Source: Myxococcota bacterium
GTDB lineage: Bacteria > Myxococcota_C > UBA6777
Reading direction: 5' to 3'
Length of the DNA: 43,348 bases
NCBI GenBank assembly: GCA_023150835.1
Contig: JAKLKB010000048.1
Span: 1 to 43,348 of the forward strand
Every line of letters starts with the position of its first letter. The stretch's first letter is position 1. The notes under the pieces are model-generated. The model searched no databases, was not told the DNA's origin, and saw only the letters and a program-made list of their open reading frames with translations. Positions 1-43,348 of the stretch are shown in pieces. The position numbers and the translations under genes are program-made.

Positions 1-350
1 GCAGCGTCTGCGTCTCGTGCAAACAGCGTGCGTCATGAAAAAACAAAATCCCCGCTGCTTCCGACTTTCGCTCCCTCCCCTGTTCACGGGGGAGGGCTGG
101 GGTGGGGGGGGCCAACAAGCGCTTAACCTAACGCCTATGGTACCTCGCCCCACAAAAACGATCGAACAAGTGATCCCTATGGTATCGCGAAGACTCTGCG
201 TGTGAGGATTGTAGTGCGTGGATCTTCGGGAGCAAGAGTGTTCGTTGCGAACGAACGCAGCGTTGCGTGTTTGGCGGCATCTTGATACAAGGCGAACCTC
301 ACGATGGTATGGGGTTTTTGTGTGGATCGAATGGAACAAAGGAGCATCGT
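1..350. other. Gene-free leader before the queuosine transporter gene
   Basis: No convincing coding region is visible here on either strand. The only structured part is a GC-rich hairpin at 71-110, listed separately. No recognisable preQ1 riboswitch core is seen ahead of the transporter gene. The sequence from about 130 to 330 shows no repeat and no clear promoter hexamers. The upstream neighbour lies outside the window. Confidence 0.5.
71..110 (+). repeat. GC-rich hairpin of a common intergenic type
   Basis: CCCTCCCC at 73-80 pairs with GGGGAGGG at 89-96 around an 8-base loop, and a G-rich tail follows to about 110. Intergenic elements of this kind (CTCCCC, loop, GGGGAG, then a GGGGTGGGG-like tail) are common in many bacterial genomes. 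This is the only copy seen in the window. It lacks a following T-run, so it is not called a terminator. Confidence 0.5.
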
Positions 351-1052
351 ATGAAGAACCGCGCCTATCGGTACTATGACCTTGTGATGGCGGCGTTTGT
401 CTGTGTTTTGTTGTGTGCGAATCTGATCGGGGTGAAAAAGGTGACAACGATCGAGCTTCCTTGGTGGGGTGCGTTTACGTTTGGTGCGGGGATCTTGTTT
501 TTTCCGTTGAGTTACTTGTTTGGGGATATCTTGACGGAGGTGTACGGTTATGCGCGGGCGCGGCGGGTGGTGTGGACGGGGTTTGCGGCGTTGGGGTTTG
601 CGGCGTTGATGAGTTGGGTGATCGTCGAGTTGCCGCCCTCGAAAGATTGGGCATCGAACCAAGCTGCGTATGTGTATGCGTATGGTTCAACGCCTCGGAT
701 CGTCTTTGCGTCGGTGTTGGCGTTCTTTTGGGGAGAGCTGAGCAACTCGTATGCGCTGGCGAAGATGAAGATATGGACGGAAGGTCGGCATCTTTGGGCG
801 CGAATGATCGGTTCAACGATGGCGGGTGAGGCGGTCGATACGTTGATCTTCTATCCGCTGGCCTTTTATGGGGTGTGGAGCAACCAGATGTTGGTATCGG
901 TGATGATCGCCAACTACCTGCTCAAGGTCTTGTGGGAGGCGCTCGCCACGCCTATAACGTACCGTGTGGTGGCGTTTTTGAAACGAGCGGAGCAGGAAGA
1001 TTATTACGATAGAGCCACAGACTTTACACCCTTTTCGATCAAGGTTCCGTGA
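351..1052 (+). CDS. yhhQ: Queuosine precursor transporter (YhhQ/DUF165 family)
   Basis: This 233-residue integral membrane protein belongs to the YhhQ/QPTR family, which imports queuosine precursors such as preQ0 or preQ1 for tRNA modification. Visible family features are a hydrophobic N-terminal segment ending in CANLIGVKK, the conserved block PLSYLFGDILTEVYGY, and the later block WGELSNSYALAKMK, followed by RMIGSTMAGEAVDTLIFYP. About six transmembrane segments are apparent. The length matches the family. I chose ATG at 351 because AAAGGAG lies 8 bases upstream; an in-frame GTG at 267 would add 28 residues that do not look like the family. No other queuosine gene lies nearby, so the exact substrate is inferred from the family. 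Confidence 0.88.
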   Translation: MKNRAYRYYDLVMAAFVCVLLCANLIGVKKVTTIELPWWGAFTFGAGILFFPLSYLFGDILTEVYGYARARRVVWTGFAALGFAALMSWVIVELPPSKDWASNQAAYVYAYGSTPRIVFASVLAFFWGELSNSYALAKMKIWTEGRHLWARMIGSTMAGEAVDTLIFYPLAFYGVWSNQMLVSVMIANYLLKVLWEALATPITYRVVAFLKRAEQEDYYDRATDFTPFSIKVP

Positions 1053-1089
1053 GGGTTCTGTGTAGGCTCGTTCTTTCGTTCTGCCCGTT

Positions 1090-1338
1090 TCACTTTGCGA
1101 TCAAAGCGGTGCTGATTCTGGTGACGAGGATGACTGTCCAACACACAGCGATGATGATGCGTGTTTTTTTGTCCATCTTCACGACTTTTCCGCCTTGGGA
1201 GGCATAAATCTCTCCAGAAAATGCGAGAAAAAGACCCAGCGGAATGAAGAACAAAATGGACAAGATGAAGACCCAACGTTTGCGCATCGTGGGAACTTGA
1301 TCGTAACTCTGGTACTCGGTAGCGGGTTCAAAAGCCAT
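1090..1338 (-). CDS. Small two-helix membrane protein, unknown function
   Basis: This 82-residue protein has two predicted transmembrane helices, about residues 23-41 (VFILSILFFIPLGLFLAF) and 60-80 (IIIAVCWTVILVTRISTAL). A short loop containing GGKVVKMDKKTR joins them. The start is well supported: ATG at 1338 follows AAGGAG by a short spacer on the minus strand. It sits between the convergent transporter gene and the end of the giant TPR gene, which is upstream on the same strand with 52 bases between them, so it may be the last gene of that transcript. I do not recognise a family. The strong ribosome binding site and the clear hydrophobic pattern argue that it is real. Confidence 0.72.
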   Translation of the reverse strand: MAFEPATEYQSYDQVPTMRKRWVFILSILFFIPLGLFLAFSGEIYASQGGKVVKMDKKTRIIIAVCWTVILVTRISTALIAK

Positions 1339-1390
1339 AGTAGTCTCCTTTTTGTGTGAGAGGTGTGCGATGTACCAAACAAAGCACAGG

Positions 1391-4300
1391 TTAAAGGACA
1401 GCAGAGAGGCTGTCTTCGGTGGCGCTGGTGATCCAGCGCCCAAGGGCGCGCAACGCACCTTCGTGGAGGGGGAAGATCTTGACGGCTTGTTCGAAGCAAA
1501 ATTGAGCTTCGGTTTGGTTTTGGAGTTGTTGCGTGTAGAGTTGGCCGAGTTGGAACCACAGATCGGCGACTTGGTCGGAAGGTTCGGGAGATTCGATGCG
1601 TTGGAGGAAGAGTTCACGCAGCGGATCGCGCCAGTCGGCGTCTTGGAGGATACGGACGTGAAGGGCGAGGATGCGGGGATCTTCGGGGATGAATTTGTAG
1701 GCTTGGTCGATGTAAAAGAGTGCGTTTTCCCAATCCGAGCGTTCGGAAGCGAGGGTTGCGAGTTGGAGACAAAGCTCGACGACCTCATCAAAGGGAAGGC
1801 GATCCCACTCGATCTCAAGAAAGCGGAAGAGGTGTTCGGAGGCGGTTTGTTTTTGATCGAGGATCAAAGCGCGCTGCCCAAGGAGGCGTAGGCTTGGGGT
1901 AAAATCGGGATCGGTTTGGAGGGCGAGTTCAAGGCGATCCCATGCCTGATCATCGTCTGCGGCGGTAAACAGTAGCCATGCTTGAAGAAGAAGTCGGAAG
2001 CGTTCGGGGAGCCGATCGGAGATGGTGGAAAACATGGTGGGGCCGGGCTGTTTGCCTTTTTTGATAGCGACATCCAAGATCTGTAGGTTTTTTTGGCTTG
2101 CGAGGGCTTCGCGGTTTTCGGGTTCAGCGGCCAAGGCATCGAGCAGAGTGCAGAGGGCATCGGGCCATTGGGAGCGTCGGGCGAAAAGTCCGGCGAGGTG
2201 AAAGTGAGCGCGGGTTTGATCTTCGGGGATATCGAGGGTTTGGAGGATGGGGAGAAGGTCTTCGCGAGAGGGCGGCTTTTTCTTGGAGAGGATGGCTTCG
2301 ATCAAAGCGAGAGCGCGTTCGGGGAAAGCGCCCAACTGAAGGGCTTGTTGGGCGAGTTCTTGGGCTTTTTTACCGCGTTGAAGGGCATACCATTGGATCT
2401 CGGCTTGTGCGAGGAGGCAACTGGCGCGATCTTCTTCGTTGGCTTCGTCGCGTTGAGCGAGAAGATCGAGCTTTTTGAGCAGGTCGTCCCACGATTGAGC
2501 GCGAGCAAGGGTGCGGATCTCTTCGATGGCTTCGGCGGGTAAAAAGTCGGGTTCGGACTCGCTCAGACGCAAGATCCAGCTAAGTTCGAGAAGGTTCTTT
2601 TGGTAGAGCCGAGAGGTGAGGGGGAGTGGATCTTCAAGGTCCGAGGCTTCGTTGAGTAGAAGGCCAAAGAGGATTTGGGCGTTTTCAGCGGATTCTTGTT
2701 GTTCAAGGACCGTTTTGCGCAAGAGATCTTCGGCGCTTCCGACGGAGGGATCGGCTTGGGTGATCGTGAGAAGGCGTTGGAGACTGTCGCGGCTGTCGTT
2801 TTGTTGACCTTGTTTGAGTTGGAGGATGGCAAGCTGAACGGCGATGGGAGCGGCGAGTTGGGCTTTGCCTTGGGCATCGAGCAGGTCAAGAAGTGCGTGT
2901 AGCGGTGCGGTGCGTTGGGGCTGTTGTGTGTGGGCGAGTCGGTAGTATTTTTCGGCGTCATCGCTTTTTTCGAGATGAGAGAGGGATATCTCAGCGATGC
3001 GCATAAATGTGTCACAAAGTCCCGCAGGATCGACTTCTGCGCGAGTGCGTGCTTTGAGTGCGCTGATCACGGCGGGCCAGTCGGCGAGTTCTTCGTAGAG
3101 GGCTTGGAGGCTGTGCAGGATCTGGAGATTGCGGGGATCGTAGCGCAAGGCTTGTCGGTAGGTTTGGAGAGCGCGTTCGTAATCGCCCTGTCGTCCGAGG
3201 TAAAGCTCGGCGAGTTCAAAGAGCTTTTGAGCGCGAAGGAGAGGGTCAGTTTGGAGTGTGGATTGGTTTTCGATCAGGCGGGCGAGTTCTTCCCACATCC
3301 AAAGGGTTTCGTAGATGCTTTTGAGTGCGTGGATGGAGGGTTCGTGTTGAGGGGAGCGTTCGAGGATCTTTTGGTGGATCAGCATGGCTTCGTCGGGCTG
3401 TTCGAGGTCGTGTTGGTAGATCTCAGCGGCGCGTTCAAAGCTGCGGATAGAGTCTTCGACGGAGGGGGCGGTTTCGCCGATCTGTAGGTAGATCTGGGCG
3501 GCTTCTTGGCGAGATTCGAGTTCTTCGAAGGAGATGGCGATGGTTTGGAGGGTTGCGGGATCGTTGGCGGCGTGGCTGGAGACGCGCTCAAGCATGGCAC
3601 GTGCTTCGTTTTCGTCCATCAAGAGATGCCGATAGAGTTCGAAGGTGCGTAGAGTAAGCTCAGCGCGGCTCTGGCCGGGTGGGGCGAGATGGGTGGATTC
3701 TTCGAGTTTTTTGACGAAGGTTTCGAGATCTTGGTCTTCTTCGTAGAGATTTTGAAGCTCGCCAAAGGCGTCGCTGTGGGAGGGATCTTGGGCGAGGACG
3801 CTCCAGAGTTGTTTTTTGCCTTCTTCGCGGTCTTGGAGCAGGTGAAGTTGTTGGATCGCCAGTTCAAAATTCAGCCCGACGCGCTCAGGCCCGTGCTGGA
3901 GGGTTTCAAGCAAGCGCAAGCGGATACGTAGGGCTTCTTCAAGTTCACCTTCGTCTTCAAGGCGTTGGCCGAATAAGCGCGTGAGTTGGGGGATGCGGAG
4001 GTTTTTTTGATCGAGAAGTTGATGGACGGCACGAAGTTCGTCGAGCCCGAGTCCTGCGTGTTGAAGGGATTCAAAGAGGGGGTTGAGTTGTTGTTGTTGT
4101 GCTTCGGAAGGGCTGCGTTGTGCGAGGAGGGCGGCGAGCCGCTCCCAAAGAGGAGCGCGTTCTTGGGGTTGGGCGGGCAACATCCGAGCCATCCAAAGAT
4201 CGCCAAGGAAGGGTTCTTTTTGAAAGGCTTGTTCCCAACAACGGACACTGGTTTCGGGAGCGATATCACGCAAGAGGCGAAAGGCTTCGAGAAAGAGGGG

Positions 4301-7243
4301 GGCTTCCGCGAGTTGTTCGCCGAGTTGCAAAAGGACGCGAACTTCGGTGTTGTCGGTGGGGAGGCCATACTCTTTGATGATGGAGAGGCCGAATTGGGGT
4401 TGAAGAGAGAGCAGTTGGCTGCAAGCTTTCTTCCTTTCGTGGGCGCGATCAAGGCGAGCGTACAGGGCGATCATCTGTTCAAGGGCGGCTTGAACGCGTT
4501 CGGCGGGCTTGGTGGGGAGGACTTTGAAGAGGCGCTCCCAATGCTCGACTGCTGAGGTGTAGCGTTGGTTGCGTTGGTCGATCTGCGCGAGGCGTTTGAG
4601 CGCGACGGGATGTGCGTCGTCGAGCATGAGGACGTTGTTGTATTCTTCGTAAGCACGGGCTTCTTGGCGAAGTTGTTCTTCGAGCAGTTCGGCGAGTTCG
4701 AGTCGAGTCGAGATTTTTTCTTCGGCTTGATCAGCAAGTTGAGCAAGCTGGGCAAGAAAGGGTAGAAGCTCTTGAAATTGACTTTGCTCACGGAGAAGGT
4801 CGACGGAAGCACGCAAAGAGGGGAGGTGTTCGGGATCGAGGATCAGGGCCTTTTGGTAGGCGGCAAGGGCGCGGTCGGTTTGCTTGTAAGTGGTGCGAAG
4901 GATGCGTCCTTTTGCGGCGTAGAGGTCGGCTTGTTCGTGTTTGGAGAGCGGAAGGGCAAAACGTTCAAGTTGTCGGTCGAGCTTGCTCCAATCTTCGCGT
5001 CGGACGTAAAAGCGGATCAAGGCTTCGAGGTGCTGTTTGCTGTTGGGGTCGAGTTGGTAGGCTTGAAGATAAGCGAGTTCGGCTTCGGTGTCTTTTTTGA
5101 GTTGTTCTTCGAGAAGTCGTGCGCGTTTGAGGGAGAGGGAGGCGGCTTGCGTGGGGGCGACTTCGATCGAGCGAAGGTAGAGGGTGTCGAGTTTGTCCCA
5201 TTGTTCGAGCTTTTGGTATCGTTGGCTGAGGCGTTCGATCAGTTGGGTGTCGGTGGGAAGGAGGCGAAGGGCTTTTTCAAGATGTCGAACAGCATCAAGA
5301 TCGAAGAGTGATTTTTGTGCCATCTCGCTGTGTATACGGGCGAGTTCGGCTTGTCGTCCAGTGCGAACGCAGATCTCTTCGAGGAGTTGCCATGCAGGTT
5401 CGAGTTCGGCTTGGAGCTGAACGGCTTCGTTGGCGGATTGAAGGGCGCGTTCAGCGTCTTCGCGTTGCCAGTGCAGGCGGGCGAGTTCGAGCATGAGGAT
5501 GCTGCGTTCGGAGGGGGAAAGCTGCCCTTCGCGTTGGAGCAAGCGTTGTTTTTCGTTGATTTGGAGGTCGAGGGTGTGTTCTTCGTCGGTGAAAAAGTCT
5601 TCTTCTTGGACTTGGCTGGCTTCAAGGGCGCGGATGCGGTGGAGGGTGGGGGGGTGGTTGGGGCGCAAGGGGAGGACGCGACGGTAACGTCGGAGGGCAG
5701 CGCCGGGATGAGCAAGGCGTTCTTCGAGGATCTGCCCTGTGCGAAATAGCAGATCCGCGCAAAGGGCGGTGTGGTTGAGTTGTTCGAGTCGATCGATCAA
5801 GATATCGAGAATACGGAGAGCTTCGAGGTTTTCGTCGGTGGCTAGGCGAAATTCAGCGAGTTCACGTTGATAAGAGATATCGTCTTGGAGGAAAGGAGCA
5901 GCTTGTTCGAGTTGGGTGCGTGCTTCGGGGAGTTGGCGCAAGCGGGATCGGTAGAGTCCGGCGAGAGAAAGGTTATGACGTGCGCGTTCGATGCTTGGGG
6001 GGGTTTGTTCGATGAGGTCAAGGAGAACGGACTCGGCTTCGTGAAAATGGCCGAATTTGAGGGCATAACGGGCCAGAGCAGCGATGGCAGGTCGGTATGT
6101 GGGGTCTTCTTGACGGGCTTGTTGCCAGAGAGTTTGTGCGTGATCGGGGAGATGGGGTTCGAGGAGTTCGGCGGCTTTGCTGTAAGCGAGCGCCGCTTCG
6201 ATTCGCTCTTTGTTGCTACGGGCGATATCGGCGATCTGGAGGTAAAATTGGGCGGCTTGTTGGAGGTTTTTGTTGCCTTCGGCGTGTTGGGCGAGGCAGT
6301 TGATGGCTTGGATATCGCGGGGATTTCGTCGGAGGGCTTCTTCGGCGATGCGGCTGGCTTTTTGCCAGCTTTCTGGGTTGGGCGAGCCGATGTAGAGCTG
6401 CATCAAGCGTTCTTGGAGGAAGGGATGTCCGGGATTTTGCCAGAGTTGTTCTTCGTAGATTTGGGTTGCGCCGTCGTAGTCGCCGTTTCCGAGGATCTCT
6501 TCGATCGAGAGGAACTGTTGTTCGGATTGTCGAAACAGCATCCATGAGTTGTAGAGGGGGTCGAAGCTGGCGAGACTTGCGGCAGGTCGGGCCTGAAGGG
6601 GTTGAAAGGAAAGCCCGATGTGTGTTTGATCGAGGGTGATCTGGTGGAGTTGAACGTCCCGATAGTTGGGGAGTTTCCAGCCATAGGCAGCCAGAGTCCA
6701 ACGCAGAAGTAGCGAGAGCGGATCGAATTGGAGTGTAGCGGTGCCGGCGACCTTGACGGGGCCTTGGCGGCCTGTTCGTGCGACAAGAAGGGGAATAATG
6801 GCGGGGGCGGGAAGGCCGGGTCGTCCAAACAGGCGGAGATCATAAAACACAACGCCTCCGAGTGGACCGGCTTTTTCGTATAAAAACCCCCGCACACAAA
6901 AAGGCGTACGTTTGCCCTCACGCGAGAGTACGCCGCTGATCTCGATGCGTGCGCCGAGGACTTGGAGTTGCAGGTCGGAAAGGCCGCCTCCTGACAAGGT
7001 TCGGCCAATCAGGGCGGTGAGGTAGCGTTGTTCGAGCAGGCAGCGAAGGTCGAGTAGGTTACCACGAACTTGTTTGATGGCGTGGGGTGAGGTGGGCTTG
7101 AAGGAAGCGGGGACTTGAAGCGTCAGGCCCTCGATCAGGGTATTGGGATTGAGCGCAAATTGTGACTCCAAAAAGAGCCGTTGTTCGCCGTCGTATCGAA
7201 TTTGGGGGGCTTCTGCGTGAGGGTGATGCATGCGCGTGTCCAC
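1391..7243 (-). CDS. Giant TPR repeat protein (1950 aa)
   Basis: A very long, probably cytoplasmic protein, since no signal peptide or transmembrane segment is visible. Residues 1 to about 215 form a non-TPR domain I do not recognise, with a beta-rich look and blocks such as LGARIEISGVLSREGKRTPF. The remainder, from about 230, is an almost unbroken array of tetratricopeptide and TPR-like helical pairs, for example GDYERALQTYRQALRYDPRN near residue 1340. Such arrays act as protein-binding scaffolds; the partner is unknown. GTG at 7243 is preferred because AGGA lies 6 bases upstream, while an in-frame ATG at 7231 would be 18 bases from it. Long open frames antisense to this gene are compositional shadows. 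The upstream region is shared with the divergent TPR lipoprotein gene. Confidence 0.88.
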   Translation of the reverse strand: MDTRMHHPHAEAPQIRYDGEQRLFLESQFALNPNTLIEGLTLQVPASFKPTSPHAIKQVRGNLLDLRCLLEQRYLTALIGRTLSGGGLSDLQLQVLGARIEISGVLSREGKRTPFCVRGFLYEKAGPLGGVVFYDLRLFGRPGLPAPAIIPLLVARTGRQGPVKVAGTATLQFDPLSLLLRWTLAAYGWKLPNYRDVQLHQITLDQTHIGLSFQPLQARPAASLASFDPLYNSWMLFRQSEQQFLSIEEILGNGDYDGATQIYEEQLWQNPGHPFLQERLMQLYIGSPNPESWQKASRIAEEALRRNPRDIQAINCLAQHAEGNKNLQQAAQFYLQIADIARSNKERIEAALAYSKAAELLEPHLPDHAQTLWQQARQEDPTYRPAIAALARYALKFGHFHEAESVLLDLIEQTPPSIERARHNLSLAGLYRSRLRQLPEARTQLEQAAPFLQDDISYQRELAEFRLATDENLEALRILDILIDRLEQLNHTALCADLLFRTGQILEERLAHPGAALRRYRRVLPLRPNHPPTLHRIRALEASQVQEEDFFTDEEHTLDLQINEKQRLLQREGQLSPSERSILMLELARLHWQREDAERALQSANEAVQLQAELEPAWQLLEEICVRTGRQAELARIHSEMAQKSLFDLDAVRHLEKALRLLPTDTQLIERLSQRYQKLEQWDKLDTLYLRSIEVAPTQAASLSLKRARLLEEQLKKDTEAELAYLQAYQLDPNSKQHLEALIRFYVRREDWSKLDRQLERFALPLSKHEQADLYAAKGRILRTTYKQTDRALAAYQKALILDPEHLPSLRASVDLLREQSQFQELLPFLAQLAQLADQAEEKISTRLELAELLEEQLRQEARAYEEYNNVLMLDDAHPVALKRLAQIDQRNQRYTSAVEHWERLFKVLPTKPAERVQAALEQMIALYARLDRAHERKKACSQLLSLQPQFGLSIIKEYGLPTDNTEVRVLLQLGEQLAEAPLFLEAFRLLRDIAPETSVRCWEQAFQKEPFLGDLWMARMLPAQPQERAPLWERLAALLAQRSPSEAQQQQLNPLFESLQHAGLGLDELRAVHQLLDQKNLRIPQLTRLFGQRLEDEGELEEALRIRLRLLETLQHGPERVGLNFELAIQQLHLLQDREEGKKQLWSVLAQDPSHSDAFGELQNLYEEDQDLETFVKKLEESTHLAPPGQSRAELTLRTFELYRHLLMDENEARAMLERVSSHAANDPATLQTIAISFEELESRQEAAQIYLQIGETAPSVEDSIRSFERAAEIYQHDLEQPDEAMLIHQKILERSPQHEPSIHALKSIYETLWMWEELARLIENQSTLQTDPLLRAQKLFELAELYLGRQGDYERALQTYRQALRYDPRNLQILHSLQALYEELADWPAVISALKARTRAEVDPAGLCDTFMRIAEISLSHLEKSDDAEKYYRLAHTQQPQRTAPLHALLDLLDAQGKAQLAAPIAVQLAILQLKQGQQNDSRDSLQRLLTITQADPSVGSAEDLLRKTVLEQQESAENAQILFGLLLNEASDLEDPLPLTSRLYQKNLLELSWILRLSESEPDFLPAEAIEEIRTLARAQSWDDLLKKLDLLAQRDEANEEDRASCLLAQAEIQWYALQRGKKAQELAQQALQLGAFPERALALIEAILSKKKPPSREDLLPILQTLDIPEDQTRAHFHLAGLFARRSQWPDALCTLLDALAAEPENREALASQKNLQILDVAIKKGKQPGPTMFSTISDRLPERFRLLLQAWLLFTAADDDQAWDRLELALQTDPDFTPSLRLLGQRALILDQKQTASEHLFRFLEIEWDRLPFDEVVELCLQLATLASERSDWENALFYIDQAYKFIPEDPRILALHVRILQDADWRDPLRELFLQRIESPEPSDQVADLWFQLGQLYTQQLQNQTEAQFCFEQAVKIFPLHEGALRALGRWITSATEDSLSAVL

Positions 7244-7590
7244 TCGGAATCCTCATTTCAGGCCGATCTGAGGCGGTTATGGAGGAGGGCTGTGTCGATC
7301 CAGATCATCTCGGCGAGCATACACAAAGCGTTGCGAAAAACAAGAGCGGCGCACGACACAAGAGGGCAACAAACGGGTCTTGTTGGGTCTCCTTGACAAG
7401 GCGAGTTGGAGGTGTGAATAAGGAGGTGGACTTCAGAGGATGCTAAAGCGGTCAGGAGCCACGCAGCGGATAGCGATCTCACGGCGGGACAACGGTTTGC
7501 GTACACCCCAAACTCCCATGCGGACAGCGCACACAAGGATCACGACCGCCCCCAAAGACGACAACATAGACAACAAGACGGAGCCGTGTT
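7244..7590. promoter_or_regulatory. Divergent intergenic region between two TPR genes
   Basis: This 347-base stretch lies between the starts of the giant TPR gene (minus) and the TPR lipoprotein gene (plus), so it should hold promoters for both. A TTGACA hexamer on the plus strand at 7393-7398 could be a -35 element, but no good -10 lies at the right distance. A strong Shine-Dalgarno-like AGGAGG at 7421-7426 precedes ATG at 7440, but the frame it opens runs into the lipoprotein gene in another frame and looks non-coding. Confidence 0.35.
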
Positions 7591-8442
7591 TTGGCGAAAG
7601 AGATATCCCCCAAAAACCAGAAAACCAGCGTCTGTTGCAGAGAAACCCCTGTGGTATCGAGGCTTTCGTGGCTTCGGGCGGTGGGTCTGTTTTTGTTTGC
7701 TGTCGTTTTGACCGCAGCGGCTTGCAAGACTACAAATCCCTATCATCCAGCAGCGATCCGCCAAACCGAAGAAGGCATCGCCTTGATGGAACAGGGGCGG
7801 TACGGTTCCGCAGAGCAACGCTTCCAAAATGCGATCGGTATCGATCCTGCGTACGCGTTGGCCTATGACCGGCTGGGCTTGATTATGCTTCGGCGGGGCC
7901 TTTTGAGTACAGCCGAAAAATACTTTCGCAAAGCTGTCAAGCGCGACGCCAATCTGACGATCGCATGGACCCATCTTGGATCGGCTTTGCGAGCGCAAAA
8001 ACTCTATAAAGAAGCTTCGCTGGCTTTTCAGCGGGCGATCGATACCCAGCCCGACGCGATGACGCCGCGCTTGCTTTTGGCCCAAACCTACCGAACCATC
8101 GGCCAATACCAACTCGGGCGAGTCCAATGCCTTCGGATGATCGCCGATCATCCGCAAAAAGCGCCTCCTCACTTTGAGATGGGCCTGATCTATCTTGCCG
8201 AAGAACAAGACGAACAAGCGTTATTGTCTTTTCAGCGTGCGCTCAAACGCGATGCGGGCCACACCGAAGCCCTTCGGATGAGCGCTCGCGTCTTGCAAGC
8301 GCGAAAGCGTTTTTCCCAAAGTCTGCAACACATCGATTTGCTTTTACAACGTATCCCCAACGATCCTGAAGCGTTGCGGATGCGAGGAGAATTGATCCAA
8401 GCGTTGCGCACGGGGGCAACCCCTGCTTCTCCTGTACCCTGA
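7591..8442 (+). CDS. TPR-repeat lipoprotein
   Basis: A 283-residue protein with an N-terminal signal sequence (hydrophobic VGLFLFAVVLTAAAC) ending in a lipobox-like AAAC, so it is probably a lipoprotein with the mature Cys near residue 45. About six TPR units follow, for example GIALMEQGRYGSAEQRF and SLAFQRAIDTQPDAMTP. The layout resembles PilF/PilW-type TPR lipoproteins used in pilus or secretin assembly, but no pilus gene is nearby, so that role is not claimed. TTG at 7591 has GGAG 7 bases upstream. GTG at 7651 is an alternative that gives a more typical signal peptide length. It is 102 bases upstream of the FHA gene on the same strand and probably cotranscribed with it and rsmE. Confidence 0.82.
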   Translation: MAKEISPKNQKTSVCCRETPVVSRLSWLRAVGLFLFAVVLTAAACKTTNPYHPAAIRQTEEGIALMEQGRYGSAEQRFQNAIGIDPAYALAYDRLGLIMLRRGLLSTAEKYFRKAVKRDANLTIAWTHLGSALRAQKLYKEASLAFQRAIDTQPDAMTPRLLLAQTYRTIGQYQLGRVQCLRMIADHPQKAPPHFEMGLIYLAEEQDEQALLSFQRALKRDAGHTEALRMSARVLQARKRFSQSLQHIDLLLQRIPNDPEALRMRGELIQALRTGATPASPVP

Positions 8443-8544
8443 ACAAGGTATCTCGGCCTGCATGATCGAAGGTGTCTTCGAGCAGGTATATCCGCTAGAA
8501 GCGTACTCAACACATCACCGAACATTGTGGAGCTGATCGCAAAG

Positions 8545-9609
8545 ATGGCTGTACGAATGACTGTTGTGAACCCCGTTGACCCGGGAGATCCGCATACCAC
8601 CCCGCAAGATGTCCTTTTGGAGGATCACGAAACGGGGGAGATCTTTATTGGGCGAGCGCCCGGAAACCATGTGCAGCTCGCAAACTCCGCTGTGTCCGGT
8701 CAGCATGTGCGGATTACGCGCCAAGGAGAGGACTTTGTGCTGCACGATCTCGGCAGTCGCAACGGTACATCGCTCAATAGTGAGCGCCTCCCTGCGCGGG
8801 CGCAAAAGCTTTTGCGCAATGGAGACCGCATCCAGATCGTCAACTATGTGATCACTTTTAAGTCGGGTGCTGCGGCTTACCAAACCGAATCGACCGAAAA
8901 CACCACCATGATCGCCTTGTCGATGATCAAAAACGTCCTTGGGGGGGTCACTTCGCACGAAGACACTCCTCCAAAGCTGATCGTCATGGACGGCCCACAC
9001 CACGGTGATCGCGAGTTTCCTATCAAAGGGATGTACACGGACTATACGATCGGTCGATCGCCGCATTGCGAATTTACAGTCCACGACGAAAACATCTCAC
9101 GCGAACATGCCGTTGTTCGGCGCGATCCAACGAATGGCGTCACCATCCGCGATAACGGCAGTCGCAATGGTGTGATCGTCAACGGTGATCGCCTACGCGC
9201 CAACGCCGAGCGTCGACTCCGCGATCGTGACGAGATCACGATCGGAACCACCAAGATGTCTTTCTCTGATCCGATGGCTGCGGAATTTGAAGAAAAGTTT
9301 GGTGCCGAAGAACCCGCTCCTGCCCCCGCAGCTTCGGGGTCTCGCCCTTCGGGTGGTATCCCCAAACCTTCTTCCCCTCCCCCCAAAGCCGAGGTCGAAC
9401 AACCTCCACCTGCTCCCGCTCCTGTTGTTCCCGAAAAGCCAAAAGAAGCCGCACAAACAGAAGCCGAAGAAGCCCCCAGTACCGAAGCCCCAACTCCCCA
9501 ACCGCCCCCTCCTACGGGGTTGAACTCGACCCAAAAGATCTTCCTTGCTGTGGTCGTCGGGATCCCCGTATTGATCGTGTTGATCGTTCTTTTGATGATG
9601 ATGTTCTGA
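8545..9609 (+). CDS. Membrane-anchored protein with two FHA domains
   Basis: A 354-residue protein with two forkhead-associated domains, which bind phosphothreonine peptides. FHA1 spans about residues 20-108 (IGRAPGNHV, SGQHVRI, LGSRNGTSLN). FHA2 spans about 143-240 (IGRSPHCEF, ISREHAVV, NGSRNGVIVNGDRL). Both keep the Gly-Arg, Ser-x-x-His and Asn-Gly core residues. A Pro/Ala/Glu-rich linker (about 255-325) leads to a C-terminal hydrophobic helix ending in LLMMMF, so the FHA domains should face the cytoplasm as a tail-anchored protein. ATG at 8545 has GGAG 12 bases upstream; an in-frame GTG at 8527 has no ribosome binding site. It is a natural reader for the kinases encoded downstream, which is inference. 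It is followed 2 bases later by rsmE. Confidence 0.92.
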   Translation: MAVRMTVVNPVDPGDPHTTPQDVLLEDHETGEIFIGRAPGNHVQLANSAVSGQHVRITRQGEDFVLHDLGSRNGTSLNSERLPARAQKLLRNGDRIQIVNYVITFKSGAAAYQTESTENTTMIALSMIKNVLGGVTSHEDTPPKLIVMDGPHHGDREFPIKGMYTDYTIGRSPHCEFTVHDENISREHAVVRRDPTNGVTIRDNGSRNGVIVNGDRLRANAERRLRDRDEITIGTTKMSFSDPMAAEFEEKFGAEEPAPAPAASGSRPSGGIPKPSSPPPKAEVEQPPPAPAPVVPEKPKEAAQTEAEEAPSTEAPTPQPPPPTGLNSTQKIFLAVVVGIPVLIVLIVLLMMMF

Positions 9610-9611
9610 TC

Positions 9612-10394
9612 ATGCGGCGTGTTTTGCTTCCTGATCTGGCGCTGTCTGCTTGGGATACAACCCCTATTGATATCGACTTGGCCAAGGATACCGCTCACTA
9701 CCTTTTGCGGGTTTTGCGCCAGCCTCCCGGTGAATCCGTCGAGATCTGCGATGGCAAAGGGGCGCGCTGGTATGCTCACATCCACGCAAACGCCACATCC
9801 GAGCGTTGCCGCGTTTCACTTATCGAATCGCTTCCCCCCATCCCAACGCCTTTTCCTGTGTATCTTGCCCAAGGGATCCCCAAAGGCGATCGCTTTGAGC
9901 AGATCTTGCGCCAAGGAACAGAAGTCGGTATCGCTGCGTTTTATCCGCTTTCTACAGAACGCACGGTGGTTCAACTCGACGAAAAAAAAGCCAACGCCCG
10001 CCGCGAACGCTGGGAAAAGATCACCGCCGAAGCTGCACGACAATCCCAGCGAAGTATCGCGCCGACTGTCTACGATGTTGCAGCACTTGGGGAGCTTGTG
10101 TCTGTTTTGCCTAGGGGGGTCCCTGTGATCGTTTGTTGGGAAGGTGAGCAAGATCGCGGTTTGCGGGCGTGGGTGCGATCCTTTGCTGCGCCACCTTGTG
10201 GAGTCGTCGTCTTGATCGGGCCTGAGGGGGGATTTTCTGCGAAAGAAGTGGCTTTCTTGGCAGAACATGGAATTCTCTCGGTTGGATTGGGGCCTTTGAT
10301 CTTGCGCACTGAGACCGCAGGTGTGGCTGTGGCCTCGATCCTTCAATATGAATGGGGTGTCATGGCTGGGGTCGGGAGGCGCGAATTGCTGTGA
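9612..10394 (+). CDS. rsmE: 16S rRNA (uracil-1498-N3)-methyltransferase RsmE
   Basis: A 260-residue SPOUT-class methyltransferase of the RsmE family, which methylates N3 of U1498 in 16S rRNA using S-adenosylmethionine. The N-terminal PUA-like part (HYLLRVLRQPPGESVEICDG) is followed by KGDRFEQILRQGTEVG. The C-terminal knot carries LIGPEGGFSAKEV and LGPLILRTETAGVAVASIL, the signature SAM-binding loops. Length matches the family. ATG at 9612 follows the FHA stop by 2 bases with no obvious ribosome binding site, which suggests translational coupling. Pairing a housekeeping rRNA enzyme with an FHA protein is probably incidental. Confidence 0.96.
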   Translation: MRRVLLPDLALSAWDTTPIDIDLAKDTAHYLLRVLRQPPGESVEICDGKGARWYAHIHANATSERCRVSLIESLPPIPTPFPVYLAQGIPKGDRFEQILRQGTEVGIAAFYPLSTERTVVQLDEKKANARRERWEKITAEAARQSQRSIAPTVYDVAALGELVSVLPRGVPVIVCWEGEQDRGLRAWVRSFAAPPCGVVVLIGPEGGFSAKEVAFLAEHGILSVGLGPLILRTETAGVAVASILQYEWGVMAGVGRRELL

Positions 10395-10600
10395 GAAGCT
10401 TGCCAAATGCAACGAGATCCGTCATATTGTCGTGAGCCTGAAAGATGGATGCGTTAAGTCGGTCCAATACAACGGAGTTTCTGCGATAAGGCAGGATCTT
10501 GTTTGGTGAACCCGTGACTTGTTTGTGATGGGTTCCTCAAAGAACTTGACAAGACACCTAACCCCTTGTCTGCGGACCACCAGACCGGAGCGATCGAAGG

Positions 10601-12271
10601 ATGCCTGCCTGCCCACAATGTGAATATCCCGTCCCTGACGAGGCGATGTTTTGCCCTGCGTGTGGCTTTTCGATGCAACACGAAGAGGCCGAAGTCTCGC
10701 TTGTTGGGCGTGTATTAAATCAAAAATATCGGTTAGTCGAGGATCTTGCAGAAGGCGGTATGGCTGTCGTCTACAAGGCCCAACACATCTTTCTTGAAGA
10801 CCTTTGTGCGGTCAAGATCATCAAAAAAAGCCTTGCCTCCAAAGAAGAGATGCTCAAGCGCTTTCAACGCGAAGCCCGTCTTACGCGTCAAGTCGCACGC
10901 CGCAGTCCGTACGTGATCTCCATTTACGACTTTGGGGTCGAAGATCAAGTCGGATTCTTCTACGTTATGGAACTCCTCAACGGTTATCCCTTTGCGGAGA
11001 TCCTCCAAGATCCAAAAAAACCACCTCCCCTCGAAAAAACAGCCCGCCTTGTTTGCCAGATCTGCGAAGCCTTGGCTGCCGTCCACGAAGAAGGCCTTGT
11101 CCACCGCGATATCAAGCCAGACAACATCTTCCTTCACCGCGAAAACAACTCGGAGGAAGAGATCGTCAAACTGCTCGACTTTGGTATCGCACGACCCACC
11201 TACAACAAAGCCACCATGCTCACCAACTATGGCCGCGTGATGGGAACCCCCGAATACATGTCCCCCGAACAATGCCGAGGGCCGACCCCTCAACAATACG
11301 AGCGCGGAGAAAGCCATCTCGACGGTCGATCCGATATCTATTCTTTGGGTGTGTTGCTTTACCAATGCTTGACAGGCGACGTTCCTTTCCCCATGCCCCC
11401 AGATGGCGGAACCATGGCCATCCACAAGGTGATGGCGGGTCACGTCATGGAGCGGCCCAAACCGCCCCACGAAGTGCGCCCCGATCTTCGCATCCCCAGA
11501 AACTTTTCTGACGTGGCGATGCGTGCGCTCGAAAAAGAACCTTCTGCCCGCTTCCAAACCATGACCGAGTTTCGTGACGCCATCCTCACTTGCTTTCCCG
11601 GCCTCGCGATCCGTCTCGGCCAAGAAGCTCCGCCTGTTCAAGAATCGCAACTCAACACCATCGATCTCGGTGAGACGTCTCGGTCCGATAGTACGGACTC
11701 GATGCGTGCCGCGCAAAATAGCCCCGCGCAAAACAACCCTGTGCAAAACAACCCCGTACAAAATAATTCAGCACCGCTGGGGCCTGCGCAATCTTCGGGG
11801 GGCTATCTCTATGATTTTAACGAGCAAGCCACCGCAATGGATGTGCAACTTCCCCCTGAGATGCGCGAAGCGGCCCGTCAATGGGCCATTAACGTCAACC
11901 AAGGGCCTCAACCTCCTCAAGGGGGCGTGATGTTGCAAGAGGCCCCGTTGTCTTCGCCTTACGCTTCTTCTCCACAAAATGCCCGTCCTCCAGCAGACCC
12001 TTGGCCCGCACAAGAAAGCTCGGTGGATACCTTTAGCGATGAAAGCGAGGCATCCAACAGCAACGGTGTTGATCTGTCCAAAACAATCGCTTCCCCAATG
12101 GAGCCCGACGTGATGGCGGATCTGCGCAAACGTGCGCAAGAAGCGATGCAGCGCGCAGGCCATTCTCCACCCCCTCCCAAAAAGAAGACGCTGCTCTTCG
12201 CAGTCATCGGTGGGATCGTGCTGCTTGGGGCCGTTGCTGCGGGGCTTTACTTCTTTGTCCTTGGCAAATGA
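10601..12271 (+). CDS. Zn-ribbon Ser/Thr protein kinase, membrane anchored
   Basis: A 556-residue bacterial eukaryotic-like kinase. Residues 1-25 form a zinc ribbon with Cys at 4, 7, 18 and 21. The kinase domain spans about 43-335: glycine loop LAEGGMAVVYKA, ATP-binding Lys72 (AVKIIKK), catalytic HRD at 168-170 followed by IKPDN, DFG at 193-195, and the substrate loop GTPEYMSPEQ. All catalytic residues are present, so it should be active. A disordered Gln/Asn/Pro-rich linker holds a short tandem repeat (QNNPV units). A C-terminal transmembrane helix at about 532-554 is followed by only a few residues, so the kinase is tail-anchored and cytoplasmic. GGAG lies 10 bases before the ATG. The stop overlaps the next start (ATGA), suggesting coupling with the exported protein downstream. 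Confidence 0.94.
   Translation: MPACPQCEYPVPDEAMFCPACGFSMQHEEAEVSLVGRVLNQKYRLVEDLAEGGMAVVYKAQHIFLEDLCAVKIIKKSLASKEEMLKRFQREARLTRQVARRSPYVISIYDFGVEDQVGFFYVMELLNGYPFAEILQDPKKPPPLEKTARLVCQICEALAAVHEEGLVHRDIKPDNIFLHRENNSEEEIVKLLDFGIARPTYNKATMLTNYGRVMGTPEYMSPEQCRGPTPQQYERGESHLDGRSDIYSLGVLLYQCLTGDVPFPMPPDGGTMAIHKVMAGHVMERPKPPHEVRPDLRIPRNFSDVAMRALEKEPSARFQTMTEFRDAILTCFPGLAIRLGQEAPPVQESQLNTIDLGETSRSDSTDSMRAAQNSPAQNNPVQNNPVQNNSAPLGPAQSSGGYLYDFNEQATAMDVQLPPEMREAARQWAINVNQGPQPPQGGVMLQEAPLSSPYASSPQNARPPADPWPAQESSVDTFSDESEASNSNGVDLSKTIASPMEPDVMADLRKRAQEAMQRAGHSPPPPKKKTLLFAVIGGIVLLGAVAAGLYFFVLGK
11707..11772 (+). repeat. Short in-frame tandem repeat in the kinase linker
   Basis: About four imperfect 15-18 base units (GCGCAAAACAACCCTGT-like) encode NSPAQ, NNPVQ, NNPVQ and NNSAP in the low-complexity linker between the kinase domain and the transmembrane helix. 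The linker length may vary between strains. Confidence 0.7.
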
Positions 12272-14730
12272 TCCATCCAACCGAGACGATCATGCTTTTT
12301 CGCAATCCTCGGTGCTCCCTTCTTTTTGCCCTCTTTGCGAGCCTCTGCTTTTTCCCCTCCTCTGCTTTTTCCAAACAGCCCGTCCCACAACTCACATGGG
12401 TTCGCCTTGAAGGTTCGGAATCAACGCGTGTCCATCAATCGGCTCGTGTGCGTTGTCTCGCGCTCGATCAACAAAACAAGCCTCTCCCAAAAGCCTCGGT
12501 GCGCTTTGTTTTTCGCCGCATCGACAATGCCTCTGTTCGCTGCATCGACAACGCTTCTTCTGTCTCTCAGACCCAAACCACCGCAAAAACAGACATCCAC
12601 ACAAAACAACACGGCGGCACGATGACTGTGTCTTTTCCACAACCTTCGCTGTGGGAAGTCGGATGTGTTGCTTCGTTGGACCGCCAAATGATGCGCGCAC
12701 CCATGCCTCTTTCGATGGAAGTCCTGCCGGGAACACCGCACCAGATCTCGATCGAATTACTTCCCAAACGCCGATGGTATCGAAAAGGAGAGCGGGTCTC
12801 CGTTCGTGCGCGTGTCTTGGATCGTTCTGGGTTTTCCCATGATTCGGGGGTTGTGCGGTGGAAAAGCTCTGTTTCGAGTGTTCTCCCCGACGCAGCGGGG
12901 GCATTGCATTTGAAACAAGCAGGGCGCATCACACTCACCGCTTTGGTTGTTGGGTCTTTGCAGGCTCAGATCTCGCTCGATGTTGACGAAAATCCCCCGA
13001 CAATCGAGCTTTTCGATCCTGTCCCTCATGCGATGCTGTCTGGAGATCCGACGATCCTTTTGCGCGGCCGTGTGGTCGACACAGAAAGCGGCTTGGCTTC
13101 GTTGCGGTTTTTGGGACGGGTGATCTCGGTCGATGCGGGGGGGCATTTTTTGATCACGTACCGTTGTCGGTGGGGACTGAATCTGTTGTCCTTTGTGGCC
13201 GAAGATCGGGCGGGTCATATAAGGCGCTTTGAGCGCAGTTTTCTGTACGCGCCACGTTATCTTTCGCAGAAGGCACATCCTCAAACGCCGATCCCTCCGC
13301 TGCTTACGTTACGGATCGCGCAGTCGTTCCTTGATCGTGGGCCGCTCGAACATCGTGCCGATGTGTTGACGCTTCTTGAAGATATCCTGAACGCGACAGA
13401 ACTCGGGCGTGTTCGTATCCCCGTGATCCAAGGAGCGTATCGCATTCCCCCGTTGGGACCGAATATACAGTATCGCATTGAGCAACGTGCCGCGATGCAG
13501 ATGGAGCGGATCGCTGCTTCATTGCGGTTTTTTCGCGATGGCTTTTGGCTGGATCTAACGTTGCGGCGTTTTGTCTTTCCCTTAGATGTCGATATCAACG
13601 CTGATCGACAGCGCATCACGGTTGACGCGCAGCGGGTGCGCTTCTCCTTTTGGTTTCAGATCTTGCGCAGCACGCAAGGGCGTATCCAAGTCGAGATGCC
13701 GCATCGTTTTGCGGATCTTTCGGGCCTACGGGTGGAGGGGATGCACGGATTCTTGTCGTGGTTTCGCGGTACGGTCGAGGCGCGTGTGCGCGATGGGGTG
13801 CGCGATGGCCTCTCCGACGCCATCCGTCAGCGTTTGATTCCCGCGATACAACGTCGCCTTCGATCTTTGCCGCTCGATCTGCGTTGGGAACTTCCGCCTG
13901 TTTTGGGACGCCGACCGATGCGCCTGTTGCTGGATGTCCAAACGCTGCGTTTTACACCCGAAGCCCTGTCTCTTTCTGTCGGTGCTTCGTTGCATTGCGA
14001 ACAGCCCCGTTTTCCATACGCCCAAGGTGCGCCCTTGTTGCCGCCACAACGTTCCTCGCCTGCTGTTGCGGGATTTTCTTCGGCCCTCTCTGTGGATGCG
14101 GTCAATCAGGCCCTTTACGCAATTTGGCAGTGTGGCGTCTTTCAACGCGATCTCTCGCGTTTGCTGCAAACGCGCCTCAAGATCCCCGATCTGCCATTTG
14201 CTTTGCCACATCTACGTTTGCGCTTTGCTGCGCATCTTCCGCCTGTGATCATGCCCGGGGATGCGCGTTATCCGTTTGCCCTTGCGCTTGGTGGATTTCG
14301 CGTCCATCTCGATTGGTCCGAGAAAAACGCTCCCCCCTCTTCTTTGCGCGCTGAGATCAGCCTTGTGATCGGGGCGCGTGTGACCACCAATGCCGCAGGA
14401 GAGCTACTCTTGATCCTCGCCCCCCAGCCCTTGCAGTTTCAATTGCAGATCCTCCAACAAAGCGGCACACACTCGCTTTCGCACGAAGATTGGGCCGCTT
14501 TTCTTTCGGGAATCTTACTCGAACAAACACCCGATGCCGCCGCTGCGATCTTTCGTTCGTTGCCGTTGCACCAAGACGATCCTTTTGCCAACGTCTCCCT
14601 TGCATACCGCCCGATATTCCGAGCGATCCGCCTGTGGCCCCAACAAGTCGGCTTTGATGGACAACGCTTGCTTTTTGGCTTCGACCTGCGCTATCAGAGT
14701 CCCACACAACCCGTCCGCACTTCCGATTGA
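12268..14730 (+). CDS. Large exported protein with Ig-like and BPI/TULIP-like regions
   Basis: An 820-residue protein with an N-terminal signal peptide (LLFALFASLCFFPSSAFS, predicted cleavage near residue 35). Residues about 40-340 look like Ig-like beta domains (RKGERVSVRARVLD; VDENPPTIELFDP; SGLASLRFLGRVISV). From about 375 to the end the pattern suggests a TULIP-type lipid-binding fold: alternating hydrophobic strands, a long amphipathic helix near 525-545, and at about 604-625 LSVDAVNQALYAIWQCGVF, which resembles the segment that opens the second half of BPI/LBP proteins. This is by-eye similarity. The first ATG overlaps the kinase stop; ATG at 12292 is an alternative that keeps the signal peptide. 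Likely periplasmic or outer-membrane associated. There is no lipobox. Confidence 0.7.
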   Translation: MIHPTETIMLFRNPRCSLLFALFASLCFFPSSAFSKQPVPQLTWVRLEGSESTRVHQSARVRCLALDQQNKPLPKASVRFVFRRIDNASVRCIDNASSVSQTQTTAKTDIHTKQHGGTMTVSFPQPSLWEVGCVASLDRQMMRAPMPLSMEVLPGTPHQISIELLPKRRWYRKGERVSVRARVLDRSGFSHDSGVVRWKSSVSSVLPDAAGALHLKQAGRITLTALVVGSLQAQISLDVDENPPTIELFDPVPHAMLSGDPTILLRGRVVDTESGLASLRFLGRVISVDAGGHFLITYRCRWGLNLLSFVAEDRAGHIRRFERSFLYAPRYLSQKAHPQTPIPPLLTLRIAQSFLDRGPLEHRADVLTLLEDILNATELGRVRIPVIQGAYRIPPLGPNIQYRIEQRAAMQMERIAASLRFFRDGFWLDLTLRRFVFPLDVDINADRQRITVDAQRVRFSFWFQILRSTQGRIQVEMPHRFADLSGLRVEGMHGFLSWFRGTVEARVRDGVRDGLSDAIRQRLIPAIQRRLRSLPLDLRWELPPVLGRRPMRLLLDVQTLRFTPEALSLSVGASLHCEQPRFPYAQGAPLLPPQRSSPAVAGFSSALSVDAVNQALYAIWQCGVFQRDLSRLLQTRLKIPDLPFALPHLRLRFAAHLPPVIMPGDARYPFALALGGFRVHLDWSEKNAPPSSLRAEISLVIGARVTTNAAGELLLILAPQPLQFQLQILQQSGTHSLSHEDWAAFLSGILLEQTPDAAAAIFRSLPLHQDDPFANVSLAYRPIFRAIRLWPQQVGFDGQRLLFGFDLRYQSPTQPVRTSD

Positions 14731-14760
14731 AGACGTTTTTGAAATAGGAGGCGATCGACG

Positions 14761-15390
14761 ATGGAGAAGATGGCTTATGTGTTGCGTGAAGGCGGACGCT
14801 CGCAAGAAGAAGCGTTGGGTTTCGCGGAGCTTGCGGTGTCTGCGGGTGGAGAGATGTTCCCTTTGTTTTTTGGACCGCGAGCAAAAGACTTGATGGTGCG
14901 GCTGTATCCGCACGAAAGCAATTTCATGAGCCATCGTTTTTGCCGATTTGCTTGGGTGGACGGCGAGATCGCAGGGCTGATGTGTGGGTTTTCCTATGAA
15001 GAAAAGCTTGCCGTCACCGCAGGAAACAGCCGAGACTTTGTGCGTTATGGTGCGGCGACCTTGCCGCGCATGATCTGGTACGCCATGCGCCTCAATGGAC
15101 TTGTGCGCGCACTTGAACATCTCGAACAAGGCGAGTTTTATGTTGAGTTTTTGGCCGTATATCCGCGCTTTCAGCGCATGGGGATCAGCCAAGCGCTGTT
15201 GAACTTGGCGGAACAACAAGCGCGCTCCAAAGGATGCCGCTGCGTTGTGCTCGACGTCGACATCGACAACTCCTCAGCCATCCGAGCTTATGAAAAGTGG
15301 GGGATGCACATCGCACGTTCTTCCAAAACATACGTATGGACACAGCGCACTTTCGGGCTGCATCGCATGGAACGCACGTTGCCGTCATGA
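14761..15390 (+). CDS. GNAT-family N-acetyltransferase
   Basis: A 209-residue protein whose C-terminal half is a GNAT fold, which transfers an acyl group from acyl-CoA to an amine. Motif A is visible as FLAVYPRFQRMGISQALL, with the Q/R-x-x-G-x pyrophosphate loop; ASN-like motif B follows as DNSSAIRAYEKWGM. The N-terminal half (AGGEMFPLFFGPRAKDLM) is the helical substrate region. The substrate cannot be predicted. An excellent AGGAGG lies about 10 bases before the ATG. It follows the exported TULIP-like gene by 30 bases on the same strand, so it may be in that operon. Confidence 0.88.
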   Translation: MEKMAYVLREGGRSQEEALGFAELAVSAGGEMFPLFFGPRAKDLMVRLYPHESNFMSHRFCRFAWVDGEIAGLMCGFSYEEKLAVTAGNSRDFVRYGAATLPRMIWYAMRLNGLVRALEHLEQGEFYVEFLAVYPRFQRMGISQALLNLAEQQARSKGCRCVVLDVDIDNSSAIRAYEKWGMHIARSSKTYVWTQRTFGLHRMERTLPS

Positions 15391-15539
15391 GTACCGTGAT
15401 TTGGGTGCGGTGAATTGTCCGATGCTGCCGCCTTGAGCAGAGTGCGTGCGTGTTGACTTTTTGATGCCGATGCTGCAAGGACAAGAGATGCCATCGCGCA
15501 TCTCGCGGTCGGATGGGTTGTTTTGAGGGGAGACTTGTG

Positions 15540-18077
15540 ATGTCCAAGACGCTGCTTTGTCCGAATTTTCGATGTGGTGAGCGCGATATCGCGTCGACGG
15601 AGTCGCTGTGTCCGAAGTGCGGAGCAGCGTTGTGTGTTGGTGTGCATTATCGCTTTTTGCGTGCGCTCAGCCAAGGCGGGATGGGCAGTACCTACATGGC
15701 CTCGGATGAGCGCTTTCAAGGATCGCGCAGCGAACGGTGTGTGATCAAAGAGATCAAAAGCGAGCATCACGACAAAGACTTTGCGGCGATGTTGCAACGC
15801 GAAGCGGGCGGGCTTTTGCAGCTACGCCATACCGGAATCCCCGCATATCGGGATTTTTTTGAAGATGCCCCGGGTGGTCCACCGTCGAGGTGGTTTTTGG
15901 TGCAAGAAGCCATCGACGGAGAAACGCTTCAAGCTCGTATCCAACGGGGAGAAGTCTATTCCTTGGAAGAGGCCCTCGATATCTTTGTGCAAGTTCTCGA
16001 TATCCTACAGTACCTTCACGAACTCAAAGACCCCGAGACCGGCAAAGATGCGCCTGTGATCCATCTGGATATCAAACCCGATAACTTGATGCGTCGTGCT
16101 TCGGATGGGCGGATCTTTTTGATCGACTTTGGCGTGTCTTCCGAGATCCGACACACGATCCAAGAAAGCAAAGGCGCGAAAGCTTCGGTCTTTGGCTACA
16201 CCATGGGTTATGCCCCGTTTGAGCAGACGCTTGGTTATGCCGCACCTTCGTCCGATCTGTACGCGCTGGCGATGACCTTTCTGGTCTTGCTCACAGGAGA
16301 GAGTCCGTTGGCCTTGTTTGATCCGATCGAACAAAGCCCTCGTTTTCACCGCTACGTCTCGCTCCCAACTTCACTTGCTTTGCTGATCAGTCGGATGCTG
16401 CGCGTCAATCTCAAAGAGCGTGTCCCCAGTGCGCGCCAAGCCTTGGCTTGTTTGGCGTGGGTTCGCGAAGCCATAGACGGAAACCATGCTTCCTTGCAAA
16501 AGCTCGTAGATGCTTTAAAACTCTCCCAAACCTTGCGCGGAGTCCTTTTGCCCGAGGAGAGCCTCGATATCTCACCAACACAATCCGCCATGGACGATCT
16601 GGTTCTTGCAAAAGCCGATACGATGGACTCTTCCGCACAAAGAAAAAATCTGGTCCTCCCGAAACACACGCTGTCTTCTCAACTCCCCGAATCTGGAGTG
16701 GTTGGAAGTGAGGTTTCTTCTTCTCCACCACAACCCATCGACGCAGACACAAAAACTTCTCAAATCCGCCTTGCTGCGGTGCTTTTGATCGCCCCTCTCT
16801 TGGTGCTGGTTTTTGCGATCGGATGGCTGGGTGGGCGGTTTTCGCAGCCCACCGAGACCCCACATCGAAGCCCGCCAACGTCCGATAAACGAAGCCCCTC
16901 GCCGACCACTCCGATCGCTTCCCTCCCACCCAAACCTCCGCTGCGCCCGTTTGTTCCCCTGATCGTTCCACCCACGCCGCCTTCGTCTCCCTCTGCCCTC
17001 GAACCGACCTCCCTGCCTAGCATCGTCACTTCTTCTTCCGATCCCAACGTGCGATCGCCTACCTCACCCAAAGTACGCGCCTCAACGACAAAGTCCAATC
17101 CAGCGTTCGCCCATGAAAAGCCGATCCCTGCGCATCTTTTGGAAGACCTCAAGCCCGATTATGGGATCGGTGTGCGCATCCACGCCTTGCGGGCGTTGGG
17201 CGAGATCCCCACCCAACGCTCTCGTTGGCTCCTGTACCAGCATATTCAAGAGCCAAATCTCGCGATCAAAGCAGCAGCTTCCGATGCTTTGGCCTCGATG
17301 GGGGCGCTGGCCGTCGATACCTTGGCGCAAGCGATGAAACTCAAGGACCCGATCACCTGCCGCTTTGCAGCCTATGCCATCGGCAAGATCGGCGTCCCTG
17401 CGCGGCGGATCTTGCCCCTGCTTTTGGTCGTCGCCGAACAACCCGATCAAAACTGGCTAACGCTCCATGCAGCGCTGGAAGCGATCCAACGGATGCGGCC
17501 TTCTGCTCAGGAAGTCTGGCCTGCGTTGTACGTCATCTCTCACTCAACCTCTTACTGGAAGGTTCAAAAAACCATCGCCGAGATCTTGAGTGCTGCTGAA
17601 GTTCCCGTCTCTCACATGGAAATCGAATTCCGAAAAACGCTGCTATTCAAAAGCTTATTGTACACAAACCGCACGTTTTCTTTGATCGATCACCTTGGGC
17701 CCTATGCGTTTGAACTGTTACCCATGCTCCAAGAGATCCTACAGCGTAAAGATCTCCATCGCCTACACTATCGGACGCTTGATTCGATCCGTTCTCTTGG
17801 CCCTCGAACCTTACCTTTTTGGGAAGCGACGTTTCGCACCAACGAGATGTATGCCCTTGCCGCCATCCGGGCTTTCGATCGGTTCGGTGCCGCCTCTTTG
17901 CCTTCCATGCGCAAGCTGTTTCAAGACGAACCCAACGCCAACACACGCAAGGCGATCATCTATTCCGCACGCGGTATGGGAAAGGCCGCGCTGCCCTTTC
18001 TCCAAGACGCCGCCAAAGACAAAGATCCCGAAGTCCAAGAACTCGCAGAGCGCTTTGTCACGCAGCTTTCGCGTTGA
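15540..18077 (+). CDS. Ser/Thr protein kinase with C-terminal HEAT repeats
   Basis: An 845-residue protein. It starts with a Cys-rich zinc-ribbon segment (CPNFRCGERD, CPKCG). The kinase domain spans about 30-310: glycine loop LSQGGMGSTYMA, Lys70 (VIKEIK), catalytic loop HLDIKPDN with Asp177 (HLD instead of HRD), DFG at 196-198, and the YTMGYAPFEQ segment. The catalytic Lys, Asp and Asn are intact. A transmembrane helix at about 410-434 is followed by a Pro/Ser-rich linker and, from about 530 to the end, HEAT-like helical repeats (RIHALRALGEIP; AAASDALASMGALAVDTL; RFAAYAIGKIGVPA). With the kinase inside, the HEAT part should be in the periplasm. ATG at 15540 has GGGGAG 8-9 bases upstream; an in-frame ATG at 15513 lacks one. 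The 3' end is partly duplicated just downstream. Confidence 0.93.
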   Translation: MSKTLLCPNFRCGERDIASTESLCPKCGAALCVGVHYRFLRALSQGGMGSTYMASDERFQGSRSERCVIKEIKSEHHDKDFAAMLQREAGGLLQLRHTGIPAYRDFFEDAPGGPPSRWFLVQEAIDGETLQARIQRGEVYSLEEALDIFVQVLDILQYLHELKDPETGKDAPVIHLDIKPDNLMRRASDGRIFLIDFGVSSEIRHTIQESKGAKASVFGYTMGYAPFEQTLGYAAPSSDLYALAMTFLVLLTGESPLALFDPIEQSPRFHRYVSLPTSLALLISRMLRVNLKERVPSARQALACLAWVREAIDGNHASLQKLVDALKLSQTLRGVLLPEESLDISPTQSAMDDLVLAKADTMDSSAQRKNLVLPKHTLSSQLPESGVVGSEVSSSPPQPIDADTKTSQIRLAAVLLIAPLLVLVFAIGWLGGRFSQPTETPHRSPPTSDKRSPSPTTPIASLPPKPPLRPFVPLIVPPTPPSSPSALEPTSLPSIVTSSSDPNVRSPTSPKVRASTTKSNPAFAHEKPIPAHLLEDLKPDYGIGVRIHALRALGEIPTQRSRWLLYQHIQEPNLAIKAAASDALASMGALAVDTLAQAMKLKDPITCRFAAYAIGKIGVPARRILPLLLVVAEQPDQNWLTLHAALEAIQRMRPSAQEVWPALYVISHSTSYWKVQKTIAEILSAAEVPVSHMEIEFRKTLLFKSLLYTNRTFSLIDHLGPYAFELLPMLQEILQRKDLHRLHYRTLDSIRSLGPRTLPFWEATFRTNEMYALAAIRAFDRFGAASLPSMRKLFQDEPNANTRKAIIYSARGMGKAALPFLQDAAKDKDPEVQELAERFVTQLSR

Positions 18078-18148
18078 AAGGCAACGCGCAGGATCGTCTA
18101 TCCGGGCCCCGCAGAGCACTCCGCCACGCGGCTTTCGCGTTGAAAGGC
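18044..18148 (+). repeat. Direct duplication of the kinase gene 3' end
   Basis: Positions 18044-18082, which include the last codons and stop of the HEAT kinase gene, recur at 18110-18148 with 34 of 39 bases identical (shared core GCTTTCGCGTTGAAAGGC). The period is 66 bases. The second copy lies in the short space before the convergent cytochrome gene. Confidence 0.85.
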
Positions 18149-18153
18149 TTTGC

Positions 18154-18651
18154 CTATTTTTGCCTTGGCACGGGCGCGATGCTCGGCGAAAGCGAGATGC
18201 GGTAGGTTGAGTGGCAACTCACACACACACTCAGCGAATTCGATAGCTCTTGGAGAAGCTCTTTCTTTTGGATCTGTTTCTTCGCGACTTTTTCGGATAA
18301 CTCGTCCATCTTTTTGTGCAGACCGATCCCCATCGTTTTGAGGCCAAGCGGAAGTTTCCCAAGCAGCGTCGGACTGTCATCCGCCGCCATCTTCATCCCC
18401 ATGTTCGACAAATGAACGGACACAGCCTTCATGTCGTCTCGCGCCAAACCATCCACCACCCGCTGCAACTCTGCAAGCAACGTCCGCATCTCGTTGAGCA
18501 CAAACTCCCTTTCGTGAACGTTGAGCCGAACCTCCGTTCGCTTGTCCACACCCGCAACTGTCGTCCCAAACACGAAGTAGTAAGAACCCACTCCCACCGT
18601 CAGCATCCAAAGCACCAACGCCGTCCATGTCAACCCATGCACCTTTTTCAT
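18154..18651 (-). CDS. Membrane-anchored c-type cytochrome with C-terminal CXXCH
   Basis: A 165-residue protein. An N-terminal hydrophobic helix (residues 8-29) is probably an uncleaved anchor or signal. The soluble part is alpha-helical, and CVSCH at 143-147 is a covalent haem c attachment site near the C-terminus. A four-helix-like pattern with a C-terminal CXXCH is reminiscent of cytochrome c-prime, but family membership is not proved. It should need the cytochrome c maturation machinery, part of which (ccmE, ccmF) is in this window. ATG at 18651 follows AAAGGAG by 9 bases on the minus strand. The upstream region holds a repeat-2 copy and a TetR-like half-site, so control by the adjacent TetR is plausible. 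Confidence 0.78.
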   Translation of the reverse strand: MKKVHGLTWTALVLWMLTVGVGSYYFVFGTTVAGVDKRTEVRLNVHEREFVLNEMRTLLAELQRVVDGLARDDMKAVSVHLSNMGMKMAADDSPTLLGKLPLGLKTMGIGLHKKMDELSEKVAKKQIQKKELLQELSNSLSVCVSCHSTYRISLSPSIAPVPRQK

Positions 18652-18693
18652 AATTCTTTGCTCCTTTCGGATCGAGCCGACCTGCTTGAGCGG

Positions 18694-18820
18694 TTGTTGT
18701 GGGGCTTTGCCCCACACCCCGCCATAGACTCTCGCCCCTTGACCCCGACTCGGCGGGGTGATCGTCAGCGTTTCAAACCAACAGCTCTGCCGCTTGAACG
18801 CCCGCGAACACGGGCTTTTT
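18694..18820 (+). repeat. Family-2 dispersed repeat, copy 1
   Basis: This copy starts GTGGGGCTTTGCCCCAC, a perfect short hairpin. It continues through CCCCTTGACCCCG, a local hairpin ACCCCG/CGGGGT, GTTTCAAACCA and CGCTTGAACG, and ends GCGAACACGGGCTTTTT. It aligns over its whole length with the copies at 28655-28776, 36072-36201 and, on the minus strand, 22530-22662. Confidence 0.88.
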
Positions 18821-18854
18821 CTCCACAAGTCGCTGATCTCTTTTTTGGTTTTAA

Positions 18855-18874
18855 TTGTTTGTAAATACTTACTT
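18855..18874. promoter_or_regulatory. TetR-operator-like half-site upstream of the cytochrome gene
   Basis: The right half TACTTACTT at 18866-18874 is identical to one arm of the palindrome in front of the TetR gene and is separated by two A from a weaker left arm (5 of 9 matches). It lies about 205 bases upstream of the cytochrome start. Binding by the neighbouring TetR protein is inferred from this match only. Confidence 0.45.
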
Positions 18875-18944
18875 TTTAATCGAAGGATCGATGGTTTCTT
18901 GTTTTTGTGTCGAGAAACCTCCGTTTGATTGTCCGATCGCGTCA

Positions 18945-19051
18945 TACGATATCCGAGAGATGTATCCACAAAGGAGAGTACGTAGACGCCCGATTGTTGG
19001 GCAGCCACACCTGTTTGCCCCGACCTTTTTACGATCACGCAACGGGCGGAT
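18945..19051 (-). repeat. Family-1 dispersed repeat, copy A
   Basis: Read on the minus strand, this element begins TCCGCCCGTTGCGTGATCGT six bases after the TetR stop and ends CTCGGATATCGTA. It shares length and most bases with the copies at 31669-31775 and 41299-41404. A conserved GGGCA...TGCCC pairing and an alternative GCCC...GGGC pairing share the same central arm. Confidence 0.9.
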
Positions 19052-19057
19052 CTCGTC

Positions 19058-19651
19058 TTATTTGCTACGACGCAAGAGTTGTTCGAGGCCGAGCCAGAGC
19101 GTTTGGCTGTAGGCTTCGTCTTGGGGAGTGGATGGAGCCTCTTGGATCTGATCGGTGTAGCCACGCAAGACGCCAAGAAAGGACCACAAAAAGACTTCGA
19201 GTGGGAGGTCGTTTGCGATCATTCGCTGTTCTTGGGCTTTTTGGAGCGATGAAAAAACAAATTGGAACATCTGGCCGATGCAAAAAGAGATGCGTGCGGC
19301 GCTTTCTTCGGAAGCGATTTGAAGAAGTTGTACGTTAAACGCAAGGCTTTTGATCTCGGGATGCTTGCGGATTAGCGCGATCCGTTGAAAGAAAAAGGCG
19401 CGAAGCGCTTCAAGAGGATGTTCTTCTTTTGGAGGAAAGTCTGCCATGACCAGTTCTTCAAAACGTACGAGCGCTGCGGCGATGATATCTTGTTTGTCCC
19501 GAAAGTGCCGAAACAATGTCGCTTCCGAAACATCGATACTCTTGGCGATCAAGGCGGTGGTCAGACGATGGAAGCCTTCTTGTCCTGCAAGCCGCAACAC
19601 TGCTTCGGCGATCTCCTCTCGTCGTTCTTCGGCACTCAAGCGTTGGGTCAT
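19058..19651 (-). CDS. TetR-family transcriptional regulator
   Basis: A 197-residue TetR/AcrR-type repressor. The N-terminal DNA-binding domain is clear: EEIAEAVLRLAGQEGFHRLT, then the helix-turn-helix TTALIAKSIDVSEATLFRHF followed by RDKQDII. The C-terminal ligand-binding part is helical and not assignable to a ligand. GAGGAT precedes the ATG at 19651. A near-perfect 20-base palindrome lies just upstream, so autoregulation is likely. A matching half-site lies upstream of the cytochrome gene. The stop is followed after 6 bases by family-1 repeat copy A in the same orientation. Confidence 0.94.
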   Translation of the reverse strand: MTQRLSAEERREEIAEAVLRLAGQEGFHRLTTALIAKSIDVSEATLFRHFRDKQDIIAAALVRFEELVMADFPPKEEHPLEALRAFFFQRIALIRKHPEIKSLAFNVQLLQIASEESAARISFCIGQMFQFVFSSLQKAQEQRMIANDLPLEVFLWSFLGVLRGYTDQIQEAPSTPQDEAYSQTLWLGLEQLLRRSK

Positions 19652-19665
19652 CGGCGTATCCTCAT

Positions 19666-19685
19666 AAGTGAGTATTTACTTACTT
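19666..19685. promoter_or_regulatory. Palindromic operator upstream of the TetR gene
   Basis: AAGTGAGTATTTACTTACTT is an inverted repeat of two 9-base arms around TT with one mismatched pair. It begins 15 bases upstream of the TetR start codon. Size, symmetry and position are typical of a TetR autoregulatory operator. Confidence 0.72.
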
Positions 19686-19768
19686 GTTTAAAGTAATAGA
19701 CGAGACAAAGAGAGATGTCAAGAGAAAATTGAGGGGATGGGGAGGATTGGGCTTGGTGGGGTATCGTC

Positions 19769-20470
19769 TTAATCGGAGTCGAGTTGGGAGAAGCGTTCGA
19801 TATCTTCGATGGTGCCGATGCAGAGGAGGATGTCGCGATCTTGGATCACGTCGGTGGGGGCGGGGTTGTGGTCGACGTATTCGTGGAAGTCTTCGGAGCC
19901 ATCGGGATGGAAGCGTCGTGTGCGTCGTTTGATGCCGAGGATATTGAGTCCGTAGAGTTTGCGGATGTTGGCTTGTGCGAGGGTTTTTCCGTTAAAGCGT
20001 CGGGGGGCGGTGATCTCGGAGAGGGAGTAGCCGTCGCTGGAGAGTTGGATCAAGTCGAGGATGGCGGGTCGTGCGATGCGTTGGGCCATACGTGCAGCGA
20101 GATCGCTTTCGGGGTTAACGACTTCGTGAGCGCCGACGAGACGGAGGATTTGGGCGTGGAGATCGCTGGTTGCGCGGGCGATGATATGAGGGACTTTGAG
20201 GCGTGCGATCAAGGCGGTGGTGAGGATGGAACTTTCGACGGACTCGGCTCCGATGGTGATGACGACGGCATCGAGGTCTTGGATGGAAAGGGAGCGAAGG
20301 TTGTCTTCGTCGGTGGCATCGGTGCAGACGGCGCTGGTGACGGAGAGTTTGATGCGTTCGACGATCTTGGGATCGCGGTCGATGGCGACCACTTCGGCCC
20401 CCCGATCATGGAGTGCTTGGGCGACGTGAAAGCCAAAACGTCCGAGACCGATCACAGCAAAGCGGCGCAA
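19769..20470 (-). CDS. Trk/Ktr potassium uptake regulatory subunit (RCK domain)
   Basis: A 233-residue cytoplasmic protein of the TrkA/KtrA type that gates the membrane subunit encoded just upstream. The N-terminal RCK-N Rossmann domain shows VIGLGRFGFHVAQALHDRG, a GxGxxG nucleotide-binding loop, and AIDRDP. The C-terminal RCK-C part follows a linker near residue 140. The single-RCK length (about 220-235) fits KtrA rather than the tandem E. coli TrkA. TTG at 20470 is the start: AGGAG lies 6 bases upstream and the frame opens directly into the Rossmann strand. It lies 102 bases downstream of the channel gene on the same strand, as an operon. Confidence 0.93.
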   Translation of the reverse strand: MRRFAVIGLGRFGFHVAQALHDRGAEVVAIDRDPKIVERIKLSVTSAVCTDATDEDNLRSLSIQDLDAVVITIGAESVESSILTTALIARLKVPHIIARATSDLHAQILRLVGAHEVVNPESDLAARMAQRIARPAILDLIQLSSDGYSLSEITAPRRFNGKTLAQANIRKLYGLNILGIKRRTRRFHPDGSEDFHEYVDHNPAPTDVIQDRDILLCIGTIEDIERFSQLDSD

Positions 20471-20572
20471 GGTGGACTCCTAATTGAAAGAGGGTGATCG
20501 ATGCGGAGAATCCATATCGATCGAGCGTGTTGTGGAAAACGTCGGATGTTTCGAGATCGAGCGTGTCACTTT

Positions 20573-22309
20573 CTATCCGACGTAGATCCGTTCTTCGGGG
20601 TATTGGTAGCGGCCAGCGGTTGGCGTGGAAGAGATGGCAAAGGCCACGGTGAGGGGGCCAAGGCGACCGAGGAACATCAGGAGAACGATGCAGATCTGGC
20701 CGAAAGAATCGAGGGCCGAAGTGGTGGCGACGCCTGCTTTGTTGGCGGTGGTGAGTCCGACGGTACCGATCGCGGAGGTGACTTCAAACAGGACGAAAGA
20801 AAAGGGCAGTTTTTGTGTTGCGAGCAACAAAAAGGAGAAGACAAAAAAGATCACGGTAAAGACGGTGATCATGCCCGTTGCGCGGGCGAGGTTGTCTCGG
20901 GTGAGTGTGCGTCCAAAGATCTCGACATCTTCGCGTCCGCGCAGGATGCTACGGAGCATCAGGCCAAGGATCGCGATGGTGTTGAGTTTGATTCCGCCGG
21001 CTGTTCCGCCCGATGCGCCGCCCACAAACATGGCGAACATCATCAGCAACAGAGTGGCGGGCGTGAGCAGGGAAAAGTCGACGGTGTTGAATCCAGCGGT
21101 GCGCAGCGTGACCGATTGAAAGAGTGCGGCTTGGATCTTGTAGAAAAAGCCCAAGGAACCGAGGCTATGGCGGTATTCGAACGCGAAGAAAAGCACCGCG
21201 ACGCTGATGACAAAGAAAGCTTGGAGCAGAAAGACGATCTTGGTATTGAGGGGCAGGGTGCGGACAAAAAGTCGGAGTGCCCAACGATAGCCTTGTTGTT
21301 TGGCGCGTTTGCCGATCTGTTGCAGGCGCTCTTTCTCAAAAAGGCTGGCCAGTACAGGAAAGCCCATCCCACCGAGCAAGATCAAGCCCATGACGGTAAA
21401 GTTGACGAGGACATCTTTTTGATAGGGGACGAGGCTTTGGGAGTGTAGGGCGAATCCAGCGTTGCAGAATGCAGAGATCGCATGAAAGATGGCTTGATAG
21501 GCCGTTTGCCACGGATCGACGGTGGGTTTGTGCCACGCGATAAAAAGCAAAAGCGCGCCGATGCCTTCGATGATCACGGTGGAGAAGACGATAAAGCGCA
21601 AAAGCCCAAGGAGTTTGTTGCTTTGTTGTTCATCAAGGATCGCGGAGATCGCGTTGCGAGAGCGCAGTCCAAGGCGCTGGCCCATAAACCACAGCAGAAA
21701 GCTGGAAAAGGTGATGATCCCAAGACCACCGATCTGGATCATCACCAAGATCACACACTGACCAAAGAAGGTGAAATCAGCCCCTGTGTCTTTGACCGCG
21801 AGGCCCGTCACGCAAGTTGCGGAAGTTGCGGTGAATAGGGCCGTTAGGAAGGTGTGGGGCTTGTTCGGGCTAGAGGGCGGCAGCATCAACAGAAACGTGC
21901 CAAGCAGGATCAAACAAGCAAAGCTCAGAACCAGCAACAACGCAGGCCGCTGCAAGAGTCCATCCCATAGATGCCGAAAATACTTGTCGTGGTAGATGTT
22001 TTCGCCAAAAATGATCGCGCCAAAGCAAAGCAACAGCCCGATAAAAGCGAAACTTTGGAGCAAGAGCGGTGGCCCGATCAAGAACAGAACGATCTCGATG
22101 GCGTGGCGTCGAAACCATGCGAAAGTTTGGTAGTTTCGTTCAAACAAACGCAACAGCACGATGCCTGCGAGTCCATAAGAAACAAACACAAGAGACAAGG
22201 ACAGGCCGACCAACCACCAAGGGGGACGAGGCGCACGCATGGTTTCAAACAGGGGCAGGAGGCTACAAAGCCACAATATACCTTGCCAGCGTTCAACAGT
22301 CTTCGGCAT
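20573..22309 (-). CDS. Trk/Ktr potassium transporter membrane subunit
   Basis: A 578-residue integral membrane protein of the TrkH/KtrB superfamily, importing K+ (possibly with Na+ or H+). All four pore loops are recognisable: TSATCVTGLAV, ISAFCNAGFAL, VTLRTAGFNTVD and TSAIGTVGLTT, each with the single filter glycine. The glycine-rich segment VGGASGGTAGGIK is also typical. At 578 residues it is longer than KtrB (about 450); the extra length is N-terminal and adds about three hydrophobic segments before the core. ATG at 22309 has AGGA 7 bases upstream. It is transcribed ahead of the RCK subunit gene. Confidence 0.95.
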   Translation of the reverse strand: MPKTVERWQGILWLCSLLPLFETMRAPRPPWWLVGLSLSLVFVSYGLAGIVLLRLFERNYQTFAWFRRHAIEIVLFLIGPPLLLQSFAFIGLLLCFGAIIFGENIYHDKYFRHLWDGLLQRPALLLVLSFACLILLGTFLLMLPPSSPNKPHTFLTALFTATSATCVTGLAVKDTGADFTFFGQCVILVMIQIGGLGIITFSSFLLWFMGQRLGLRSRNAISAILDEQQSNKLLGLLRFIVFSTVIIEGIGALLLFIAWHKPTVDPWQTAYQAIFHAISAFCNAGFALHSQSLVPYQKDVLVNFTVMGLILLGGMGFPVLASLFEKERLQQIGKRAKQQGYRWALRLFVRTLPLNTKIVFLLQAFFVISVAVLFFAFEYRHSLGSLGFFYKIQAALFQSVTLRTAGFNTVDFSLLTPATLLLMMFAMFVGGASGGTAGGIKLNTIAILGLMLRSILRGREDVEIFGRTLTRDNLARATGMITVFTVIFFVFSFLLLATQKLPFSFVLFEVTSAIGTVGLTTANKAGVATTSALDSFGQICIVLLMFLGRLGPLTVAFAISSTPTAGRYQYPEERIYVG

Positions 22310-22794
22310 GGAGCGTTCCTTTGTGCGCGGGTCGATCGGCTTCTCGGCACGTTTTCGGTACGTTTCGATCAGCCCGAAGCAGGCAGCCCACGCACACGAT
22401 CAAAAGGGGCGGTGTGGGGATATAGCGGAGTGCTCTTGTTTGTGCAAGAGGGGTACGCGGAGAGACCAAAAGGCTTTGGGCAGTACAGCTTTTTTGCGAC
22501 AATTCTTTTTAGATAGGACTTACGCAGTTGCCAAAAAAACCGCGTTTGCAACACCTCAAGCGAGAGGGTCGTTGTCTTGAAAAACCGTCGATCTCTTCGC
22601 CAATACGGGATCAAGGGGGCGGCGGCCCCTTGCGGGGTGTGGGGTTCCAACCCCACAAAATAAACCCAAAGGCATCAGTCTTCTCTCGAATGCAGCGAAG
22701 TCCTTGACTCTTTTCGTGATCCCACCTAAAAGGGCGCAAAGATGCGTGGTGCCGTTCGCGTGTCGGAGGGATTCAATAAAGTAGGGAAGGTCTC
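22310..22794. other. Divergent intergenic region with a repeat
   Basis: These 485 bases separate the potassium channel gene (minus) from the Cys-rich lipoprotein gene (plus). The only structured part is family-2 repeat copy 4 at 22530-22662. TAGGACTTACGCA at 22514-22526, next to that repeat, resembles termini of some insertion sequences and MITEs but has no partner. Short open frames here lack ribosome binding sites and family-like sequence. Confidence 0.55.
22530..22662 (-). repeat. Family-2 dispersed repeat, copy 4
   Basis: Read on the minus strand it starts TTTTGTGGGGTTGGAACCCC, continues through CCCCTTGATCCCGTATTGGC and CGCTTGAGG, and ends ACGCGGTTTTTTT. It aligns end to end with the three plus-strand copies but is more diverged in its second half. 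Confidence 0.78.
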
Positions 22795-24468
22795 ATGTCA
22801 GAAAGAATACGATGGAAACAAGGTCTCGTGCGTGTTGCTTATGTGGTGCTGTTGGGGGCGATGTTTTTTGCGGGCGGCTGTAGCTGCAATGAAAAGCCGG
22901 GGATAGGCAACGGATGCCAGTCATGCCCGATTCCTGAGCGTTGCGTGCAAGAGGGCAGCAAGTTTGAGTGCGTGGCTTGCGTGACGGATCAGCATTGTCG
23001 TGATGGTGGAAGCTCGACGAAAAAGTGTTTGAAAAATCGCTGCATCTGTGGGGGGGATACAGACTGTCCGACGGGACAACGATGCGCTGGAGAACGCGGA
23101 TGCCTCGAATGTATCGATGACAAAGATTGTGCGGCATTTGCAGAAAAGCCCGTTTGTGCGCCAGATGGCCGTTGTGCAGCTTGTCGTTTTGGCTCAACAC
23201 GCGCTTGTGTGCCCGAAGGCAAAGAAGACACCGTCTGTCAAAAGGGGGTGCAAAAGTGCGGAGCAAACCTATTGTGGGGCTTTTGTGAAGGCTGGAAAGA
23301 TTGCAACAAATGCGCAAGTCCTGCGGTTTGCCTTGCGGGGGATATCCGCTGCTCGACAGGCCCCGAAGAGATGCCCGGGAAATACTACGAGTGCGTGCTT
23401 GACAAAGACGACTGCCCGACGTGGAGCAGCGCGGTCAAAAGTTGCCCCGGTACAGACAAATGCCAAAACAACAAATGTATCCCCGAACGTTGTAAAGCCG
23501 CAGAATGTCCGCTCGGAAACAAACGCTGCGGCAGTGATGGAAAAAGCCTCGAAACCTGCGGGCGCAACCAAGACGGTTGTATCGTCTGGCTCGCTCCCGA
23601 AGCTTGCCCAAACAACAACGCTTGCGAAAACAACCGGTGCAAGGACGAAAATTGCAAACCTGCAAACGAGACTTGCAACGGAAAAGACGACAACTGCGAC
23701 GGAAAGATCGACGAGACCTTTGCGGATCTAGGCCAAACCTGCGAAGTCGGCAAGGGCGTTTGCAAACAAACTGGGAAGAAAGTATGCACCGCAGACGGCC
23801 AATCCACCGAGTGTAACGCAAAGGCAGCCACAGGTGGACCCGAGCAATGTAACGGCCAAGACGATGATTGCGACGGGCAGATCGACAACGGGGCGACGTG
23901 CCCCGACGGAAAACCCTGCAACAACGGCGTTTGTGGAACACCAGAGCCGGGATGTGCAGATGGCACGCGTGAACTGTTTACGAATATGGCGAAGTATCCG
24001 ACCATTGCGGGATGTGCGGGATTTTATCGCGGAGAGAGCTTGCGTTTGGCTCGCCAAGGCCAAAACTGCGGTGCGACCTCTAGCCAAGAATGCAAGGCTG
24101 CCGAAGATCTTTGCGCTGCGGGCTGGCATATCTGTATGAAAAACGGCGACCCAAGCGATATGAAGAATCGTGTCACAGGGCCGGATTGTGCGAGCGATGG
24201 GGCAGGTCTGTTTGTTGCGGCATCGAGCCACTGCGTCACTTCGCAGCCTGCTTGCTCCTATGGGGCGAGCGGATTACCTTGCACCCAAGGCGGCCCTTGT
24301 TCCGAGCCGATCTGCTGCGGAAAAGACTGTCAGTTTGGTCTTTGCAAAGATGCTGTGTGGGCCAACGAAACGCGCTGCGCACGCCCGCAAACTTTTATCG
24401 GTTGTGGGAACGCCAACTCCTTTCATGGAACCCCGCTGATTACAGGCGTTCTTTGCTGCAAAGACTGA
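22795..24468 (+). CDS. Cys-rich lipoprotein with MopE-type metal-binding motifs
   Basis: A 557-residue secreted lipoprotein: hydrophobic AYVVLLGAMFFAGGC is a good lipobox, with Cys29 as the lipidated residue. The mature part is very rich in Cys in spaced pairs (DTDCPTGQRCAGERGCLEC and similar) that should form disulfides. Two copies of the MopE-like putative metal-binding motif are clear: CNGKDDNCDGKIDE and CNGQDDDCDGQIDNG. The C-terminal 160 residues form a different Cys-containing domain (CAAGWHICMKNG; VLCCKD). Such proteins are common on myxobacterial-type cell surfaces; the binding partner is unknown. A purine-rich GGGAAGG precedes the ATG. It is the first gene of the plus-strand block that continues with the pseudokinase. 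Confidence 0.9.
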   Translation: MSERIRWKQGLVRVAYVVLLGAMFFAGGCSCNEKPGIGNGCQSCPIPERCVQEGSKFECVACVTDQHCRDGGSSTKKCLKNRCICGGDTDCPTGQRCAGERGCLECIDDKDCAAFAEKPVCAPDGRCAACRFGSTRACVPEGKEDTVCQKGVQKCGANLLWGFCEGWKDCNKCASPAVCLAGDIRCSTGPEEMPGKYYECVLDKDDCPTWSSAVKSCPGTDKCQNNKCIPERCKAAECPLGNKRCGSDGKSLETCGRNQDGCIVWLAPEACPNNNACENNRCKDENCKPANETCNGKDDNCDGKIDETFADLGQTCEVGKGVCKQTGKKVCTADGQSTECNAKAATGGPEQCNGQDDDCDGQIDNGATCPDGKPCNNGVCGTPEPGCADGTRELFTNMAKYPTIAGCAGFYRGESLRLARQGQNCGATSSQECKAAEDLCAAGWHICMKNGDPSDMKNRVTGPDCASDGAGLFVAASSHCVTSQPACSYGASGLPCTQGGPCSEPICCGKDCQFGLCKDAVWANETRCARPQTFIGCGNANSFHGTPLITGVLCCKD

Positions 24469-24479
24469 GCGCCCCACGC

Positions 24480-24548
24480 CGCATCGAGGTACACACGGAG
24501 CCAACCCAAAGCTCGTCGCATCGAGGTACACCTTGAGCCTGCCCAAAG
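24480..24548 (+). repeat. Direct duplication spanning the pseudokinase start
   Basis: Positions 24480-24511 recur at 24517-24548 with 27 of 32 bases identical (CGCATCGAGGTACAC is perfect in both). The period is 37 bases. The second copy contains the GAGG ribosome binding site and TTG start of the pseudokinase gene; the first contains a spare GAGG. Confidence 0.82.
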
Positions 24549-25933
24549 ATATCGGCCCGTATCGGATCGAGCGCATCGCAAGTGAAAGTTGGGCAGGCCC
24601 CATGTTTGGGGGGATCGAACTCGCGACACAACAGCCCATCTTCTGTCTTTCCCTTCACGCCGACCAATTTTCTTGGCTCTCGCCCGCTCATTGGAGCCAG
24701 TTTCGCCAAAGCCTCGAAGGATCGCGCCTTCTCAATCATCCCAACATCCTTGCGTCTTACGATATCTTCCATCACACCGAGCGTCATCTGCGGATCTTTT
24801 ACAAAGCCCCCAAGCCCTCTACCCGTAGGCCCGAAACACTACATGAACTCTTGCTTGCGCGAACCCAAGAGCGCCTTACAGAACGCGATGCACTCGCAGC
24901 TTTCGAGCAGATCGTTGTCGCCCTTGCAAGCATCCACGTACAAGGCCATCGCATGGGCCTTCTTCCTCCCGATCTGTTTTGGCTCGATTGGAGCAAACAA
25001 CCCCTGCGTCTGCGATTGTCGCATTACGGCTTGCAATCTCTTTTGCGCGGTGCGCGTTGGCACGAGCTCCCATACGCCGACCATCTGCTCCATTACGTCG
25101 CTCCCGATCTTTGTCGTGACCCCGATCAACCCATCCAGATCCACCATGATCTTTACGCTGCGGGCGCTTTGCTTTGGCGCATCTTGACCGGAAAGCCCCT
25201 TCTTTCCGCCCAACAACAATCCTTCTCCCCCGAAGACCTCTTTTGGCACGAAGATCTCCCTCCTCTTCAGCCTGTCACACTTCAACTCTTTGAACGCCTT
25301 TTGCATCCACTCCCCAAAAAACGCTACCAAAACAGCCACACTCTTTCTGCTTGGCTCGCGGGTCAAGATTGGGTCCAGCTTCCCAGCCCACACGATCCCT
25401 CTCAACACGAGCTACATCGGGCTGCAGGCACTCTTTCTTATGCCAGTATCCCGATCGAATCACTCTCCCATCTGCCCCCTCACCCCGTCCATCCGCCCAA
25501 ACAAGAGATCCCTGCGATCCAGCCCGCTGTTTGGGATCTCTTTCTTTCCTCTGAAAAACAACAACACCGCACCGAAGATCTTCTCTCTCCTTTTCCACAA
25601 GTCCAGATCTCCCTCCAAGATCCGATCTCATCCAACGAAACGCCTGCAACCGATCATCTGATGACGCCTTTTACTCCGCCTGAACCACAACACACCCCCT
25701 TTACTCCGCCTTCTTTACAGACCATCCATCCCCCCACAGAATCGCTTGACAACCATCTTGATGCTTTTCTTTCCCACCACGATATCCCCTCGCAGATCCC
25801 CGAAGCATGGGAACAAGAAGCTCTCGCTTACGATCGCACGCTGGAACGACGGCCTCGGCGATCTCCCTTTCGTTTTCTTTGGTGGCTGCTCGCTGTCTTG
25901 CTTGGATGGCTGCTCTGGCGTGCTTGTTTTTAA
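24533..25933 (+). CDS. Tail-anchored pseudokinase
   Basis: A 466-residue protein whose residues about 10-290 follow the protein-kinase pattern but lack catalytic residues. The glycine loop is lost (ASESWAGPMFGG). The strand with the ATP-binding Lys reads IFCLSLHADQ. The catalytic loop reads HRMGLLPPDLFWLD, without the Asp, Lys and Asn of HRDxKxxN. DFG is replaced by HYG. Later features survive: YVAPDL at the APE position, DLYAAGALLWRILTGKPL, and the C-lobe Arg region KKRYQNSHTLSAWL. A Pro-rich linker ends in a transmembrane helix (FLWWLLAVLLGWLLW), giving a cytoplasmic, tail-anchored binding protein. TTG at 24533 has GAGGT 5 bases upstream. It is flanked by envelope-protein genes on the same strand. 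Confidence 0.85.
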   Translation: MSLPKDIGPYRIERIASESWAGPMFGGIELATQQPIFCLSLHADQFSWLSPAHWSQFRQSLEGSRLLNHPNILASYDIFHHTERHLRIFYKAPKPSTRRPETLHELLLARTQERLTERDALAAFEQIVVALASIHVQGHRMGLLPPDLFWLDWSKQPLRLRLSHYGLQSLLRGARWHELPYADHLLHYVAPDLCRDPDQPIQIHHDLYAAGALLWRILTGKPLLSAQQQSFSPEDLFWHEDLPPLQPVTLQLFERLLHPLPKKRYQNSHTLSAWLAGQDWVQLPSPHDPSQHELHRAAGTLSYASIPIESLSHLPPHPVHPPKQEIPAIQPAVWDLFLSSEKQQHRTEDLLSPFPQVQISLQDPISSNETPATDHLMTPFTPPEPQHTPFTPPSLQTIHPPTESLDNHLDAFLSHHDIPSQIPEAWEQEALAYDRTLERRPRRSPFRFLWWLLAVLLGWLLWRACF

Positions 25934-26122
25934 AACGCCCGACTCTCCGCTGTTTTCTCTCCACACCAAAACGCCCTATCTACCGCCTTTTTTTCACTTC
26001 GATATCCCTGAACCTGCGCTGCCCTCACCACGACAAATTGCCATCTCGCAACGGCTGTGGCATAGTCGCCCTCACGACGTCGCCCTGAAACGCTTGCTTT
26101 TGTTCTCCACGAGAGGTTGCGT

Positions 26123-28651
26123 ATGTCTCAGTTCAAAGCACTTCTTCTCTTTCTCATCGCCGCTGGACTTGCCGCGCTGCTTTGGTTGCAAGAACAGCCT
26201 TCCGCCTTGCAAAAACAACAACTCGAACAGCTTCAATCGTTGCTGAAAAAACATACCGAATTTCACCGACAGATCGGCGATTTTTACGGACAGCTTCGTG
26301 CGAACTTGAAACGCACCGCAGCACATCCAAGCATCCTTGGCCCTCTCGGCATCGCCGCAGAGTCCGATCGGCGCAGCCGCGATCTGGAACGCGCCCATCA
26401 ATCCATCCAAAAAACCTTCCCCTTCAAAAAAAGGTACGCGCAAGGCCAGCGTCTTTACGTCTTTACCAAAGATTACCGCCTCTTGATGCGCTCCGATCGC
26501 GACGTCGAATTAGAAGACGCAGCCCATCCCCTCAGTCAACTTCCCTTCGTCCAACTCGCAGAACAAGATCCTGCCGGGACGTGGAAGATCGACGGGCAAG
26601 ATGTGTTTGTGATCAGTCTCCCTGTTCGCAAAGACAAGCAAGTCCTCGGGATCTTGATGCACACGATCCCGATCAACGCTGATATCTTCTTTGACTTGGG
26701 CTTTACAGCCTTGAAACGCAAAGAAACACCTCTGTTTTTCTTCGGAGATTCCGGCATCCTCGCCAACGGCACACCCACCGAGTCCGCAGGAGCGCTGCGC
26801 AATTGGTTTACTGGCGAACAATCCCGCCTCCTTGCCGATCTGAAAGCCGCTCCGCTCTATCAACCCAAAGGCCCCACCCATCAAGATCGAACCATCCCTT
26901 ACGCGCTTAGCCGTTTTCCCGGCGAGATCAACCACCCGCAGATCGGGTATGTGCTCTTTGTTCCACCCAACCCAACACTCTCCAACCAAAGCAAGTTCTT
27001 TGGCCTTGATCTGATCCTTTTGCTCGGCCTCTCTGTGGGCTTTGCGTTTCTCCTTTGGATCTGGCTGAGTCTCGGTCTCTTTCTTCAAAAACGCCGTCTA
27101 CTCGAAGCTTTCCACTACGTCGCCAACAACCCCAGCCAGCCTGTCAAAGAAGCCCGATTCCCCAGCGCCTTTCGTCGTGGAGCCGAAAGCCTACAATCAC
27201 TTCTTGAAAAACATCAACGCCTTCAAAAGGAGCTGCAACAAGCCCAAGCTGCCGCTCAACAAGCTCAATCGACTGCTCAACAAGCTCAAGCCGCCGCTCA
27301 ACAAGCTCAAGCCGCCGCTCAACAAGCTCAAGCCGCCGCTCAACAAGCCCAACCTGCCGCTCAAGCCGCCCCCCTCAAGGAAAAGGGTATCCCACAGCCT
27401 TTTTCGAACAACGCTCCTCCCAAGATTTCTCCCGTTGTACCCGGCCAAGTCAGCTTTGCACCCACCCTCTCCCAAAACCCCGCTGCATCGGCCCACATCC
27501 CAGTCACAACTCAAAACCCCGCTGCATCGGTCCCCATCTCAGCCACAACTCAAAACCCCGCTGCATCGGCCCCCATCTCAGCCACAACTCAAAACCCCGC
27601 TGCATCGGTCCCCATCTCAGCCACAACTCAAAACCCCGCTGCATCGGCTCCCATCTCAGCCACAACTCAAAACCCCGCTGCATCGGCACCCGTCCCAGCC
27701 ACAACTCAAAACCCCGCTGCATCGGCACCCATCTCAGCCACAACTCAAAGCCCCGCTGCATCGGCACCCATCTCAGTCGCAACTCAAAACCCCGCTGCAT
27801 CGGCTCCCATCCCCGTTTCATCGGCCCAAATATCCGCTACTTCGACTGTGTCAGCACCCGAATCTGTGTCGAAGCAAAGCGTCCCCTCGATCTCTTCGCA
27901 AGGTTCATCATCGCCCGCGATGCAGACCGCTGCTTCTTCCAAAAAGGCTGAACCTGTTGGCTTGTCTGTCGCGCCAAACGGTGCGGCGGCTGCGGTGGTT
28001 TCGCAATCTTCTGAACTGACGCTGAATCCAGCCTCCAAAGTCGCCGCCCAAAGCGCACTTGATAGTCTTTCATTCATGGACACTTCGTTAATGGATGCCA
28101 CCTCTTCGCTTGATGGCGCTCTTGATTCAGTCTTTCCCGGTCTTCAAGACAACTTTTTGCCGATGACACCGCTCTCTCCTACACCCAAGGCCGCGCCCAT
28201 CGAGGCCCCCAAAGCCGCGCCCATCGAGGCCCCCAAAGCCGATAGCACCATCCAATTGAATATGCGATCTGCGGATGCTGGCGCGACGATGGCTTACAGC
28301 AGCATGACCGAAGAAGAAGCCCAACACGTCTTGAAAAACATTCGCGGACCCCAACCCGAAGCGGAGGCTGCAGGCCCACAACACCCGCTTACACCCGCCC
28401 CATCCACCGAAGACACCGCACAAGGCATCATCCCCAACGACGACGTAGCGCTTCAAAAGATCTTTCAGTCCTATCTTGATCTACGCAAACGATGTGGCGA
28501 ATCTATCGAGGGTTTGGCTCTGGATAGTTTTTCCGCCAAGCTTCAAAAACAACGCCAAGGCATCATCCAACAGTTTGGATGCAAAGACGTTCGCTTTTAT
28601 GTCTACGAAAAATCCGGGAAAGCCGCCCTCAAAGCAACGCCTGTCCAATAG
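26123..28651 (+). CDS. Membrane sensor-like protein with MXAN_5187-type C-terminus
   Basis: An 842-residue protein. A transmembrane helix at about 5-20 is followed by a predicted periplasmic sensor-like region (about 25-290; VFTKDYRLLMRSD, DVFVISLPVRKDKQVLGILM) that resembles a Cache-type domain, then a second transmembrane helix at about 296-322. The cytoplasmic part starts with a coiled coil of AQQAQAA heptads (about 370-414), continues through nine 13-residue repeats (TQNPAASAPISAT, about 450-566) and ends in a conserved-looking domain (LDLRKRCGESIEGLALDSF, VRFYVYEKSGKAALKATPV) that matches my recollection of the MXAN_5187 C-terminal domain. Topology resembles chemoreceptors, but there is no signalling hairpin. 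ATG at 26123 has GAGG 6 bases upstream. Family-2 repeat copy 2 begins a few bases after the stop. Confidence 0.8.
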   Translation: MSQFKALLLFLIAAGLAALLWLQEQPSALQKQQLEQLQSLLKKHTEFHRQIGDFYGQLRANLKRTAAHPSILGPLGIAAESDRRSRDLERAHQSIQKTFPFKKRYAQGQRLYVFTKDYRLLMRSDRDVELEDAAHPLSQLPFVQLAEQDPAGTWKIDGQDVFVISLPVRKDKQVLGILMHTIPINADIFFDLGFTALKRKETPLFFFGDSGILANGTPTESAGALRNWFTGEQSRLLADLKAAPLYQPKGPTHQDRTIPYALSRFPGEINHPQIGYVLFVPPNPTLSNQSKFFGLDLILLLGLSVGFAFLLWIWLSLGLFLQKRRLLEAFHYVANNPSQPVKEARFPSAFRRGAESLQSLLEKHQRLQKELQQAQAAAQQAQSTAQQAQAAAQQAQAAAQQAQAAAQQAQPAAQAAPLKEKGIPQPFSNNAPPKISPVVPGQVSFAPTLSQNPAASAHIPVTTQNPAASVPISATTQNPAASAPISATTQNPAASVPISATTQNPAASAPISATTQNPAASAPVPATTQNPAASAPISATTQSPAASAPISVATQNPAASAPIPVSSAQISATSTVSAPESVSKQSVPSISSQGSSSPAMQTAASSKKAEPVGLSVAPNGAAAAVVSQSSELTLNPASKVAAQSALDSLSFMDTSLMDATSSLDGALDSVFPGLQDNFLPMTPLSPTPKAAPIEAPKAAPIEAPKADSTIQLNMRSADAGATMAYSSMTEEEAQHVLKNIRGPQPEAEAAGPQHPLTPAPSTEDTAQGIIPNDDVALQKIFQSYLDLRKRCGESIEGLALDSFSAKLQKQRQGIIQQFGCKDVRFYVYEKSGKAALKATPVQ
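27239..27366 (+). repeat. 21-base tandem repeat encoding a coiled coil
   Basis: About six units of GCTCAACAAGCTCAAGCCGC-type sequence (21 bases each) encode successive AQQAQAA heptads. Three central units are identical at the base level, which indicates recent slippage or amplification. Confidence 0.88.
27470..27820 (+). repeat. 39-base tandem repeat, nine copies
   Basis: Nine contiguous 39-base units encode 13-residue blocks (TQNPAASAPISAT and close variants). The core CAAAACCCCGCTGCATCGG is nearly invariant. The array keeps the frame throughout and lies in the cytoplasmic linker of the sensor-like protein. Confidence 0.93.
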
Positions 28652-28654
28652 TTC

Positions 28655-28776
28655 GGGTGGAGCGTTGCCCCAAAACCCACAAGGGAGCTTTGCCCCCTTG
28701 ACCCCGTGCCGACGGGGCGAGCAGACGTTTTCCACACAAACCACACTGCCGTTTGAAGTGCCGAGAACACGGGGGA
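28655..28776 (+). repeat. Family-2 dispersed repeat, copy 2
   Basis: This copy begins just after the sensor gene stop and carries CCCCCTTGACCCCGTG, the local hairpin CCCCGT/ACGGGG, GTTTTCCACACA, CCGTTTGAAG and AGAACACGGGG. CCCCGTG near its middle and CACGGGG at its end are inverted repeats. Unlike copies 1 and 3 it lacks the final T-run. It contains the likely GTG start of the next gene at 28758. Confidence 0.87.
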
Positions 28777-30944
28777 CTTGGGCTGATCGCGCTGCTTCTC
28801 TATGGATCGGGCTGGGGGCTCTTTTGCTCTTGCTCGCACGCTGTAGCGCGCCTCAACACAAAGGTCAGGCTTGCCTTCGCGAGCTGGACTGCGAAACCCC
28901 GCTCAAGTGCCTCCACCAACGTTGTGCAGATGGCCTGCTTGATTCTCCTTGTCGCACAGACAACGATTGCCAAACCAGCGCGGGGTTTTTTTGCGATCGC
29001 ACCGAACGCTGCACGCTACGACCACCCAACGAGATCCCCGAGACGGGCGACGAGCAAGAAAAAAACACAGAGGCTACTCCCGAAACCACCGAAGAGATCG
29101 CGCCTGAACCTGTACTCTCTTGCCGCACAAGCCGCCTCTGCCCGCCGAGCCAACTGTGCTTTCCCACCCCTGACGGTCGAGACAGTCGATGTCAAAGCAC
29201 TCCACGTCCTTGTGTCCGCGAGGATGATTGCCGGACCTCGCCTCATACAGCTTGCCGCCTTCTCGAACAGCGCGATGGTACGCTCCATCCGTATTGCATC
29301 CCACCGTATCCTTCGGTTGCTTCGGAACAGAGCGCGGGTGCGTCGTGCGAACAATCGGCGCAATGCTTGAGCGGGATCTGCTTGCTTCCGTTTTTTCGGC
29401 GCTGTGGTGGGTTTTGCCAACAGGATACCGATTGTCCTACAGGGTTTTTTTGTGGCCGCTATAGTTTCGGCGAACAAGGCGAATTCTCCGGCTGTTGGCC
29501 CTTGTGCCAAAGCAATGGGGATTGCCCGCAAGACTATCTCTGCCTCTCCCAAGGCCGCTGCCAGCCGCAATCGCCTGCGCGATGGGGCGGAGCTTGTACG
29601 CAGCGCGCAGATTGCCCTGCCTTCGCCACCTGCCGATCGACTTGGCCGGGAGGACTCTGCTCCCGAACATGCACTCCTGTGAGCCGTTCGTGCGCCCCCC
29701 AAGATCCGCCTTGTTTGGCCGATCACATATGCACCCAAGATCCCTTTTCTGGCCAGTTTTTGTGTACGCCCAACTGTCCAGCCGCCACGCGCTGCACCTT
29801 TATCGCTCCCCAACAAGCCCTCTGCCTGCCCACCTGCCAAGCGGATCGCGATTGCCGCTCTGAATACGCTTGCAATGCGCTTGGCTTCTGTATCCCTCGT
29901 GGTCAGGGCCAGATCGGCGATCTTTGCGAACGCGATCAAGATTGCTCTTCCGCGCAATGTCGTCTCTTCCCAAATGGCCGCTACTGCACGATCTCCTGTG
30001 AACAGGACTGCCCCGCTCGTTTCTTTTGCCGAAGATCAAGTTCCCAACAAGGCGGATGGTGCGAGCGTTTGTGTGACATCGACGCGGAGTGTTCCGAACA
30101 AGGATACCGATGTCGATCGCTGCGTTGTGAGCTGGCTTCTTTGCCGCCGCTGCCCGATGGTTCGGCTTGTCAAAGCGACACGCAATGTCAAAGTGGCCGA
30201 TGTTGGCTACACCCGCTTTTTCCCAACGGACTTTGTGCGCGTGCTTGCCGATCCCAAACAGATTGCGCGGGTGGGTTTCTTTGCCGCTCGCTTGATCCGA
30301 ACCAACGGTTGTGCCTGCCGACCTGTTCGCCGCGTTCGCCATGTGCGCGCTCCACATACGCTTGCTTGTCTGTGCCTTTGCTTGAGGACTCACAAACGGC
30401 TCGTCCCCTTCCTTGCTTCGGTGACGCTGACTGCCCATCCACAAAGATCGCCGATGTGACGAGCTTTTGCGCGAGAGACGATCAACAAAGCCTTTGTTCT
30501 GTTGGGGTCTGTGTCGGGCGTGGGAATCTGCGTGTCGGGTCGCTTTGCGCTCATTCTCTCGATTGCGAAACGGGGTTGTGTGTCTTTCCCCATCGTTTGG
30601 GCGGATCCGTGATCTCGTGTCAGCAAGATCGAGACTGTCCTGTGGCGACACCGCGTTGTCATCCCTCCCAGCGGCGTTGTGTCGGTTGCCTGTCCTCGGT
30701 AGATTGCTCTGTGGCCTCGCCGCTTTGCCGAGAGGGAGCTTGTACGGCGCTCGGTTATTGCGCTCAGATCTGCTCGGCTTCTTGCCCTGCACACACAGCT
30801 TGCGCAAAGCGCCGTGATCCCGCCAACTCCCCTCTGCCTGATGCCTGTCTTCCCCGTTGCAGCGGCACGATCCAATGCTCACAAGGCTTCTTTTGCCGCT
30901 CCGACGAAAACAATCCTTCGGCCTGCCACCCTACCGCCCCATGA
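28758..30944 (+). CDS. Cys-rich secreted protein, probable lipoprotein
   Basis: A 728-residue exported protein with dozens of cysteines in EGF- or Dickkopf-like spacing (CRTDNDCQTSAGFFC, CQSNGDCPQDYLC, CERDQDCSSAQC). The start is uncertain: GTG at 28758 gives MPRTRGTWADRAASLWIG then a hydrophobic stretch ending LLARC, a usable signal peptide but an imperfect lipobox (Arg before Cys). The frame is open from 28476, but that would overlap the previous gene by 176 bases and has no signal peptide at its end. The start lies inside repeat-2 copy 2. No ribosome binding site is obvious. Long antisense frames at 29016-29957 and 29800-30882 are shadows of the Cys codons. Last gene of the plus-strand surface block. 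Confidence 0.82.
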   Translation: MPRTRGTWADRAASLWIGLGALLLLLARCSAPQHKGQACLRELDCETPLKCLHQRCADGLLDSPCRTDNDCQTSAGFFCDRTERCTLRPPNEIPETGDEQEKNTEATPETTEEIAPEPVLSCRTSRLCPPSQLCFPTPDGRDSRCQSTPRPCVREDDCRTSPHTACRLLEQRDGTLHPYCIPPYPSVASEQSAGASCEQSAQCLSGICLLPFFRRCGGFCQQDTDCPTGFFCGRYSFGEQGEFSGCWPLCQSNGDCPQDYLCLSQGRCQPQSPARWGGACTQRADCPAFATCRSTWPGGLCSRTCTPVSRSCAPQDPPCLADHICTQDPFSGQFLCTPNCPAATRCTFIAPQQALCLPTCQADRDCRSEYACNALGFCIPRGQGQIGDLCERDQDCSSAQCRLFPNGRYCTISCEQDCPARFFCRRSSSQQGGWCERLCDIDAECSEQGYRCRSLRCELASLPPLPDGSACQSDTQCQSGRCWLHPLFPNGLCARACRSQTDCAGGFLCRSLDPNQRLCLPTCSPRSPCARSTYACLSVPLLEDSQTARPLPCFGDADCPSTKIADVTSFCARDDQQSLCSVGVCVGRGNLRVGSLCAHSLDCETGLCVFPHRLGGSVISCQQDRDCPVATPRCHPSQRRCVGCLSSVDCSVASPLCREGACTALGYCAQICSASCPAHTACAKRRDPANSPLPDACLPRCSGTIQCSQGFFCRSDENNPSACHPTAP

Positions 30945-31215
30945 AGCATCCAAACGAGACCTTGAAAGGGAAGGGTGGGGCTTACGCAAACACGCCTGCT
31001 TTTGTGTTTCTTGAGATCGCCTTCGACATTCCCTTGCGTACGCGCTTGACAAAACTCGGCGAACACACAAAGATAGGCCGAAAGTTCGAGAGCGACCGAA
31101 CAAGAAAGCCGATTTTGCTAGAAAAACAAGATCTTAGGTTGCTCTCTCAGGTGCCCCACCACCTCGTCTTGATGTGTCTGCCTGTTCAACGCACCAAGAG
31201 CAAAGGAGTCCGCCC

Positions 31216-31662
31216 ATGACCCGCACAAAATGGCTCGTTGTCGTCAGTCTCGTCGCTGTTGCCGCGATGATCGGTCTTGTTGTGACATACGCTTCGCAAG
31301 TGTCGATGCTTTACCTTAAAACCGATGAAGTTTTCGCACGTCTCGAAAAGTCCGCAACAACCGCACACAAAGGACCAGAAAGTCTCGTCGGAACCTATCT
31401 CCGTATACACGGGCATCTTAAAGCCAAAAGCGCTCGCCGCTACCAAGGCCGCCTTGATTACGAATTCTTTATCCAAGGCCAAAGTGGCCGCGCACTCAAA
31501 GTCCGCTACCAAGGCATCCTTCCGGATACTTTTCGCGATCATGCCGAACTGGTCATCGAAGGAAAACTCGTTCAGCCTGACTTGTTTCAAGCCTATTCGG
31601 TCTTTGCCAAGTGTCCGACCAAGTACAAAGAAGAAAAAGAACAAAAGAAACAAACCAGTTAA
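31216..31662 (+). CDS. ccmE: Cytochrome c maturation haem chaperone CcmE (CxxxY variant)
   Basis: A 148-residue periplasmic haem chaperone anchored by an N-terminal helix (residues 6-24). CcmE receives haem and passes it to CcmF for attachment to apocytochromes. The OB-fold core is visible (GTYLRIHGHLKA; KVRYQGILPDTFRDHAELVIEG). The haem-binding motif reads VFAKCPTKYKEE: Cys133 replaces the usual His, with Tyr137 conserved, giving CxxxY rather than HxxxY. A Cys-type CcmE is known from Desulfovibrio and some archaea. AAAGGAG lies 8 bases upstream of ATG 31216; an in-frame upstream start at 31174 is not needed. Family-1 repeat copy B begins 6 bases after the stop and a terminator-like hairpin follows before ccmF. 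Confidence 0.92.
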   Translation: MTRTKWLVVVSLVAVAAMIGLVVTYASQVSMLYLKTDEVFARLEKSATTAHKGPESLVGTYLRIHGHLKAKSARRYQGRLDYEFFIQGQSGRALKVRYQGILPDTFRDHAELVIEGKLVQPDLFQAYSVFAKCPTKYKEEKEQKKQTS

Positions 31663-31668
31663 TACGAA

Positions 31669-31775
31669 ATCCGCCCGTTGTGTGATCGTGAAGAGGTCGG
31701 GGCAGCCCCCCGTGACTGCCCAACAATCGGGCACCTTCGTACTCTCCTTTGTGGATACATCACTCGGATATCGTA
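31669..31775 (+). repeat. Family-1 dispersed repeat, copy B
   Basis: This copy starts TCCGCCCGTTGTGTGATCGT just after the ccmE stop and ends CTCGGATATCGTA. It contains GGGCAG...CTGCCC and the alternative TGCCC AACAATC GGGCA hairpin. Same length as copy A (107 bases), with many differences falling at third positions of one reading frame. Confidence 0.9.
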
Positions 31776-31823
31776 TAAGCCCCTTTTACCTGCGTCTGAG
31801 GCTCCGTTGAACGATCCAGCCCT

Positions 31824-31846
31824 GAGAGGCCACATTCCTCTCTTTT
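31824..31846 (+). terminator. Rho-independent terminator-like hairpin after ccmE
   Basis: GAGAGG at 31824-31829 pairs with CCTCTC at 31837-31842 around a 7-base loop and is followed by TTTT. It lies in the 256-base space between ccmE and ccmF and could end or attenuate the ccmE transcript. Confidence 0.55.
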
Positions 31847-31918
31847 ACCTTCCTCCTTCCTTGATTTCTTTTCAATACTTCCGATTTTTTATACTACCTG
31901 CGTAGGAGCAGATCACCC

Positions 31919-34201
31919 ATGCCGCTTTTTGCTTCCACTCTTGCCACCTTTGGGCAAGCCTTGATGATCCTCTCGCTTGTGAGTGTCAGCCTTGCTTTTT
32001 GGCTTGCTTTGATCGCGATCCGTCGGAAAGATGTGCGGTTCGTTTGGGCAAGCCATCGCGCTTCCGTTGGTTTTAGTCTGATCATGATCGTCGCTTATGC
32101 GATCTTGATTTACGCTTTTTTTGCACACGATTTTTCGATTAGTTATGTTGCGCGCTACTCTGAGCGCGCCATGCCTGCTTTTTATCTCTTTTGCGCGGGT
32201 TGGGGTGGACAAGACGGCTCTTTGTTGTTTTGGACGTTCTTGATGGGTGTGCTTTCGCTGATCGCCATCCACCAAGTCCGACACCATTATCCTGATCTTC
32301 ATCCTTCCTTTCTTGCGACAGTTTCGGGCGTTCAGCTTTTTTTTGCGATCATTACCTTCTTTGCAGCCGATCCCTTCGGCATTTTGCCTCACCCACCCGC
32401 AGACGGAAAAGGGCTGAATCCTCTTCTTCAAACTCCTGTCATGGCGATCCACCCGCCCACGTTGTACATGGGGCTGATCACCTTTTACATCCCTTATGCC
32501 CTTGGGATGGCCGCGATGGTCGCCAACAAACTCGACAACCGTTGGCTGCTTGCGAGTCGCCGCTGGACGTTGGTGTCGTGGACTTTTCTGACGCTCGGTA
32601 ATCTTCTTGGCGCGTATTGGGCTTACAACGAGCTTGGATGGGGTGGCTTTTGGGCGTGGGATCCTGTTGAAAATGCGTCGTTTCTCCCTTGGTTAACGGC
32701 CACAGCCTTCGTTCATTCGTCGATGATTCAAGAGCGTCAAGGGATGATGAAAGTTTGGAATATGTCACTATTGATCGTCACTTTTTTCTTGACAGTCTTT
32801 GGGACATTTTTAACACGGAGCGGTCTGATATCGAGTATTCATGCGTTTGCGCGTTCCGATATCGGTGCTTTCTTTGTGGTTTTTCTTGTGCTTGTGTTGG
32901 TGGTTTCTTTTGGGATGATGATCTACCGCAGCAAGGGGCTTGCGTCGCACAATATTTTGACTTCTCCGATCTCGCGAGAAGCGAGCTTTTTGCTGAACAA
33001 TGCACTTTTTTCGATCGCGACGTTTATTGTCTTGTTGGGGACGACCTACCCGTTGTTGCGGGAGTATACCCACGGGACCAAAGCGACGGTTGGGCCGGCC
33101 TTTTTTAATCGTGCGATGTCTCCTGTTGCGCTTGGGTTTTTGGTCTTGTTGGGGGTTTGTCCGTTATTGGGTTGGCGAAAGGTGGATCCTGCCCGATTGA
33201 TGAGGTTGTTGGTGCAACCCTTGTTGGCGGGCGTGGTGGGAGGCTTTGCTTTTCATGCGCTATTTTCGAGCTGGGGAGCAGGCGATCCCGATCCGTTTAC
33301 GCGCATCGCATCGAGCGTTGTTGCGGGCTTGTGTGTGTTTGTGCTTGTTGCGCTGTATGTCGAACTGCATGAAGAAGTGACACAGCGCCGTCGCAGCGAA
33401 GAAAGCGTCTGGACAACCACCCGCAAACATCTTGGAAAGATGCGTCGGCGTTATGGCGGTTATCTGGTTCATGTGGGCGTGGTGTTCGCGTTTCTTGGAT
33501 TTGCGGGGTATGGCTTTCGCCTCGAAAAAGCCGCTGCGATGAGCCAAGGCGAACTGGCCGATCTGGGAAGTGGTTATCTTGTGCGCTTTGATGGAATGAA
33601 AGCGTGGAAGGATCGGCAAAAACGTACGTATGAAGGTTATCTCAGCCTGTTCAAAAGCCAATTCGAGCGCACGATCACGATCTCAGAAAACCAACCGATC
33701 CGTCTGGATGCAGGCAGCAGCACGTTGCGTCTGATGCGCCTCAAAGGTGCGCTTGAACCCCAACAAGCCGTACAGATCGAAGTCCGCACCCCCAACGAGC
33801 CACCGCGTACCTTTGATGCAAACCAAGCCATCCCTTTCCAAGGAAAGTTGCTGCGCATCCAACATCCGCGTTTTGCGCAAGGCACGCCCGCTTCGCTGCT
33901 TCAAGTCGATCTCGCTGTATTTAAAACGGGTGCTGCGCTTGGCTCGCTGGTTCCTGCCCGTGAAAAGTTTAACAAACACCCCGAGCCGACCACCGAAGTG
34001 GCCCTGATGACGCGCATTACCGACGATATCTACGCGATCCTCGTCACGTGGGAAGCCGAGTCAGGAAAGCCGCTGCTTGCGCACTTCAAGTTTTACCTCA
34101 ATCCGCTGGTCTTTTGGCTGTGGTTTGGCGGCTTTTTGATGCTGCTTGGTGTGCTGATCGCGCTGCTGCCGAAACGGCAGATCACTCCCAAAACGGCTTA
34201 A
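31919..34201 (+). CDS. ccmF: Cytochrome c haem lyase subunit CcmF
   Basis: A 760-residue polytopic membrane protein, the haem lyase core of System I, which takes haem from CcmE and joins it to CXXCH motifs on the periplasmic side. The tryptophan-rich WWD domain is clear: GWGGFWAWDPVENASFLPWL. Other family blocks are AGWGGQDGSLLFW, MAIHPPTLYMGL and FGTFLTRSGLISSIHAFA. About 14-15 transmembrane helices are visible and a large periplasmic region lies at about 530-730 before the last helix. It is longer than E. coli CcmF (647), mostly in that region. ATG at 31919 has AGGAG 10 bases upstream. No ccmA, B, C, G or H gene is in the window. Confidence 0.96.
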   Translation: MPLFASTLATFGQALMILSLVSVSLAFWLALIAIRRKDVRFVWASHRASVGFSLIMIVAYAILIYAFFAHDFSISYVARYSERAMPAFYLFCAGWGGQDGSLLFWTFLMGVLSLIAIHQVRHHYPDLHPSFLATVSGVQLFFAIITFFAADPFGILPHPPADGKGLNPLLQTPVMAIHPPTLYMGLITFYIPYALGMAAMVANKLDNRWLLASRRWTLVSWTFLTLGNLLGAYWAYNELGWGGFWAWDPVENASFLPWLTATAFVHSSMIQERQGMMKVWNMSLLIVTFFLTVFGTFLTRSGLISSIHAFARSDIGAFFVVFLVLVLVVSFGMMIYRSKGLASHNILTSPISREASFLLNNALFSIATFIVLLGTTYPLLREYTHGTKATVGPAFFNRAMSPVALGFLVLLGVCPLLGWRKVDPARLMRLLVQPLLAGVVGGFAFHALFSSWGAGDPDPFTRIASSVVAGLCVFVLVALYVELHEEVTQRRRSEESVWTTTRKHLGKMRRRYGGYLVHVGVVFAFLGFAGYGFRLEKAAAMSQGELADLGSGYLVRFDGMKAWKDRQKRTYEGYLSLFKSQFERTITISENQPIRLDAGSSTLRLMRLKGALEPQQAVQIEVRTPNEPPRTFDANQAIPFQGKLLRIQHPRFAQGTPASLLQVDLAVFKTGAALGSLVPAREKFNKHPEPTTEVALMTRITDDIYAILVTWEAESGKPLLAHFKFYLNPLVFWLWFGGFLMLLGVLIALLPKRQITPKTA

Positions 34202-34241
34202 ACTTTTCGACCCTCTTGATGACCACAAGGATCAAAGACAG

Positions 34242-35075
34242 ATGTTAAAAGGCAAACACATCGGATGTATCGGCGTCGGCAATATGGGGCGCGCCATGAT
34301 CGAAGGTCTCTTACAAGCCAAAGTTGTCCAAGACGCGCACGTCTGGATCGCGGATCGCAGCAGTGAAAAATTGCGCGCACTCACCGATACTTACCACGTG
34401 CAAACGGGATCCAATCGCGAAGTCGCCCAAGCTGCCGATATCTTGATCCTCGCGATCAAACCGCAAGATATGCCCCAACTACTCGAAGAGATCGCAGACA
34501 TGACCAGCAAAGACACGCTGCTGATCTCGATCGCAGCGGGCATTCCCACAGCGCTCATCGAATCTGCCCTTCCTCCCGCCGTTCCCGTGATCCGTGTCAT
34601 GCCCAATCTTCCCGCGATGATCGGTGCAGGGGCCTCGGCGTATTGCCTTGGTGCGCATGCTTCTTGGCCGCACGGTGTCGTCTGTAGCCTGATCTGCTCG
34701 GCGGTTGGGATCTCTGTCGAAGTCTCAGAAGACCAAATGGACGCTGTGACGGCACTTTCTGGTACTGGGCCTGCGTACGTCTTCTTGCTCGCCGAAGTCC
34801 TCACCGAAGCCGGCGCACGCGAAGGACTCCCCCGTGAGGTCGCTTCATACCTTGCCACCCAAACCCTCCTCGGAGGGGCCAAGATGATCGCACAAAGCGA
34901 ACTCTCTCCAGCGACCCTCCGCCAACAAGTCACCTCCCCCAACGGCACCACTGCCGCCGCGATGGCGGTCTTTGAACAAGAAGGTCTGCGCGAACTCTTT
35001 TATCGCGGTGTCCACGCCGCACGAAAACGCTCCGCAGAACTCAGCCAAACCCATCTCCCCCCAGCGCGCCCCTAG
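34242..35075 (+). CDS. proC: Pyrroline-5-carboxylate reductase
   Basis: A 277-residue cytoplasmic enzyme that reduces 1-pyrroline-5-carboxylate to proline with NAD(P)H, the last step of proline synthesis. The N-terminal Rossmann loop is IGCIGVGNMGRAMIEGLL. The family blocks ILAIKPQDM, RVMPNLPAMIGAGASAY, ALSGTGPAYVFLLAE and VTSPNGTTAAAM (usually SPGGTT) follow. Length fits the family (about 270). AAGGA lies 11 bases before ATG 34242. It follows ccmF by 40 bases and may be cotranscribed, though the functions are unrelated. Confidence 0.96.
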   Translation: MLKGKHIGCIGVGNMGRAMIEGLLQAKVVQDAHVWIADRSSEKLRALTDTYHVQTGSNREVAQAADILILAIKPQDMPQLLEEIADMTSKDTLLISIAAGIPTALIESALPPAVPVIRVMPNLPAMIGAGASAYCLGAHASWPHGVVCSLICSAVGISVEVSEDQMDAVTALSGTGPAYVFLLAEVLTEAGAREGLPREVASYLATQTLLGGAKMIAQSELSPATLRQQVTSPNGTTAAAMAVFEQEGLRELFYRGVHAARKRSAELSQTHLPPARP

Positions 35076-35122
35076 CCCCGCACCCAGCCGCAAACAACAC
35101 CGCGCCGAGTCAAGTCAAGGCC

Positions 35123-35152
35123 CTTTCCGAACAGGCTCTAATGCTCGGAAAG
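35123..35152. terminator. Hairpin between convergent proC and sigma genes
   Basis: CTTTCCGA at 35123-35130 and TCGGAAAG at 35145-35152 form a perfect 8-base stem around a 14-base loop. The hairpin overlaps the stop codon of the sigma factor gene. No T-run follows on either strand, so it may be a transcript-end structure rather than an intrinsic terminator. Confidence 0.45.
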
Positions 35153-35983
35153 TACGGTTAAATCGAACGGTAGGAGCTGTTCTAGAGCGCCGCAGGCTTT
35201 TTGATGGATCTGGCAGATCCGCGACTCGCTGAGTTGGAACATCTCGCCGATCTCGCGCAGCGTTAATTCTTCAAAATAATACAAGTACAAGATCATACGT
35301 TGCCGCTCGGGTAGCTTTTCTAACGCTTCCATCACTTTCTTTTTGATCTCAAGCTGTTGGACGTATCCTTGTGGATCTTGGCGGCTGCGCGAAGAAAATG
35401 TCCCTGTTGTACTTGGACGCTCCGTTGCAAAGTCCAACGCTTCCATCTCCGTAAAGACAATAGGCTGGAACTGTTCGCGCATCTCTTCCACTTCCGCAAC
35501 AGAACACTCCATCGATGCGGCGACCTCTTCGTTTGTTGGATTGCGCCCCAAACGGACGCGCAGATGTGACTCGATGCGCTGGAATACCCGTGCTTTTCGA
35601 CGCAATCCCCTCGATAACACATCCGCTCGACGCAACTCATCTAAGATCGCTCCGCGTATGCGGATCTCTGCGTATTGGGTAAAAGCCAGCGCACCCGGCT
35701 CATATCGTTCCAACGCATCGATCAGCCCTACTACCCCAAGCGCGACCATATCGCCTTCTTCCATCAACGGCGGAAAACGGTAATTCAAACGACTAACGAC
35801 CCGCCGAACCAGCGGCATATAACGAATCACAGCTTCGTTTCGCTCGCTCTTGTCGGGCGTTTCCCCCATGTAGGCGTCTTGTTGCAAGCCGGCCTCTTTT
35901 TGCGTCCGATCTCCGCGCTCTTCGGGCACAGATGGGGCCTCCGCTTGATGTGGCGAAACCATTTCCTTCTTGTTGATGGGCAT
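35138..35983 (-). CDS. RNA polymerase sigma factor, FliA/WhiG type
   Basis: A 281-residue alternative sigma-70 factor of group 3. Region 2 shows RYMPLVRRVVSRLNYRFPP, then GDMVALGVVGLIDALERYEP and FTQYAEIRIRGAILDELRRAD. Region 3 is RLGRNPTNEEVAASM. Region 4 is LPERQRMILYLYYFEELTLR then EIGEMFQLSESRICQIHQKA. These are typical of FliA, WhiG and SigD. A roughly 45-residue charged N-terminal extension precedes region 2. ATG at 35983 is preferred because AGGAG lies 8 bases upstream; an ATG at 36010 is also in frame. No flagellar gene is in the window, so it may direct a different regulon. A family-2 repeat lies upstream. Confidence 0.93.
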   Translation of the reverse strand: MPINKKEMVSPHQAEAPSVPEERGDRTQKEAGLQQDAYMGETPDKSERNEAVIRYMPLVRRVVSRLNYRFPPLMEEGDMVALGVVGLIDALERYEPGALAFTQYAEIRIRGAILDELRRADVLSRGLRRKARVFQRIESHLRVRLGRNPTNEEVAASMECSVAEVEEMREQFQPIVFTEMEALDFATERPSTTGTFSSRSRQDPQGYVQQLEIKKKVMEALEKLPERQRMILYLYYFEELTLREIGEMFQLSESRICQIHQKACGALEQLLPFDLTVLSEH

Positions 35984-36510
35984 ACAACTCGCTCCTCGCG
36001 CAAACAACATAGGACAACACCATCCGAAACTCCGTCCAGTTTCGAACCGAGAGAAGAAAGACGCATCTGGGGTTTTTTGTGGGGGTTTGCCCCACGCCCC
36101 GCCATAGGCTGTTGCCTCTTGACCCCGTGCTTGGCGAAAATCTCACTGTTTTCCACACAGGCCAATTTGTCACTTGAGCAGGCACGAACACGGGGTTTTT
36201 TAGCATCTGCGTCAATCTAAAGAGAAAAGATATTACAAACATCAGGAATAAGATACTGTTGGATACAGGAACAAAAAGAAAAATTTGAAACCTCTTCTAG
36301 AGGAGATTTTTCACCTTTTGTCGAAACTTCGCAAGCGAAACGCCACGAAATTGAGGCACCGCACGAATGTCTCCACCAAACGCAGCAGCACAAGCCTCGT
36401 GTGCTTGTTCCGACGCCGCAGCGAAAAAATCGACGCGCACAAGAGAACACGCCAAAATGAGACTATACTTGTGATGCTGTTTTCGACAAGGCACCCAAAA
36501 GGAGAACCCC
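35984..36510. other. Divergent region between sigma and nucleotidyltransferase genes
   Basis: No gene is visible in these 527 bases. Family-2 repeat copy 3 occupies 36072-36201. Beyond it, a small hairpin CCTCT TCT AGAGG lies near 36291-36303, and TATACT at 36464-36469 could be a -10 element for the nucleotidyltransferase gene, though no matching -35 is seen. The segment 36310-36450 shows nothing recognisable. Confidence 0.5.
36072..36201 (+). repeat. Family-2 dispersed repeat, copy 3
   Basis: This is the best-preserved copy. GTGGGGGTTTGCCCCAC starts it, CTTGACCCCGTG lies in the middle, then GTTTTCCACACA and CACTTGAGC, and AACACGGGGTTTTTT ends it. ACCCCGTG and CACGGGGT are perfect inverted repeats about 60 bases apart, and the second is followed by a T-run, as in an intrinsic terminator reading rightwards. 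Confidence 0.9.
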
Positions 36511-37518
36511 GTGATCCGTAAAGCCATGATCCTCGCTGCTGGTCTTGGGACGCGCTTGCGCCCGTTGACGTACCACCTCCCCAAGCCGTTGGTTCCTGTC
36601 GGCTTGCGATCGATGATCGCGCACCATCTCGATCAACTCGCTCGGCTTGGTATCCAAGAAGTGATGATCAATACCCACCATCTTGCAGAACACATCCCGC
36701 AAACTCTTGGGGATGGCGCAGCGTGGGGCCTTCAACTTCACTATTCCCACGAATCACCCGATATCTTGGGGACAGGAGGGGGACTGGCTCAGGTGCGCAC
36801 CTTCTTTGAACAAGAAGACGCTTTTTTGTTGCTGAACGGCGATATCTTGCACAATCTTGATCTCCTTGCGCTCGCCAAAGCCCACGCCGAAGCGCACGCG
36901 GCAGTCACGCTCGCACTTCGAGCGCACCCCGGCGATCCAGCGATGGGATGGATCGGGACCGATGAGGCTTTGCGGGTGTGGCGTGTTCCGGACATGGATG
37001 CGGTGCATCCGTTGCAAAAACAGATGTTTACTGGACTTTCGATCCTCACCCCGTCCGTGTTTTCGCACCTTCCCGCCCAAGGGTATAGTTGTATCCTGCG
37101 TTCTGGCGTGCGGGGGTTGCTAGAGCAAGGCGCGCACATCCAAGGCCACCTCGATGATCGCAGCGTCTGGGTGGATATCGGCACTCCCGCTCATTACCTC
37201 CAAGCCAACCTTGATGCGCTCGTGGATCCACGCTTTCCTTGCCCGATGGATGCACTGATCCGCCAAGGCACACAAGGCCCATTTTGGCTTTCTTCCCACC
37301 ACCAAGCCGATCTCAAAACGCTTACAGGCGGATACTCCTTGATCGGAGAACAGGCTTCCGTCGGCCCGCACTGTCACCTCGAACGCGTCGTCGTTTGGCC
37401 CCATGCACGCATCCCACCCCATTCGCGTTATCTTGATGGTATCGCGTATCTCGATCAATTTCTTTCTTTGCCTGCCGAAGGGCTTCGTGCGCCAAAACCC
37501 CTTCATCCCACCCCATAA
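36511..37518 (+). CDS. Sugar-phosphate nucleotidyltransferase
   Basis: A 335-residue enzyme that makes a nucleotide-sugar from NTP and a sugar 1-phosphate. The N-terminal motif MILAAGLGTRLRPLT and PKPLVPVG are the nucleotide and phosphate loops. NGDIL carries the metal-binding Asp, and VDIGTPAHYLQAN closes the catalytic domain at about residue 235. This part resembles MurU and mannose-1-phosphate guanylyltransferases. The C-terminal 100 residues (GGYSLIGEQASVGPHCHLER) look like a short left-handed beta-helix fragment. GTG at 36511 has AAAGGAG 6 bases upstream. The substrate is not predictable. The 3' end is duplicated downstream. Confidence 0.9.
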   Translation: MIRKAMILAAGLGTRLRPLTYHLPKPLVPVGLRSMIAHHLDQLARLGIQEVMINTHHLAEHIPQTLGDGAAWGLQLHYSHESPDILGTGGGLAQVRTFFEQEDAFLLLNGDILHNLDLLALAKAHAEAHAAVTLALRAHPGDPAMGWIGTDEALRVWRVPDMDAVHPLQKQMFTGLSILTPSVFSHLPAQGYSCILRSGVRGLLEQGAHIQGHLDDRSVWVDIGTPAHYLQANLDALVDPRFPCPMDALIRQGTQGPFWLSSHHQADLKTLTGGYSLIGEQASVGPHCHLERVVVWPHARIPPHSRYLDGIAYLDQFLSLPAEGLRAPKPLHPTP

Positions 37519-37597
37519 ACGCCCGAAAACAAAGGAGCAGGCGCAACATCGCGGCTCGTTGGGGCGTCCATTCCATCCCATAAACGCCCGTAAACGA
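37501..37597 (+). repeat. Direct duplication of the nucleotidyltransferase gene 3' end
   Basis: Positions 37501-37532 contain the last codons and stop and recur at 37566-37597 with about 25 of 32 bases identical (core CCATAAACGCCCG). The period is 65 bases, close to the 66-base period at the HEAT kinase gene end. Confidence 0.8.
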
Positions 37598-37641
37598 CGA
37601 GGTTTCGTGTGTTGCGTGTTGTATATCGCTCGCAGAAGCCT

Positions 37642-38418
37642 TCAAGAAACACTCTCTACACGCGCCAGAACGACTGTGATGTTGTCGTTCCCGCCATTTT
37701 TATTCGCAGTTTCGATCAATATCTTCGCGGCTTCGGATAGATCGGCTTCATGTTCGACGACGATCTTGCACATCTCCTGATCTTCGACCAAGCCCGATAA
37801 ACCATCCGAACACAACAGATAGATATCCCCTTTTTGAAGCTCTTCTCGGCAGATATCGACTTGCACGATCTCTTTCATCCCCAACGCCCGAACGATCACG
37901 TTTTTGTGTGGAAAATTGTCGATCTCTGATTGGGTCAACTTTTTGATCTTCATGTAGTCGTTCAACAGCGAGTGATCTTCTGTGATCTGTTTCAGCTTTT
38001 TGTCTCGGATGCGGTACACACGACTGTCTCCGACGTGGCCGATGTATGCGTAGCGATCCGTACAAAAGAGCGAAACCACCGTTGTCCCCATCCCCTTGAG
38101 TCGCAGATCGGCTTGAGCGCGCCGAAAGATCTGCTTGTTGGCGAGTTTCACCCCGTTGCTCAAGCGATTTTCTTCGTAAGAAAGCGTCTTGTCCATTTTG
38201 TACGGCCAAGTCTTGTCTTGATCTTCTCGCGTCTCTTTGAAAAACTGTGTCAACGTCTCAACCGCCATCCCGCTGGCGACCTCACCCGAGGCATGGCCCC
38301 CCATACCGTCCGCAACGATGTAAAGCCTATTTTCATGATCCAACAACAAAGCGTCTTCGTTGTGTCCACGTTTCCGCCCCACGTCGGTGCGGCCTATGAC
38401 TTCAAGTTTCAAGGGCAT
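37642..38418 (-). CDS. PP2C-family Ser/Thr protein phosphatase
   Basis: A 258-residue metal-dependent phosphatase that removes phosphate from Ser/Thr residues, the natural counterpart of the kinases in this window. All hallmark motifs are present: RGHNEDALLL, VADGMGGHASGEVAS, GMGTTVV, GHVGDSRVYRI, ITEDHSLL, LLCSDGLSGLV and GGNDNITVVL. These supply the Asp residues for the two-metal centre. No transmembrane segment is seen, so it is cytoplasmic. ATG at 38418 has GGGAG 6 bases upstream; six extra in-frame codons further upstream are unlikely. It is convergent with the nucleotidyltransferase gene and divergent from the DUF4388-J gene. Confidence 0.96.
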   Translation of the reverse strand: MPLKLEVIGRTDVGRKRGHNEDALLLDHENRLYIVADGMGGHASGEVASGMAVETLTQFFKETREDQDKTWPYKMDKTLSYEENRLSNGVKLANKQIFRRAQADLRLKGMGTTVVSLFCTDRYAYIGHVGDSRVYRIRDKKLKQITEDHSLLNDYMKIKKLTQSEIDNFPHKNVIVRALGMKEIVQVDICREELQKGDIYLLCSDGLSGLVEDQEMCKIVVEHEADLSEAAKILIETANKNGGNDNITVVLARVESVS

Positions 38419-38650
38419 ACAACACTCCCTTCGCAAAGAAGACCTCTCAGATCGTTCAAATGACCCATTATACCCTTGCTCTCCACAAACTCAAGCCTAT
38501 CGTCGTGTGTGGCCTGTTCTACAAGGGGTTTGATGACGCGGCTTCTTCACCAAGACAACACCCTTGATACGATCGCTTGCAGCGAAACCTGCTTTTTGTG
38601 TATCCTGAGGGCGTTCTTCGTACAAGCCAAAAAAACAGGGATAGCGAAAG

Positions 38651-41236
38651 ATGGCATTACAGTTCGACTTTGCGCCTGATGGTGGCGTACAATTCAGTGG
38701 AAATTTTCAGGATCTTTCTTTTGGAAAGCTTCTGCTTTGGATCGCTCGGGAAACGTACTCTGGCGAACTCAGCTTGACTTCTCCCGAAACGAAGCCGCAA
38801 TGGCTTTTTTTCAAAGACGGCCAGCCTGTCGGTGTGCGTGGCGGTCCCGGGGAGCATTATCTCGGCTGGTTGCTTGTTGAATCTGGAAAGATCGACGAAG
38901 CCACCTGCATGGCTTCCTTACAAGAGATGGCGCAACAAAAGAAACTCCAAGGACAGGTGTTGAAGGCGATGGGCGTTCTTCATGATGCCGATCTGCAACA
39001 AGCCCTACAGTTACAACTTCAACGCAAGCTCATCCGCATCTTTACGTTGCGCCAAGCACGCTTTGTCTTTCGCAGCCAATCTCGCGTCTCCGTCCAAGAC
39101 GTCCCGCCCGGCAGGCTCAATCTTTACTCACTTATCGGGCATGGATTACGACAGCTAAATGATACACAAGCCTTGCGAGAAGTCTTGCGCGAGGCGGAAC
39201 CACAAGCCTTTCGCCTCAAAGAAGAAGCGCAATTCCCGACACCCCTCGAAGAGATGCCGCTCGACGAAGATCAGATCAATGCGATCGCCCTGCTTTACGA
39301 TTGGACGGATATCACACATTTTCTTCAAACGGGCTACCTCGAGTCTCTTCCTGCCTTGGTTTTGCTCTCCATTTTTTATGTTTGTGGCTTCTTCGAAGTC
39401 GGTGCAAAAGAGCTGATCCGCGCAAAAAGTCTGTCTTTTGATGATCTCGCTTCTCCCGATTTTTCGGCCCATCCGATGTTTGCAGAGCCTCCTCTCTCGT
39501 CCAATCCGAGCTACACCCCCGCCTCAAGCTACACCCCCGCTTCTTCACCCCATACCATAGCACAGCCACCTGTCGCCAAACCTTCCGTCCCAAGGCCGAG
39601 TACTTATCAACATGCCTCGACCTTGCGGCCCCCCAATGTTCCAAGCACCTCGACAACACGCCCTACCCAGATAAGCAACGAAAATTCGGCAAGTACTCCT
39701 CCCGCTCGACCTTCTCCTCTGGCTGCAACTCCCACCACTCGGCCTGCTGCGCCGAAAACAACCTACAGCACCCCCGCTGCTTCGCCTTCCACAAGCAAAC
39801 CCGCAGCGCAACGTCCCCCCCATGTTCCGCTCGAACCTTCTCTCTCTCCCATTCCATCGGTCTCTGCGCCTGTTTCGACAACCACACGCCCCGTTGCTTC
39901 GACAAACCTTCCGCCTCGCCCTGCTGCCCCCGCCGCTTCGGTTCGTCCTTCTGCTCCGCTCGGATCGACATCTTCCCCGCCAATCCAGCCTGCTGCGACA
40001 GTCGTCTCGCCTGCATCCCCACCTGCTCCGCCCACCCGACCCGCTGTTTCCTCCCCTGTATCAGCTACTACGGCTTCGCCTTATCGGCCCGCTGCAACGG
40101 TTGTTTCGTCCTCAAACCCACCTGCGCCACCCGCTCGACCTGCTGCTCCGTCTTCTGTCTCAGCGATGGCTCCGTCCGCTGCTTCGCCTGCACCCGCTGC
40201 TCCGCCTGCGCCCGCTGTTCCGCCTTCTGTTCCGCCTGCACCCGCTGCTCCGCCTTCTGTATCCCCAAAAAACACGCCGACCACAGAGCCATCGCAGCGA
40301 AGCGCAACAGTCAATGCTCCAAAAACACCCGATAACTCGGCTTCTAAACCCACTTCGGAGGCTCGTAACGATCAACAAACCACAAAGATCCGCCCAAGCA
40401 AAGCCAGCGAGATCGATGTGTTTATTGATGAATCCCAACTCACACCCGAAGATCTCGAACTCAAGCACATCATCGAAGCCAAACTGCAACAAGCCGCCGA
40501 AGGAGCCAACTTTTACGAACTTCTTGATGTCAGTCGTACCGCTGACACCAAGGATATCCGTGCTTCTTATCGCAAACTTAGTCGTACTTTTCACCCTGAC
40601 CGCGTTGCAGGAAGTCCTCTGGAGCCTTTGCGCAAAAAATTAGACAGCTTTTTTGCTCAACTCAACGAGGCCCACCAGATCCTCACACGAAAAACCACAC
40701 GAGACGACTACGACCGCAACCTCAAAACCCCCAGAAAACAAGCACAGCACGTCGAAAATAGCGTAAAAGCCGAAGAGATGTATCGCATGGCGACGGTTCA
40801 GATCCGACGAAAGGACTTCAAAGGAGCGCTTGAAAATCTCAAGTGGGTTTGTCAGATATCTCCTGATACTGGGGATTATGAAGCAGACACGTTGTGGTGC
40901 GAGTACCATCTATCCCCCCAAAAAGCCAACGTTTGGAAAGAAACCATCCAAAAGATCGAAAAGACCCTTGAACACGAGGCCGAACCTGATCGCGTACACT
41001 TTTATGTGGGCGAGATCTACCGAGAACAAAAACAAAACAAAGAAGCGATGGAGGCTTTTGAAAAATATCTCGCTACAGCGCCTTACTCTCAAAAGTCTGA
41101 TGAAGTCCGTCAACAATTGCGGATCCTCCAACACGAGATCAAAAAACAACACGACGCGGCCATCGCAGAACGCCAAAAAGCCAAAGAAGCCAAAGAAGCC
41201 GCCAAGAAAGGCGGATGGGGATTTGGGCGAAAGTGA
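38651..41236 (+). CDS. DUF4388 - J-domain - TPR fusion protein
   Basis: An 861-residue cytoplasmic protein. Residues about 12-150 look like DUF4388 (PATAN-type), found in deltaproteobacterial and cyanobacterial regulators: FSGNFQDLSFGKLLLWIARE, SGELSLTS, WLFFKDGQPV. A second helical region runs to about 265. Residues about 280-590 are a low-complexity Pro/Ala/Ser/Thr linker. A J domain follows at about 617-690 with intact HPD at 648-650 (FYELLDVSR, KLSRTFHPDR), so it should stimulate a DnaK-type chaperone. The C-terminal part is TPR-like (MYRMATVQIRRKDFKGALE; VGEIYREQKQNKEAMEAFEK). A purine-rich stretch precedes ATG 38651. Antisense and alternate frames over the linker are artefacts of its composition. 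Confidence 0.88.
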   Translation: MALQFDFAPDGGVQFSGNFQDLSFGKLLLWIARETYSGELSLTSPETKPQWLFFKDGQPVGVRGGPGEHYLGWLLVESGKIDEATCMASLQEMAQQKKLQGQVLKAMGVLHDADLQQALQLQLQRKLIRIFTLRQARFVFRSQSRVSVQDVPPGRLNLYSLIGHGLRQLNDTQALREVLREAEPQAFRLKEEAQFPTPLEEMPLDEDQINAIALLYDWTDITHFLQTGYLESLPALVLLSIFYVCGFFEVGAKELIRAKSLSFDDLASPDFSAHPMFAEPPLSSNPSYTPASSYTPASSPHTIAQPPVAKPSVPRPSTYQHASTLRPPNVPSTSTTRPTQISNENSASTPPARPSPLAATPTTRPAAPKTTYSTPAASPSTSKPAAQRPPHVPLEPSLSPIPSVSAPVSTTTRPVASTNLPPRPAAPAASVRPSAPLGSTSSPPIQPAATVVSPASPPAPPTRPAVSSPVSATTASPYRPAATVVSSSNPPAPPARPAAPSSVSAMAPSAASPAPAAPPAPAVPPSVPPAPAAPPSVSPKNTPTTEPSQRSATVNAPKTPDNSASKPTSEARNDQQTTKIRPSKASEIDVFIDESQLTPEDLELKHIIEAKLQQAAEGANFYELLDVSRTADTKDIRASYRKLSRTFHPDRVAGSPLEPLRKKLDSFFAQLNEAHQILTRKTTRDDYDRNLKTPRKQAQHVENSVKAEEMYRMATVQIRRKDFKGALENLKWVCQISPDTGDYEADTLWCEYHLSPQKANVWKETIQKIEKTLEHEAEPDRVHFYVGEIYREQKQNKEAMEAFEKYLATAPYSQKSDEVRQQLRILQHEIKKQHDAAIAERQKAKEAKEAAKKGGWGFGRK

Positions 41237-41298
41237 GGCGCTTTTGTCCGCTGTGGTCGTGTTGTTTGTCGGGAGGGGTGTCTGTGATCGTGAGCTTC

Positions 41299-41404
41299 TA
41301 CGATATCCGAGCGATCTGTGATCGAAGGCAAGCGCGAAGACGCCCTGTGCTTGGGCAGCCACAGGGGCTGCCTCTACATTTTTACGATCACACAACGGGC
41401 GGAT
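41299..41404 (-). repeat. Family-1 dispersed repeat, copy C
   Basis: Read on the minus strand it begins TCCGCCCGTTGTGTGATCGT and ends CTCGGATATCGTA. It is one base shorter than copies A and B, and its GGCAGCC/GGCTGCC hairpin is the strongest of the three. The CPBP gene terminates inside it: its last codons and TAG lie within the first 30 bases of the element. Confidence 0.86.
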
Positions 41405-41985
41405 TTTGTCTGACTTGATCTTGGACCTGCTTGGCGAGGGTCGTTTTTTGGTGTGCGAGGGGCATCCGCAATCTTCGCAAGATTCATCGCGTTGACGGTG
41501 ATATGCGCCGCCGCAGGCAGCCACAAACCCGGATGCCACCAAACTATCCCGCCTACCAACAGCCCAAACCCCATCGCAAACAACGTCCACAGCGCATAAT
41601 GCCGTTCTGGACCTGTATGGACCAGACCGAACAACAGCGCTGTCCACACAACACCCAACAACGGCTGCAACGTGGCCCGAAACAGAGCCTCTTCAGCGAT
41701 ACCGCTTAAAAACGCCAACATCAGCACTTCATGACGCCGAAGCCCCCCCAGTACCCGTACAAAACTCTCCATCATCTGCCTTCCCCACGCCAGACGTTCC
41801 ATCCCAAAACGACTGATCACCACAACGACCAGCCCCACGCCCACGCCCATCAAGATATCGAGCACTATCCCCCCCACGCTGCGCGCAGGAAACCAGTAGC
41901 CCAGATCTCCCCCATTCCAAAAAAAAACGATCCCATAAGCCAATCCGAGCATCCCTGCGTAAAACCACAGAGCCATTCTTACCAT
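41374..41985 (-). CDS. CPBP-family intramembrane metalloprotease-like protein
   Basis: A 203-residue membrane protein with about six hydrophobic segments. The CPBP (CAAX protease and bacteriocin-processing, formerly Abi) motifs are present: SGIAEEALFRATLQP (EExxxR), FGLVHTG (Phe-x-x-x-His) and HITVNAMNL (His-x-x-x-Asn). These residues bind the metal and act in proteolysis, so it could be active; roles in the family range from peptide processing to bacteriocin immunity. The extreme C-terminus (SARCVIVKM) is encoded by family-1 repeat copy C and is probably not part of the fold. ATG at 41985 is preceded by GGGAG 8 bases upstream. It is divergent from the last kinase-like gene. Confidence 0.9.
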   Translation of the reverse strand: MVRMALWFYAGMLGLAYGIVFFWNGGDLGYWFPARSVGGIVLDILMGVGVGLVVVVISRFGMERLAWGRQMMESFVRVLGGLRRHEVLMLAFLSGIAEEALFRATLQPLLGVVWTALLFGLVHTGPERHYALWTLFAMGFGLLVGGIVWWHPGLWLPAAAHITVNAMNLAKIADAPRTPKNDPRQAGPRSSQTKSARCVIVKM

Positions 41986-42144
41986 CGTGAAACACTCCCT
42001 TGGTGAGAGAGAATTATGCAGAACGCTTGACGTTTGCGGTATCTCGGCGTACTCTAGACCATTCTTTTAGGGCTTTTCAAGGAGCCTCGCATCCCCTCAT
42101 CCCCGCGACGGTTTTCTTGTGTTTACCAGATAAGGAGTCCAAGG

Positions 42145-43348
42145 GTGCTTTGCCATCGCTGCGGAAGCCACGTCCCCGACAATGCCAAAACTTGCAACAA
42201 CTGCGGGGCAACCCTTCAACACACACGCGCCACCAGCCCCGGAACCCTCGTGCTGCGGCGCAAAAAACGCCAACAAACACGCGCTGATCTCCCTTATCGT
42301 GTGGGGTCCACCATCGCGGATCGCTACGAAGTCGAAGAGATCCTCGGTTCTGGAGCGCTGGGCGCTGTCTTCAAAGTCTACGACCGCGACCTTGATCTCG
42401 ACGTCGCTCTCAAGATCATCCTCCCCCAGTACCTCAGCGGACCCGAATCTCTCCTTGAATTGCGGAAAAATATTCGCCGTGTCCGAAAGCTTAACCACCC
42501 CAATATCGTCCGCATCCACGACGAAGGTGTTGACGGAGATATCTTCTTTTTTACGATGCAACATCTCGAAGGGCTGACCCTTCGTAAGATTATCGACCTA
42601 CGCAAAGACAAACAACAAGTCTTCCAACTCGAAGAGATCGTCCCGATCCTCTCTCAAATCGGCCAAGCACTCGAATACGCACACGCTTCGATCTTTCATG
42701 GTTACCTCAAGCCCCACAACGTGATCGTTCTCCCTGATCTACTCAAAGTGACTGACTTTGGACTCGCGATCTCCCTCCCGTTCTCTAGTCTCCAAGACGC
42801 CCATCAAGCACAGCCCGACGGTATCCTTTACCTCGCGCCTGAGATGCACGATGGGCAATCTGGCGACAGTCGTTCGGATATCTTCTCTCTCGGCGTTCTG
42901 CTTGCGGAGATGCTGACGGGCCAGATCCTCGAACGCCAGATCGAGTCCCTCCGTCTCTACAACCCCGATTGCCATCATCTGCTTGATGCCGTCTATCACA
43001 AAGCCACCGAAACCAACCCCACCAAGCGCTATCAACACGTCGCCGACTTGATCGCTGACCTCAGCAGCATCCTTGAATTCGGTGAACTCGCCGAGTCCGA
43101 AGAAGTTCCCACCGTGATCTCACAAGCAGAACATCTTCCCTACCAACTCTCTGATGAACCCGATCCCGGTCTTTCTTTCCAAGAGATGACTCTCGACGAA
43201 GACAAAGTCGTTGATCGCGCCTTTGCTGAGCCTCCTGCTCTTTCTTCCCCCAAAGTCTCCGATCCCCCCTCATCTCCCGATATTCCTAAGTCTTCCGAAC
43301 CCTCCAAGGCATCCAAATCAACTCATCCCCCCTCGTCCAACAAAGCGC
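42145..43348 (+). CDS. Zn-ribbon kinase-like protein with substituted catalytic Asp (partial)
   Basis: The first 401 codons of a gene that runs past the window edge. Residues 1-25 form a zinc ribbon with Cys at 3, 6, 17 and 20. The kinase-like domain spans about 58-315: LGSGALGAVFKV loop, Lys90 (VALKII), DFG at 204-206, and YLAPEM. The catalytic loop reads HGYLKPHN (185-192): Tyr187 stands where the catalytic Asp of HRD should be, so phosphotransfer is probably lost while ATP and metal binding could remain. After about 315 the sequence is acidic and Pro/Ser-rich and incomplete. GTG at 42145 is the start: AGGAG lies 7 bases upstream and the frame goes straight into the Cys motif. Confidence 0.88.
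   Translation, partial: MLCHRCGSHVPDNAKTCNNCGATLQHTRATSPGTLVLRRKKRQQTRADLPYRVGSTIADRYEVEEILGSGALGAVFKVYDRDLDLDVALKIILPQYLSGPESLLELRKNIRRVRKLNHPNIVRIHDEGVDGDIFFFTMQHLEGLTLRKIIDLRKDKQQVFQLEEIVPILSQIGQALEYAHASIFHGYLKPHNVIVLPDLLKVTDFGLAISLPFSSLQDAHQAQPDGILYLAPEMHDGQSGDSRSDIFSLGVLLAEMLTGQILERQIESLRLYNPDCHHLLDAVYHKATETNPTKRYQHVADLIADLSSILEFGELAESEEVPTVISQAEHLPYQLSDEPDPGLSFQEMTLDEDKVVDRAFAEPPALSSPKVSDPPSSPDIPKSSEPSKASKSTHPPSSNKA

Follow-up and report, generated by a model that had tools for sequence, protein, structure and literature searches.

A 113-bp repeat that recurs at gene ends in this Myxococcota genome is very probably a MITE, a non-autonomous DNA transposon spread in trans, whose gene-end pattern results from its target and from selection. 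The element carries no genes and is bounded by terminal inverted repeats (TIRs), TACGANATCCG...CGGATNTCGTA, of 11 bp each. Conservation reaches 93% in the first 11 and last 11 columns, compared with 83% in the interior. Its immediate flanks are TNA on both sides, with all four middle bases represented. A conserved open reading frame through the element was ruled out, as lengths differ by single bases, and the repeat is non-coding. TIRs combined with a TNA duplication are what is expected when a DNA transposon inserts at a staggered cut of 3 bp. These two features and the lack of coding identify the element as a MITE, and its short length, high copy number and lack of a transposase gene are likewise those of this class. 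Although its kind is already known, the family is new: no description was found in the literature searched, a scope that left most subscription journals outside.

The window, the whole 43,348-nt stretch of DNA analyzed here, gave three matches in a profile search and no fourth copy. The copies and their flanking triplets are as follows.

18945..19057, minus strand: MITE copy 1, 113 bp, TIRs GACGAGATCCG and CGGATATCGTA, profile score 107 bits
19058..19060, minus strand: TAA stop of the TetR gene (19058-19651), also the TNA target triplet to the left of copy 1
18942..18944, minus strand: TGA, the right TNA triplet of copy 1, differing from the left triplet TAA
31663..31775, plus strand: MITE copy 2, 113 bp, TIRs TACGAAATCCG and CGGATATCGTA
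31660..31662, plus strand: TAA stop of ccmE (31216-31662), also the left-hand duplicate of the copy 2 target
31776..31778, plus strand: TAA, the right-hand duplicate of the copy 2 target, included in the list of reconstructed targets
41299..41410, minus strand: MITE copy 3, 112 bp, TIRs GACAAAATCCG and CGGATATCGTA, profile score 100 bits
41411..41413, minus strand: TCA, the TNA triplet to the left of copy 3; on the right, 41296-41298 is GAA, a decayed triplet
41374..41376, minus strand: TAG within copy 3, now terminating the Rce1-like/CPBP ORF (41374-41985)

The initial annotation had described three 107-base copies. Their sites and strands are correct, but each copy extends 6 bases further at its 5' end, and it is the outer terminal inverted repeat that had been left out. 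Two copies had been noted to start 6 bases past a stop codon, and the TetR and ccmE stops do lie 6 bases ahead of TCCGCCC; at full length, the elements adjoin these TAA stops, which are themselves the target-site triplets. The overlap of the third copy with the end of the CPBP gene is borne out by the PF02517 ORF, which terminates inside copy 3. By Pfam, the genes beside the copies encode TetR (PF00440), CcmE (PF03100) and Rce1-like/CPBP (PF02517) proteins.

The target duplication is evident from comparison of the two flanking triplets. TNA flanks both ends in 93 copies, and the two triplets are identical in 69 of these, against a shuffled mean of 24.2 (sd 4.1, max 39); a first, smaller sample gave 46 of 62, with 15.6 expected. 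TNA is retained on both sides in only 93 of 174 two-ended copies. The target preference is symmetric about the triplet and favors G at the third base on its left and C at the third base on its right, a palindrome of roughly G-N-N-T-N-A-N-N-C.

Since TAA and TGA are both TNA, the duplication rebuilds the stop, and a gene survives insertion into either. In 49 of 294 copies, a predicted stop serves as the target triplet (TAA 43, TGA 5, TAG 2); genes were called by a simple in-house codon-pair model that is adequate for stops and approximate for starts. TAA stops are over-used about 3.5-fold relative to all intergenic TNA sites. Motif weighting, an approximate procedure with the motif learned from non-stop insertions only (52 reconstructed targets, positions assumed independent), predicts 39.7 insertions at TAA stops versus the 43 observed, and 10.9 at TGA stops versus 5 (p 0.09). 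A special affinity for stops, considered as an explanation of the overlap, is therefore dispensable: the insertion motif alone predicts the TAA-stop count and happens to suit TAA stop contexts. Selection on stop strength was likewise considered for the preference of TAA over TGA (43:5), which is mostly removed by the weighting. The earlier suggestion of a mobile sequence that targets 3' ends is thus nearly correct. It holds for mobility, given the TIRs, the TNA duplication and a presence/absence difference from a sister species, and stop codons suit the element well, but what it targets is a motif around TNA and not 3' ends as such.

The repeat is abundant and narrowly distributed. The 5' motif has 367 matches at up to two mismatches in the genome (7.56 Mb, 239 contigs) against 0 for a reversed-pattern control, which excludes a chance origin. 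A strand-aware profile identified 344 copies in a 2.31-Mb sample of the 7.56-Mb genome, and 195 of these are full-length. This sample (31% of the genome) comprises contig stretches partly chosen from contigs with known matches, and the genome total of about 1,100 copies extrapolated from it may perhaps be somewhat high. KLAP109, a MAG of the sister species with DNA about 92% identical to that of the present genome, holds about one quarter as many copies, and the other three genomes of the phylum that were searched hold 0 or 1 each. Elsewhere in the public genome collection, the motif matched once in a Streptomyces and once in a Mesorhizobium, and these single matches look like chance. The MITE family is confined to one genus, and its numbers show how heavily a bacterial genome can be loaded with MITEs. 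Some of the assembly breaks may be due to the repeat, as several contigs stop at a copy or close to one.

Within the genome, the count in convergent gene spaces is 84 where 40 is expected, and in divergent spaces 30 where 47 is expected. Only 7 of 254 clusters lie in genes, despite 78% of the motif weight falling there. This distribution looks like the result of selection, the cause that we infer. Between co-directional genes, 62 copies run in the same direction as the gene and 51 in the opposite direction, and relative to the nearer gene of a convergent pair the ratio is 41:42. The consistent agreement with gene direction described in the initial annotation is accordingly a property of the three window copies that does not extend genome-wide. 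An early orientation bias of 44:22 among full copies disappeared after more sequence was added and each tandem array was counted as one.

The same data bear on the proposal that the repeat is a transcribed 3' regulatory element under selection, acting as a terminator, processing site or mRNA stabilizer, with a two-state RNA switch in its central arm. Features consistent with this proposal include strong predicted folding, at about -40 kcal/mol for the consensus and with a mean z of -3 relative to mononucleotide shuffles, together with enrichment of copies downstream of genes and a central arm with two mutually exclusive pairings. However, orientation at 3' ends is unbiased, the enrichment at stops is accounted for by the target motif, and TTTT occurs within 20 nt downstream in just 19 of 219 copies, leaving 200 of 219 without a T-run. 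Changes in stem pairs, counted on the consensus fold of 130 dereplicated copies, are one-sided, with virtually no compensatory pairs. The two exclusive pairings, previously said to persist in all copies, can both be drawn, but neither displays meaningful compensatory change in this set. RNAalifold returned no structure from the 130 dereplicated copies, and Rfam gave no match above the gathering score in the window. Orientation and compensatory change were the checks that had been named for a transcribed element, and both outcomes argue against one. Given near-random orientation at 3' ends, no meaningful compensation and few T-runs, termination or processing by the repeat is contradicted, and we regard the whole proposal, switch included, as highly improbable. 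Adjacency to a stop codon should, as a caution, not be taken as evidence of a transcript-end signal.

Copies between divergent genes are co-directional with the nearer gene in a ratio of 24:6 (p 0.0014), a result that, as one of several tests, is treated as a lead only. The bias counts against a purely parasitic reading, since a purely parasitic element does not predict it.

Comparison with the sister species provides a view of insertion and later change. At one presence/absence site, the KLAP109 copy is flanked by TAA on both sides, while the related unit in the present genome has a single GAATAAGCGAGAGCC and a single TAA; KLAP109 also has a duplicated short unit beside the insertion, which makes the site not perfectly clean. 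The ccmE/ccmF copy is common to both species, with a flank that is 92% identical; the sister contig (L225) matches the last part of window copy 2 and ends inside the copy. The mean identity of random copy pairs is 77%, which indicates that the copies are old. Mixed orientation occurs in only 2 of 58 multi-copy clusters, which argues that arrays arise by tandem duplication and not by repeated insertion. At one insertion site present in both species (L235 and G000:C99 23508-23621), the flanks are closely alike and the interiors belong to different subfamilies, a mismatch that probably reflects gene conversion. A 26-bp tandem array of the MITE core hairpin (CCCCCTGTGGCTGCCMGACAATCGGG) at G000:C7 1210-1522 is apparently an internal expansion of one copy.

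The source of the mobilizing enzyme was sought in the same material. Neither the 31% sample nor the transposase loci yielded an autonomous parent with matching TIRs, and all pairs of TIRs at a spacing of 600-3000 bp and with the same TNA proved to belong to separate MITE copies. Searches for DUF4096 (PF13340) and DDE_Tnp_4 (PF13359) transposases gave no matches, five DDE_Tnp_1 (PF01609) loci are not bounded by the MITE TIRs, and one IS630-like DDE_3 locus has other ends. Mobility in trans is therefore something that we infer. Multicopy IS are often missing from MAGs, and the parent may have been lost, left unbinned, or reside in the remaining 69% of the genome.

Only the TNA duplication hints at an IS1031-type (IS5 family) enzyme, and this identity is a guess. 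A narrower form of the MITE reading, in which the repeat derives specifically from an IS1031-group element, draws on the 5'-TNA-3' target and exclusive 3-bp duplication of that group (PMC12016507), both of which match the MITE, and on a second inverted-repeat family of this genome (ends GAGGGTGTTTGCGAAAAAG) that also lies at TNA, at 9 of 15 ends. Conversely, the MITE TIRs are unlike the published group end (ISLrh GAACCTGTCTAG...; PMC12016507), no DUF4096 or DDE_Tnp_4 transposase turned up, and the five DDE_Tnp_1 loci lack these TIRs as bounds. We consider this derivation possible, if on the doubtful side. The GAGGGTGTTTGCGAAAAAG-ended family occurs at G000:C238 ~23145-23600 (L184), where it contains a broken transposase, and at C201 ~76680; it directly adjoins MITE copies.

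A different origin would be a REP/REPIN-type element spread by a RAYT (Y1) transposase. The layout GTAG-hairpin...hairpin-CTAC is the hallmark of REPINs, and the core of the present element, GTAGGGGCAGCC...GGCTGCCC...CTAC, is well conserved, with a GTAG-type foot and a hairpin. The genome also has one RAYT-like Y1_Tnp gene, next to an expanded MITE copy. The full element, however, has TIRs and a TNA duplication, which are not known outcomes of Y1/RAYT mobilization, and core-only units occur almost exclusively as local tandem expansions in larger copies, not as dispersed singlets. The target duplication argues against spread of the whole element by RAYT, and we judge such an origin very unlikely. 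The RAYT-like Y1 transposase ORF (L176 1450-2214, minus strand; G000:C113 ~53266-54030) itself contains in-frame GTAG-hairpin repeats (GQAQIGQAQ). In a hybrid scheme, a DDE-type MITE would possess a REPIN-like double-hairpin core recognized by the resident RAYT, and copies upstream of divergent genes would be retained preferentially in the sense orientation (24:6), which would imply that some of them were co-opted for 5' regulation as RNA or DNA; this scheme we consider improbable.

The MITE reading suggests a course of events in which a DDE transposase, acting in trans, would cut at TNA and duplicate 3 bases. Where the triplet was a stop codon, the stop would be kept upstream, with the second copy downstream, and the gene would be unharmed. 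Selection would then purge copies within and upstream of genes, while downstream copies would persist, and the impression of a 3'-end element may be the product of this purging elsewhere and survival downstream. Copies were later remodeled locally, by tandem duplication in head-to-tail order, by growth of the central hairpin unit and, probably, by gene conversion. The rebuilding of stops by TNA duplication thus offers a simple, testable route to the build-up of repeats at gene ends that involves no 3'-end function.

Other repeats are also present in the window. A second dispersed repeat of about 134 nt (18694-18815, 28652-28774 and 36074-36195) has 221 matches in the 2.31 Mb and features a GTGGGGC...GCCCCAC hairpin at one end and, at the other, CCCCGTGTT...AACACGGGG followed by T-runs in a terminator-like arrangement; it is somewhat like the SPRITE of pneumococcus. 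In addition, in-frame tandem repeats of 21 nt and 39 nt (QQAQAAA and QNPAASAPISATT units) occupy 27215-27862 within the ORF at 26117-28651.

Among known systems, RUP of Streptococcus pneumoniae, a 107-bp MITE with a significant excess between convergent genes that was taken as a sign of parasitism (PMC3049150), resembles the present element in length, paired TIRs, non-coding nature and convergent-gene excess. RUP targets TA, has TIRs that match IS630-Spn1 (PMC2229807) and is present in about 110 copies, whereas the MITE described here targets TNA, has about 10 times as many copies and has no known parent. The TNA target with its 3-bp duplication, together with the other ends of the IS630-like DDE_3 locus, places the element outside RUP. 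The IS1031 group shares the target and the length of the duplication (PMC12016507), but its elements encode a transposase and have other TIRs, and no member with the TIRs of the MITE was found here. REP/REPIN elements with RAYT share a central unit with GTAG/CTAC at the hairpin feet; in contrast to them, the present element duplicates its target site and bears TIRs on long outer arms, and its cores are not dispersed alone. Correia/NEMIS, ERIC, CIR and YPAL are, like this MITE, imperfect palindromes of <200 bp that are dispersed and mostly intergenic (PMC2229807). The new family differs from them in its TNA target with a palindromic G..C context, its stop-preserving insertion and its very high copy number in a Myxococcota genome.
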